DNA of 47,449 bases from Prevotella sp. (GTDB lineage Bacteria > Bacteroidota > Bacteroidia > Bacteroidales > Bacteroidaceae): assembly GCA_017477435.1 (NCBI GenBank), contig JAFUVV010000033.1, forward strand, positions 1 to 47,449, given 5' to 3'. This document shows, piece by piece, positions 1 to 47,449 of this stretch. Both the position numbers and the translations under genes were made by a program. Each line of letters begins with the position of its first letter. Position 1 is the stretch's first letter. The notes below the pieces were generated by a model. It did no database searches. It was not told the DNA's origin and was given only the letters and a program-made list of their open reading frames with translations.

Positions 1-42
1 AAAACGCTGCAATTACCTCTGTTTCAATTCTCTGCCGCGATT

Positions 43-60
43 CCCCTCCCCAGGGAGGGG
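43..60. repeat. GC-rich inverted repeat CCCCTCCC-CA-GGGAGGGG
   Basis: Perfect 8-bp arms around a CA loop, followed by a G-rich tail (TTAGGGGTGGGCTTTG). A similar CCTCCC/GGGAGG hairpin followed by ACTTTG lies at 38046-38076, so this looks like a dispersed extragenic element of the genome. No gene is visible in 1-366; the rest of that gap is AT-rich low-complexity sequence with several TATCGTT/TTCGTTATCGTT words between 235 and 305. Confidence 0.6.
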
Positions 61-84
61 TTAGGGGTGGGCTTTGCTTTTTCA

Positions 85-162
85 TCAACCCAATGGGTTG
101 ACGTCATCAAAGGGCCCAAGTAACAGTCTTAAAGGGCCCATCTAATGCCATTAAAGGGCCCA
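85..162. repeat. 22-bp-phased array: AAAGGGCCCA x3 plus an upstream palindrome
   Basis: AAAGGGCCCA occurs at 109-118, 131-140 and 153-162, exactly 22 bp apart, with unrelated 12-bp spacers. One period upstream (centre 93, about 21.5 bp before the first GGGCCC centre) sits a different palindrome, TCAACCCAATGGGTTGA (85-101). The GGGCCC core is itself palindromic. The phasing matches the other 22-bp arrays of this window, but the sequence does not. Confidence 0.8.
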
Positions 163-366
163 CTTACCAGCACCAAAATCACATTCTTCAATCCTTAAAT
201 ACTTAAATTATTCTTCTCTTTTTCCTTTTTCTTGTACTGTTTATCGTTTTTCGTCATCGTTTCTTTGTTTTTTTTGTCTATCGTTATTGTTTTTTCGTTA
301 TCGTTAAAATAGTGGTTTCAATTTGTCACTTTTTCATCTTTTCCAGCTTTAACACAAAAAAATCGC

Positions 367-600
367 ATGATTCTTTTGCAGTTACGCACCAATTTTCTAA
401 CTTTGGGGCAAAATCTGAGAAACATGAACAGGACGAATGCTATTAATTTAAGTTTTAAACAAGCAAGAATAATAGAGCAATCTATAATTAACAGCTATGG
501 ATTTTCAAGATATGGAGGGCAGTTGTACAACATAAGGAACTCCATTTCTCCAAAATATTGGCATGATTTTGGGATTAGAGTTGTAATATCAATAAAATAA
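367..600 (+). pseudogene. C-terminal remnant of an Rhs/polymorphic toxin tip
   Basis: The 77-residue frame carries an ARIIEQ...YGFSRYGGQL...NSISPKYW pattern, which from memory of the families resembles the extreme C-terminus of toxin domains carried by Rhs-type proteins. No core or export domain precedes it in frame; 1-366 has no coding signal. It stops 5 bp before the next gene, the spacing usual for a toxin and its immunity gene. Its base composition is far more AT-rich than the housekeeping genes downstream, which suggests acquired DNA. I infer a displaced, orphan toxin tip whose delivery module is lost. A small genuine protein is possible; the family assignment rests on motif resemblance only. 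Confidence 0.45.
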
Positions 601-605
601 ATTGT

Positions 606-1088
606 ATGAAAAGGATTTATATTAAGAAGGGAGACATTTTTTGTATAAATATAGATAATAAGGAGAAGGTTTTCTTCCAATTTCTCACAACGGATATTAC
701 ACAGTTAAATAGTTGTGTAATACGTGTTTTCAAAAAAAAATATTGCATTAGTTACACCCCCACTATTAATGAGATTCTTAAAGATGAGATTGATTTTTAT
801 GTTCATACTATTATTAAATTAGGTATAAAAAACAATGTTTGGGAGAAGGTGGGCCATAGCATGGATTTAGGGCAAACAGATAACATAATGTTTAAAATGG
901 ATGCCAGTGAAAATCGTATTGTTCAAAAGTCGTACAATTGGCTTATATGGAGAATAAACACCCCTATGATACGAATTGGTGAAATGAAGGAAGAATATAG
1001 ACATTTTCACTATGGTCCAGTTCTTCCTTATACTTTTATTATAAATAGAATTAAAACGGGTGATTTCGGATTTCCGATACCTGAGTAA
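606..1088 (+). CDS. Putative immunity protein (Imm26-like)
   Basis: 160 residues, soluble, no signal peptide or membrane segment. The N-terminus (KKGDIFCINIDNKEKVFFQF) fits the start of the Imm26-type fold, in which a GD(I/V)F-I-L-D motif is followed by strands; the rest is rich in Lys, Ile and aromatic residues. It begins 5 bp after the toxin-tip frame and shares its low GC content. In polymorphic toxin systems the immunity gene directly follows the toxin tip and protects the cell by binding the toxin domain. Because the toxin is only a fragment here, the gene may persist as orphan immunity against neighbours carrying the same toxin. The family call is tentative; an unrelated small protein is the alternative. 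Confidence 0.5.
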   Translation: MKRIYIKKGDIFCINIDNKEKVFFQFLTTDITQLNSCVIRVFKKKYCISYTPTINEILKDEIDFYVHTIIKLGIKNNVWEKVGHSMDLGQTDNIMFKMDASENRIVQKSYNWLIWRINTPMIRIGEMKEEYRHFHYGPVLPYTFIINRIKTGDFGFPIPE

Positions 1089-1144
1089 AAAATCAGATTT
1101 AAGTTATAGTCAAATGAGGATTTCCTATAAAAGTTGCAGAAATC

Positions 1145-1298
1145 TTGACGGCGGTGCTCTATCATAAGGAATCGAGGGAGAACCGCGACGAGCTGCTGTT
1201 CATGCAGGCGGACACCCTCGGGAGCATACGCAGGATATACGGCAAGACGGGCTCGACGGTGTATTTGAGGCTACATACGATGCTTGGGGTGCAAAATA
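1145..1298 (+). pseudogene. Frameshifted Rhs core fragment
   Basis: One frame encodes LLFMQADTLGSIRRIYGKTGSTV, and the frame shifted by one or two bases continues VFEATYDAWGAK before TAA (1296-1298). Together they reproduce the Rhs core signature (H/D-xLGSI-R ... V-F-A-x-YDAWG), the segment just before the variable toxin tip. So an indel around 1259-1263 broke the reading frame. There is no upstream start or YD-repeat region. It lies 3' of a toxin-tip and immunity pair, the arrangement expected when Rhs tips are displaced by recombination and left as orphan modules. Not functional as an Rhs protein. Confidence 0.6.
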
Positions 1299-1530
1299 AC
1301 ACTATAGTTATCTGCCTATGGCACGACTTGACGGCATGAGGGAGTTTTGTTTGTCGGTGATAAACACAAAATAAACAGAAAGAATTGGTGGGGCGGAAGA
1401 ATGTTGCTGACTTTGCAACATCATGCTTTGCATGTTGATTGAATTCTTCGCATGTTGCCTTTGTATGTTAATATATTATTTTTTTGAATGATTTTTTTGA
1501 AAAAAATAGGATGTTTTTGCAAGAATTTGT

Positions 1531-1538
1531 TAATTTTG
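1531..1538 (+). promoter_or_regulatory. Bacteroidota -7 element for the acyltransferase operon
   Basis: TAATTTTG matches TAnnTTTG and ends 20 bp before the ATG at 1559, giving a very short leader. No well-spaced TTTG is seen upstream; T-runs occur at 1492-1498 and 1514-1518. The rest of the 1299-1558 gap holds repeated GCATGTTG/GCAACAT words but no gene. Confidence 0.5.
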
Positions 1539-1558
1539 CAGAATATAGTGACTAAATC

Positions 1559-2386
1559 ATGGACGAAGAATTTAGGAAAACGATAGACCTCGACGCTGTT
1601 CTGCGTGGCAAGATGGGCGCCAAGGCAAAGTGGGTGCCACGATTTCTTGTGAATTGGTTGAAGAAAACCATCCACGAAGACGAAGTGAACCGCTTCCTCT
1701 GGGAAAGCCGCGACAAGGTAGGCGTCGACTGGCTTGAGGAATGTGTGCGCTATCTTGACATGACGCTCAACATCGAGGGCATGGAGAACCTTCCTCCTGC
1801 CGACGACGGCCGGCTCTACACGCTCGTCTCGAACCATCCGCTGGGCGGTGCCGACGGTGTTGCGCTCGGTGCAATCATCGGCCGCCACTTCAATGGAAAC
1901 TTCCGCTATCTGGTCAACGACCTGCTACTCAACCTTCCAGGACTTGCTCCCGTGAGCATTGGCATCAACAAGACGGGCGGCCAGAGCCGATCGTTCCCCG
2001 CAATGGTGGAGGCGGGTTTCCAAAGCAAGAACCACATGCTCATGTTCCCGGCAGGACTCTGCTCGCGCAAGATCGACGGAAAGATAGCCGACCTGCCGTG
2101 GAAGAAGACGTTCATTTCAAAGAGCGTAGAATATCAGAGAGACGTGATTCCCATTCACTTCAGTGGACAAAACTCAGACAAATTCTACAACATAGCCAAC
2201 ATCTGTAAAAAATTAAACTTGAAATTCAATGTCGCCATGCTGTTCCTCGTAGATGAGATGTATAAGAACGTCCACAAGACCTTCCGCGTGGCAATAGGCA
2301 AGCCGATACCCTGGCAGACATTTGACAAGAGTCACACGCCGACAGAATGGGCACAGATTGTGAGGGAAGGAGTATATAAACTGTAA
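1559..2386 (+). CDS. glsA: Lysophospholipid-type O-acyltransferase (GlsA-like)
   Basis: 275 residues of the PlsC/LPLAT superfamily. The catalytic motif is SNHPLGGADG (H93 and D99, an HX5D variant typical of this Bacteroidota subfamily), and FPAGLCSRK (163-171) occupies the place of the substrate-binding EGxxS/R block. The next gene, 26 bp downstream, is a GNAT-type N-acyltransferase. In Bacteroides the glsA/glsB pair makes N-acyl-3-acyloxyacyl glycine lipids: GlsB acylates the amine, GlsA adds the second chain. By that precedent this protein would esterify the 3-hydroxyl of a mono-acylated amino acid at the inner membrane. The head group (glycine, ornithine or serine-glycine) cannot be read from sequence. 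Start chosen at the ATG 20 bp after the -7 element. Confidence 0.8.
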   Translation: MDEEFRKTIDLDAVLRGKMGAKAKWVPRFLVNWLKKTIHEDEVNRFLWESRDKVGVDWLEECVRYLDMTLNIEGMENLPPADDGRLYTLVSNHPLGGADGVALGAIIGRHFNGNFRYLVNDLLLNLPGLAPVSIGINKTGGQSRSFPAMVEAGFQSKNHMLMFPAGLCSRKIDGKIADLPWKKTFISKSVEYQRDVIPIHFSGQNSDKFYNIANICKKLNLKFNVAMLFLVDEMYKNVHKTFRVAIGKPIPWQTFDKSHTPTEWAQIVREGVYKL

Positions 2387-2412
2387 GATGCCGACAGAGA
2401 AGAAGAATTATT

Positions 2413-3423
2413 ATGGAATATATATCAGAAGAAATTATTCAACCCGTTGACAAAGAGTTGCTTATCTCGGAGCTTACACCAGAGAAGCAACTGCGAATGA
2501 CCAACAAGAGTCATAACAAAATCTTCATCGTCACCGCCCACGATTCGCCCAACGTAATGCGCGAGATCGGTCGTCTGCGTGAGCTTGCCTTCCGCGAGGC
2601 AGGAGGTGGCACGGGAAAGGCAATAGACATCGACGAGTTTGACACCTGTGAGAACTGCTACAAACAGCTCATCGTCTGGAATCCAGATACATGCGAGATA
2701 ATAGGAGGCTATCGCTATCTCTTCGGCCGCGACTGGGAAATGGATGATAACGGACAGCCGCGGCTTGCAACAAGCCACATGTTCCACTTCTCGGAAAAGT
2801 TCCTTAAGGAATACATGCCATACACCGTAGAACTCGGCCGCTCGTTTGTCTCCCCCGAGTATCAGAACGTGAGAAAGAACACGAAAAGCATCTTCGCACT
2901 CGACAACCTCTGGGACGGCATCGGAGCGCTCACAGTGCTAAACCCCGATGTGAAGTATTTCTTCGGCAAGGTGACAATGTATCCGTCATACATCCGACGC
3001 GGCAGGGATATGATCCTGTATTTCCTTAAAAAGCATTTTGGCGACAAGGAAGAGCTGATTGTCCCGATGAAACCGCTGATTATTGAAACCGACGAAAAGG
3101 AACTTGCAAAGATTTTCACCGAAGACGACTTCCGCTCCGACTATCGCATACTGAACCGCGAGATCCGCAACTTGGGCTACAACATCCCGCCGCTTGTGAA
3201 TGCATACATGAGTCTGTCGCCGACAATGAAACTCTTCGGTACAGCCATCAACTACGGCTTCGGCGACGTGGAAGAAACGGGTATCCTTATCGCTGTCGAT
3301 GAAATCCTCGAAGAGAAACGCGTCAGGCACATCGACTCGTTCATAGCAGAGCATCCAGAGGCGCTTAGCATCACGTCGGGAGCAAACAACGTAGTGTACA
3401 AAGAGAGCGAAAAGTCTCGATGA
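2413..3423 (+). CDS. glsB: GNAT N-acyltransferase for amino-acid lipids (GlsB/OlsB-like)
   Basis: 336 residues. The block LRELAFREAGGGTGKAIDID near residues 56-75 and ELGRSFVSPEY near 143-153 are characteristic of the hemolysin-type acetyltransferase family that includes OlsB and GlsB, which transfer a 3-hydroxyacyl chain from ACP to the alpha-amine of ornithine or glycine. It follows the O-acyltransferase with a 26-bp gap in the same direction, so both steps of one lipid pathway are probably co-transcribed. The C-terminal ~100 residues are an extension shared by Bacteroidota members. The protein is soluble or peripheral. The donor and head-group specificity is inferred from family only. The following gene (GH2) starts 49 bp downstream and is probably a separate unit. 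Confidence 0.8.
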   Translation: MEYISEEIIQPVDKELLISELTPEKQLRMTNKSHNKIFIVTAHDSPNVMREIGRLRELAFREAGGGTGKAIDIDEFDTCENCYKQLIVWNPDTCEIIGGYRYLFGRDWEMDDNGQPRLATSHMFHFSEKFLKEYMPYTVELGRSFVSPEYQNVRKNTKSIFALDNLWDGIGALTVLNPDVKYFFGKVTMYPSYIRRGRDMILYFLKKHFGDKEELIVPMKPLIIETDEKELAKIFTEDDFRSDYRILNREIRNLGYNIPPLVNAYMSLSPTMKLFGTAINYGFGDVEETGILIAVDEILEEKRVRHIDSFIAEHPEALSITSGANNVVYKESEKSR

Positions 3424-3472
3424 AATGGGCAATTTTTGTATTATTTTCATTATAACCTAAAACACCAAAAGC

Positions 3473-5314
3473 ATGAGAAAACTTAAGTCAACAGTCATGG
3501 CAATCATTGCCCTGATGGTACTCGGAAGTGTAGAAAGCAACGCACAGACACCACGCCCGGAATATCCGCGCCCGCAGTTTGAGCGTGCCGATTGGGTCAA
3601 CCTGAATGGCACTTGGACCTACGCGTTCGACTTCGGTCGTACAGGTGCTGAAAGAAAATGGAACGAGCAGAAGAGCTTCGACAACAAGATTACTGTGCCG
3701 TTCTGTCCTGAAAGCAAACTCTCTGGAGTGGAATACACCGATTTCATCAATTCCATCTGGTATCAGCGCAACATCAATATTCCCGCAGGGTGGGATGGGA
3801 AGAAGATTTTCCTGAACTTCGGTGCCGTGGACTACGATGCTACAATCTACATCGACGGAAAATATGTGGCCAATCACAAGGGTGCCGGCTCGTCGTTCAG
3901 CATCGACCTCACCAATAAAGTGAAGCCCGGCAGCAGCCACAACCTCATTGTCAGGGTGAATGATGATCTGCGTGGCGGACTTCAGCCCGGAGGCAAGCAG
4001 AGCACCGGATACTACTCTGCAGGATGTAGTTACACACGTACTACCGGCATCTGGCAGACAGTGTGGATGGAAGCAGTGGCAAAGGAAGGCCTGAAGTCGG
4101 TATTCGCAGTGCCCGACATCGATCAGAAGCAACTCGTCATACAACCGCAGTTCTATACAGAGAAAAATGCTAACAGCCTGGTTGTTACCGTGTACGACGG
4201 CAAGAAGGTTGTTGCCACAAAGACCGTACCTGCAACAAACAACAGCGTCGTGGTGCTTCCTTTCAAGAACCTGAAACTTTGGACACCAGAGACACCAAAC
4301 CTCTACGACGTAACGTATAAGGTCGTTAGCGCCGGCAAGACAATCGACGAGGTGAAGTCGTATGCCGGAATGCGTAAGATACATTGCGAGGGTGGATACT
4401 TCTACCTGAACAACAAGCCCTACTACCAGCGCCTCGTGCTCGACCAGGGATTCTATCCCGACGGTGTATGGACAGCTCCTTCCGACGAAGCCCTGAAGCG
4501 CGACATCGAGATGTCGAAAGAGGTAGGCTTCAACGGAGCACGTCTCCACCAGAAGAACTTCGAAGAGCGTTACTTCTATTGGGCTGATAAACTTGGCTAT
4601 ATCACTTGGGCGGAGTTTGCCAGCTGGGACCTGAACGTGAACAACGAGCTTGCTGCGCGCAACACCATCAGCGAGTGGACCGAACTCGTGGAGCGCGACC
4701 GCAACCACCCATCTATCGTCACATGGACACCGTTCAACGAGACATGGGGCGCTGCCGATACCGGTGCTTATCCGCGTATGATGATCGACCTGTACAACAT
4801 TACTAAGGCCATGGACCCCACACGTCCCATCAACGATGCCAGCGGTGACTGTCATGTGCTGACCGACATCTGGACCGTGCACAACTACAAGCGCGGTCAG
4901 GATCTGCAGAACGACCTTGTCTTCAAGGCAGGCGAAGAGCCATATCGTAACATCAACATCAACGACCGCCGCCATCAGAACTTCGCCCGCTACGACGGAC
5001 AGCCGTACATGGTCGACGAGTTCGGCGGACTGGGTTGGATTAAGCCCGAGGAGCGCAGCTCGTCGTGGGGATATGGCGCACAGATAGAGACCCTCGAGGA
5101 ATTCTATCAGATTCTGAAGGATGAGGTGGAAGCGCTGAAGGCCTCGAAGCACGTGGTCGGCTTCTGCTATACACAGATTACCGATGTGGAGCAGGAGAAG
5201 AACGGTATCTACTACTACGACCGCACTCCTAAGTTCGACAGCAAGCGTCTGAAGGAGATATTCGAAAGCATTCCTTCGGTCATCGAGAATCCTGTCGACC
5301 TGATACAGCCATAA
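3473..5314 (+). CDS. Secreted GH2-family glycoside hydrolase
   Basis: 613 residues with a Sec signal peptide (hydrophobic core about 7-20, cleavage after NAQ at 25). Domain order is typical of GH2: sugar-binding jelly roll (about 35-200, with WYQRNINIP and VDYDATIYIDGKYV), an Ig-like sandwich (about 205-300) and a TIM barrel (about 305-613). The acid/base is E423 in PFNETWG and the nucleophile E516 in MVDEFGG, so it should be active. At just over 600 residues it is a short GH2 without extra C-terminal domains. Retaining beta-galactosidase, beta-glucuronidase, beta-mannosidase and alpha-L-arabinopyranosidase activities all occur in GH2 and cannot be separated by eye. Likely periplasmic. It ends at a strong terminator. 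Confidence 0.88.
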   Translation: MRKLKSTVMAIIALMVLGSVESNAQTPRPEYPRPQFERADWVNLNGTWTYAFDFGRTGAERKWNEQKSFDNKITVPFCPESKLSGVEYTDFINSIWYQRNINIPAGWDGKKIFLNFGAVDYDATIYIDGKYVANHKGAGSSFSIDLTNKVKPGSSHNLIVRVNDDLRGGLQPGGKQSTGYYSAGCSYTRTTGIWQTVWMEAVAKEGLKSVFAVPDIDQKQLVIQPQFYTEKNANSLVVTVYDGKKVVATKTVPATNNSVVVLPFKNLKLWTPETPNLYDVTYKVVSAGKTIDEVKSYAGMRKIHCEGGYFYLNNKPYYQRLVLDQGFYPDGVWTAPSDEALKRDIEMSKEVGFNGARLHQKNFEERYFYWADKLGYITWAEFASWDLNVNNELAARNTISEWTELVERDRNHPSIVTWTPFNETWGAADTGAYPRMMIDLYNITKAMDPTRPINDASGDCHVLTDIWTVHNYKRGQDLQNDLVFKAGEEPYRNININDRRHQNFARYDGQPYMVDEFGGLGWIKPEERSSSWGYGAQIETLEEFYQILKDEVEALKASKHVVGFCYTQITDVEQEKNGIYYYDRTPKFDSKRLKEIFESIPSVIENPVDLIQP

Positions 5315-5402
5315 TTGGCGGAAATGACAAAAATTGCCGATTTTATCGGGAGTTTTTGTTTCCGCTGCAGGGAAAAATGCCTGACAGTATATGCAATATA
5401 AA

Positions 5403-5439
5403 ATTATCGGGTGGCAAAGTCATATTGCCACCCGATAAT
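5403..5439. terminator. Bidirectional terminator between convergent genes
   Basis: A perfect 15-bp stem (5403-5417 with 5425-5439; arm ATTATCGGGTGGCAA) closes a 7-nt loop. GTTTTT follows on the + strand and ATTTTA on the - strand, so it can end both the GH2 transcript and the converging PA14-protein transcript. Confidence 0.92.
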
Positions 5440-5471
5440 GTTTTTGGTAGACGGACATAAAAAACCAAGTA

Positions 5472-8400
5472 TTAGTTTATGGCCACTTTCATTGCCTTGC
5501 TTCCTATCCTGACAATGTAGATGCCATTATCCAGTGGGATGCATTCATTCCCCGACATGACCTCTCTTTTCACGCATTCTCCAGCCGGTGTGTAAATGCT
5601 TACGAGCTGGTTGTGTGCATCAAGAATGTGCAATTTGCCGTCATCTGAGAATACACAGACGGGCTCCTGTTCGACGTCGGTGATTCCATCTGGTTCGGGT
5701 AGCTTGGAGTAAAGTTGTGATTGTGGAATTGCCACAGGATAGCTATGTACTCCGTAAATACTCCATCTGAGGTTGATGTGTGCTGTTCCGGCATTCTCGA
5801 AGTATAACAATTCAAGGTAGTAGAATTCGCCATCCTCGAGTCGGGTGTTGAATTTCCATGTTGGTTTGTCCCAGTTGAATCCAAATCCTGGCTGACCGAT
5901 GTATTCGTTGTCGTATTTTCTTATGGGATTTGATAGGTCGCTCAGCTTATATAGTTTGAATGAAAATGCATCGTCGCAATAGACGAGGTTGAAAGTATAG
6001 CGTGCTGTTACCGGTGCAAGCAGGTATCCTGTCCATTTAACAGAGAAGCTCTCGTCGTCGCAAGGTGTATTAAATGGGTTTCCCCAGTCCCAGTCGAATT
6101 CAATTCGTGGGTCGACACGTGTGAACCTATATTCTCCCGGCTGGTCTTGTTCTGGAGATTTATGAAAATCGGTGTTGCGGTAGATGGCGGGAATCGGATT
6201 TCCGAAGTCGGAGCTTCCTTCCCAATATTCTCCTGTGATGCCGTCTCCATTGCCGTTGAAGACATTGTCTTCTGTTGCTTCTTCCGCGTCGCCATAGTCA
6301 GCCGACTGCCTTATTGAATATTTCTGGTCTAATGCCTTAAGTTCTTCGAAAGGTTTCTTTACTATTTCTTCGATATCCGGCGATCCATATGCGTCGATGA
6401 GTCTGTTCATTGGGTCGAGATGTGCTGCAAAGTTCCAGTTCAGGGTTTCGAAAACACCTCCTGTGCGTCTCGGTCTGTCGGATGTGCGGATGGTAAATGC
6501 CTCCATCTGCAATCCTTCTTGTTGTCCGGGGAAGAGTTCCTGATAGAGATTCATCGATTGCTTGGTGTTGTGTGCGGCAATGCGTGCCACTTTCAGCCAG
6601 TGTTCGTCGCCGGTAATCACATAGAGGTGGAAATACTGGAAGGCCGTCCATGCGAATCCGAGGTCGGAAGCTGAGTGTGCTGCTGCGATGTTGTGTTGTC
6701 CTACTATCGATTTGTCGCTTGGCCAGAGGGTGGGCTCGGTCCTGTCTATCTCTACGGGAACTTCGTGCATATAAGTATATGTTTCAGTATATTTTGCCGA
6801 TTGTATTGCGGCATCAAGCCATTTCTGTTCCTTTGTCAGGTCGTATATGGATAGGAATCCCTGCAGGGCTTGTTGGCCGGACTCTGAATCGACATACTGT
6901 GGGTTGTCGATTACGCATGCCACGTAGGCATAGTTCTTGTGGTTGTTTTCGTAAGCCCATTCTGCTGCGCGGATTGCGGTGTCGAGGTATTTCTGCTCGT
7001 TGGTGGCAATGTATAGTTCAACGAGATATCTCACGGCGCATATTGTCTGGTTTTTGTTGTCTTTTCCTCGAGGATGTTTGCCGTCTATTATTATATACGG
7101 CTGATATTCCATGTAGTAGCTGCCGTCTTCGTTTTGGTTCTCCACGAGCCAGTCGCCGAATTTCTTGCATGCCTCTATCCATTTCACTTTGTTTACTCCC
7201 TCTGTTTTTCTGTAGAGGCACCACGCTTCGAGCACTTCTGTGAATCCTGAGCATGCTTGCCGCATAGAGCATTCTGTGTATTCCCATTTGTCTTTTTCCG
7301 GATTGCTTCTGAATCTGCTTTTTGGGAATCCGAGAGTTGACAGTCCTCCTTGTGCCCAGAAGTCGATCACGTCGGTGCCGTGCTTTTTCCAGTCGGCATT
7401 GTTTGAGTCGATACCTGCTCTCATCAATGCGAGTCCTGTGGATGGTTGTAATCCTACGAATCCGAGTTCGTATGTTGTGCAGTCCATGGAGAAGTCGTTA
7501 AGTTTTATACTCCATGGGAATCCTGGTGCTGTGACGGTGACATCTTGCTTCGACTCTCTTTTTATTGGTGAGAGATAGTAATAGTCCAGTGTGTTGATGA
7601 GTGCGTCGTATGCATGCTTAAGGTCGGTTTCATATATTGTTGGGTTATACAGGTCGAAAGCAGTGTTCCATGCGTTCGATACGCTTGTAGCATAGTCGTC
7701 GGTTTTTTCTATTTTGAAATAGACGGAATATTTATGGTATTTTCCTCCGTTGATGAATGGGTGGTATCGTGGTCCTAATCCCCCTGCGTGCTGGTCGTTT
7801 CCTGGCCATGTGGTCAGTGCTGTATATATTTTTTGCGGTCGCTGAAGTGTTATTCCTACTCCTCCGTACTGATAGTCTTGGCTCACTTTCATTCCGCTGG
7901 CGTCGTTGATGCTCGTCGAGCTTGGGCTGTCGGTGCTTATGATGGTAAGGGCCACGCCGCTGTTTTTGTCGCGCATCATCACCACGGGCAGAGTAATGCG
8001 GTCGTCGCGATATTGGAAATCTTTGTCGCTGGCGTTGATGCTGCCTGCCGGCATGTTGCCTTGTTCGGTGAAGCAGGCGTTATATAGCACCGCTGGGATG
8101 AATTTGTCGAGATTCTCGAAGTCGGTGGCATCGGCAGAGTGTAGTCCGAAGCTCGAGTAGAACCCAGTGGTCTCGTCGTCGGTTGTGGTATTGATGTCGA
8201 TTGATCGCTGCAGCGAGAATGCTCCGTCGCCCTTGGCGGTGAATATGTCAGTGACGAGTAGTGTGACGTTCTCGTTATGTACATATTCTGCCTTGAGTGT
8301 AAGCGTGTTTTCGCTTTTCGTTACCGAGTTGTAGTTCGTGTAGATTTTTTTCCCTTCAAAAGTCAGGCATAGTGTGGGATTGCTGCTGTCTTCGTCGTTG

Positions 8401-8555
8401 AATGTCTGTCCGAATCCGGCGAAGGACACTTTGTATTTCCCGTCGGCTGTCTCGTCGACGTTCATTGTCACGTTGCCCGAGGTGAGTTTTTCGCTGCTCC
8501 ATGCTGTGGTGGCTGCGAGGGCAAGTAGTAGAAGTAGGTTTTTTTTCATTTTCAT
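5472..8555 (-). CDS. Large secreted protein: six-hairpin-type domain + PA14 + C-terminal tail
   Basis: 1027 residues. The Sec signal is MKMKKNLLLLLALAATTAWS. The region to about 330 is beta-rich; about 330-760 has alternating aromatic and helical segments (repeated LDTAIRAAEWAY, WLDAAIQSAKY, WLKVARIAAHN pairs) that fit an (alpha/alpha)6 barrel as in many glycosidases and lyases. Residues 770-950 match a PA14 fold (GEYWEG ... FSVKWTGYLLAPVTARYTF), usually carbohydrate binding. The end (DNGIYIVRIGSKAMKVAIN) resembles a secretion-system sorting tail. I do not recognise a CAZy family and do not assign catalytic residues. dgt ends 45 bp upstream and no -7 element is visible between them, so it may be read through from dgt. 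Confidence 0.8.
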   Translation of the reverse strand: MKMKKNLLLLLALAATTAWSSEKLTSGNVTMNVDETADGKYKVSFAGFGQTFNDEDSSNPTLCLTFEGKKIYTNYNSVTKSENTLTLKAEYVHNENVTLLVTDIFTAKGDGAFSLQRSIDINTTTDDETTGFYSSFGLHSADATDFENLDKFIPAVLYNACFTEQGNMPAGSINASDKDFQYRDDRITLPVVMMRDKNSGVALTIISTDSPSSTSINDASGMKVSQDYQYGGVGITLQRPQKIYTALTTWPGNDQHAGGLGPRYHPFINGGKYHKYSVYFKIEKTDDYATSVSNAWNTAFDLYNPTIYETDLKHAYDALINTLDYYYLSPIKRESKQDVTVTAPGFPWSIKLNDFSMDCTTYELGFVGLQPSTGLALMRAGIDSNNADWKKHGTDVIDFWAQGGLSTLGFPKSRFRSNPEKDKWEYTECSMRQACSGFTEVLEAWCLYRKTEGVNKVKWIEACKKFGDWLVENQNEDGSYYMEYQPYIIIDGKHPRGKDNKNQTICAVRYLVELYIATNEQKYLDTAIRAAEWAYENNHKNYAYVACVIDNPQYVDSESGQQALQGFLSIYDLTKEQKWLDAAIQSAKYTETYTYMHEVPVEIDRTEPTLWPSDKSIVGQHNIAAAHSASDLGFAWTAFQYFHLYVITGDEHWLKVARIAAHNTKQSMNLYQELFPGQQEGLQMEAFTIRTSDRPRRTGGVFETLNWNFAAHLDPMNRLIDAYGSPDIEEIVKKPFEELKALDQKYSIRQSADYGDAEEATEDNVFNGNGDGITGEYWEGSSDFGNPIPAIYRNTDFHKSPEQDQPGEYRFTRVDPRIEFDWDWGNPFNTPCDDESFSVKWTGYLLAPVTARYTFNLVYCDDAFSFKLYKLSDLSNPIRKYDNEYIGQPGFGFNWDKPTWKFNTRLEDGEFYYLELLYFENAGTAHINLRWSIYGVHSYPVAIPQSQLYSKLPEPDGITDVEQEPVCVFSDDGKLHILDAHNQLVSIYTPAGECVKREVMSGNECIPLDNGIYIVRIGSKAMKVAIN

Positions 8556-8600
8556 TGGTTTTTAGGTTTTGTGTCCAATCTGTGTGGGTGTTGTTCTGAA

Positions 8601-9938
8601 TTAAATCACCGGCAGCGATATGCCGTTTATTTTCTGATAGATGTCGAGTGCGTAGACGTCGGTCATGCCGCTTATGTAGTCTACTACGGCCATGATGCGA
8701 GTCTGGAGATCGTCGCTGTGGATGTTGTACTGGCTGCTCACCATGTTTATTATCTGTTGCGAGTGGAATCGCTCGGGGTGCAGTGCTGCTTCGGTCATCA
8801 CCTGCATGAGTGTCTCCATTATCTTGTATCCGCTCAGTTCGACGGTGAGTACTGGTCGGCTGTTGTAGATTTTCTCTACCGACATGCGTGTGCAAGCCTT
8901 GTAGGCGTCGGCCACTCGCGGCGTGATTTTTTTCACGAGCGAGCCTTCGAATTCTCCGTTGAGGATTTTCTCTTCGTTTGCCACAAAGGCGTCGACGCAT
9001 TCATTTACAAGCAGTCCGATGACTCGTGCACGCATGTAGACCACCATTTCGTTCTCGTCGCTGACGCCTTCGGCCACGATGCGGTCCTTTATCTTCTGCT
9101 GCGTGTCTGGGTCGAAGAAACTCAGCAGCATGCGCTCCGTTTCGGCGAAAGAGAGTATCTTCAGTTTGTGGGCGTCTTCGATGTCCATTATCTCGTAGCA
9201 TATATCGTCGGCTGCCTCGACGAGGTACACCAGCGGATGGCGTGCCCATCGCTCGCCTGTGGCCGTCTGTTCGATGAGCGGGATGCCGAGTTCGTCGGCT
9301 ATGCGCTCGTAGATTTCCTTCTCCGAGGCGAAGAACCCGAACTTCCCGTGGCTGCCGGCCATCCATGAGGGCCGCGGATATTTCACCATTGCCGCCAGTG
9401 TGGAGTAGGTCATGACGAATCCCCCCTGCCGTCGGCCTTCGAAGCGGTGGGTGAGCAGGCGGAACGCGTTGGCGTTGCCCTCGAAGTGGGTGATGTCGTT
9501 CCAGAACTCGTTGCTCACTTTTTCCTTTACTTCTATTCCCGGTCCTTCGGTGAAGAACGTCTGCATTGCTTTTTCTCCGCTGTGTCCGAAGGGTGGATTT
9601 CCGAGGTCGTGAGCCAGGCACGCAGCCGATACTATTGTTCCTATTTCCTCGAATAGCGTGCCTCGCAGCTCGGGATGCACGGCAGTGAGGCGTCGCGCTA
9701 CGTCGTTGCCGAGCGACATGCCCACGCTCGACACTTCGAGGCTGTGGGTCAGGCGGTTGTGCACGAAGATGCTTCCCGGCAGCGGGAACACCTGGGTCTT
9801 GTTCTGCAGCCGGCGGAACGGTGCCGAGAATATCAGGCGGTCGTAGTCGCGCTTAAACTCTGAGCGGTCGTCGAAGCGGTCCATGTGGCGGTGTTCCTGC
9901 CCGAGACGCTTGTTGGTAATCAGTCGTTTCCAGTCCAT
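8601..9938 (-). CDS. dgt: Deoxyguanosinetriphosphate triphosphohydrolase (dGTPase)
   Basis: 445 residues, cytosolic. HD-superfamily metal site: H65 (RLTHSLEV) and H110-D111 in AHDLGNPPFGHSGE, the signature of Dgt proteins. The N-terminal segment RSEFKRDYDRLIFSAPFRRLQNKTQVF is the characteristic family start. The enzyme hydrolyses dGTP to deoxyguanosine and triphosphate, controlling dNTP pools. It is divergent from dut, another dNTP-pool hydrolase, across a 284-bp gap that holds a 22-bp palindrome array 53 bp upstream of its ATG. A possible -7 element on this strand (TACTTTTG, complement of 10116-10123) would put the array inside its 5' leader, but that promoter has no clear -33 box. Confidence 0.93.
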   Translation of the reverse strand: MDWKRLITNKRLGQEHRHMDRFDDRSEFKRDYDRLIFSAPFRRLQNKTQVFPLPGSIFVHNRLTHSLEVSSVGMSLGNDVARRLTAVHPELRGTLFEEIGTIVSAACLAHDLGNPPFGHSGEKAMQTFFTEGPGIEVKEKVSNEFWNDITHFEGNANAFRLLTHRFEGRRQGGFVMTYSTLAAMVKYPRPSWMAGSHGKFGFFASEKEIYERIADELGIPLIEQTATGERWARHPLVYLVEAADDICYEIMDIEDAHKLKILSFAETERMLLSFFDPDTQQKIKDRIVAEGVSDENEMVVYMRARVIGLLVNECVDAFVANEEKILNGEFEGSLVKKITPRVADAYKACTRMSVEKIYNSRPVLTVELSGYKIMETLMQVMTEAALHPERFHSQQIINMVSSQYNIHSDDLQTRIMAVVDYISGMTDVYALDIYQKINGISLPVI

Positions 9939-9990
9939 TATGTTTTGTTTCCTATGCTTTTTTCCTTGCTTTGTATATCCACCCTGCTGC

Positions 9991-10075
9991 GGTACATGGG
10001 CTTTGTACTCTCAGTACACGGGCCTTGTACTGCCAGTACAAAGGCCTTGTACTCCGAGTACATGGCTTTTGTACT
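9991..10075. repeat. 22-bp palindrome array, GTAC family, copy A (4 units)
   Basis: Four units of (A/G)GTACA-N7-TGTACT start at 9991, 10013, 10035 and 10057, exactly 22 bp apart with 3-bp spacers. The 7-bp centres are TGGGCTT, CGGGCCT, AAGGCCT and TGGCTTT. It lies between divergent dgt and dut. Four other gaps of this window carry the same structure with the same copy number. Confidence 0.97.
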
Positions 10076-10187
10076 CCAGACGAGCCATTCGCCTGACTTC
10101 GATGAGTATACTTTGCAAAAGTAATGTAAAAAAGAATAAAAACTCGTTTTTTAGTGGTTAAAATTTACTGATATGGCAATAATTCAC

Positions 10188-10195
10188 TATCTTTG
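10188..10195 (+). promoter_or_regulatory. -7 element for dut
   Basis: TATCTTTG fits TAnnTTTG; a weak TTTA lies 20 bp upstream (10164-10167). It ends 27 bp before the ATG at 10223. A longer frame open from 10193 would begin inside this element, which supports the 10223 start. Confidence 0.6.
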
Positions 10196-10222
10196 TCGAT
10201 AATTTGGACAACAGGTAGTATT

Positions 10223-10660
10223 ATGATAGAAGTAAAAGTTGTAAATAAGGGCCATCAGCCTCTTCCTGCCTACAGCACCCCTCAGAGTGCCGGCATGGAT
10301 CTTCGTGCCAATCTCTCCGAGCCTGTCACGCTCCGTCCCATGGAGCGCCGGCTCATCCCGACGGGTCTCCACATTGCCCTTCCCGAGGGATATGAGGCAC
10401 AGGTGCGCCCCCGCAGCGGCTTGGCCCTGAAGAAGGGAATCACGGTGCTCAATTCGCCCGGCACCATCGATGCCGACTATCGCGGCGAGGTGGGCGTGCT
10501 GCTCATCAACCTCTCGCAGGAAGACTTCGTCGTCAACGACGGCGAGCGCATCGCCCAGATGGTCGTGGCACGACACGAGCAGGTCGACTTCGCCACGGTG
10601 ACCGTTCTCGACGAGACAGAGCGCGGCGAAGGTGGATACGGACATACAGGAGTGAAATAG
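10223..10660 (+). CDS. dut: dUTP diphosphatase
   Basis: 145 residues, the normal size of trimeric dUTPases. The five motifs are present: AGMDLRA (motif 1), RPRSGLA (2), the uracil-pocket block [13 protein letters not shown] (3), RIAQMVV (4) and the C-terminal arm [10 protein letters not shown] (5, the flexible P-loop-like motif). It converts dUTP to dUMP plus pyrophosphate, keeping uracil out of DNA and feeding thymidylate synthesis. The ATG at 10223 gives the usual [10 protein letters not shown] start; upstream in-frame codons overlap the promoter. Its stop TAG shares its G with the GTG of the next gene, so translational coupling is likely. It is the first gene of a four-gene operon with envelope genes. 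Confidence 0.96.
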
Positions 10661-12570
10661 TGAAACCAGTCAAGATATCGATGCATAACTTCCTCTCTGC
10701 ACTGCGCAGAAGAGGCTTTGCGGCTGCGGTGACGCTCGTGGTGGCGCTGTGGCTGATGTCGTCGTGCGTGGCGATAGCACCGGCACTTATGGGCAGCATG
10801 TCGGGGGTATTGGCCGGGACAACAGCCAATAAGACGGCAAAAAAGCATAAAAAGACGAGCAAGAAAGATGCTGAGAAATATCAGGTCATTCCTCGCGAAC
10901 AACGTCTCTCTGCCAACGACCGCATGCGCTTCGACTACTTCTTCCTCGAAGCTGTGCGGCTGCAGAACGCCGAGAAGTTCGACGCCGCCTTCGACCTGCT
11001 GCGACGCTGCATCGAGATCGACTCGCTCGCACCCGAGCCCTACTTCAAACTCTCTGCCTACTACACCGAGCTCAACCAAGATACGCTCGCGCTCGCCTAT
11101 CTCGAAAAGGCCGAGCGGCTGAACCCCCACAACGATACATACCACGAGAATGTCGCGCGATATTATATAGGTATGAAGCGCTACGACAAGGCCACCGTGG
11201 CCTACGAGAACCTCCTGCGCGACAACACCCAGCGCACCGACGTGCTCAACATCCTCCTGCAGCTCTACACGCAGAGCCGCGACTACGACAATATGCTTCG
11301 CACTATCGAACGCATAGAGCAGGTCGAGGGAGTAAGCGAAGAAACCACACTCTCGAAGATGCGCACTTATGAGCTGAAAGGAGATAAGGATATGGCGTTC
11401 AAGACGTTGAAGGCACTCTCCGACAAACACCCGAGCGACGTCAACTATAAAGTCATGCTCGGCAACTGGCTCATGTCCAACGGCGACAAAGAACAGGCCT
11501 TCGGCATCCTGAACGCAGCCCTCGCCGACGAGCCAAACAACGGATATGCACAGAGCTCCATGTACGACTACTACAAGTCGGTGGGCCAGGACTCGCTCGC
11601 TACCATCCTCCGCGACGACATACTCCTGAGCAACCGCACGCCGATGAAGACAAAGCTGACCATGCTGCAGCAACTCATACGCGACAGCGAAAAAGCCGGC
11701 GGCGACAGCACGGAGATACTCTCGGTGTTCAACAGGATGATGGCTGCCAACCCCAAAGAGACCGACGTGGCACTCCTCGAGTCGGTATATATGACCGTGA
11801 AGAAAATGCCACAGGACACGATCAACCAAGTCTATCGCCACATCCTCAGCGTGGAGCCCGACAATGTCAACGCACGGCTGCCGCTCATCGAACACAACTG
11901 GAGACAGCAGAACTGGCAGGAAGTGGTCGAGCTGTGCAGCACCGGAGCACAGTATAATCCCGATGAAATGGCGTTTTATTACTACATGGGACTCGCCTAC
12001 TACCTCCACGACGACGAAGACGGAGCACTCGACGCACTCACACGAGGCGTGGCACAGATAACCGACAAGACAAATCCCAACCTCGCAAGCGACTTCTATT
12101 GCATCATGGGCGACATCCTACATAAGAAAGGACGCGTCGGCGAAGCGTATGCAGCCTACGACAGTTGCCTCCACTGGAAAGAAGACAACATGCAATGTCT
12201 TAACAACTACGCCTACTTCCTTAGCGAGGAAGGCGGCGACCTGAAAAAGGCAGAGGACATGAGTTTCAAGACCGTCAAGGCCGAACCCACCAACGTCAAC
12301 AACCTCGACACCTACGCATGGATACTCTTCCGGCAGGGACGCTACGAAGAGTCGAAGATATACATCGACCAGGCACTTCGCAACGACACCGACTCCGTGC
12401 CTAATGCCGTCGTCATCGAACACGCCGGAGACATCTACTACATGACCGGACGCACCGATGAAGCACTGCAATACTGGCGCAGGGCATTCGACACCGGCGA
12501 GGGAACGGCCATACTTCCAAAAAAGATAAGACAAAAGAAATACATTCCCGATGAAAAGAAACAGAAATAG
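10660..12570 (+). CDS. TPR-repeat lipoprotein
   Basis: 636 residues from GTG 10660, which overlaps the dut stop and has AGGAG 7 bp upstream; ATG 10681 is the alternative. A lipobox (LMSSC, Cys36 from GTG) makes it a lipoprotein. A Lys/Thr-rich linker (about 53-70) precedes many tetratricopeptide repeats (for example FDLLRRCIEIDSLAPEPYFKL, LALAYLEKAERLNP, DGALDALTRGV, EALQYWRRAFDTGE) along nearly the whole chain. TPR arrays are protein-binding scaffolds. The neighbours, a DUF4292 lipoprotein and an EnvC-like protein, form a conserved Bacteroidota cluster, so a role in outer-membrane or cell-wall assembly is plausible. The specific partner is unknown. Confidence 0.88.
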   Translation: MKPVKISMHNFLSALRRRGFAAAVTLVVALWLMSSCVAIAPALMGSMSGVLAGTTANKTAKKHKKTSKKDAEKYQVIPREQRLSANDRMRFDYFFLEAVRLQNAEKFDAAFDLLRRCIEIDSLAPEPYFKLSAYYTELNQDTLALAYLEKAERLNPHNDTYHENVARYYIGMKRYDKATVAYENLLRDNTQRTDVLNILLQLYTQSRDYDNMLRTIERIEQVEGVSEETTLSKMRTYELKGDKDMAFKTLKALSDKHPSDVNYKVMLGNWLMSNGDKEQAFGILNAALADEPNNGYAQSSMYDYYKSVGQDSLATILRDDILLSNRTPMKTKLTMLQQLIRDSEKAGGDSTEILSVFNRMMAANPKETDVALLESVYMTVKKMPQDTINQVYRHILSVEPDNVNARLPLIEHNWRQQNWQEVVELCSTGAQYNPDEMAFYYYMGLAYYLHDDEDGALDALTRGVAQITDKTNPNLASDFYCIMGDILHKKGRVGEAYAAYDSCLHWKEDNMQCLNNYAYFLSEEGGDLKKAEDMSFKTVKAEPTNVNNLDTYAWILFRQGRYEESKIYIDQALRNDTDSVPNAVVIEHAGDIYYMTGRTDEALQYWRRAFDTGEGTAILPKKIRQKKYIPDEKKQK

Positions 12571-13447
12571 AAAGTCGTGCATCATGCGCTCTCTGACGCT
12601 TCTCGTCAGCATAATGCTGCTCGCCTCCTGCGGCTCTAAGCACAATGCCGTCGGCGAGAGTGCCGTGACAGCACTGGGCGGTGATGCAAAAGCCGTCGAC
12701 GAAGCACTGCTCGAGAAAGTGAATGCCAACAGCGTGACAGAAGAGAATATCGTGGGCAGTATGAAATTCACGCTCGACTTGAACGGCCGCACAATCTCGG
12801 CACCCGGCTCGCTCCACATGCGCAGAAACCAGATAATACGTCTGCAAGTGTTCGTACCACTGCTCGGGTCGGAAGTAGGACGCGTCGACTTCACACCCGA
12901 CAAGGTGCTGTTCGTCGACCGACTCCACAAAGAATACATCGAAGCCGACTACTCTTCCATCAGCTTCCTGAAGAACAACAACATCGACTTCTATACCCTG
13001 CAGTCGCTGTTCTGGAACCAACTCCTCGTACCCGGGGCCGACAAGGTGACCTCCTCCGACCTGAAACGCTACTCGCTCAACGGCTACAAGACCGCCGGAC
13101 GACTCGACATCGCACTCTCCGACGGTAAGCTGAACTACGAATGGTCGGCCGACAGGCTCACATGCCTTATACAGCAAGCCCTGCTCACATACGAGAGTCA
13201 GACACGTGGAAAATCGGAAATGACATGCAACTACTCCGACTTCGTCAGCCTCGGGAAAAAGAAATTCCCGTCCACAATCGTCTTCACTATGCACACCAAG
13301 GCCACAGGCAAAGAGCGGAATGCAACGATGACGATGAAACTAAATAGTGTCAGCAACGACGCAAAGTGGGATGCAACCACCTCACTGTCGGGAAAATACG
13401 AGAAGATAGAATCGTCATCCCTGTTTGATAAAATACTGAAAATGTAG
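12551..13447 (+). CDS. DUF4292 lipoprotein (LolA/LolB-like fold likely)
   Basis: 298 residues; the reading frame overlaps the end of the TPR gene by 20 bp. An internal ATG (residue 12, MRSLTLLVSIMLLASCGS) gives a compact signal peptide with lipobox LASC and may be the true start. The body is beta-rich with alternating strands (SMKFTLDLNGRTISAPGSLHM, IIRLQVFVPLLGSEVGRVDF), as expected for DUF4292, a family I associate with a lipoprotein-carrier-like half barrel. In Bacteroidota this gene commonly lies between a TPR gene and an M23/LytM gene, as here. It could bind lipid or lipoprotein at the periplasmic face of the outer membrane; function is not established. Confidence 0.82.
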   Translation: MKRNRNRKSCIMRSLTLLVSIMLLASCGSKHNAVGESAVTALGGDAKAVDEALLEKVNANSVTEENIVGSMKFTLDLNGRTISAPGSLHMRRNQIIRLQVFVPLLGSEVGRVDFTPDKVLFVDRLHKEYIEADYSSISFLKNNNIDFYTLQSLFWNQLLVPGADKVTSSDLKRYSLNGYKTAGRLDIALSDGKLNYEWSADRLTCLIQQALLTYESQTRGKSEMTCNYSDFVSLGKKKFPSTIVFTMHTKATGKERNATMTMKLNSVSNDAKWDATTSLSGKYEKIESSSLFDKILKM

Positions 13448-13449
13448 CG

Positions 13450-15114
13450 ATGCGCCGACTATTCATCATCCTCATAGCCATCCTCCTCGCCATGCCGACA
13501 CCGTCGCAGACGAAGAAGACTTCCACCGCAGCAAAGAAGACAACCGCTGCGGCGAAGAAACAGCCGGTCCAGAAGAAGACTACCACCACTACAAAAAAGA
13601 AAACCACCACCACTTCGTCGACGAAAAAGAAGACCACAACGCCGACAAAGAAAAAACAGACCGCTGCCAAACCCACCTACACCAACAAGAACATACAAGG
13701 ACTGCAACAGCAACGCAGTGAGATACAGCGTAAAATCCGGCAACAGGAGCAGGCACTCAAGGCAAACCAGGCCGACGTGAAAAAACGCCTCGACAACATC
13801 ATGCAAATCAATGCCGACATCACGGCACACAAGAAGAACATCGAGAACATCGAGAAAGAGATCGGTACCCTCGACGCCGACATCAATCTGCTCACCATAC
13901 AGCTCGACAATCTCCAGTCGCAACTCACGCAATATCGCTCGCGCTACATCAAATCGATGAGCTATCTCACACGCAATCACACCGTTGAAGACAGGCTCAT
14001 GTTCATCTTCTCCGCCAAAAACCTCGCACAGATGTATCGCCGGACACGCTTCGTCAAGGAGTACGCCGACTATCAGAAAGTGCAGGGCGAAGCCGTGAAA
14101 GCCAAACAGGAGCAGGTGAAAGAGAAGCACGCACAGCTGCAGAGCGCCAAGGGACACAAAAACACGCTCCTCGAACGTGGTAAGAAAGAACGCACCGACC
14201 TCGAAGCACAGCAGTCGGAACAGAAAAAGATGGTCAGCACACTGCAGCGACAGCAGAAGACCATACAAGGCGTCATCGCCCAGCAGAAGCAGAAAGATGC
14301 CAAGCTGAATTCAGAGATCGACCGCCTCGTGGCTATTGAGATAGAGAAAGCCCGACAACGCGCAATCGCCGAGGCAAAGAAGAAAGCCGAGGCTGAGGCC
14401 GCCGAGAAGAAGCGCAAGGAGGAGCTCGCCCGCAAGAAAGCCGCCGCCGCTGCCGCCGCAAAGGAGAACGAGCGCCTCGTAGCCGAGGCCCGCAAGCGCG
14501 AGGCAGAGGCAAAGAAGAACATGCGCGACGCACAGAACAGCGGCGACGAGGCCGCACGCCAGCGGGCAGAGCAACAGCTCAACGAGGCCGAATCAAACCG
14601 CAAGGCAGCCGAGTTGAAAGCCTCTGCCGACGCTACACGCAACAAGAAAGACATCGAAAACACCACCCGCCGCAACGAACGGGAGACATGGCTGAGCTCC
14701 TCAGACCGCAAGCTCAGCGGCAGCTTCGAGGCAAACAAGGGACGCCTGCCAATCCCCATCACAGGCGGATACCGCATCGTCAGACACTTCGGACAATACA
14801 ACGTGGAAGGACTGAAAAACGTCAGTCTCGACAGCAAAGGCATAAACATCAAGGGTCAGCCCGGCTGTCAGGCCCGCTCCATCTACGACGGCACCGTAGG
14901 AGCAGTGTTCAGCTACGACGGCGCATGGGCCGTGATGGTCAGTCATGGAGCATATATCTCCGTCTACTGCAACCTCCGCAGCGTCAGCGTGAGCACCGGA
15001 CAACGCGTCTCTACCCGTCAGGCTCTCGGCACCGTGGGAACCGACAACATCCTGCAGTTCCAGCTCCGACACCGCACGGCAAAGCTAAACCCCGAGGCAT
15101 GGTTAGGCAGATAA
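13450..15114 (+). CDS. EnvC-like murein hydrolase activator (degenerate LytM/M23)
   Basis: 554 residues, starting 2 bp after the DUF4292 stop. Signal peptide about 1-19; a Lys/Thr/Ala-rich stretch (20-75, tandem KK-TTT words); a long coiled coil (about 80-420, with an AEAKKKAEAEAAEKK region); and a C-terminal LytM domain (about 430-554). The zinc ligands of active LytM enzymes are missing: HxGxD is SKGINI, and the final HxH is LQF (ILQFQLRH). This is the pattern of EnvC/NlpD-type activators, which bind and switch on amidases instead of cutting peptidoglycan. I infer a role in septal cell-wall splitting with the two upstream lipoproteins. A strong terminator follows. Confidence 0.88.
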   Translation: MRRLFIILIAILLAMPTPSQTKKTSTAAKKTTAAAKKQPVQKKTTTTTKKKTTTTSSTKKKTTTPTKKKQTAAKPTYTNKNIQGLQQQRSEIQRKIRQQEQALKANQADVKKRLDNIMQINADITAHKKNIENIEKEIGTLDADINLLTIQLDNLQSQLTQYRSRYIKSMSYLTRNHTVEDRLMFIFSAKNLAQMYRRTRFVKEYADYQKVQGEAVKAKQEQVKEKHAQLQSAKGHKNTLLERGKKERTDLEAQQSEQKKMVSTLQRQQKTIQGVIAQQKQKDAKLNSEIDRLVAIEIEKARQRAIAEAKKKAEAEAAEKKRKEELARKKAAAAAAAKENERLVAEARKREAEAKKNMRDAQNSGDEAARQRAEQQLNEAESNRKAAELKASADATRNKKDIENTTRRNERETWLSSSDRKLSGSFEANKGRLPIPITGGYRIVRHFGQYNVEGLKNVSLDSKGINIKGQPGCQARSIYDGTVGAVFSYDGAWAVMVSHGAYISVYCNLRSVSVSTGQRVSTRQALGTVGTDNILQFQLRHRTAKLNPEAWLGR

Positions 15115-15146
15115 GGGAAACGGTAACGCATGCCTTATAACGATAC

Positions 15147-15189
15147 AAGCCCCAAGCAGATACGAAATATGGCCGTCTGCTTGGGGCTT
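15147..15189 (+). terminator. Terminator of the dut-TPR-DUF4292-envC operon
   Basis: 14-bp perfect stem AAGCCCCAAGCAGA (15147-15160) with 15176-15189, 15-nt loop, followed by TATCTTTTCCTT. It is 33 bp after the stop codon. Confidence 0.9.
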
Positions 15190-15229
15190 TATCTTTTCCT
15201 TAAATTATCTTACCTATTTTGTACCGCAA

Positions 15230-15334
15230 CTATCAAAGTCAGATAGCGACACTATCAAGCACAGATAGCACCACTATCAAAGTCAGATAGCGACGGTATC
15301 TAGCACAGATAGCACCACTATCAAGCCCAGATAG
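15230..15334. repeat. 22-bp palindrome array, CTATC family (5 units)
   Basis: Five units of CTATC-N7-GATAG start at 15230, 15252, 15274, 15296 (GTATC) and 15318, exactly 22 bp apart. Centres alternate AAAGTCA, AAGCACA, AAAGTCA, TAGCACA, AAGCCCA and the 5-bp spacers alternate CGACA, CACCA, CGACG, CACCA, so there is a 44-bp higher-order repeat. It lies between convergent genes. Arm, 7-bp centre and period match the GTAC arrays although the sequence is unrelated. Confidence 0.97.
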
Positions 15335-15372
15335 TAATGATTGTTGCATCGAAAGGCTCGGATGAAGTATTG

Positions 15373-16437
15373 TCACAGCTGCAGTCCGTCGAGCAGGCGG
15401 ATGTAGGTCTTGATTGCATCGTCGATTTCTTTGTCGTAGATATATTCGTCAGCCGTGTGCGACCGGCTGCTCTCGCCGGGTCCCATTTTCAGCGATGTCC
15501 ACGGCATCAGCGCCTGGTCGCTGAGCGTCGGCGAGCCGAAAGGCGTCTTCCCGATGGCGATGGCGCGGGCCACAAATGGGTGGTCGGGGTCGATGTGCGA
15601 AGGGTTGAGGCGCATGGAGCGCGGCTCTGCGTCGCTCTTCACGTGGCTACGGATGATGTCGAGCACCTCTTGGTTGGTGTAGAGGTCGTTGGTGCGCACG
15701 TCGACGGTGATGTGACATCGGTCGGGTACTACGTTGTGGGCGTTGCCGCCGCTGATGGCTGTTGCCTGCATGAGCGTCGGTCCGAGCAGTGGACTGACTT
15801 TCTCGAAAGTGTATGTGCGTATCCAGTTGAGGTCGTCGATTGCCTCATAGATGGCGTTTACGCCCTCTCGTCGTGCTGCATGTCCGGCGCGGCCGTGGGT
15901 GGTGAGGTCGAGCACCATGAGTCCTTTTTCGGCGATGGCGGGTTGCATGCCTGTGGGTTCGCCGACGATGGCGAGGGCTATGGGTGGCAGGAGCGGCACC
16001 ATGTGCTGCATGCCGCCGGTGCCGGAGATTTCCTCTTCGGCTGTGGCGAGGAAGATGAGGTTGTAGTCTTGAGTGGTGCCGTTGAGGGCTATGAAGGTGT
16101 GGAGCAGGGCAACGAGTCCTCCTCCGCAGTCGTTGGAACCGAGCCCGTAGATGCGTCCGTGGCTGTCTGTCTCAGGCTTGTAGGGGCATCGGGTCCACGA
16201 ATCGACGGGTGCTACGGTGTCGATATGTGCGTTGAGAAGGATTGTGGGCTTGTCGGGATTGAATCCTTCGGACTTGCACCACACGTTGTTCTTCTCTCGC
16301 GTCGGACTGAGTCCGTGCTCCATCATCCATCCGGCGAGTTTTCTGGCGGCTTCGTCCTCGTGGCGACTCGTGCGAGGGATAGCGATGAGACTTTTGAGGA
16401 GGTCGGTGGCTGAGGGGAAGAGGTGTTGGGCGTCCAT
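15373..16437 (-). CDS. argE: M20 metallopeptidase, probable N-acyl-ornithine deacylase
   Basis: 354 residues, cytosolic. Di-zinc site of the M20/ArgE/DapE family: H71 and D73 (LNAHIDTV), D103 (GSNDCGGGL), E134-E136 (TAEEEISG), a GEPTGM block, and a late H in SRSHTADEYI. The lid domain begins at KGLMVLDLTTHGRAGHAA. The overall architecture matches the short (about 355 aa) Bacteroidota ArgE type. In Bacteroides arginine synthesis runs through N-succinylornithine, so the substrate may be N-acetyl- or N-succinyl-ornithine; succinyl-diaminopimelate desuccinylase is the main alternative. No arginine genes lie nearby. It starts 8 bp after the end of the aldo/keto reductase, so it may be third in that operon. 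Confidence 0.75.
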   Translation of the reverse strand: MDAQHLFPSATDLLKSLIAIPRTSRHEDEAARKLAGWMMEHGLSPTREKNNVWCKSEGFNPDKPTILLNAHIDTVAPVDSWTRCPYKPETDSHGRIYGLGSNDCGGGLVALLHTFIALNGTTQDYNLIFLATAEEEISGTGGMQHMVPLLPPIALAIVGEPTGMQPAIAEKGLMVLDLTTHGRAGHAARREGVNAIYEAIDDLNWIRTYTFEKVSPLLGPTLMQATAISGGNAHNVVPDRCHITVDVRTNDLYTNQEVLDIIRSHVKSDAEPRSMRLNPSHIDPDHPFVARAIAIGKTPFGSPTLSDQALMPWTSLKMGPGESSRSHTADEYIYDKEIDDAIKTYIRLLDGLQL

Positions 16438-16445
16438 GAGAAATC

Positions 16446-17888
16446 CTATTCTGTGGTGTTGGTGATATTATCCAGTTTTCCGTCCTGCTTTAGTTTCTCG
16501 ACGTATTTGTCGATCTTTACCATTTCCCTGGGGATGTCGATACGCTGCGGACAGTGCGGCACGCATTGCCCGCATCCTATGCAGTGGCTGGCCTGACGCA
16601 GGCGTGGCACGCTGCAGTCGTAGCCGATGAGGAAGGCTCGGCGCTGGCGGCTGTACTCCTCGTCCTGACGGTCTTTGGCGATGTTTCCTTCCTTTATGCA
16701 CTTGTTGTAGTGCACGAAGATTGAGGGAATGTCTATTCCATATGGGCACGGCATGCAGTAGTTGCACTCGTTGCAGGGGATGGTGTTCAGGTCGTAGATG
16801 TCGCGTGCGATGTCCATGAAGAACTCGTTTTCGTCGTCGTTGATGGGGTGGAGCGGGGCATAGGTGCGAATGTTCTCCACGAGGTGTTCCATGTAGGTCA
16901 TTCCGCTGAGCACGGTGAGCACGCCTTCTGGTGTTCCTGCGAATCTGAAGGCCCATGCTGCGACGGTGCTCTCGTGGTCTCTGCGCTTCATTTTCCTTAC
17001 GATATTGTCGGGCACGTTTGCCAGTCGTCCGCCGAGCAGCGGTTCCATGATGACGGCGGGTATGCCGCGTTTGTGGAGCTCGCCGTAGAGGTAGACGGCA
17101 TCGGTGTTGCGGGAATTGATCTCGTTGGCGTATTCCCAGTCGAGATAGTTGAGCTCTATCTGCACGAAGTCCCAGTGGTAGCGCCCTTCGTCGTGCCATT
17201 TCAGCAGCATGTCGAACACTTTCACGTCGCCGTGGTATGAGAATCCGAGGTTGCGTATACGGCCTTTTTTCTTCTGTTCGACGAGCCAGTCGAGGATGCC
17301 GTTGTCTATGTAGCGTGCGTTGAATGCCTCCATTCCGTCGAGGTTCTGGCCTTTTGAGTCCTGCGCTCCCATTCCGATGCCGTGCATGAGGAGGTAGTCG
17401 ATGTAGTCCACCTGCAGTTCTTTGAGCGAGTTTTCGAACATTTCTATCGACGCCTCCCGCGGCCACGACTGCGGAGCGAAGTTGCTCATTTTCGTGGCGA
17501 TGAAGTATTTGTCTCTGGGGTGTCGGCTTAGTGCTATTCCCGTGGCGTGCTCGGAGCGTCCCTGACAGTAGGCCGGGCTTGTGTCGAAATAGTTCACTCC
17601 GTGGTCTATGGCATAGTCCACCTGGCGGTTTACCATCTCCTGGTCGATGCCGGCCTCGGGGTTTTCGCGTCCCGATCCTCCCCCTTCCACGGGCAGACGC
17701 ATCATTCCGTAGCCGAGGAGCGACACGCGGTCGTGGGTATTTGGGTTTTCGCGCATGGTCATCTTGTCCTTCGGGGGCTCGGCGGCGTTGCCGTCATTGC
17801 TGTTCCCCTTTCCTGTGCATGCTGCAAGCAGTGCCGACGAGCCGATGGCACCGCTTCCTATCGATTTGAAAAACTCTCTTCTCTTCAT
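16446..17888 (-). CDS. Ferredoxin-type aldo/keto reductase with Tat/lipobox N-terminus
   Basis: 480 residues. The N-terminus MKRREFFKSIGSG carries a twin-arginine-like motif and is followed by a lipobox (LLAAC), so export by Tat and lipid attachment is plausible. Residues about 50-330 are an aldo/keto reductase barrel (GYGMMRLPV, DYAIDHGVNYFDTSPAY, YIDYLLMHGIG, LGFSYHG). The C-terminus binds Fe-S: CNECNYCMPCPYGIDIP and CIGCGQCVPHCPQRIDIP, eight cysteines for one or two 4Fe-4S clusters. Electrons may therefore come from a ferredoxin instead of NAD(P)H. The polyferredoxin gene ends 5 bp upstream, a natural electron donor, so the two likely work together in a periplasmic reduction. The substrate is unknown. 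Confidence 0.85.
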   Translation of the reverse strand: MKRREFFKSIGSGAIGSSALLAACTGKGNSNDGNAAEPPKDKMTMRENPNTHDRVSLLGYGMMRLPVEGGGSGRENPEAGIDQEMVNRQVDYAIDHGVNYFDTSPAYCQGRSEHATGIALSRHPRDKYFIATKMSNFAPQSWPREASIEMFENSLKELQVDYIDYLLMHGIGMGAQDSKGQNLDGMEAFNARYIDNGILDWLVEQKKKGRIRNLGFSYHGDVKVFDMLLKWHDEGRYHWDFVQIELNYLDWEYANEINSRNTDAVYLYGELHKRGIPAVIMEPLLGGRLANVPDNIVRKMKRRDHESTVAAWAFRFAGTPEGVLTVLSGMTYMEHLVENIRTYAPLHPINDDENEFFMDIARDIYDLNTIPCNECNYCMPCPYGIDIPSIFVHYNKCIKEGNIAKDRQDEEYSRQRRAFLIGYDCSVPRLRQASHCIGCGQCVPHCPQRIDIPREMVKIDKYVEKLKQDGKLDNITNTTE

Positions 17889-17893
17889 GGGGG

Positions 17894-19399
17894 TTAGATT
17901 TGTTTATGTACTTCGTGTCCTTCTACGTAGATTGCGCTGAGCGGCCGCGCTGGGCAGAGATTCTCGCATGCTCCGCATCCTATGCAGCGTGTTTCGTCGA
18001 CGGTGGGTATCCATGCTCCGAGCTCATCGTCGGGGTCGAGTGGTACCATCTCTATTGCTCCCGTGGGGCAGTGGCGCTCGCAGTTGCCGCAGCTGACGCC
18101 ATCGGTGACGGGAATGCAGTTTTCGCGTATCCACACGGCGTGGCCTATCTGCGTGCTTACCTTCTCGGGCAGTGCTATTGGCTGTATTGCCCCTGCGGGA
18201 CACACTTCAGAGCAGCGGTTGCATTCTGGGCGGCAATATCCGCGCTCGTAGCTCATTGTGGGTTGCATGAACTTCTTCAGGTCGGTGGAAGGTCGCAGCA
18301 CTTCGTTGGGGCATTGTGCCACGCATAGCTGGCATGCCGTGCATCGTGTGGCCATGTTCTTTGCCGAGAGCGATCCTGGGGGAGTGACGGGCGTGGTGCG
18401 GTGTGGTGCCACTTTCTTCTCTATCGCCGCCAGTCCGCCGTCCACCTTCTGCTTCTCCTGTCCGATGGTTGCTGCTGTTGTGGCGATGGCAGCGCCCACG
18501 AGGAATGCGCGCCGGCCCTGGTCGGGAGTCTCGGCGGTGGGAGCGTCGGTGGCTTTGGTTTCGACAGGCTTTTTGGCGGCTTTCTTCCGTCGGCAGTAGT
18601 GGAGCGCGTCGAACTCGCACATCTCTAGACAATCGCCGCACACCACGCAGCGACTGTGGTCTACGCTCATCGCCTTGAAGTCGATGCACGCCGCTTTACA
18701 GTTGCGGGAGCATTTGCCGCACTTGCGGCATTTCTCCTCGTCGAACTTGATTTTCAGCCATGAGTTGCGCGAGAGGAAGCTGAGTATCGTGCCCACGGGG
18801 CAAATAGTGTTGCAGTATGTACGGCCGCCTCGCCATGCCATCACGGCGATGATGACAAACGTAGTCGCGGCGATGGCGAACGTCGGCAGGCTCTTTATCC
18901 ATACCTCTGTGGAGTAGAACGCGTAGCTGTCGAAGTGCTCGGCGATGGCTGCCAGCAGGTTGTTGCCGGCCTCATAGACGGGGCGCAGCAGGTTGGTCAC
19001 TATGCGGCCGTAGCTGCTATAAGGTGCCAGCAGGGCTACCACCGACCCTATCCCCGCAGCAAAAGCAACGATGAACACGGCCAGCACGCCGTATCGTGCC
19101 ACTCGCTTCTCTCGAGAATAGCGGTAGCGGTTCTTCTTCCGTCCCCATCCCTGCCATGCAATGATATCCTGCATGATGCCCAGCGGGCAGATAACGGAGC
19201 AGTAAATACGTCCGAAGATGAGTGTCAGCACTACGAGAGCGACTATCACCACGGCGTTGAGTGCCATCAGTGCAGGCAGGAACTGAATCTTCGCCACCCA
19301 TCCGAGCCACGTGTGAAGCGTGCCGGTGATGTCGAGAAAGAGCAGGGTGACAAGAGTAATCATCACCGTTGCAATCGCAATTCTTATTTTCCTTAGCAT
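17894..19399 (-). CDS. NapH-NapG-like fusion polyferredoxin
   Basis: 501 residues from the ATG at 19399. The frame stays open to 19681, but that extension crosses the promoter (19442-19449) and a palindrome array, so it is rejected. About four membrane segments fill residues 1-240, with two CxxxCP motifs (YCSVICPLG, YCNTICPVG) as in NapH/CcoG proteins. Then come CRKCGKCSRNC and CVVCGDCLEMC clusters, an internal RRAFLVGAAIATTAATIG segment that looks like a Tat signal, and four more CxxCxxC(x)nCP blocks (CTACQLCVAQC, CNRCSEVC, CGNCERHC, CIGCGACENLC). The order resembles NapH followed by NapG in one chain. It probably moves quinol electrons to the periplasm, perhaps to the adjacent Fe-S aldo/keto reductase. 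Confidence 0.82.
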   Translation of the reverse strand: MLRKIRIAIATVMITLVTLLFLDITGTLHTWLGWVAKIQFLPALMALNAVVIVALVVLTLIFGRIYCSVICPLGIMQDIIAWQGWGRKKNRYRYSREKRVARYGVLAVFIVAFAAGIGSVVALLAPYSSYGRIVTNLLRPVYEAGNNLLAAIAEHFDSYAFYSTEVWIKSLPTFAIAATTFVIIAVMAWRGGRTYCNTICPVGTILSFLSRNSWLKIKFDEEKCRKCGKCSRNCKAACIDFKAMSVDHSRCVVCGDCLEMCEFDALHYCRRKKAAKKPVETKATDAPTAETPDQGRRAFLVGAAIATTAATIGQEKQKVDGGLAAIEKKVAPHRTTPVTPPGSLSAKNMATRCTACQLCVAQCPNEVLRPSTDLKKFMQPTMSYERGYCRPECNRCSEVCPAGAIQPIALPEKVSTQIGHAVWIRENCIPVTDGVSCGNCERHCPTGAIEMVPLDPDDELGAWIPTVDETRCIGCGACENLCPARPLSAIYVEGHEVHKQI

Positions 19400-19441
19400 A
19401 ATATCTTTGTAAGATTTCGTTTGTTGAATCTCAAATCGTTG

Positions 19442-19449
19442 CAAATTTA
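19442..19449 (-). promoter_or_regulatory. -7 element for the polyferredoxin operon
   Basis: On the - strand the sequence reads TAAATTTG (TAnnTTTG), 42 bp before the ATG at 19399. No good TTTG is found at -33. It fixes the start downstream of the long open frame. Confidence 0.55.
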
Positions 19450-19540
19450 AGAAATAAAATTCTAATTCTGCGCATTTTCCAAGCCAAAACGGCGTTTTTC
19501 TACAAAAGACATGGCATTTTCTTCCGTTTGGCCTGCCGGC

Positions 19541-19625
19541 AGTACAAAGTCTTTGTACTCCCAGTACATGGGCTTTGTACTCCGAGTACATGGCTTTTGT
19601 ACTGCGAGTACATGGGCCTTGTACT
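19541..19625. repeat. 22-bp palindrome array, GTAC family, copy B (4 units)
   Basis: AGTACA-N7-TGTACT units start at 19541, 19563, 19585 and 19607. Centres: AAGTCTT, TGGGCTT, TGGCTTT, TGGGCCT. Located between the divergent polyferredoxin and acyl-CoA synthetase genes, upstream of both promoters. A CTGCCGGCAG palindrome overlaps its left edge. Confidence 0.97.
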
Positions 19626-19673
19626 GCAGCAAGGGGGAACTGCATGGAGCGCTTGTGGATTGTGTTTCTCTCA

Positions 19674-19866
19674 ACTTTCACTAACTTTTTCTTCGAAGAA
19701 GTTAGGCTTCGTCTTGGAAATAAAAATAAAATTCTTTGACTTTTATTTTGTTCTTCCCTCGGTTTGCACTAACTTTTGCTGGCGCTGAAGTTAGGATGCG
19801 TTTCGGCATAAAAAATAAAAAACTTTCGTTTTTATTTTGTTCTGCCCTCAACTTTCACTAACTTTG
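19674..19866 (+). repeat. Tandemly repeated promoter region (two full copies plus a partial copy)
   Basis: Landmark CACTAACTTT occurs at 19679, 19767 and 19857 (steps of 88 and 90 bp). The two full copies share CTAACTT...AAGTTAGG hairpin arms, an A-rich block (ATAAAAAATAAAA), then CTTT-N-TTTTATTTTGTTCT and CCCTC. Each TTTATTTTG supplies a TTTG box 19 bp before the next TAAC. Only the last copy has a consensus -7; the middle copy has one extra T. Confidence 0.85.
19836..19866 (+). promoter_or_regulatory. Consensus promoter of the acyl-CoA synthetase gene
   Basis: TTTG (19836-19839), 19-bp spacer, TAACTTTG (19859-19866): a full Bacteroidota sigma-70-type promoter. The ATG at 19883 lies 17 bp after the -7 box. 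Confidence 0.85.
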
Positions 19867-19882
19867 CAATATTACAAAAGAA

Positions 19883-21697
19883 ATGCTTATGAAGACCGTT
19901 AGCCATCTTTCGTCGATTGTACATGAGCAGGCCGACCGCTATGGGTCGCGCGAGGCTCTCATCTTCCGTTCCTTCGGTTCGCTGAAATGGAAGAGCGTGT
20001 CGTGGAAACAGTTCTCGATGCGAGTGAAACAAGTGTCGAATGCAATGCTGAACATCGGACTGAAGCCGCAAGACAATATCGCCGTGTTTGCGCAGAACTG
20101 CATACAGTATCTCTATACCGACTTTGGCGCCTACGGCATCCGCGTGGCCTCGATACCGTTCTACGCCACAAGCTCGGAGCAGCAGATACAGTTCATGATC
20201 AACGACGCGCAGGTGAGATTCCTTTTCGTAGGCGAACAGGAGCAGTATGACAAGGCGCAGAAGATATTCTCGCTGTGCCCCACGCTCGAGCGAATCATTA
20301 TCTTCGACCCGAGTGTGCGCATGAGTACCCACGACCCCAACTCGCTCTATTTCGAAGACTTCATCCGCCTGGGCGAGAATCTACCACGGCAGAGCGAGGT
20401 GGAGGAACTATATCGGCAGGCCAACGACGACGATATATGCAACATCCTCTACACGAGCGGCACCACAGGGGCAAGCAAGGGAGTGATACTCACCTACGGA
20501 CAGTATCGCGCCGCACACACGGCCAACCTGAAATGCGTGCCCATAACAGACAAGGACCGAGTGATCACGTTCCTCCCACTGACGCACATCTTCGAGCGCG
20601 GATGGTGCTACCTTTGTCTATATGCGGGCGCGCGAATAATACTGAACACCTATCCCCGAGAGATACAGCAGTCGATGCGCGAGACACACCCCACGTGCAT
20701 GTCGTCGGTGCCACGATTCTGGGAGAAACTCTACGTGGGCGTGAAAGACAAGATCGACAACTCCTCGGCCATGCAGCAGAAAATATTCCGCCATGCACTG
20801 GCAGTGGGACGGAAATACAATATAGAATACCTCAGCCACGGCCGGCGCCCGCCAATCGGACTCACCCTCGAATATAAGACGCTCAACAAATCGATACTGA
20901 GCCTGGTCAGAAAGCAGATAGGACTGGAGAACCCCAACTTCTTCCCCACCGCCGGCGCTACAGTGTCGCCAGAGGTGGAAGAGTTTGTCCACTCCATCGG
21001 ACTCTCGATGATCGTCGGCTACGGCCTGACGGAAAGCCTCGCCACGGTGTCATGCGACCACAAAGGAAAGCCGTTCACAGTAGGAAGCGTAGGACGGCCG
21101 ATAGAAGGCATTGAAATAAAGATAGGCGAGAACGACGAGATACTCCTCAAAGGCCCAACGATAACACGCGGATACTATAAGCGCGACGACGCCAACGCTG
21201 CAGCATTCGATGCCGACGGATTCTTCCATACAGGAGATGCAGGATATATGAAAGACGGAGAACTCTTCCTCAAAGAAAGAATCAAAGACCTCTTCAAAAC
21301 CTCCAACGGAAAATACATCGCACCACAGGCACTCGAAGCCATGCTCCTCGTCGATAAGTATATCGACCAGGTGAATATCGTTGCCGAAGAAAGAAAATTC
21401 GTCTCAGCACTCATCGTGCCCGACTTCCATCTGCTCGAAGAATATGCAGCCGACAACGGAATGAACTTCGAGTCGAACGAAGAAATGTGTGCAGACCCGA
21501 GAATCGAGAAGATGGTGATGGACCGCATAGACACCCTGCAGCAGTCGCTCGCACACTATGAGAAAGTGAAACGCATCACACTGATGCCCAAGCCATTCTC
21601 GATGGAAAACGGAGAACTGACAAATACGCTGAAACTGAAACGCTCCGTGGTGAACAAGAATTACAAGGAAATAATCGACAAGATGTATGAAGAGTAG
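19883..21697 (+). CDS. fadD: Long-chain acyl-CoA synthetase (AMP-forming)
   Basis: 604 residues of the ANL adenylating family. The phosphate-binding motif LYTSGTTGASKGV begins at residue 189, followed by FLPLTHIFERGW, the adenylate-binding VGYGLTES, the hinge GDAGYMKDGELFLKERIKDLFKTSNGKYIAP and a C-terminal lysine region. Length and motif style match Bacteroidota FadD-type enzymes that activate exogenous fatty acids as acyl-CoA. ATG 19883 or ATG 19889 could be the start; the difference is two residues. prfB begins 46 bp after its stop, in the same direction with no visible terminator, so they may be co-transcribed. The gene has its own consensus promoter behind repeated promoter-like copies. 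Confidence 0.9.
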   Translation: MLMKTVSHLSSIVHEQADRYGSREALIFRSFGSLKWKSVSWKQFSMRVKQVSNAMLNIGLKPQDNIAVFAQNCIQYLYTDFGAYGIRVASIPFYATSSEQQIQFMINDAQVRFLFVGEQEQYDKAQKIFSLCPTLERIIIFDPSVRMSTHDPNSLYFEDFIRLGENLPRQSEVEELYRQANDDDICNILYTSGTTGASKGVILTYGQYRAAHTANLKCVPITDKDRVITFLPLTHIFERGWCYLCLYAGARIILNTYPREIQQSMRETHPTCMSSVPRFWEKLYVGVKDKIDNSSAMQQKIFRHALAVGRKYNIEYLSHGRRPPIGLTLEYKTLNKSILSLVRKQIGLENPNFFPTAGATVSPEVEEFVHSIGLSMIVGYGLTESLATVSCDHKGKPFTVGSVGRPIEGIEIKIGENDEILLKGPTITRGYYKRDDANAAAFDADGFFHTGDAGYMKDGELFLKERIKDLFKTSNGKYIAPQALEAMLLVDKYIDQVNIVAEERKFVSALIVPDFHLLEEYAADNGMNFESNEEMCADPRIEKMVMDRIDTLQQSLAHYEKVKRITLMPKPFSMENGELTNTLKLKRSVVNKNYKEIIDKMYEE

Positions 21698-21743
21698 GAT
21701 ACTGCCGGAATAGGCAGCAACCCGAAAATCAGAAACATTATAT

Positions 21744-22871
21744 ATGATAACTTCAGACCAACTGAAAGACGTACTCGAAAGAGCAGATGCCCTCCACCGA
21801 TATCTGAACATTGAACAGAAACAGGTGGAATACGAAGAAGAACAACTGCGCACTCAGGCCCCCGACTTCTGGAACGACCCTGTGGAGGCCCAGCGGCAAA
21901 TGAAAAAAGTGAAGGGCATCGAGAAATGGCTGAAAGGCTATGCCGAAGTGAAAAGACTGGCCGAAGAACTGCGGCTGGCATTCGACTTCTATAAAGAAGA
22001 AATGGTCAGCGAGCAGGAAGTAGACACAGACTATGCACAGGCAATCAAGGCCATCGAAGACCTCGAACTGAAGAACATGCTCCGCCAGAAGGAAGACCCG
22101 ATGGAGTGTGTGATGAAAATCAACTCCGGCGCCGGAGGCACAGAAAGCCAAGACTGGGCACAGATGCTGCAGCGCATGTATATGCGATGGGCAGAAGCCC
22201 ATGGATACAAAGTGACCATCTCCGACCTGCAGGAAGGCGATGAGGCCGGAATAAAGAGCGTCACCATGCAGATAGTAGGCGGCGAATACGCCTATGGCTA
22301 CCTGAAGAGCGAGAATGGAGTGCACCGACTCGTGCGCGTCAGCCCGTTCAACGCCCAGGGAAAACGCATGACAAGCTTCGCAAGCGTCTTCGTCACACCG
22401 CTCGTCGACGACACCATAGAAGTGTATGTCGACCCCGCAAAACTCTCATGGGACACCTTCCGCTCGAGTGGAGCCGGAGGACAGAACGTGAACAAGGTGG
22501 AGTCGGGAGTGAGACTACGCTATTGGTACACCGACCCAGATACCGGCGAGGAAGAGGAAATACTCATCGAGAACACCGAGACACGCGATCAACCCAAAAA
22601 CAAAGAAAAGGCCCTCCTGCTCCTGAGATCGCAACTATACGACCGGGCAATGAAGAAAAGACTCGAAGCACAGGCAAAGATAGAAGCGGGAAAGAAAAAG
22701 ATAGAGTGGGGTAGTCAGATACGAAGCTACGTCTTCGACGACAGAAGAGTGAAAGACCATCGCACAAATTATCAGACTACCGATGTCGACGGAGTGATGA
22801 ACGGGAAGATAGACGATTTCATCAAAGCCTATCTGATGGAATTCCCCACCGTCGATGAAGAAGATAATTAA
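21744..22871 (+). CDS. prfB: Peptide chain release factor 2, without programmed frameshift
   Basis: 375 residues. The stop-codon reading tripeptide SPF (200-202, RVSPFNAQGKR) marks RF2, and the GGQ catalytic motif is at 245-247 (SSGAGGQNVNKVES). It recognises UGA and UAA and triggers peptide release on the ribosome. Many bacteria have an in-frame UGA near codon 25 (TAT CTT TGA C) that autoregulates RF2 through +1 frameshifting. Here the equivalent point (residues 20-22, TAT CTG AAC) is uninterrupted, so this gene is read straight through. The start ATG at 21744 gives MITSDQLKDVLERADALHRYL, aligned with the usual RF2 start. Confidence 0.96.
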   Translation: MITSDQLKDVLERADALHRYLNIEQKQVEYEEEQLRTQAPDFWNDPVEAQRQMKKVKGIEKWLKGYAEVKRLAEELRLAFDFYKEEMVSEQEVDTDYAQAIKAIEDLELKNMLRQKEDPMECVMKINSGAGGTESQDWAQMLQRMYMRWAEAHGYKVTISDLQEGDEAGIKSVTMQIVGGEYAYGYLKSENGVHRLVRVSPFNAQGKRMTSFASVFVTPLVDDTIEVYVDPAKLSWDTFRSSGAGGQNVNKVESGVRLRYWYTDPDTGEEEEILIENTETRDQPKNKEKALLLLRSQLYDRAMKKRLEAQAKIEAGKKKIEWGSQIRSYVFDDRRVKDHRTNYQTTDVDGVMNGKIDDFIKAYLMEFPTVDEEDN

Positions 22872-22954
22872 AAACAATAAGATAAACTAACCTAAGGCCC
22901 GCGCCCCAGTTGTGGCCGCCCCGCCGAAGGCAGGGAGAAAGTGAGGCAAAAGAT

Positions 22955-23086
22955 ATGAGTCAGAAAAGTAAAGTGAAAAAACAACTTCGCGAACAGAAGG
23001 AAGAACAGCAAGCAAAGAAGATAATCATGTGGATAGCAGTAGGATTGCTGGCCATCGCAGCATTCTTCCTCTTCTCAATGATGTAA
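22955..23086 (+). CDS. 43-residue single-span membrane peptide
   Basis: ATG 22955 to TAA 23084-23086 encodes a short protein with a charged N-terminus (MSQKSKVKKQLREQKEEQQ) and one hydrophobic segment of about 19 residues (IIMWIAVGLLAIAAFFLFS). GTGAGG lies a few bases upstream of the start. It is 83 bp after prfB and ends 2 bp before the CYTH gene's ATG, which argues that it is translated and that the CYTH gene starts at 23089. The topology is probably N-in, C-out. No family recognised; small membrane peptides like this often modulate a larger membrane complex. Confidence 0.6.
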   Translation: MSQKSKVKKQLREQKEEQQAKKIIMWIAVGLLAIAAFFLFSMM

Positions 23087-23088
23087 AA

Positions 23089-23589
23089 ATGAGCGGTCTT
23101 GAGATAGAACGCAAGTTCCTTGTAAAGAAAGGTGCCGACTACAAGAGCGTAGCGCGGTCGTGTAGCCATATCCGTCAAGGGTACATACCTGCCGAGGGAG
23201 CTACGGTCAGAGTGCGCACTCGCGACGACAAGGCTTTTCTCACGATAAAGAGCAAATCAAAAGACGGCGGTCTCTCCCGATATGAATTTGAGAAGGAGAT
23301 AACGCTGGAAGAAGCCGCGGAGCTGCTCAAACTTTGTCGCGGCGGAGTTGTAGACAAGCGTAGATACCTTGTCGAAGCAGGGAAACATACGTTTGAAGTC
23401 GATGAATTCTTCGGCGAGAACGAGGGTCTCGTGATGGCCGAAGTGGAGTTGTCGGCGGAGAATGAAACCTTCGAAAAGCCCGGTTTCATCGGGAAAGAAG
23501 TGACAGGCGACCGACGGTTCTATAATTCCCACCTTCTCAAGTACCCTTTCTCCATCTGGAAAGACAGCCTGCCAGAGGAATACCGATGA
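23089..23589 (+). CDS. CYTH-domain triphosphatase
   Basis: 166 residues. The N-terminal ExExK signature is EIERKFLV, and the tunnel-fold charged strands follow: VRVRTRDDKAFLTIKSK, RYEFEKEI, KRRYLVEAGKHTFEVDEFFGEN and VMAEVEL. These are the acidic and basic residues that bind metal and triphosphate in CYTH proteins. Bacterial relatives (CYTH-only, about 155-170 aa) hydrolyse tripolyphosphate or thiamine triphosphate; adenylate cyclase class IV is less likely. A longer frame from 23029 overlaps the small membrane-peptide gene, so the ATG at 23089 is preferred. Its last 53 bp overlap the convergent VanZ-like gene. Confidence 0.85.
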   Translation: MSGLEIERKFLVKKGADYKSVARSCSHIRQGYIPAEGATVRVRTRDDKAFLTIKSKSKDGGLSRYEFEKEITLEEAAELLKLCRGGVVDKRRYLVEAGKHTFEVDEFFGENEGLVMAEVELSAENETFEKPGFIGKEVTGDRRFYNSHLLKYPFSIWKDSLPEEYR

Positions 23590-23941
23590 AAGACGAAATT
23601 GCCGAACCGATACTGTCGGCAATCCAATCGAGCATTTCCCCGCTTCTATGCCCAAACGTCAAGTAGGCTTGGGCTAGTTCTGTCATTGCGCCCATCGCGA
23701 TGGGGAGAACGAGTGCCGCAATCGCAATCTTCTTCCATTCCATCGTCTTGTGGCGGTAGGAATACTCGGCAATGATCACTGCCGAGAGAATCATAAACAT
23801 CAGAGCATGTGTCCACTTGTCGCCAAGGCTGATGTGGCTTATCGGTGTCTCACCAATCGGAATCAGACAAATCACCCATATAGCAGCGGTTATAAAGCTG
23901 GAAAACGGATATAATTTAGCTATTTGAAAGAATTTTCTCAT
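23537..23941 (-). CDS. VanZ-like membrane protein
   Basis: 134 residues with four hydrophobic segments: FSSFITAAIWVICLIPIG, HALMFMILSAVIIAEYSY, IAIAALVLPIAMGAMTELAQAY and IGSAISSFIGIPLAG. The GDKWTHALMF and TELAQAYLTFGHRSGEMLDWIADSIG blocks are the conserved VanZ-family signature. VanZ is linked to low-level teicoplanin resistance in enterococci, but most homologues have no known function. A -7-like TATATTTG on this strand (complement of 23962-23969) lies 20 bp before the ATG. The 3' end overlaps the CYTH gene by 53 bp on the opposite strand, with no terminator between them. Confidence 0.82.
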   Translation of the reverse strand: MRKFFQIAKLYPFSSFITAAIWVICLIPIGETPISHISLGDKWTHALMFMILSAVIIAEYSYRHKTMEWKKIAIAALVLPIAMGAMTELAQAYLTFGHRSGEMLDWIADSIGSAISSFIGIPLAGCLSRWRKGT

Positions 23942-23961
23942 TTTTGCTTATAATTTGCGTG

Positions 23962-23989
23962 CAAATATAAGTATTATTTTATAATTTTG
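23962..23989. promoter_or_regulatory. Divergent -7 elements for the VanZ-like and first symporter genes
   Basis: TATATTTG on the - strand (23962-23969) faces the VanZ-like gene and TAATTTTG on the + strand (23982-23989) faces the symporter gene starting at 24016. The best TTTG for the + promoter (23954-23957) is 24 bp away, so its spacing is not ideal. Confidence 0.5.
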
Positions 23990-24015
23990 CAGAAGTTTTT
24001 TCGAAAAATAATCAA

Positions 24016-25398
24016 ATGGCTAATAATCGGGTAAACTTTGGAAGTAAGCTGGGTATGATACTTGCCACTGCAGGCTCGGCGGTGGGGCTGGGCAATGTGT
24101 GGCGCTTTCCGTATATGGCAGGAGAGAATGGCGGGGCAGCCTTCATCCTGATTTATTTAGGTTGTGTGCTGCTTTTGGGCATTCCGTGTATGGTGAGCGA
24201 GTTTATCATCGGCCGCTATGGGGCGAGCAACACGGCTCGGGCATATGCGAAGCTCGCTAATGGAACGCCGTGGAAGTATGTAGGATTCCTTGGTGTGCTG
24301 ACAGGTTTTCTGATTACGGGCTATTATGCCGTGGTGTCGGGCTGGTGCCTGCAGTACATCTATGCGTCCTTTGTGGGCGAACTGCATGGCGATTCTGAGT
24401 ATATCTCCCGCTATTTCAATGACTTCTCACAGAGTCCGTTGCGTCCGGTATTCTGGACTGCCGTCATTTTCTTCCTGACCCATTTCATCATCAAGCGCGG
24501 TGTGCGGCATGGCATTGAACGGGCATCTAAACTGCTCATGCCCACGCTCTTCATCCTCCTGCTCATCATCGTGGTCGTGTCGTGTCTGCTGCCAGGTGGG
24601 GAGTCGGGAATCAGCTTCCTTTTCAAACCAGATTTCTCAAAGATCGACAGTGGTGTGTTTCTCAGCGCCTTAGGGCAGTCGTTCTACTCGCTGAGCATCG
24701 CCATGGGTTGCATCTGCACGTTTGCCAGCTACTTCAGCCGGAAGGTGAATCTTCTCGGGTCGGCTGTTCAGATTTCGATTGTCGACACGTTGATAGCAAT
24801 CCTCGCAGGACTGATGATATTCCCCATCGCATTCTCGGTGGGAATAAATCCCGACAGTGGCCCGTCGCTCATATTCATCACCCTGCCCAATGTCTTCCAG
24901 CAGGCATTCTCGGGAGTTCCGTTCCTGGGCACGGCGATGGCTCTGATGTTCTACTCGCTTCTCTCTCTGGCTGCGATAACATCGCTCATCTCGCTTCACG
25001 AGGTAAGCACTGCTTTCCTTCATGAGGAGCTGAATATCTCGCGTAAAGCGGCATCTCTCATTGTCACTGTTTCCTGTTTCGTCATCGGAGCCTTCTGTTC
25101 GCTCTCGCGTGGCGACTTTGCTTTCCTTTCCATCGGAGGGAAGTCGCTTTTCGATGTCTTCGATTTTGTCACCGGACAGATATTCCTTCCCGTCGGCGGT
25201 CTGCTCACGTGCCTGTTCATCGGGTGGTATGTGCCGAAGAAGACGGTGCGTGCCGAGTTTACCAACCATGGCACAACAAACACGCGACTGTTTTCTGCCT
25301 ATTTGTTTGCCGTAAGGTTCATCTGCCCTGTGTGTATCGTCCTGATATTCCTCCATCAGTTCGGATGTCTTGATATATTCTTGCATGGTACAAAGTAG
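24016..25398 (+). CDS. Neurotransmitter:sodium symporter family transporter 1
   Basis: 460 residues, about 11-12 membrane helices. The NSS signature in helix 1 is ATAGSAVGLGNVWRFPYMAGENGG, the unwound Na+/substrate site, and helix 6 region SFYSLSIAMGC is present, with PDSGPSLIFITLPNVFQ later. The family imports amino acids or related amines with Na+. The 3' end overlaps the next, paralogous gene by 14 bp, so the two are translationally coupled. Substrate cannot be predicted by eye; tryptophan, tyrosine and leucine/alanine are known substrates of bacterial members. Confidence 0.92.
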   Translation: MANNRVNFGSKLGMILATAGSAVGLGNVWRFPYMAGENGGAAFILIYLGCVLLLGIPCMVSEFIIGRYGASNTARAYAKLANGTPWKYVGFLGVLTGFLITGYYAVVSGWCLQYIYASFVGELHGDSEYISRYFNDFSQSPLRPVFWTAVIFFLTHFIIKRGVRHGIERASKLLMPTLFILLLIIVVVSCLLPGGESGISFLFKPDFSKIDSGVFLSALGQSFYSLSIAMGCICTFASYFSRKVNLLGSAVQISIVDTLIAILAGLMIFPIAFSVGINPDSGPSLIFITLPNVFQQAFSGVPFLGTAMALMFYSLLSLAAITSLISLHEVSTAFLHEELNISRKAASLIVTVSCFVIGAFCSLSRGDFAFLSIGGKSLFDVFDFVTGQIFLPVGGLLTCLFIGWYVPKKTVRAEFTNHGTTNTRLFSAYLFAVRFICPVCIVLIFLHQFGCLDIFLHGTK

Positions 25399-26743
25399 GG
25401 GACGTTTCAATTCGCGCATCGGCATTGTCCTTGCCACGGCAGGGTCTGCTGTAGGGCTGGGAAACATATGGCGTTTCCCTTACATGGCAGGTCAGGACGG
25501 CGGGGCAGCCTTCATTCTGCTTTACATTCTCTTCACGCTCATGCTTGGCATACCGGGTATGATAGCCGAGTTTGTCGTCGGGCGGCACTCGATGTCGAAC
25601 GCGTCGAGGGCCTACAGGGTGATGTCGGGCCGCAGGTCGTGGGGACTTGTCGGGCTGCTTGGGGTAGTCACGTCGATGATCATTCTCGGCTTCTATGCGG
25701 TGGTGGCGGGATGGTGTCTGCAGTATTTGTTCGTGTCTATTGCCGGCGGCATACATGGCGACGTGACCTACGTTGAGCACTATTTTGCCGAGTTTTCATC
25801 CGATGCTGTTCTTCCTACGGTGTTGACCGTTGTTTTTATCGTTCTCACGCACCTGGTAGTCACCCGTGGTGTGCGTCGTGGCATAGAGCGGGTGTCGAAG
25901 ATACTCATGCCCACGTTATTCATCCTTCTTCTGATTATTGTGGCGGCATCGTGCTCGCTGCCAGGCTCGTGGCGTGGAGTGACGTTCCTCTTTCATCCCG
26001 ATTTCTCTGTTATCAACCATAGCATCATGCTCGATGCGCTTGGGCAGTCGTTCTTCTCGCTGTCGCTTGGCACGGCATGCCTCTGCACCTATGCGTCGTA
26101 TTTCAACCGCGAGACCAATTTGGTGAAGTCGGCCGTGTCGATAGCCTCTATCGATACAGTCATCGCCATCCTTGCCGGACTGATGATATTCCCTGCGGCC
26201 TATTCTGTCGGAGTGAACCCCGACAGCGGCCCGTCGCTCATCTTCGTCACCCTGCCCAATGTCTTCCAGCAGGCCTTCGGAAGCATCCCGGCGCTGGGCT
26301 ACATTATCTCGATAATGTTCTACGCACTCCTTTCGCTCGCTGCCCTTACGTCGACCATCTCGATGCATGAGATCGGGACGGCGTATATCTACGAAGAATT
26401 TGGCCTCAGCCGTAGTCGCGGAGCGTGGGTGGAGACGATAGTGTGCTGCGTGATAGGCGTGTTCTGCTCCCTGTCCATGGGCGCTGTCGACGGTCTGAAA
26501 ATTGCCGGTATGCGCGTGCTCGACTTCTGCGACTACATCACTGCGCAGATCATGCTGCCGCTCGGTGCATTGCTCACGTGCCTGTTTGTGGGGTGGGTGG
26601 TGAAGAAGCAGACCGTCAGCGACGAGTTTACCAATGGCGGTGAGAGCAATCAGAAGTTTTTCTCTTTATGGATGTTTGCCGTCAGGGTGATCTGTCCGTT
26701 GTCGATCATCGCGATATTCCTTCATCAGCTTGGTATAATATAA
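25385..26743 (+). CDS. Neurotransmitter:sodium symporter family transporter 2
   Basis: 452 residues from ATG 25385 (MVQSRGRFNSRIGIVLATAGSA); a further in-frame ATG at 25370 would add five residues inside the first symporter. It is a clear paralog of the upstream gene across its whole length: helix 1 ATAGSAVGLGNIWRFPYMAGQDGG, SFFSLSLGTACLC, PDSGPSLIFVTLPNVFQQAF, and a matching C-terminal ICPLSIIAIFLHQ. The pair arose by tandem duplication. Either the two have different substrates or they form a heteromeric unit; bacterial NSS proteins usually work alone. A weak hairpin follows the stop. Confidence 0.92.
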   Translation: MVQSRGRFNSRIGIVLATAGSAVGLGNIWRFPYMAGQDGGAAFILLYILFTLMLGIPGMIAEFVVGRHSMSNASRAYRVMSGRRSWGLVGLLGVVTSMIILGFYAVVAGWCLQYLFVSIAGGIHGDVTYVEHYFAEFSSDAVLPTVLTVVFIVLTHLVVTRGVRRGIERVSKILMPTLFILLLIIVAASCSLPGSWRGVTFLFHPDFSVINHSIMLDALGQSFFSLSLGTACLCTYASYFNRETNLVKSAVSIASIDTVIAILAGLMIFPAAYSVGVNPDSGPSLIFVTLPNVFQQAFGSIPALGYIISIMFYALLSLAALTSTISMHEIGTAYIYEEFGLSRSRGAWVETIVCCVIGVFCSLSMGAVDGLKIAGMRVLDFCDYITAQIMLPLGALLTCLFVGWVVKKQTVSDEFTNGGESNQKFFSLWMFAVRVICPLSIIAIFLHQLGII

Positions 26744-26744
26744 G

Positions 26745-26777
26745 CGGCCTGCCGCTATCCCCGTGTGCGACAGGCCG
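26745..26777 (+). terminator. Weak hairpin after the symporter pair
   Basis: CGGCCTG (26745-26751) pairs with CAGGCCG (26771-26777) across a 19-nt loop, then TTGTATAAAA. It starts 1 bp after the stop codon. The T-run is poor, so termination may be partial. Confidence 0.45.
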
Positions 26778-26791
26778 TTGTATAAAAGAAA

Positions 26792-26824
26792 ATCTCCACA
26801 CCGACAAAAGTCAAATGCGGAGAT
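26792..26824 (-). terminator. Terminator of tRNA-Phe
   Basis: Read on the - strand, ATCTCCGCA pairs with TGTGGAGAT (one G-T pair) and is followed by TTTCTTTTAT. It begins 15 bp downstream of the tRNA 3' end. Confidence 0.75.
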
Positions 26825-26839
26825 CAATGAAAGGAGGAG

Positions 26840-26912
26840 TGGTACCTCCAGGAATCGAACCGGGGACACACGGATTTTCAGTCCGATGCTCTACCAACTG
26901 AGCTAAGGCACC
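26840..26912 (-). tRNA. tRNA-Phe (anticodon GAA)
   Basis: 73-nt cloverleaf on the - strand beginning GGTGCCTTAGCTCAG. The acceptor stem GGTGCCT pairs with AGGTACC (one G-U), discriminator A, CCA not encoded. The anticodon arm reads CGGAC-TGAAAAT-CCG with GAA, and the T arm has GGTTCGATTCC. Reads Phe codons UUU and UUC. Confidence 0.96.
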
Positions 26913-26934
26913 ATTGCTTTCTTATTTAGCGGTG

Positions 26935-26966
26935 CAAAGTTAAGATTAAAAATTGATTCCCACAAA
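26935..26966 (-). promoter_or_regulatory. Promoter of tRNA-Phe
   Basis: On the - strand: TTTG (complement of 26963-26966), 20-bp spacer, TAACTTTG (complement of 26935-26942), then the tRNA 5' end 22 bp further on. Confidence 0.75.
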
Positions 26967-27016
26967 TTTTTCTCGAATTTTCTTTATAAAAATGCACGAG
27001 TTTAAGAAAAAAGGTG

Positions 27017-27024
27017 TAATTTTG
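27017..27024 (+). promoter_or_regulatory. -7 element of tRNA-Pro
   Basis: TAATTTTG fits TAnnTTTG and ends 26 bp before the tRNA. No clear -33 TTTG is seen. Confidence 0.6.
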
Positions 27025-27050
27025 CACCGCTTTTCCGCTTGGAAAGCATT

Positions 27051-27123
27051 CGGGGTGTAGCGCAGTTGGTAGCGCACTACGTTCGGGACGTAGGGGTCGG
27101 GCGTTCGAGTCGCCTCACCCCGA
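27051..27123 (+). tRNA. tRNA-Pro (anticodon CGG)
   Basis: 73 nt from CGGGGTGTAGCGCAG. The acceptor CGGGGTG pairs with CACCCCG, discriminator A, CCA not encoded. The anticodon arm is CTACG-TTCGGGA-CGTAG, so the anticodon is CGG for codon CCG. T arm GGCGTTCGAGTCGCC. Its 3' half is copied twice just downstream. Confidence 0.95.
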
Positions 27124-27130
27124 CAAGACA

Positions 27131-27161
27131 AAAGACAGTGTTCGTAAAGAGCGCTGTCTTT
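27131..27161 (+). terminator. Terminator of tRNA-Pro (copy 1)
   Basis: AAAGACAGTG (27131-27140) pairs with CGCTGTCTTT (27152-27161, one G-T pair), followed by GTTCGTTTT. It starts 7 bp after the tRNA. Confidence 0.85.
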
Positions 27162-27218
27162 GTTCGTTTTCAGGGACGAATGGCTCTGAGCCAAATGTCG
27201 CCTCACCCCGACAAGACA

Positions 27219-27249
27219 AAAGGCAGTTGAATTTATTTCAGCTGCCTTT
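27219..27249 (+). terminator. Terminator hairpin in repeat copy 2
   Basis: AAAGGCAGTTGAA (27219-27231) pairs with TTCAGCTGCCTTT (27237-27249) with one G-T pair, then GTTTGTTTT. The stem sequence differs from copy 1 but the pairing is kept. Confidence 0.85.
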
Positions 27250-27310
27250 GTTTGTTTTCAGGGACGTATTGCTCTGGGCCAAATGTCGCCTCACCCCGAC
27301 AAGCTAAAAT

Positions 27311-27333
27311 ACAGTATTCGCGTGGGATGCTGT
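27311..27333 (+). terminator. Terminator hairpin in repeat copy 3
   Basis: ACAGTATTC (27311-27319) pairs with GGATGCTGT (27325-27333) with G-T pairs, then CTTTTTC. A third, sequence-divergent but pairable version. Confidence 0.75.
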
Positions 27334-27372
27334 CTTTTTCATTTGGCGCGGGCGGGGGATGGGGTCGGGAGC

Positions 27373-27457
27373 AGTACATGGGCCTTGTACTTGGAGTACA
27401 TGGGCTTTGTACTGTGAGTACATGGCTTTTGTACTGTGAGTACATGAACCTTGTACT
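27373..27457. repeat. 22-bp palindrome array, GTAC family, copy C (4 units)
   Basis: AGTACA-N7-TGTACT units start at 27373, 27395, 27417 and 27439. Centres: TGGGCCT, TGGGCTT, TGGCTTT, TGAACCT. It lies between the tRNA-Pro repeats and the 3' end of the next - strand gene, beyond that gene's terminator. Confidence 0.97.
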
Positions 27458-27511
27458 CTTCTCAGTATGTTTGTCTGACAGTGCAGATGATGCTTTATGT
27501 TGCAAAAAGAC

Positions 27512-27542
27512 AGCAGACCGATTTGTGGTGTATCGGTCTGCT
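27512..27542 (-). terminator. Terminator of the glycoside hydrolase block
   Basis: AGCAGACCGAT (27512-27522) pairs perfectly with ATCGGTCTGCT (27532-27542) around a 9-nt loop. On the - strand it is followed by GTCTTTTTGC. It ends the long - strand transcript about 80 bp after the last stop codon. The + side also has a T-rich tail (CTTCTTTTTT), so it may work both ways. Confidence 0.9.
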
Positions 27543-27622
27543 GACATTCTTCTTTTTTTAGGATTTTATCGGATTTTTCCCCGATTGTTTTTTCTTGGTT
27601 TTGTTTCTGCCGGTGGTACTGG

Positions 27623-29458
27623 CTATATTCCTTCTGTCACTTGCCGCTGTGTGCTTGTCTGAGCGAATCGGAATAGTTCTGTCTGTGCGGGCAGTGTGCG
27701 GTCGGCGAACCAGTATACGTGGAAGTCGCTGAAGTTTTTCAGTTGTGCTGCCATGTCCGATGCTCGCGATGTGTCCCATGTTGTGCAGAAGATTGGTCGT
27801 CCGAATCGGTAGCAGATGCTTATGAGCCATCGTGTCTCGGCCGGTGCCATGTTGGTGGCGAAGGAGATGACATCGCTCAGGCACCATATCTTGTAGACGA
27901 GGTCGGACGTGCTTCCTCCGGAGTATGAGAGTCGGCTCCATCCTCCTGTGACGCCGTGTACGAGTGCTTTCCATGGGTCGAAGCCTTCCTCGAATGTCTT
28001 CACGCTGACGACTGGTGTCATTGTGAGCGGCTGGTTGGAGTATTGGTTTCGTGCGTAGCGGAACACTTCGGTGATGATTTCCGAGAGTCGTTGTGTGTCG
28101 GTGATGATTCGTCCGGGCTGGTCGTAGAGGTCCCACGCCTTTATGCGTGTGTCGCAGTAGAATCTGTTTACGACGTCGCCGACGTATTTTGCCAGTTCTG
28201 CTTTGTCGGCAGTGGCGTCGTTGTCGTCGAGCAGCACGGGCATGACGGTCATTCCTCTTCGCTGGGCTCTGCTGAGTTGGTTGTCCATGTTTTTGAGGAA
28301 GGCGTCGCGGTCGGCTTTCCAGTCGTTGTATTCCATTTTTATCCTTATGGCGTTGCAGTCGCCCTCGTTAGGCATGTCGCCATTGATGTTTGCTCCCGTG
28401 AGCGGTCCTGCGGCCATCCATCGCCATGCTCGCGCGTGGTCCCATCGGTCGGTTTTCTCGAGTCCAGGGTCGAGGTCTTCGCCGGGCTGGGCGTAGCGGT
28501 AGTTGCGTATGAGCTCTATCTCGCGGGCATCGTAGATGTCTCCATCGCTGTAGAGCACGTTGTGGAACATCGGGTCGTAGGGGTCGTAGGTGGATCGTGT
28601 CCAGCGCGCTTCCCAGTTGCGGTCGTTGACGTAGAGCCCCCAGATGTAGAAGCTTGCCTTGTATTTTGCCAGCACTGCCAGCGTGCGTGCCACTCCCGAG
28701 CCGTTGACGCGGGTGAGACATTCGGTCGACACGATGGGCCGGTCGCTGATGCTCTTTATGTAGTCGAGCATCTCGTAGATGTTTTTACTGAATTGCAGAG
28801 AGCAATCGTAGGAGTGGAAGTTGTGGATGTCCATCATTGCTTCTACCTCGGTCGTGCGTTTCAGTGCTTTGTTGTCGGTGTTCGGCGATGCCCATATTAT
28901 CGACGAGGTGATGGGTTGCGAGAGGTTTTCGTCGCGACACCAGATGACCATTTTCTCGATGAGATCCATTTCGCGGTATGTGAGTGGAATGTCTTCGAAT
29001 CTAGGTTCGTTCCAGAGGTCCCAGAATGAGATTTGCTTCTCTCGTGCGAATGGTCTTACCACGCCTCGCACCTGCTGTTCAAACTCTTTGATGATGTCGG
29101 CTGAGAGTTCTTTTTCCGCATTGCGCAGTCCTGGTACAGGTATTGCGAGGACCGGCGATACGGTGAGCCCGAAGAGCTTGGCGTCGGCTATCATGCCTTG
29201 GATATATGCCACGCGTTCCTCCGTATTGCGTCCTCCTACCCAGAAGCGAACGCTGTTGAGCCCCAAGTCGGCGGCCTTCTTGAGTATCTCCTTGCGGTCT
29301 TGGCCGGGATAGGCAGGCTCGGGCTGGTTGAATCCCTTTATCACTCCGATGCGGTTGTACCACTCCCAGGCCTGTTTTTCTGTCCATTGCTTGCGTCCTG
29401 CCTGCATCGACAGACAGCCGACGAGCAGTGCGATGACAAATAAAAATCTTCTGTTCAT
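27623..29458 (-). CDS. Secreted double-TIM-barrel GH-A-like protein, paralog 1
   Basis: 611 residues, Sec signal (about 1-20). The N-terminal barrel (about 36-280) has clan GH-A features: acid/base E151 in WDLWNEPRF and nucleophile candidate E246 in RPIVSTECLTR. The C-terminal half (about 367-600) appears to repeat the fold, but its counterparts are AWDLYDQPGR (Q447 in place of the acid/base region) and RPIFCTTWDT (T560 in place of Glu), so it looks catalytically dead and may bind substrate. It is a paralog of the gene at 33025-34854, with the GH43-GH39 fusion between them. It starts 16 bp after that fusion's stop and is probably its operon partner. No CAZy family assigned. Confidence 0.8.
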   Translation of the reverse strand: MNRRFLFVIALLVGCLSMQAGRKQWTEKQAWEWYNRIGVIKGFNQPEPAYPGQDRKEILKKAADLGLNSVRFWVGGRNTEERVAYIQGMIADAKLFGLTVSPVLAIPVPGLRNAEKELSADIIKEFEQQVRGVVRPFAREKQISFWDLWNEPRFEDIPLTYREMDLIEKMVIWCRDENLSQPITSSIIWASPNTDNKALKRTTEVEAMMDIHNFHSYDCSLQFSKNIYEMLDYIKSISDRPIVSTECLTRVNGSGVARTLAVLAKYKASFYIWGLYVNDRNWEARWTRSTYDPYDPMFHNVLYSDGDIYDAREIELIRNYRYAQPGEDLDPGLEKTDRWDHARAWRWMAAGPLTGANINGDMPNEGDCNAIRIKMEYNDWKADRDAFLKNMDNQLSRAQRRGMTVMPVLLDDNDATADKAELAKYVGDVVNRFYCDTRIKAWDLYDQPGRIITDTQRLSEIITEVFRYARNQYSNQPLTMTPVVSVKTFEEGFDPWKALVHGVTGGWSRLSYSGGSTSDLVYKIWCLSDVISFATNMAPAETRWLISICYRFGRPIFCTTWDTSRASDMAAQLKNFSDFHVYWFADRTLPAQTELFRFAQTSTQRQVTEGI

Positions 29459-29474
29459 AGATATTTTTCTGTTA

Positions 29475-32400
29475 TTATTTCTGAATATACTTTTTGCCGT
29501 TTCTGATGTATAATCCCTTTACTGGCTTCAGTATGCGCTGCCCTTGCAGGTTGTAGTAGTAGCTGCTGTTGCCGCTCTTCACGTTGGTGTCGTTCTCTAT
29601 AGCATCAATTCCATCCGTCTGGTCGGTTTTCTTCAGTGTGAAGATAGCTTTCGAGTGGGCACCCGTCCGCGACATTATGAACGTGATAGCAGCCTGTCCG
29701 GAGAAGTCGTCGGGAGCATTGTCTTTGATGGAAAACTTGAAATTGCTGAAATCGTCTACTTCTATTATCACGTCGGGGGCAGCCTTAGTGCCCCATTCCG
29801 GATAGAGCGTGACGCCGTCGTGATAGATATCGCCGTGGATGAGCACCGACTTTGTATACTCTCCCGACGTCGACAGATAGTCTATCCTCATTGCGAGCAT
29901 GGCCTGACTGTTGTTGTTGGACATCTCGTCTGACGTGACAGTCGTCACCTGCATGTTGTCGGGCAGCTCGTCGGCAATCACCCCAACCATTGTGCGAGCC
30001 GTGTTCAGTTCGTTTGAAGAGAGTCGTGCCGTCCAGGTCTTGTCGTCGAAAATGGCATAGGCAGCGTTATTAGCATGTCCTGTCCTGTATTTCTTGATGT
30101 TCTTCACCTTTGCGAAGCCGTTTGCTGGCAGTGCTTCAGCATCGGCCTCGGCCATGAGTCTGACGAAGAACACACCGCGACCTTCCACGATGCCATCTAC
30201 AGTCATACAGCCGTCTTTGGCTTCGAAGGCGTTGATTTTGTCGGGAGTGAGGTCGTCGTCTTTCGTCTCATAATAGCTGTTGCGCGTCTTGTCGATGCGA
30301 TAGACTTCCATGATGCCGCTGCTGAAGGGGATATTGTCTATTTTCAGATTCACTCCCTGGCGTGTATCTCCCGGGTTCCAGAGCACGACAGCGACGTATT
30401 TGTCGGTCTTCGATGCCAGTCCCTGCAGGGTAGAACTTGTCGAGATATTGCATCTGTCTATCGGCATCCATCCGAACAACTTGAAGGCATTGAAGAGCGC
30501 CTTGCGCTTTCCGGTGTCGCCGTCGATGAGTCCCATCTTGTCTCCATGGCCTGCTTCCAGCGTCTTGCCCGTCGACACGTCGGCAGCATCGATATATTGA
30601 GCCCAGGTCTCGTAGTCGAGGTCGGTGTACGACATGAATGTCGGGAGTGCGTTGAAGAATGTCATTGCCGCTTCAGCCCGTTCAACAGGCCCGTCCTTTG
30701 CGGTGTTGGCGCCGGTAGTATAGGGAGCATATTCGGTCATCAGCATTTCGGCATCTTTCTTTCCGAGGGTTCTCAATGCTGTTCTCATTGCGTCGAGTTG
30801 TCCTGTCGGGTTGCCGTATGCGTGTCCTGAGATGAAGTCCAAGGGCCAGCCTTTGCTCTTTGCATTACTGACCAACTTGGAATGCCATCCCGTTCCGGCA
30901 CCAGCGGGACCGCCGATTTTCACGTCGTTATCGGCTTCTCTGATAGCCTTGGAAGCATATTCATAGATTTTCAGATAATCGTCTATCGTTCCTTTGAAGA
31001 ATATATTTGTGAGGTCGGGCTCGTTCCATACCTCTATATATCTGTTGTCGTAGCCCTTTTCTTTCCAGTGAGCTGCAAAGGTTTTGTTTATCTCTCCCCA
31101 CGTGTCGTAGTTGGTGGGAGGCATCTGCCAGTCGCCCGGGTTGATGATTGTCGGCGAATATCCGTGCGAGAAGATCATCGAACTGCAATGTGGCTTCAAG
31201 TTGTCGAAGAAGTAGTCGAGGCCTTCGAAGTCGTATTCGGGTGCTTCGGCAGTTCCTGTCACGGCGGGCTGTCCGTAGTAGCTGTCCTTGCCCCATGCTA
31301 TTTCATATCTCATCGACCGTGTGTCCAGCTCACCGAGCTTGGGCAGATCTCTGTCGAGCCACGGCTTCATGGTGAGAGGAGTCTGGTAGACACCGATTTT
31401 CTTCTCAAGTGGGAATTCTGCCCATGATGCCATGTCGGCTGTGGCTTCTGCTGTCGGGAGGGTCGTTGGAGTGTCGCCGGTTTTGCCGTAGAATCCTACG
31501 TCGTAGTAGAATCCTCCGGTGTTATTCTTCGCCCACACGGCCAGGACGTGCTTTCCCTTGGTCAGCAAGGCGGCCTGTTCTGGCGACAGTTTGAAGTAAT
31601 GTATGTAGTTCCACTCGTTGCCCCATACTATCAGGGGCACGCCGTCGAGATAGATAGCCCCTTCATCGTCGTGTCCGCAGGCCAGCCAGATGTCTCTGTC
31701 GGAGATGTCTTCATCGAGTTCGAATGTTCTCCGGAACCACACATTATAGATTCCGTCGTTCACGTCGGAGAAGGATGTTCCGAGGGGTGCCGTGCCTTGG
31801 TAGACTCCGAATCCTGTGTTGCCGATCGGGCCGCGCGAGGCAGTCCATTTCGAATCGTCGAACTCGAGTTTTTTCCAGTCGTCGGTGGCGGTAGGGTTGG
31901 TCTTCGTATATTTTATGTCATACTGTACTCCGGAGCGTGCACTTGGCAGATAGGTCACGTTCCAGTCTACGCTGAGCGACGTGATCTGGTCGTTTCCGCC
32001 GTTGGGATAGTCGCTTTTGGGGACGATCATAGTGCCGTCGACCACGCTGAGTACGCCGTCGGATGAGAACTCCATGTCGGCGATGTAGGTGCGTCGGGGA
32101 TGGATGGAGGTTGTGGAGTTGTGGGCATGGAAGGCAATCTTCAGGTTGTCTTCTTTATCTCGGAAGAGGGTGTGATGCCCTGTACCGACGAGACCTCCGT
32201 ATCTTTTCAGGATTGGGTTGCCCGAGTATTTCGTCCAGGGCCCGTTGATGCTTGTGGCGGTTGCATATCCCACGGCGTAGTCTTGGCTCTCGTAGCTGTT
32301 TGCGGAGTATGTGAGATAGTAGACGCCGTTGTGTTTCACCACGTTTGGCCCTTCTGTCACGCGTGGCCAGATGTTTTCCCATGCGTCGGTCACGTTGATA

Positions 32401-32927
32401 CATTTCTTCAGTGTCGACGGTATTGGCGTTGCATAGTCGTCTTCGAGTTGCACCTGCCATATGCAGTTGCCGTCGTTGAAGCGCACGAAGAACATCCAGG
32501 CCTTGCCGTCGTCGTCGAAGAATACCGATGAGTCGATGCACTTCTCCGATGCGAGTGTGTTCCACATCATCATCGGTCCGTGCTGGATGAACGGTCCTTT
32601 GGGCGAATCGGCCAGTGCGACGTAGAGATGCTCGTTGGCTGAATAGTACATGTAGTACTTATCGCCCAGATGGTATACTTCCGGTGCCCAGAACCATTGT
32701 GTCTCGTTGGTGTTGTTTTTGCTGAGGGCCAGTCCGCCGTGCTTCCATGTCTTCAGGTCGGTGGAGCTGTACACTTCTATTCCGTTTGCCGAGCGTGTGC
32801 CGTAGGAATAATAGACGCCGTCGTCGAGGAGTACAAATGGGTCGGCGAAAGGCAACTGGCTTGTCTGCGCCATTGCTGCGGCGGCAAAAGCTGCGATGAA
32901 AACTATTGAAATAAGACTTTTCTTCAT
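29475..32927 (-). CDS. Secreted GH43 - galactose-binding-like - GH39-like fusion
   Basis: 1150 residues from ATG 32927 (MKKSLISIVF, signal to AMA-Q). The frame is open 29 codons further upstream, but that crosses the -7 element. GH43-like five-bladed propeller (about 24-300): D29 (FADPF), D132 (CIDSSVF) and E192 (VTEGPNV) are the catalytic triad. A jelly-roll domain (about 345-480, WLACGHDDEGAIYLDG) follows. A GH39-like barrel (about 505-870) has acid/base E636 (EVWNEPD) and nucleophile E732 (LMTEYAP). The end (YYYNLQGQRILKPVKGLYI...) is a Prevotella-style C-terminal tail. The two active sites could remove L-arabinofuranosyl and xylosyl groups from the same substrate. Specificity is inferred from families. 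Confidence 0.85.
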   Translation of the reverse strand: MKKSLISIVFIAAFAAAAMAQTSQLPFADPFVLLDDGVYYSYGTRSANGIEVYSSTDLKTWKHGGLALSKNNTNETQWFWAPEVYHLGDKYYMYYSANEHLYVALADSPKGPFIQHGPMMMWNTLASEKCIDSSVFFDDDGKAWMFFVRFNDGNCIWQVQLEDDYATPIPSTLKKCINVTDAWENIWPRVTEGPNVVKHNGVYYLTYSANSYESQDYAVGYATATSINGPWTKYSGNPILKRYGGLVGTGHHTLFRDKEDNLKIAFHAHNSTTSIHPRRTYIADMEFSSDGVLSVVDGTMIVPKSDYPNGGNDQITSLSVDWNVTYLPSARSGVQYDIKYTKTNPTATDDWKKLEFDDSKWTASRGPIGNTGFGVYQGTAPLGTSFSDVNDGIYNVWFRRTFELDEDISDRDIWLACGHDDEGAIYLDGVPLIVWGNEWNYIHYFKLSPEQAALLTKGKHVLAVWAKNNTGGFYYDVGFYGKTGDTPTTLPTAEATADMASWAEFPLEKKIGVYQTPLTMKPWLDRDLPKLGELDTRSMRYEIAWGKDSYYGQPAVTGTAEAPEYDFEGLDYFFDNLKPHCSSMIFSHGYSPTIINPGDWQMPPTNYDTWGEINKTFAAHWKEKGYDNRYIEVWNEPDLTNIFFKGTIDDYLKIYEYASKAIREADNDVKIGGPAGAGTGWHSKLVSNAKSKGWPLDFISGHAYGNPTGQLDAMRTALRTLGKKDAEMLMTEYAPYTTGANTAKDGPVERAEAAMTFFNALPTFMSYTDLDYETWAQYIDAADVSTGKTLEAGHGDKMGLIDGDTGKRKALFNAFKLFGWMPIDRCNISTSSTLQGLASKTDKYVAVVLWNPGDTRQGVNLKIDNIPFSSGIMEVYRIDKTRNSYYETKDDDLTPDKINAFEAKDGCMTVDGIVEGRGVFFVRLMAEADAEALPANGFAKVKNIKKYRTGHANNAAYAIFDDKTWTARLSSNELNTARTMVGVIADELPDNMQVTTVTSDEMSNNNSQAMLAMRIDYLSTSGEYTKSVLIHGDIYHDGVTLYPEWGTKAAPDVIIEVDDFSNFKFSIKDNAPDDFSGQAAITFIMSRTGAHSKAIFTLKKTDQTDGIDAIENDTNVKSGNSSYYYNLQGQRILKPVKGLYIRNGKKYIQK

Positions 32928-32962
32928 GTTTGTTTGTCGTTTAGGGTTAACTTTTCTGGCTG

Positions 32963-32970
32963 CAAAAATA
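32963..32970 (-). promoter_or_regulatory. -7 element for the GH43-GH39 gene
   Basis: TATTTTTG on the - strand fits TAnnTTTG, 36 bp before the ATG at 32927. No clear -33 box. It suggests that the fusion and the downstream paralog can be transcribed separately from the upstream block. Confidence 0.5.
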
Positions 32971-33024
32971 CAAAATGTTTGTTTGGAAAACATGTACTCA
33001 TGTCTTTTTTTCATGTACTTATGT

Positions 33025-34854
33025 CTATCGCTTGCGTTGTGTCACGATTTGTTCGAAGTGGAATTTGCTGGCTTTCTGGCTTTCGATGTCGGTCGTTGCA
33101 AACCAGAATACGTGGCTCAGTGCAAATCTTTCGAGCGTGGCGTCGATGTCTTCGTCGGTCGGTGCTTCCCATTCGGTGCAGAATATTGGTCGTCCGAATC
33201 TGAATGCTACGCTCGCGATCCATCCCACCTCTGCTGCCGGTTGCGACGTGGCGAAGGCAGTGATGTCGCTGAGCGACCATATTTTGTAGACCAGTTCCGA
33301 CGTGCTTCCTCCGCTGAAGCGCAGTCGGTTCCAGCCGTCGTGGTTGCCATGTGTGAGAGCATTGCGATAGTCGAAGTCGGGCGCAAACGGGCTGACGTCG
33401 ACTGCTGGTGTGACGAACATCGGCTGATTGGGGTATTCGCTTCGTGCGGCGGTGAAGATGTCGTCGATGAGTGTGGTGAGAAGTTTCGTGTCGTCGGTGT
33501 CGCGGCCGGGGAGATGATACAGTTCCCACGCTTTTATCCGTCCGTCGGCGTAGAACTGGTGAATCACGTCGGCCACGTAGTTGGTCAGTTGCTTGCTGTC
33601 GGCACTGATGTCTTCGTCGGTCAGTAGTGTCGGTACCACCGTCATTCCTTTTTCTGCTGCCTGCGAGAGCATTGCGTCGACGGTGGCAAGATAACTGTCT
33701 CTGTCTGATTGCCATGCCTCGAATGATAGTTTCACTCTCACGGCATTGTAGCCTTCGAGATGTGAAAAATCGTCCATTCCATCGGTGTTTTTCCCTTTTA
33801 TCGGTCCGCTCACCATCCACTGCCATGCCCTGTTTCCCGACCATCGGTCGGTCGTTGGGCGCCCGGGATCGGCGTTCTCTCCCTTTGCTGCGAAGTGATA
33901 GCCTTGCAGTGCCTCTATGTCGCGGGAGTCGATCACGTCGCCGTCGGCATAGAGCACGTTGTGGAACATCGGGTCGTAGGGGTCGTAGGCCGACGTGTGC
34001 CAGCGTATGTCCCAGTTGCTGTCGTTGGCATAGAGTCCCCAGGAATAGAAGTGGGCGCCATATCTTGTCAGCACTGCGAGCGACCGTGCCATGCCCGAGC
34101 CGTTTGTGCGGGTGAGTATTTCGGTGCATACCAGCGGGCGGTTGCCTATCTCCTGGAGCTGCCGTATGAGGTCTTCGCCGTTGTCGGGCTGCGAGCGGGC
34201 CAGTTCATAGGAGTGGAAGTTGTGCAAGTCCATCTTGCTCTCGGCCTTTCGGCGCCACTCGTGCTCAATGGGACTTTTGTCTGTCGTGTCCCAGAAGATG
34301 CTCGAGGTGATTGGCTGTGTGGCGTCGGCTTCATGGCACCAGTCGGCTATCCGGATGATGATGTCCATCTCCAGGCGTGTGCGGTCGTCGTCCCACACGT
34401 CGGGCTCGTTCCACACGTCCCACATCACGATGCGCTCCTCGCCGCGGAAGGCGCCGACGAGGCGCTTGATGAACTTCTCATACTGCTCCAGAGGCTGCTC
34501 CTCGCCGCGGTTGTAGTGCTCGTAGAACCAGTCGTGGATGTTTCTCACCACGGGCGACACTGTCATCCCGCACTCCCGGGCGTCGGCGATCATTGCCTTC
34601 AGCCCGGCGATTGCCTCTTCGGCGTTGCGGCCGGGAATCCAAAATCTTACGCTGTTGAATCCCAGCTGTTTCGCACGTTTCATTATCTGCAGGTTTGTCT
34701 GCCCGGTGTAGGCAGGCTCGGGTTGATTAAATCCTTTTATCACCCCTACGCGCTTGTGCCACTGCCATGCCTCCTTCTCTGTCATTTGCCTGCGATAGGC
34801 CGATGCCGACAGGGAGAGCACGAGAGCCAGCAGTATGAGCAATGTTTTCTTCAT
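33025..34854 (-). CDS. Secreted double-TIM-barrel GH-A-like protein, paralog 2
   Basis: 609 residues, Sec signal (about 1-19, SASA-Y). It shares with 27623-29458 the opening KGFNQPEPAY, SVRFW, the YDPYDPMFHNVLY linker and SGGSTS-LVYKIW-LSD. N-terminal barrel: acid/base E150 (MWDVWNEPDV), nucleophile candidate E245 (RPLVCTEILTR). In the C-terminal barrel the acid/base counterpart is lost (AWELYHLPGR), but a Glu remains at the nucleophile position (E561, RPIFCTEWEAP), unlike the other paralog. Likely periplasmic or surface glycoside hydrolase; the substrate is presumably the one attacked by the neighbouring GH43-GH39 enzyme. No -7 element is visible in front; it may be read from upstream across a palindrome array. 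Confidence 0.8.
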   Translation of the reverse strand: MKKTLLILLALVLSLSASAYRRQMTEKEAWQWHKRVGVIKGFNQPEPAYTGQTNLQIMKRAKQLGFNSVRFWIPGRNAEEAIAGLKAMIADARECGMTVSPVVRNIHDWFYEHYNRGEEQPLEQYEKFIKRLVGAFRGEERIVMWDVWNEPDVWDDDRTRLEMDIIIRIADWCHEADATQPITSSIFWDTTDKSPIEHEWRRKAESKMDLHNFHSYELARSQPDNGEDLIRQLQEIGNRPLVCTEILTRTNGSGMARSLAVLTRYGAHFYSWGLYANDSNWDIRWHTSAYDPYDPMFHNVLYADGDVIDSRDIEALQGYHFAAKGENADPGRPTTDRWSGNRAWQWMVSGPIKGKNTDGMDDFSHLEGYNAVRVKLSFEAWQSDRDSYLATVDAMLSQAAEKGMTVVPTLLTDEDISADSKQLTNYVADVIHQFYADGRIKAWELYHLPGRDTDDTKLLTTLIDDIFTAARSEYPNQPMFVTPAVDVSPFAPDFDYRNALTHGNHDGWNRLRFSGGSTSELVYKIWSLSDITAFATSQPAAEVGWIASVAFRFGRPIFCTEWEAPTDEDIDATLERFALSHVFWFATTDIESQKASKFHFEQIVTQRKR

Positions 34855-34939
34855 GATAGCGGTATGATGGTTTTGAGTTATCTGTTTCTATATATATAAT
34901 AAGGTGTGGATGGCTTGTCCCGAAGAATTCTTCGCCGGC

Positions 34940-35024
34940 AGTACATGGGCCATGTACTTGCAGTATCTGAACCATGTACTCCGAGTACAAAGCCCATGTA
35001 CTCGGAGTACAAGACCTTTGTACT
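34940..35024. repeat. 22-bp palindrome array, GTAC family, copy D (4 units)
   Basis: Units start at 34940, 34962 (AGTATC, degenerate), 34984 and 35006. Centres: TGGGCCA, TGAACCA, AAGCCCA, AGACCTT. A 14-bp perfect palindrome CGAAGAATTCTTCG (34921-34934) is centred about 21.5 bp before the first unit. It lies between two genes of the same direction, 86 bp upstream of the paralog-2 start, and ends 7 bp before the upstream gene's stop. Confidence 0.96.
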
Positions 35025-35031
35025 GTCGTCG

Positions 35032-37230
35032 TCAGTCGTTCATGGTGCTGCCGTCACGGTTTATCTTTATCCTCAACTTGTTTTGTCGGCGGGGTTTCAG
35101 CTTGATGATGCTCTTTCCGTCTGCCTGTCCCCATTGGCCTGTATGCACTACGATGGCTGTACAGTTGTCGAGCAGTGGTTCTACTGTGAGGTCGGCCCAC
35201 TGTCCGCTCTCGTCGACGTTGAGAGTCATAGTCAGCGGCCCGAATGGTGTCTCTATCTCGCGGAGCGATGTCTGCATCCCTGCTCCGAGCCACTCCTGCG
35301 GCAGTCCTTCGAGCAGATGGAGTTCTGTTCCCCTGTCGAGTTCGAGCAGGTGGCAGGCCAGTCGGATGAACTCTGCGCTGGCCCAGTTGTGCGGCATGTC
35401 GCCGACATTATTGGCTTGCATGTCGCGCGGATTGTGCTCCTCGCGCCAGTTGTACATCGTCGAGGCATGGTTGGCAAAGGCATATAGTGCGTCGGCTGCC
35501 TTGCCTCCCTCGCCGCTCCACAGCCAGGCATGGCCGTAGAAGCTGGCAAAATAGTTCCATATGCCGTCGATGATCCATCCTGTGCCCATCACCATGCCCT
35601 CCTGCAGGGTGGTTTCCAGCATGCGCATAGTGCCCACGGCAATCGAGTCGCCGATGTCGAAGACCTGACCGGGATAAATGCTCTGGCAGAACGTCCACTG
35701 CGCCCGTTGCGGCAGACCCCTCTGCTCGGGCTTCATCATATTGTTGAGATATTTGTTTCCGAAGCTGTCCACATCCAGGTCCCTGGCTGCTGCTTTGCGG
35801 AAGACGCTATAGAAATCGTCGTACTCCTTGCGCCATTTCTTTGCGTCGTTCTTTTTTCCGAGCCAGTCGGCTGCCGTTATCATTGCCTTCATGCCGGCGA
35901 GCGACCACAGCGTGTTGGAGTATTCTGGCACCTTCTCTCCGCCGTTCAGCCCTCCGTCGATGAAGCCCGGCGGTATCAGTCCGTCGTCTTCGGGGAACTC
36001 GTTTGTCAGTGTCTGTTCGCGCAGGGCATGGGTGTTGTCGATGGTGCGCGAGAGGTTCTCCCAGTGATTCAGAAGCCATTGCTTGTCTTGGGTGAGCATG
36101 GCGTGGCGCACGCAGGTCCACAATATGAGGCCATTCTCTTTCCAGAACGTAGGTTGCAGTTTGCGGAATCCGCCGTCTTCCCGCTGGAACGACAGGCTGT
36201 ACTCTATCCCTGCGCGTGCCTCGGTGCCCTTGCCGAGCATGGCAGTGGCTTCGGAGAGGAAGGCACCGTCGACTATCCACAGGCCGCGATACCATGTAGG
36301 ACCGACCTGCAGGCTGATGTTACCGTCGACAATCTCTCGCGCCTGCCATATCCCGCGTATTGAAGCATCGAGAAGATTTTGTATCTCTGCGTCGGGCACA
36401 ATGATGTGTCCATAGGGTATCTGCTTTGTCTCCTCCCAGTATCGGCATACGGCTGCATAGTTTCCGGGTATTTCCTGCAATGTGCTTTCAGGGCTTTTCT
36501 CCATGCGTGTTGCCAGTTCCGAGGCGAGCCCGTTGTCGTAGATGCCGGCTATCCACACCTCGCCGCCTGCGGGTATGAAGATAGGTTCAAGCTCCACACT
36601 CGTCTTCAGGTCGGTCATGTTCTGTCTCACACGTATTGCAGGCCGCGACATCGTGAAGTGCTTCGTAGAGTCGATGGTTATCACGTTGCCTTTTGCTTCT
36701 ACCTTGAACTGCGAATTCACATACACCACGGGGCGTATCGTCTTGGCTGCGGCACTCGAGTTGCTTACCTTGGTCAGTACGATGTCCTCCCTGTCGCTGG
36801 TGAGAGGGTGAGTCATCTCGGTGCCTGCGACGGCCCCCTTTGCGCTGGAATAGATGTACTGTTCTACGCGACTCTTCTCCCTACCCAGCGTGCTGGGCAG
36901 GACGACTGCAGGCACACGGGCCGACACAAGCTTGGCCGGTTCAAACTTCTGGCTTTCGTCTGCCAGCATGTGAACCACCGTCTTGAAGCCGTTGAAGAAC
37001 TTTCCATTGCCGAAACTGTAGAGCAATTGTCCTTGTGGGCCGACCAGTGTCTTGAAGCTGTCGTCGGCAAAGGCAGGGGTAGTCTGGGCCCACTGCGGAG
37101 CAAAGCGGTAGTCGACGTATCGCTCTTGTGCATTGGCATGTGATGTGTTAGTACATATGAGAATGGCGAGGAAGAATGTTTTTAAAAAATAATTCTTCCT
37201 TGGATCAGATTTTCTGAGTTTTTCTTTCAT
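35032..37230 (-). CDS. Secreted six-hairpin glycosidase-like protein
   Basis: 732 residues with an N-terminal signal (FLKTFFLAILICTNTSHANAQ). A beta-sandwich region (about 40-285) precedes an (alpha/alpha)6-type barrel (about 290-660) with typical aromatic and acidic blocks: GPTWYRGLWIVDGAF, FWKENGLILWTCVRHA, NTLWSLAGMKAMITAA, GTGWIIDGIWNYFASFYGHAWLWSGEGG. A final beta domain (about 665-732) follows. This is the layout of GH78-, GH95- and GH15-like enzymes with beta-sandwich flanks. Candidate acids are in WIVDGAF and EFPEDDGLIPPG, but I cannot assign a family. It is 42 bp downstream of the EEP gene and most likely belongs to the same transcript. Confidence 0.75.
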   Translation of the reverse strand: MKEKLRKSDPRKNYFLKTFFLAILICTNTSHANAQERYVDYRFAPQWAQTTPAFADDSFKTLVGPQGQLLYSFGNGKFFNGFKTVVHMLADESQKFEPAKLVSARVPAVVLPSTLGREKSRVEQYIYSSAKGAVAGTEMTHPLTSDREDIVLTKVSNSSAAAKTIRPVVYVNSQFKVEAKGNVITIDSTKHFTMSRPAIRVRQNMTDLKTSVELEPIFIPAGGEVWIAGIYDNGLASELATRMEKSPESTLQEIPGNYAAVCRYWEETKQIPYGHIIVPDAEIQNLLDASIRGIWQAREIVDGNISLQVGPTWYRGLWIVDGAFLSEATAMLGKGTEARAGIEYSLSFQREDGGFRKLQPTFWKENGLILWTCVRHAMLTQDKQWLLNHWENLSRTIDNTHALREQTLTNEFPEDDGLIPPGFIDGGLNGGEKVPEYSNTLWSLAGMKAMITAADWLGKKNDAKKWRKEYDDFYSVFRKAAARDLDVDSFGNKYLNNMMKPEQRGLPQRAQWTFCQSIYPGQVFDIGDSIAVGTMRMLETTLQEGMVMGTGWIIDGIWNYFASFYGHAWLWSGEGGKAADALYAFANHASTMYNWREEHNPRDMQANNVGDMPHNWASAEFIRLACHLLELDRGTELHLLEGLPQEWLGAGMQTSLREIETPFGPLTMTLNVDESGQWADLTVEPLLDNCTAIVVHTGQWGQADGKSIIKLKPRRQNKLRIKINRDGSTMND

Positions 37231-37272
37231 CGTTAGTATTTAGTCAGGGTTAGCGTCTATAGGTTGATGGCA

Positions 37273-38109
37273 TCATTTCCATCGCATTGTCAGGTCGACT
37301 GTGAGCGGTCGGTGGTCGGAACTGAGAGGGTCGTCGACGACCGTGCTGCGGCGCACTTTCGCTATTCCGATGCCTTTCCTGACCATTATATAGTCTATAC
37401 ACTCCGTTGGTTTCGGTGCAGGGAATGTTTTCGCTGTGGTGTCGTTGAGAATCTGGAAGTTGCTCTCGAAAGCGCCGATCACTTTGCTATCGGGCTCTGC
37501 ATTGAGGTCGCCGGCGATGAAGAACGGCTTTCCGCTCTTCGCTGCCTCGCGACTGATTATCTCCACCGATGCCAGTCGAGCCTGCTCGGTGAGGTCGAGA
37601 TGAGTGCAGGCATAGACATACTTCTCCGTCTCCACGATGAGCAGCATGCGCGGTTCGCTCCCCGGGAGCGGTATGCGACGAACGCTTACGGGTTTCTCGC
37701 GGGTGAGCATCCCCACACCGTAGCCACCTCCGGCAAAGCTGATTGCTGTTGCCCACACGGGATGCATGCCCGTCAGCCAGGCGAGTTGGCGCAGCTGGTC
37801 GGCGTAGAGCGTGCGGCCATTCACGCTGTCGAGTTCCTGAAGAGCGACGGCATCGGGATGTGCAGAGGCGATGACGCCTGCTATCCGCTCGGCCGACACA
37901 ATGCCGTCCATGCCTTCGAGATGGCGAACGTTGTAGCTCATCAGCCGAAGCTTCAGGTGCTTGCCATTGCCTTTTGCCGCAGTGGGTAGTGAGAAAACAA
38001 ATAGAAGAAGTATCGGCAGCAGGATCGCTGCAATGGATGCTCCACCTGACCTCCCAAAGGGGAGGGACTTTGTCAGCCTGGAGTGTAATAATGAAAGTGT
38101 AGAGTGCAT
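37273..38109 (-). CDS. Endonuclease/exonuclease/phosphatase-fold hydrolase
   Basis: 278 residues. EEP catalytic blocks: LMSYNVRHLEG (N60), ALQELDS, CTHLDL, AGDLNAEPDS and SSDHRPLTVD with the terminal D-H pair. A hydrophobic segment (about 24-45, ASIAAILLPILLLFVFSLPTAA) is a signal peptide or anchor, so it acts outside the cytoplasm, perhaps on phospho-substrates of glycan or lipid origin. Residues 11-25 (RLTKSLPFGRSGGAS) are encoded by a GC-rich hairpin element (38046-38076) resembling the one at 43-60, so either the repeat was captured into the N-terminus or translation starts later at a non-ATG codon. It lies in the long - strand block. Confidence 0.82.
   Translation of the reverse strand: MHSTLSLLHSRLTKSLPFGRSGGASIAAILLPILLLFVFSLPTAAKGNGKHLKLRLMSYNVRHLEGMDGIVSAERIAGVIASAHPDAVALQELDSVNGRTLYADQLRQLAWLTGMHPVWATAISFAGGGYGVGMLTREKPVSVRRIPLPGSEPRMLLIVETEKYVYACTHLDLTEQARLASVEIISREAAKSGKPFFIAGDLNAEPDSKVIGAFESNFQILNDTTAKTFPAPKPTECIDYIMVRKGIGIAKVRRSTVVDDPLSSDHRPLTVDLTMRWK
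38046..38076. repeat. Dispersed GC-rich hairpin inside the EEP gene's 5' end
   Basis: CTGAC (38046-38050) ... GTCAG (38072-38076) enclose CTCCC-AAAG-GGGAG. The CCTCCC/GGGAGGG core and following ACTTTG resemble the element at 43-60. It is read as protein (LTKSLPFGRSGG) in the EEP gene. Confidence 0.6.
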
Positions 38110-38149
38110 GCCTCCTGCCTCTTTGTTAATTTGTTAATATGATAATCTG

Positions 38150-39646
38150 TTAATCTGTTCCCGTGTTCCATCCTTGCCTCACTTTCATCGGTGTGCGCTT
38201 GTCGGAGAGAACCTCGCTGCTCGCAGCACGGCGGTCGAGCTTCGCTTTGTGTAGCGTGAAGTCGGGGGTGTTGTATGAGAACATCAGGCGGTCGTAGTAT
38301 CTTCGTGGGTTCTTCTGCGGCAACAGGAACGGCTTGCTCACGCGACCCTCATCGTCGATGGATGCGAGATACAGCAGCGAGAAGAGTCCGTTCTCGCGCC
38401 GTGAGGTGAAGACAAACCAGTGGGAATCGAGAGACCAGTTGTGATAACTGTCGGCTCGCGGGCTGTTGGCTTCGTCGATGGGGCGCGATTGTCCTGTCGT
38501 CAGGTCCATCAGCCATTGTTCGCTCTCGTTGTGCCAGATAGGGAAGCATCCGTAGTCGCAGAGAGTGAACATCAGATAGCGGCCGTCGTAGGAGGGACGG
38601 GGGTGCACTGCGCTCTTGCCCATCTGCACGGCATTGAAGAGTGTGTCGACGTGGTCGCCCCACTCACCGCGGTCGGCATCGAAGGCGATGGAGCAGATGT
38701 TGTATTGTATCTTATTATAGTCGGTGCCGATATCCTCGTATTTGCGCGAGGTGCAGAAGTAGAGTGTCTTCCCGTCGGGGGCGAACACTGGATAGCTCTC
38801 CATCCAGTCGGGTTGCTTCACCAGCGGCGATAGTATCAGTTCGTCAGTCTCCACGTCGTAGATCTGCAGGTCGCTGGCGTAGTCGAACACTTCGATGCGC
38901 TCGTTGTTGACGGCATGGAATATCTGTTTGGTGTCGTTGGTGGAGAAGGCGATGTAACGTCCCGACGGGTGCCAGTAGGGGTACACACACGTTCCGAGGG
39001 TCTCCTCGGTCTTGGTGTTGAGCCATTTGCGGCCGTTTTCCGTTTGTACCAGCGTTGCTCCGTGCTTGCCTCGGATGTGGAACACGAATCGGTCGGGATT
39101 GGTGCGCCAACTGTTGTGGCAGTTCATGCATCCTGATTCTATCGAACTGTTCTCCAATATTGGCGACTCGTCGAAGTTGGCAAGTTGCCGTTGGTATAGT
39201 CCCATGCGTCCCCATATCTCGTAGCCGGGTGCGATGCGGCGGTAGGTCAAGCCCCATGCATCGAGTTTATGCGGACTCACGTTGATATTGAAGTCTTTCC
39301 AGGCGTGCCACTTGCCGTTTTCCCGGGTGCAGACCGTCACTGTCAGCTTTTGCCCTTTGTTGGCTTCTATGAGTTTGTGCCAGTCGTCTATCGGGAAGTC
39401 GGCCCGCTTTCCATTGACGTGCAGCGTCTTGCCGCTCTTGCCGCTGACGGTGACGTCGATGCGTTCTGCACCGGTCACTTCGAAGTTGAGCGGCGCAATG
39501 CCTACGGGAATGGTCACGTCGGTGTAGTCGGGGTATATCGCCGGAAGTTTCGACTCTCCGATGGGATTCTTCGGGCTGTCGGTGCAGGAGAATAGCAGCA
39601 GTAGGACAGTGAGAGCTGCGAATGTTTTCAAGGTGTGTGTATTCAT
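38150..39646 (-). CDS. Beta-propeller lipoprotein with a CxxCH motif
   Basis: 498 residues, lipobox FSC (Cys21). After a beta-sandwich-like region (about 40-130) come WD40/PD40-type repeats: YPYWHPSGRYIAFSTNDT, YPVFAPDGKTLYFCTSRK, VHPRPSYDGRYLMFTLCD and NWSLDSHWFVFTSRRE, as in TolB-like propellers. Before the repeats, GCMNCHNSW (C173, C176, H177) is a classical heme c attachment site, unusual in this family. If heme is attached, the protein could be redox-active or sense heme; if not, the cysteines may bind metal. The start codon overlaps the DUF6057 stop by 4 bp, so the two are coupled and may form a membrane complex. Confidence 0.8.
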   Translation of the reverse strand: MNTHTLKTFAALTVLLLLFSCTDSPKNPIGESKLPAIYPDYTDVTIPVGIAPLNFEVTGAERIDVTVSGKSGKTLHVNGKRADFPIDDWHKLIEANKGQKLTVTVCTRENGKWHAWKDFNINVSPHKLDAWGLTYRRIAPGYEIWGRMGLYQRQLANFDESPILENSSIESGCMNCHNSWRTNPDRFVFHIRGKHGATLVQTENGRKWLNTKTEETLGTCVYPYWHPSGRYIAFSTNDTKQIFHAVNNERIEVFDYASDLQIYDVETDELILSPLVKQPDWMESYPVFAPDGKTLYFCTSRKYEDIGTDYNKIQYNICSIAFDADRGEWGDHVDTLFNAVQMGKSAVHPRPSYDGRYLMFTLCDYGCFPIWHNESEQWLMDLTTGQSRPIDEANSPRADSYHNWSLDSHWFVFTSRRENGLFSLLYLASIDDEGRVSKPFLLPQKNPRRYYDRLMFSYNTPDFTLHKAKLDRRAASSEVLSDKRTPMKVRQGWNTGTD

Positions 39647-41181
39647 GGTCTTTTCTTGCTTTTTATGAGTGGTATGGCTGCTTGCATGTATTGGTTGGCA
39701 AGGAAGTTGTCGGGGTTCTGCTTGTAGAGCGACTCAAGGATGTAGAACAGTCTGTTCGGCTGGAAGATATAGTCTTCTGTGCTCCGTAGTGAGCGCAGCC
39801 GTCCATAGAGAGGATGGTTGTTGATGGCATCTTCGTTGCCCAGCAGGAGCAGTTGCTCGTTTGCCCAGCCGCGATAGTAAAGGGTTTTTGCAAGTTGATG
39901 CAGGTATTTTCGTGCCACGTCGTACTGTCCGTTCACGATTTCAATTTCTGTCAGCCGCTTCGTGAGGCGTGTGCTTTTGTTGTGGTTGAACAGACTTTCC
40001 TGGGAGTCGTAGAAGAATCTCTGCGCTTCGTTTACCATTCCAATGCGGAAGAGTATCTCGCCGATGACGTTTGAGGAAAGGTTGTCGCGTTGCATGAAGA
40101 GGAACAGGCCTTCTGCACCCATCTGCGGATAGTCGAAGAGATTGTCGGCCAGTTGTCCTCTGATGGCCAGTGCGAGGTCGCAGCAGGCCACCGACATCGA
40201 CGAGGAGCGATTGAACGTGTCGGTGTCGGTGAGTATCTTATCCCACTGCTCGGTGTAGACGAGGGAGTCGTAGCTGATGAGATAGTTGAGGTCGGTATTG
40301 TATTTCTCGGCTGTCAACTTCATCCCGACGGCGACGAGCGCCACGGTGATGGCCGACGTGATGATTGGTTTCATCTTCCAGCGGGGCAACAGTGCCATGG
40401 CTGCAATTGCTGCAGAGGTGATCCACATGGAGTGGATCTGCAGGCTGGGTATTTCGGTGGGGACGCTGTGGTAGGGGATTCCCTTGAATATACGCCAAAG
40501 GGGGTAGGGGGTGTAGAATGTCGAGATCCAAACGACTGCAAATGTCCACGCCGTCAGCATGGCTGCCAGCAGACAGCAGCTGGCTGCCTTCTTCTCTCTG
40601 ATGCCAATTGCCACGAGCATTGCTGCTTCGTAGAGCGCTACGATGTAGGCCGTGGTGCCGAAGAGATGGTAGAACACTGCGATGTATGGCAGGAGTATCA
40701 GCGCGTTTTTCCTTGTCGGCCGGAAGAGCAGGCACGACAGGAGTGCTGCTGCCATGGCAATGGGATACGACAGCAGTGTGTCGGCATAGCTCATGAATGC
40801 CAGCAGCAACAGTGCCGGCACGAAGCTTATCGGGAACGCTGCGTCGCCTGCTCCGTCGCGGCGGGCAATAGTCCAGCTTAGCCTGTGCACGGCTGTTGCC
40901 AGCAGTGCGATGATGACTGCGCCGACCCATGGGGTGTGATAGAACTGGGTGAAGAACTCGCCCAGATAGCGTGCCAACCCGCCGGGGACGGCGATGCGGT
41001 CGATGAAGTACTCGCTGGTGAACTGGAACATCTGCCCCCACTCCTGATATATGATCAGGTGGGTCTGCTTCAGGACGTAGAAAAGGAAAACGGCCACGGC
41101 GAAGAGACACGAAAGGATGGCCTTCCATGGCACCTCTACCGTGGGCGTTTGTTTGACAGTCGGTTTAGTTTTTCTTGACAT
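39643..41181 (-). CDS. DUF6057-type polytopic membrane protein
   Basis: 512 residues. About nine hydrophobic helices lie in residues 15-285 (AILSCLFAVAVFLFYVL, VGAVIIALLATAVHRL, FVPALLLLAFMSYA, LIPYIAVFYHLFGTTAYIVALY and others), followed by a soluble tail of about 230 residues of alpha-helical TPR-like character (YDSLVYTEQWDKIL, NEAQRFFYDSQESL). The combination of a membrane block plus a C-terminal helical-repeat domain is what I recall for DUF6057 in Bacteroidota, commonly next to a TolB-like lipoprotein. Function unknown; surface polymer or cytochrome-related assembly are possibilities. kbl ends 24 bp upstream. Confidence 0.7.
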   Translation of the reverse strand: MSRKTKPTVKQTPTVEVPWKAILSCLFAVAVFLFYVLKQTHLIIYQEWGQMFQFTSEYFIDRIAVPGGLARYLGEFFTQFYHTPWVGAVIIALLATAVHRLSWTIARRDGAGDAAFPISFVPALLLLAFMSYADTLLSYPIAMAAALLSCLLFRPTRKNALILLPYIAVFYHLFGTTAYIVALYEAAMLVAIGIREKKAASCCLLAAMLTAWTFAVVWISTFYTPYPLWRIFKGIPYHSVPTEIPSLQIHSMWITSAAIAAMALLPRWKMKPIITSAITVALVAVGMKLTAEKYNTDLNYLISYDSLVYTEQWDKILTDTDTFNRSSSMSVACCDLALAIRGQLADNLFDYPQMGAEGLFLFMQRDNLSSNVIGEILFRIGMVNEAQRFFYDSQESLFNHNKSTRLTKRLTEIEIVNGQYDVARKYLHQLAKTLYYRGWANEQLLLLGNEDAINNHPLYGRLRSLRSTEDYIFQPNRLFYILESLYKQNPDNFLANQYMQAAIPLIKSKKRP

Positions 41182-41205
41182 TTCTTTGGATTGAAAACAT
41201 TTGTT

Positions 41206-42393
41206 TTATTTCAATACTCCGAGCTCTTTGCCCACCTTTATGAAGGCATTGATGCACTTGTCGAGCTGTTCGCGTGTGTGGCCTGCTGATATCTGGACAC
41301 GTATGCGGGCCTGCTCTTTGGGCACGACGGGGTAGTAGAATCCGGTGACGTAGATGCCCTCTTCCTGCATCTTTGCGGCATACACCTGCGAGAGCTTTGC
41401 GTCGTAGAGCATCACTGCGCAGATGGCGCTCTGTGTGGGCTTGATGTCGAAGCCGGCGGCCATCATCTTGTCGCGGAAATAGCCTACGTTCTCCACCAGC
41501 CGGTCGTGCAGCTCGTCGCTCTCCTTGAGCATCTTGAACACCTCGAGGCTTGCTCCGATGATGCTCGGTGCCAATGAGTTAGAGAAGAGGTAAGGACGTG
41601 AGCGCTGGCGCAGCAGGTCGATAATCTCTTTCCGTCCGGTAGTGAATCCGCCGAGAGCGCCTCCGAAGGCCTTACCCAGTGTGCCGGTGTAGATATCCAC
41701 GCGGCCGTAGGTGTTGAAGAACTCGCTCACTCCGTGGCCGGTCTTTCCCACGACACCTGCCGAATGGCTTTCGTCTACCATCACGAGAGCGTCGTATTTC
41801 TCGGCCAGATCGCATATCTTATCTATCGGCGCCACATTGCCGTCCATGGAGAACACTCCGTCGGTGACGATGATGCGGAAGCGTTGCTCCTGTGCCTCCT
41901 GCAGGCATCGCTCCAGGTCTTGCATGTCGGCGTTGGCATAGCGGTAGCGCTTTGCCTTGCACAGACGCACGCCGTCGATGATAGAGGCGTGGTTCAGAGC
42001 GTCGCTGATGATGGCGTCCTGGTCGGTGAACAGCGGTTCGAACACGCCGCCGTTGGCATCGAAGCAGGCAGCATAGAGGATGGTGTCCTCGGTCTTGAAA
42101 TAGTCGGAGATGGCAGCCTCGAGCTCCTTGTGGATGTCCTGCGTACCGCAGATGAAGCGCACCGACGACATTCCGAAGCCGCGACGGCCCATCATGCGCT
42201 TGGCACCCTCGATAAGACGCGGATTGTCCGACAGTCCCAGATAGTTGTTGGCGCAGAAATTGAGCACTTCTTTTCCTGCAACATCGATAGCTGCCCGCTG
42301 CGGGCTCTCAATCAGGCGCTCCTCTTTGTAGAGGCCTGCCTCACGAATCTCAGCAAGTGTCTGCGTGAGATGTTCTTTCATTTTTCCGTACAT
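41206..42393 (-). CDS. kbl: Glycine C-acetyltransferase (2-amino-3-ketobutyrate CoA ligase)
   Basis: 395 residues, alpha-oxoamine synthase family of PLP enzymes. PLP-binding features: VDESHSAGVVGKTGHG (D207 and H210 contact the cofactor) and Schiff-base lysine K241 in YTGTLGKAFGG. The N-terminal NFCANNYLGLSDNP and GFGMSSVRFICGTQDIHKELE blocks are those of Kbl, with the length of the E. coli enzyme. It cleaves 2-amino-3-ketobutyrate with CoA to glycine and acetyl-CoA, the second step of threonine catabolism, or runs in reverse. Serine palmitoyltransferase is a close relative but has a different N-terminus. No threonine dehydrogenase gene is in the window. It has its own consensus promoter. Confidence 0.93.
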   Translation of the reverse strand: MYGKMKEHLTQTLAEIREAGLYKEERLIESPQRAAIDVAGKEVLNFCANNYLGLSDNPRLIEGAKRMMGRRGFGMSSVRFICGTQDIHKELEAAISDYFKTEDTILYAACFDANGGVFEPLFTDQDAIISDALNHASIIDGVRLCKAKRYRYANADMQDLERCLQEAQEQRFRIIVTDGVFSMDGNVAPIDKICDLAEKYDALVMVDESHSAGVVGKTGHGVSEFFNTYGRVDIYTGTLGKAFGGALGGFTTGRKEIIDLLRQRSRPYLFSNSLAPSIIGASLEVFKMLKESDELHDRLVENVGYFRDKMMAAGFDIKPTQSAICAVMLYDAKLSQVYAAKMQEEGIYVTGFYYPVVPKEQARIRVQISAGHTREQLDKCINAFIKVGKELGVLK

Positions 42394-42464
42394 AGTAATA
42401 TTGATTTAAGTTGTCGTTTCTCTCTGCACAACGGGAACGGGGTCCCCCTTGTAAAATTCAGATA

Positions 42465-42495
42465 CAAAGTTAGTGCAAATCGGAGACAATGCAAA
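42465..42495 (-). promoter_or_regulatory. Consensus promoter of kbl
   Basis: On the - strand: TTTG (complement of 42492-42495), 19-bp spacer, TAACTTTG (complement of 42465-42472). It gives a leader of about 65 nt to the ATG at 42393; a short GGGG-T-CCCC hairpin (42439-42447) lies in that leader. Confidence 0.88.
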
Positions 42496-42578
42496 AGAAA
42501 AACAATCTTTTTTTAACCCAAATCGGTCATTAGACTTTATGGTAGAGATGCATTTGTTTTAGCCAGATAAGCGGTTTT

Positions 42579-42613
42579 ATCTTTGAAGGCGTAGCGGGCT
42601 ACGTCAAAAAGAT
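42579..42613. repeat. Isolated 35-bp imperfect inverted repeat
   Basis: ATCTTT...AAAGAT outer arms and GGCGTAGC/GCTACGTC inner arms around a GG centre, in the middle of the 590-bp gap between divergent kbl and GH127 genes. No T-run. No gene is supported in 42496-42751. Confidence 0.6.
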
Positions 42614-42751
42614 GAAAGCGGTAAGATGGCAAAACAGGGACAGCTATAGCATAAAGATAGTTATTTCAAACTATGATATCCCTTTCCTTGGTCTGATGAT
42701 CGATTTGGGTTTAAAGGCCATTTTCTATTGCCCCTATCTTAGTTATGCTGC

Positions 42752-42836
42752 AGTACATGGCTCATGTACTCCGAGTACACGAGCCATGTACTGCGAGTAC
42801 AAAGGCCATGTACTGCGAGTACACGGGCCATGTACT
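42752..42836. repeat. 22-bp palindrome array, GTAC family, copy E (4 units)
   Basis: Units start at 42752, 42774, 42796 and 42818. Centres: TGGCTCA, CGAGCCA, AAGGCCA, CGGGCCA, so several units read AGTACA-NGGNCC-ATGTACT and are almost perfect palindromes. It lies 84 bp upstream of the GH127 promoter and 257 bp upstream of the kbl promoter. Confidence 0.97.
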
Positions 42837-42919
42837 GCGTCCGATGTGCCTATCCTCCAGCCGCAGGCGCCACGCCCGCATGGTTATGTCATACCATCTG
42901 CCATTCCATAAAGAATTTT

Positions 42920-42950
42920 TTTGTTGATAAATATTTTATTTATATCTTTG
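42920..42950 (+). promoter_or_regulatory. Consensus promoter of the GH127 gene
   Basis: TTTG (42920-42923), 19-bp spacer, TATCTTTG (42943-42950). The ATG at 42984 lies 33 bp after the -7 box; a longer open frame from 42921 overlaps the promoter and is rejected. Confidence 0.88.
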
Positions 42951-42983
42951 CAAGGAAATTGTTACAACGAAATCAAAAATACA

Positions 42984-45900
42984 ATGAAAAAACGTCTTCT
43001 TACTCTGTTGGTACTCTTTGTGCCATTGATGTCATGGTGTGAAACCGGCAACCCTGCACGGAAAGTTAATCAGGTGGACTTTTCGCAGGTGACAATCAGC
43101 GACTCGTTTTGGGCTCCACGCCTCGAGAAGCATGCATCTGCGACGTTGCCTGTATGTATCGACCAGATAGAAAACCAGACCGGACGCATGCAGAATTTCA
43201 TCAATGCTGCCAACGGTACGGGCAGTCACTCCGGCATCTTCTTCGACGACAGCGATGTATATAAAGCAATGGAAGGCATGGCATACTCGCTCGTGGTCAA
43301 ACCCGACGACGCCCTTGAGGCCAAGCTCGACGAATGGGTGGACAACATTGCCGGCGCACAACAAGACGATGGATACATAAACACGTATTTCACATTGACC
43401 GATAATCCGCGATGGACTGACATGGACAAGCACGAGATGTATTGCGCCGGACACCTGATAGAAGCAGGAATAGCTTACTATAAGGCGCGTGGCAAGAGTA
43501 AGCTGCTGGATGTGGGCCGACGGATGGCCGACCACATGATGACAATCTTCGGACCAGACAAACGCCACTGGGTGGCAGGACACGAGGAGATAGAACTCGC
43601 ACTGGTGAAGCTCTATGAGACCACCGGCGAGAAGAAATACCTCGACTTCGCCCACTGGCTGCTGGAAGAGCGTGGGCACGGATATGGCTCAAAAGGAGAC
43701 GGCAGCAACAACTGGAACAAGAACTACTATCAAGACTCCATGCCAGTGAAAGACCTGCGGAAGATTGGCGGGCATGCTGTGCGCGCCATGTACCTCTTCT
43801 GTGGCATGGCCGACGTGGCATCATACATCGATGATGCCGACTATATGACTGCCCTCAACGCGCTATGGCACAACACCGTCGACTGCAATATGTACGTGAC
43901 CGGTGGAATTGGCTCGTCGGCAGCAAACGAAGGATTCACCCACGACTACGACCTGCCCAACGCCACAGCCTATTGTGAGACGTGCGCCTCGGTGGGCATG
44001 GTGCTCTGGAACCATCGCATGAACCTCCTCACAGGCGAAGGAAAATACGTGGACGTCATGGAGCGCTCGCTCTATAATGCACTGCTCGCGGGCATAAATC
44101 TCGCGGGCAACAGATTTTTCTATGTCAATCCCCTGGAGTCGGATGGCAACCATCATCGCCAGGCTTGGTTCGGAACAGCCTGCTGCCCAAGCAACTTGTC
44201 GCGATTTCTGCCTTCGCTGGGAAGCTACATCTACGGAACAAGCGACGACGCACTATGGGTGAACCTGTACATCGGCAACGAGGCCGTCGTGACCGTAGGC
44301 GAGGATGAGGTGAAAGTGACGATGACAACAGACTATCCATGGGACGGAAATGTCAGCATATCCCTCGACCGACCACTCAATGGCAAACAGTTGCGACTGC
44401 ACATACCGGCTTGGTGTAAGAACCACAGCGTAAGCGTCGGAGGCCAGAAAGTAGAGACATCGATGGAAGACGGCTATGCAGTGCTGTCAATTGGCGAAGC
44501 GACAACCATCGAACTGTCGCTCGACATGCCTGTTGAAATGGTAGAGGCCGATGAACGTGTAGTGGAAGACTTGGGATGCAGAGCCATCCAGCGCGGACCA
44601 CTGGTGTACTGCGCAGAGATGGCAGACAACTCTTCGGCAATCTTCAACAGTTTCCAGACAACGCCGGAGACAACTTTCGAAGAGGGGAAAGTGAGCATGC
44701 TCGGTGGAATACATCGCATCACCGCGACCACCAATGGGAAGGCTTTGCGAATGATTCCATACTATGCATGGGATAACCGTTCGGCAGGCAAAATGATGGT
44801 ATGGCTGCATAATGAAGACTACGACAATTATCATAAGAGCGTCACACTTAATCCGTCGGTCGTCACTAACGATTGGGGATACCAGTATGGAAACCTCATA
44901 CCTCTCGATATGAAGAACGACGGACAGCAGCAACTGCTCATCAGCGGGTGGTTTAAATATGGTACTGAGACACCACGCTACAGTGTGATCCTCGAACCAG
45001 ACGAGGGGGGCATCTGGCACGAAAAGACATCTCCGTTTGTCATCGGCGACCGACCATCGTTATCGCCTTGCGACATCGATGGCGATGGCAATATGGACAT
45101 CGTCATCTTCGAACAGACAGGAAACACATCTGACGGTATTTACCGCGGAAATGGCGACGGCACATTCACAAAGATGGGAGTAAGGTTTGTATCACCTCGC
45201 GAAGGGCTTCCCAGCAACTACACCTCTCACTTCTCCACCCTGGCTGGCGTCCTCGCAGGCGATATTGCCGACTTCAACAACGACGGACTAATGGACATCG
45301 TGGCCATCGGACATCAGACGTCGCCCACAGCAGTGCTCTTAAACCAAGGTGTAACAGGGAATGTAATAAAACTAAAACCCATATATTTCGACAGTGGAAT
45401 CACTGATCCTGAGCGAGATAAGGTGGACGGGAAACCATACACCGGGCGTAACTTCGACTGCGGAATGGTGTTTGCACAAGACTTCAACAACGATGGATTT
45501 GCCGATATACTCATCTCTGCCAACAACTGGAACCGTCAGAATTATGATGCAGATTGGGAGCGATATACCGAAGTCTACCTTAACAACGGCAGCGGAACAG
45601 GATTCACACGCACATATTTCGCACAGTCGTACAACGAGAACGAGAACGACAAGCAAAATCCATCGGTCTCTGACGGTGGTGTTGCCATTGCCGATTACAA
45701 CGGCGACGGATTCCTCGACATCTTCCTGCAAGGCTCTGGAGGATATTTCAGTTACTATTGGGACCACACCTTTATTGTTCTCAACGATGGCACAGGACAC
45801 TTCGCACCAATGCCATACGAAGACTTTGACCGGCTCGTCATACGCAACTGGAACAGCACCTCGGGCTGTGCTCAGGCTTACGACTGGAATGGCGACGGAC

Positions 45901-46637
45901 TCATCGATATTATATATCAGGGCTGGTGTCCGGATGAGAATACACAGACGGGATATATATGGCAGAACAATGCTGGTGGTGTAGGCCCAGCATTCAACCG
46001 TGTGTATCGATGGGCAGGAGGATCAGAGGCGGCCAGCTGCCTAGTCGATTGGAATGGCGACGGCAAAAAAGACCTTGTAAATATAGGAAAATGTGAGGAC
46101 AATACATTCCTGGAAGGAAAACCTACAGGCCGGACAACACGCATAACCCTCAGCGATGAGCGAGCCACCGAGCAGCCCAACGAGCCCCGTGACGTAAGCG
46201 CATACGTCGAAGGCAACATGGTTACCCTTTCTTGGACGCCTGCCGACGGAGCTCCACAATCTACAACATACGAACTGTATTTCCGCAATGCCGACGGAGT
46301 CCTGTTAGGATGTCCAAGAGCATATATTGACGGAGAGCGCGAAGGAAAGCGTAAATGCGAAGACTTCGGTAAGTTGGGATGTGTGACGACCGTTACATAT
46401 ACTCTGCCCGATGGACAATACGAATGGGGCGTGCAGGCTGTTGACGGAAGACGAGTTGGTTCAAAATTCACAAAAGGAACATTCACTGTCGGCCAGTCTG
46501 ACGGTATTGATGAGATAGAAATCACTGCCGAAGAAAAGATGTACGACCTGCTCGGACGTCCTGTTGCGCCCCAAAAAGGGAAAAGGCAAAGTCCGGCAAT
46601 CTACATAGTAAAGGGAAAGAAAGTCGTAGTACGATAA
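42984..46637 (+). CDS. Secreted GH127-like beta-L-arabinofuranosidase fused to a 7-bladed FG-GAP propeller and FN3
   Basis: 1217 residues, signal peptide about 1-20. GH127 (DUF1680) barrel and beta domains (about 28-615): GSSAANEGF gives acid/base E316; E332 and C334 (YCETCAS) and C400-C401 (TACCPSNLSR) form the zinc-thiolate site whose cysteine is the nucleophile, by comparison with HypBA1. Residues 625-1055 hold seven FG-GAP/VCBS-like repeats with D-x-(D/N)-x-DG-xxD calcium loops at about 642, 697, 763, 833, 904, 967 and 1022. An FN3-like domain (about 1066-1165) and a C-terminal tail (LLGRPVAPQKG...) follow. GH127 enzymes release beta-L-arabinofuranose, for example from extensin-type arabinans; the propeller probably anchors to substrate or surface. 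Normal GH127 proteins are about half this length. Confidence 0.9.
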   Translation: MKKRLLTLLVLFVPLMSWCETGNPARKVNQVDFSQVTISDSFWAPRLEKHASATLPVCIDQIENQTGRMQNFINAANGTGSHSGIFFDDSDVYKAMEGMAYSLVVKPDDALEAKLDEWVDNIAGAQQDDGYINTYFTLTDNPRWTDMDKHEMYCAGHLIEAGIAYYKARGKSKLLDVGRRMADHMMTIFGPDKRHWVAGHEEIELALVKLYETTGEKKYLDFAHWLLEERGHGYGSKGDGSNNWNKNYYQDSMPVKDLRKIGGHAVRAMYLFCGMADVASYIDDADYMTALNALWHNTVDCNMYVTGGIGSSAANEGFTHDYDLPNATAYCETCASVGMVLWNHRMNLLTGEGKYVDVMERSLYNALLAGINLAGNRFFYVNPLESDGNHHRQAWFGTACCPSNLSRFLPSLGSYIYGTSDDALWVNLYIGNEAVVTVGEDEVKVTMTTDYPWDGNVSISLDRPLNGKQLRLHIPAWCKNHSVSVGGQKVETSMEDGYAVLSIGEATTIELSLDMPVEMVEADERVVEDLGCRAIQRGPLVYCAEMADNSSAIFNSFQTTPETTFEEGKVSMLGGIHRITATTNGKALRMIPYYAWDNRSAGKMMVWLHNEDYDNYHKSVTLNPSVVTNDWGYQYGNLIPLDMKNDGQQQLLISGWFKYGTETPRYSVILEPDEGGIWHEKTSPFVIGDRPSLSPCDIDGDGNMDIVIFEQTGNTSDGIYRGNGDGTFTKMGVRFVSPREGLPSNYTSHFSTLAGVLAGDIADFNNDGLMDIVAIGHQTSPTAVLLNQGVTGNVIKLKPIYFDSGITDPERDKVDGKPYTGRNFDCGMVFAQDFNNDGFADILISANNWNRQNYDADWERYTEVYLNNGSGTGFTRTYFAQSYNENENDKQNPSVSDGGVAIADYNGDGFLDIFLQGSGGYFSYYWDHTFIVLNDGTGHFAPMPYEDFDRLVIRNWNSTSGCAQAYDWNGDGLIDIIYQGWCPDENTQTGYIWQNNAGGVGPAFNRVYRWAGGSEAASCLVDWNGDGKKDLVNIGKCEDNTFLEGKPTGRTTRITLSDERATEQPNEPRDVSAYVEGNMVTLSWTPADGAPQSTTYELYFRNADGVLLGCPRAYIDGEREGKRKCEDFGKLGCVTTVTYTLPDGQYEWGVQAVDGRRVGSKFTKGTFTVGQSDGIDEIEITAEEKMYDLLGRPVAPQKGKRQSPAIYIVKGKKVVVR

Positions 46638-47041
46638 AAACGAACAAATCTTAAATCTTTTAATGTAAGAAAACTTTTATTAGCCACTATCATTATGTGT
46701 CTTGCGCAGCTGGCATGCAGATTGAAAAGAAAAGTGAAGAACGAAGCACGTAAAACGAAGAACGAAGCATGTAAAACGAAGAACGAATTATTCGCTGTGC
46801 TCATCAGCAAGCAGCCTCGCAGATGCAATTTAAAAGTTCTAACCGAAGCAGCCCCGCGGGGAGGTCATAGAACTTTAATTGCATTAAGAGAATCAGCGAC
46901 AGCTAAAAACGAAAAACGAAAAACAAAGAATGAAAACTGGGAGCGCGTGCGTCCCGCCCGCATCCCTGCTGTAAAGTAAAGGCGAGAGCCAGGTGCGCTG
47001 CCGTCCCGCCGGAAGAAAACCATTCAGGTATTAATCCTCTT
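46638..47041. other. Non-coding gap with low-complexity and an inverted repeat
   Basis: No credible gene. It holds AACGAAGAACGAAGC-type direct repeats (about 46735-46790 and 46905-46940), an imperfect inverted repeat TGCAATTTAAAAGTTCT (46824-46840) with AGAACTTTAATTGCA (46869-46883), and two GC-rich GTCCCGCC words (46950-47020). The frame open at 46695-46979 encodes only repeat-derived Lys/Asn/Glu-rich sequence. Confidence 0.6.
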
Positions 47042-47177
47042 CTATAATATCTATAGCCTCTATAGCTTCTATAGCTTCTATAATATCTATAGCTTCTATC
47101 CCCTCTATCTTCCTAGGCCTTCCTAGGCCTTCCTAGGTCCTCCTAGGCTTTCCTAGGCCTTCCTAGGTCTTCCTATA
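47042..47177. repeat. Palindromic hexamer arrays: CTATAG (9-bp period) then CCTAGG (10-bp period)
   Basis: Eight 9-bp units beginning CTAT(A/C) start at 47042 and step to 47105 (four are exact CTATAG). They run directly into six CCTAGG units at exact 10-bp steps from 47112 to 47162, and a closing CCTATA at 47172. Both hexamers are palindromes. The arrays end about 80 bp before the rRNA-type promoter. Confidence 0.95.
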
Positions 47178-47257
47178 ATATAATAAGGTGTAGTTCTCCT
47201 CTTTTCCCTTGATATTTGTCAAGAAGAAAATTTTTTTGAATTTTTTCCTGAAAATAT

Positions 47258-47288
47258 TTTGGTGGTTCTGAAAAAGTGTGTACCTTTG
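47258..47288 (+). promoter_or_regulatory. Consensus promoter, probably of an rRNA operon
   Basis: TTTG (47258-47261), 19-bp spacer, TACCTTTG (47281-47288), preceded by A/T-rich tracts (47227-47260) that could act as an UP-like element. Confidence 0.8.
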
Positions 47289-47449
47289 CACTCGCTTTCG
47301 CCCAATTCGGGGGGAGCGCAATGAAGAAAGAGTTCTTTGATAGGATTACATAACAGAGAAGAAGTAGTACAAGAAGCGTTGGCATTCTTTTCCCTTGGCC
47401 TTGGTGCCGTAGGGTTTTGGATGCCACGGGTAATACGAACTTACCGTCA
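47289..47449 (+). ncRNA. Probable 5' leader of an rRNA operon (16S beyond the window)
   Basis: The segment AAGAGTTCTTTGATAGGATT...CATAACAGAGAAGAAGTAGTACAAGAAGCG matches my memory of the boxA-like antitermination leader that precedes 16S rRNA in Bacteroidales. The 16S start (AGAGTTTGATCCTGGCTC) is not reached before 47449. A - strand frame at 47173-47427 is not a credible gene. Confidence 0.6.

Follow-up and report, generated by a model that had tools for sequence, protein, structure and literature searches.

REP, REPIN and BIME elements are species-specific intergenic palindromes, found in high copy together with RAYT transposases, and in REP/RAYT systems a GTAG/CGTC-type tag adjoins the palindrome. 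Bacterial genomes also carry a ~11-bp periodicity, which is short-range and not locked to discrete sites. Among DNA-wrapping proteins, HU and IHF kink DNA at weakly stacked steps 9 bp apart, and ParR-parC sites lie 11 bp apart. We know of no DNA-wrapping system that spans a chromosome as a 22-bp lattice and is anchored at four-dyad sites differing between species, and a search of the open PMC literature found no description of such arrays or of such a lattice. As given in the available parts of the reports, the MITE minisatellite BrickBuilt of Porphyromonas gingivalis comprises 19 elements, each of 1 to 22.8 units, made of 23-nt direct repeats with a leader and a tail (PMC4596501), and PINSR of Prevotella intermedia has a 188-bp consensus (PMC4755523).

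The DNA analysed here (the window, 47,449 nt) is one whole contig of a Prevotella-type draft genome (2.32 Mb, 78% complete; G000). An earlier note on this window had described five 85-bp arrays, each of four AGTACA-N7-TGTACT units at an exact 22-bp step, and all five were found at the positions it gave. With up to 2 mismatches allowed, the window held 20 units, compared to 0.87 expected and a maximum of 3 in 100 shuffles. The arms were nearly perfect, as described, and the one AGTATC listed as an exception was present at 34962; a second deviating left arm, GGTACA, was found at 9991. The dinucleotide GC directly precedes the first unit in all five arrays, in agreement with the common left edge seen before. 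The features are as follows.

9991..10075, unstranded: GTAC array 1, four units, in a divergent spacer, 52 bp upstream of an HD-domain gene (8601-9938, minus strand)
19541..19625, unstranded: GTAC array 2, four units, in a divergent spacer
27373..27457, unstranded: GTAC array 3, four units, in a convergent protein-gene spacer that also holds two tRNA genes
34940..35024, unstranded: GTAC array 4, four units, 7 bp beyond a stop codon
42752..42836, unstranded: GTAC array 5, four units, in a divergent spacer
15229..15335, unstranded: family-B array (CTATC-N7-GATAG), five units at a 22-bp step, absent from the earlier list
9770..10296, unstranded: putative extended in-phase footprint of array 1, ~220 bp per side, as predicted from pooled flanks

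The AGTATC left arm in array 4 is the arm of a sister family. An Rfam scan of the window returned two tRNAs only, with no match at any array.

A genome-wide search, proposed as a check in the earlier note, gave 505 two-unit GTAC matches in G000 at up to 3 mismatches and 325 three-unit matches, the latter corresponding to ~163 arrays if each array yields two matches. Three-unit matches occurred in 18 of the 398 genomes of the genus, G000 included, and the next highest count was 13. There was no broad spread in copy number: in 728 kb (31% of the draft), all 52 chains of at least two units had exactly four (up to 2 mismatches in the seed unit and up to 4 of 12 in the others), and the 12 lone units were near chance expectation. 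Under a limit of 3 mismatches in the first 354 kb, 29 of 30 arrays had four units and one had two. All 52 GTAC arrays (family A) were intergenic by our own gene calls (79% coding). They were distributed over 30 tandem, 12 divergent and 10 convergent spacers (33.2, 9.5 and 9.4 expected), with orientations of 19 vs 11 in the tandem ones, and were spaced more evenly than random spacer positions (CV 0.50 vs 0.76-0.81, P 0.003-0.005).

The units have a 6-7-6-3 layout, with 94-100% conservation per column in the GTAC cores and 86-100% across whole arms. The commonest centre was AAGCCCA (51 of 208 units); of 196 units scored for centre orientation, 173 matched the majority of their own array, although the way of counting favours agreement. 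The arrays of G000 are bordered by short mirrored flanks, roughly YYGGCNGC, with ~8 symmetric bases and no strong shared flank beyond. The flank consensus (C at -1, G at -2, C at -4, G at -5 and -6) contained no GTAG or CGTC tag. BrickBuilt resembles these arrays in its Bacteroidales host, its intergenic location and its imperfect tandem units of similar length (23 nt), but the available part of its description reports neither a fixed number of four nor dyads (PMC4596501), whereas the GTAC units are 22-bp dyads, four per array in 52 of 52 cases. PINSR, compared by consensus length only, differs with 188 bp from the 85-bp arrays (PMC4755523).

Judged by the neighbouring HD-domain protein, the nearest relative was the MAG RUG12886 (88% identical), a sister species whose genome is termed G216. 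A congener with a 2.5-Mb contig, G092, was the second species in the tests described below. The relatives of G000 belong to one large genus, and arrays of other motifs in them share the 22-bp step. Via the same protein, 80 named loci were collected, mostly from uncultured Prevotella or Prevotellaceae, with Segatella, Prevotella, Xylanibacter, Leyella, Bacteroides, Phocaeicola and Paraprevotella among the named taxa. A de novo scan found 41 arrays in 32 of these loci and none in a triplet shuffle. Their motifs differed, for example in Prevotella histicola, Segatella maculosa, Bacteroides rodentium and Phocaeicola massiliensis.

Several motifs coexist within a genome. G000 holds 14 family-B chains (4-6 units after extension), arrays of family C (TAAGAG-N-CTCTTA, 3-8 units) and further 22-bp motifs; neither B nor C keeps the four-unit rule. 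Family C dominates in G216, with 134 two-unit matches vs 30 in G000, and family B was not found in ~590 kb of G216. In the spacer of the window's family-B array, the sister species has a TAAGAG array. The G216 sample also contained 13 GTAC arrays. Five of these had a partner in the G000 sequence analysed. One or both flanks of each of the five were 97-99% identical to G000, compared to mostly 70-93% over the rest of the genome, a pattern suggestive of a recent exchange or of a chimeric bin. The AAAGC-N3-GCTTT arrays in 400 kb of G092 had four units in 21 of 21 cases, counted from 40 chains after 15 two-unit and 4 weak three-unit chains were dropped and edge units with 4/10 mismatches were trimmed; the motif was present in 71 of the 398 genomes of the genus. 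The copy number being fixed in two families, an ordinary minisatellite was rejected.

The arms of the dyads vary independently. In 208 family-A units, changes affected one arm in 36 cases, both arms with compensation in 1 and both arms without complementarity in 4, unlike a REP-type selected hairpin stem. Complementarity was near expectation for the outer bases of family B (match 0.246 vs 0.273), for family C (0.587 vs 0.585 and 0.565 vs 0.595) and for all five pairs of the G092 AAAGC arrays (104 units, weak chains included). The outer loop pair (0.163 vs 0.246) and the 3-bp spacer (0.295 vs 0.451) fell short of the expected match, and flank positions 6 and 7 exceeded it slightly (0.67 vs 0.60 and 0.44 vs 0.34). 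As the arms lack covariation, hairpins are unlikely, including the RNA hairpins suggested earlier, and the half-sites seem to be read one by one, in duplex DNA.

Nor do the arrays resemble copies of each other. In the 37 variable columns, nearest arrays shared 27.7 positions vs 27.3 with shuffled loops (P 0.02), and loops from one array were no more alike than loops from different arrays (P 0.89); the 3-bp spacers alone were more similar within an array (0.52 vs 0.40). The centres differ as if independently drawn, so the arrays are not recent copies, and copying of a whole element, which the earlier note had offered as a second cause of the fixed copy number, is not supported. Its first, selection rather than slippage, gained support from the constant unit number together with the diverged centres. 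Old arrays with arms under purifying selection would be the best account of this pattern.

The 22-bp structure had been described within the arrays only. It is there, but the register also runs on into flanks and genes. In 104 flanks, positions of virtual GTAC cores were laid out alternately 13 and 9 bp apart, and violations (G at the second, C at the third core base) were counted. At the first eight sites they amounted to 5, 6, 4, 11, 12, 16, 19 and 22%, compared to mostly 34-50% in control registers and 25-28% at shifts of 9, which share half the sites. GN/NC steps at virtual half-sites made up 4-6% adjoining the array and 25% at 130 bp, and their deficit placed this register lowest of 22 in all 10 distance bins, to 2.2 kb. 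The flanks of family B obeyed the same exclusion (11/112, 16/112 and 41/168). T at its own core position rose modestly near arrays (0.39 vs 0.25). The flank signal is thus mainly exclusion, to which, given the modest T enrichment, decay of older outer units may contribute. The excluded steps are the four that stack most strongly (rho 0.93, using a stacking-energy table), with rho of 0.8-0.9 at a few other registers too.

The register may be older than these arrays. G216 flanks with no detected array within 450 bp violated the G000 register at a rate of 0.30, vs 0.32-0.48 at 17 other shifts (19 flanks), and G216 flanks with a detected array at 0.26, vs 0.32-0.46 at other shifts (14 flanks). As the flanks with no detected array keep the register, the phase predates these arrays, or the sister species lost its own. 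Between the sister species, changes in violation were equal in both directions (20 vs 19 in 434 pairs), and there is therefore no sign of current enforcement of the register by an array. The arrays seem to form in phase with a feature that was there before them.

At longer range, the register was followed with coding DNA alone, after masking of all positions closer than 600 bp to a detected repeat. In each of 8 tests, which covered two species, the strongest array-anchored period among 15-30 bp was 21.97-22.04 (G000 22.00-22.04, G092 21.97-21.99; 0.7-4 and 4-8 kb, two indicators), with P of 0.000-0.003 vs 300 random-anchor sets, for which the null scanned a coarser period grid. Several tests were devised after the data had been seen; this strict one was a re-run on masked distant DNA and a second species. 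A less strict version gave P of 0.000-0.035 in 10 of 10 G000 bins and 0.065-0.21 in 5 of 10 G092 bins, and a single synonymous shuffle lowered all of its amplitudes. The phase in G000 shifted no more than a few bp out to 4.4 kb, with no such signal from random anchors; G092 was noisier. Distances between family-A arrays cluster modulo 22 (n=26, p 0.004), with a best period of 22.03 within 21.97-22.03; 1% of periods of 17-28 fit as well as 22.0. Distances between A and B arrays cluster likewise (n=15, p ~0.005).

An anchor-free autocorrelation with repeats masked, covering lags up to 300 bp, also showed a comb at multiples of 22 bp. With two indicators, z was 7.0 and 3.9 in G000, 5.6 and 6.6 in G216, and 9.2 and 10.1 in G092, whereas 400 kb from E. 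coli K-12 gave 1.0 and 2.4. More than 2.5 kb from repeats, z was 3.7 and 1.5 in G000 and 8.1 and 9.9 in G092. The G000 comb sits in coding DNA, with top lags of 66, 44, 88 and 110, and no comb was found in intergenic DNA >300 bp from arrays (104 kb). Synonymous shuffling abolished the genome-wide comb (z from 6.3 to 0.2-1.5 and from 8.2 to 0.6-2.1, six shuffles each), and it is therefore not a protein repeat. Pooled loci from 61 Prevotella-type and 18 Bacteroides-type records gave weak combs or none, and other lags mostly ranked first. AT content was highest at 22 in E. coli too (2.4, compared to 3.9 in G000), and for AA/TT steps odd multiples of 11 came close to the even ones in G216 and were considerable in G092, so part of the comb may be the known ~11-bp periodicity.

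The fixed unit number, the intergenic placement, the independence of half-sites, the near-exclusion of GN/NC and the kilobase register in coding DNA are properties of the sequence statistics. We consider it fairly probable that a putative sequence-specific protein forms a nucleoprotein lattice of 22-bp repeat along the whole chromosome, with the arrays as strong anchors. Each array would offer eight half-sites, in four dyads, to a lineage-specific protein that binds duplex DNA, and the earlier picture of four dyads on one face of the helix is probably right. The lattice would repeat every 22 bp, with contacts alternately 9 and 13 bp apart at steps that may be kinked or unstacked. The arrays would be its strongest sites, from which it would extend in phase over neighbouring spacers and genes. 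It could be written into the sequence by selection or by mutation bias from the bound lattice, and motif turnover between species would follow a change in protein specificity. We infer the lattice from the register: a regular protein lattice would be the simplest cause of a 22-bp register that is rigid over kilobases. The likely role is chromosome organisation. More tentatively, and here doubt somewhat outweighs confidence, we propose a form of chromatin in which an exact 22-bp protein lattice, placed by synonymous codons, is pinned at ~160 intergenic four-dyad anchors that vary between species. If so, the synonymous sites of genes in a major gut and rumen lineage hold a second code, a DNA-structural one that keeps its phase over kilobases, and an abundant DNA-binding protein remains to be discovered. 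Ordered bacterial chromatin would become directly testable, with the 85-bp array as a defined probe for the protein.

A REP/REPIN- or MITE-like non-coding element of 85-130 bp, copied by a lineage-specific transposase acting in trans, is an unlikely alternative, albeit the strongest one. Like REP, REPIN and BIME palindromes, the arrays are species-specific, intergenic throughout the 728 kb and present in ~160 copies. At two loci, the G000 array resembles a 100-130 bp insertion relative to G216, or a deletion in the latter. Four Y1-transposase genes were found. Two of them have a 22-bp array, of one family or another, less than 1 kb away: a family-B array lies ~45 bp downstream of the first and a GTAC array ~680 bp from the second. 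The remaining two were checked for GTAC units only. G092 has one near-identical inverted array pair, but its identity spans at least 440 bp, past the array ends; its arrays also have longer fixed flank motifs than those of G000. Copying sits poorly with nearest arrays that hardly exceed shuffled ones in identity despite conserved cores, and with the absence of stem covariation. Instead of the terminal inverted repeats of MITEs, G000 has only short symmetric flanks, its arrays are unrelated in the variable columns rather than near-identical, and no target duplication was seen by eye in five aligned loci. Strict phasing and a register reaching into genes likewise set the arrays apart from REP-type elements, and a mobile element leaves the register in coding DNA kilobases away unexplained.

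DNA mechanics alone is less probable still; here phased curvature or supercoiling, at 11 bp per turn, would do without a dedicated protein, and the arrays would be sites of extreme curvature. In its favour, 22 bp is two turns of 11.0 bp, a known bacterial-genome period in the available part of the published analysis (PMC4132750), and the AA/TT steps do show the odd multiples. The present signal shares with that periodicity its helical multiple, its genome-wide occurrence and its presence in coding DNA, but it looks mainly 22-bp: even multiples of 11 prevail with the GN/NC indicator, less clearly with AT content (in G092 and G216) and not with AA/TT steps. The same source analysed lags of 30-101 bp (PMC4132750), whereas here the phase is locked to discrete arrays and holds for kilobases, to 8 kb. 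The arms, moreover, are sequence-specific and vary between species, and the contacts alternate between 9 and 13 bp. It is very improbable that the arrays act as cooperative operators of transcription or as RNA elements (terminator or processing hairpins): they are palindromic and some lie near gene ends, but they show no preference among spacer classes, their orientation in tandem spacers is divided 19 vs 11, compensatory changes are essentially absent and Rfam matched none of the window arrays. Of the three roles guessed in the earlier note, operator, REP/BIME-like element and nucleoid or domain site, the last thus fits best.

For the lattice reading, phased sites are also a feature of HU/IHF, ParR-parC and other DNA-wrapping arrays, and the 9/13 alternation with GN/NC exclusion fits paired kinks of the HU/IHF type. 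HU-family matches numbered 2 in G000, 6 in G216, 11 in G092 and 6 in G110; as such genes also occurred in 9 of 14 control genomes, this geometry is only a lead.

Three further ideas were set aside. A coding C-terminus suspected beside the G092 arrays turned out to be wrong. A phage-borne repeat was rejected, with 0 exact three-unit GTAC matches in IMG/VR and one contig there with AAAGC arrays. An in-place motif switch between the sister species was weakened, because arrays of all families fill so many spacers that sharing is often expected; a hand count gave length differences of exactly 44 and 22 bp for two spacers, but not for others.

Near the start of the window (95-179), AAAGGGCCC occurs three times at a step of 22 bp. 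Near-identical versions of this three-unit stretch were found on the further contigs C3, L194, L196, L203 and L206, mostly close to the contig start, and the stretch is perhaps a piece of a longer repeated element. At 27051-27330, the tRNA-Pro gene is followed by apparent partial repeats of its own 3' end, and a hairpin-like stretch lies behind each of them.

In G216, the genome of the sister species, a different element (L239, 7978-8478; L240, 450-700) was found in spacers whose counterparts in the window genome contain GTAC arrays. It consists of two dyads of the TAAGAG type (TAAGAG-N-CTCTTA) between two GAAAATTTTGCTAGCAAAATTTTC-like palindromes, the four being ~22 bp apart, as counted by hand. 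On two other contigs of G216 (L241 and L244), identity to the window genome alternated between 96-98% and 81-87%, switches reflecting either recent recombination or chimeric assembly.

The AAAGC arrays of the congener G092 (L260-L279) had flank motifs at fixed positions on both sides: one flank carries GCTTACCYCTC at about -19, the other CTATC..TTG-N5-CAA-N4-TTAC. AAAGC arrays were also present on one predicted viral contig from IMG/VR (L258, L259), where the sequence bearing them may be host flank.

In L085 (1195-1440), TCCGAAGGACT and CCCCGAAGGGG hairpins are repeated ahead of a Y1 transposase gene, perhaps representing the REP family belonging to this transposase. L066 carries about eight 11-bp direct repeats, YAAAGGA (1369-1516), possibly of the same design as the dyad arrays, with all half-sites in one direction.
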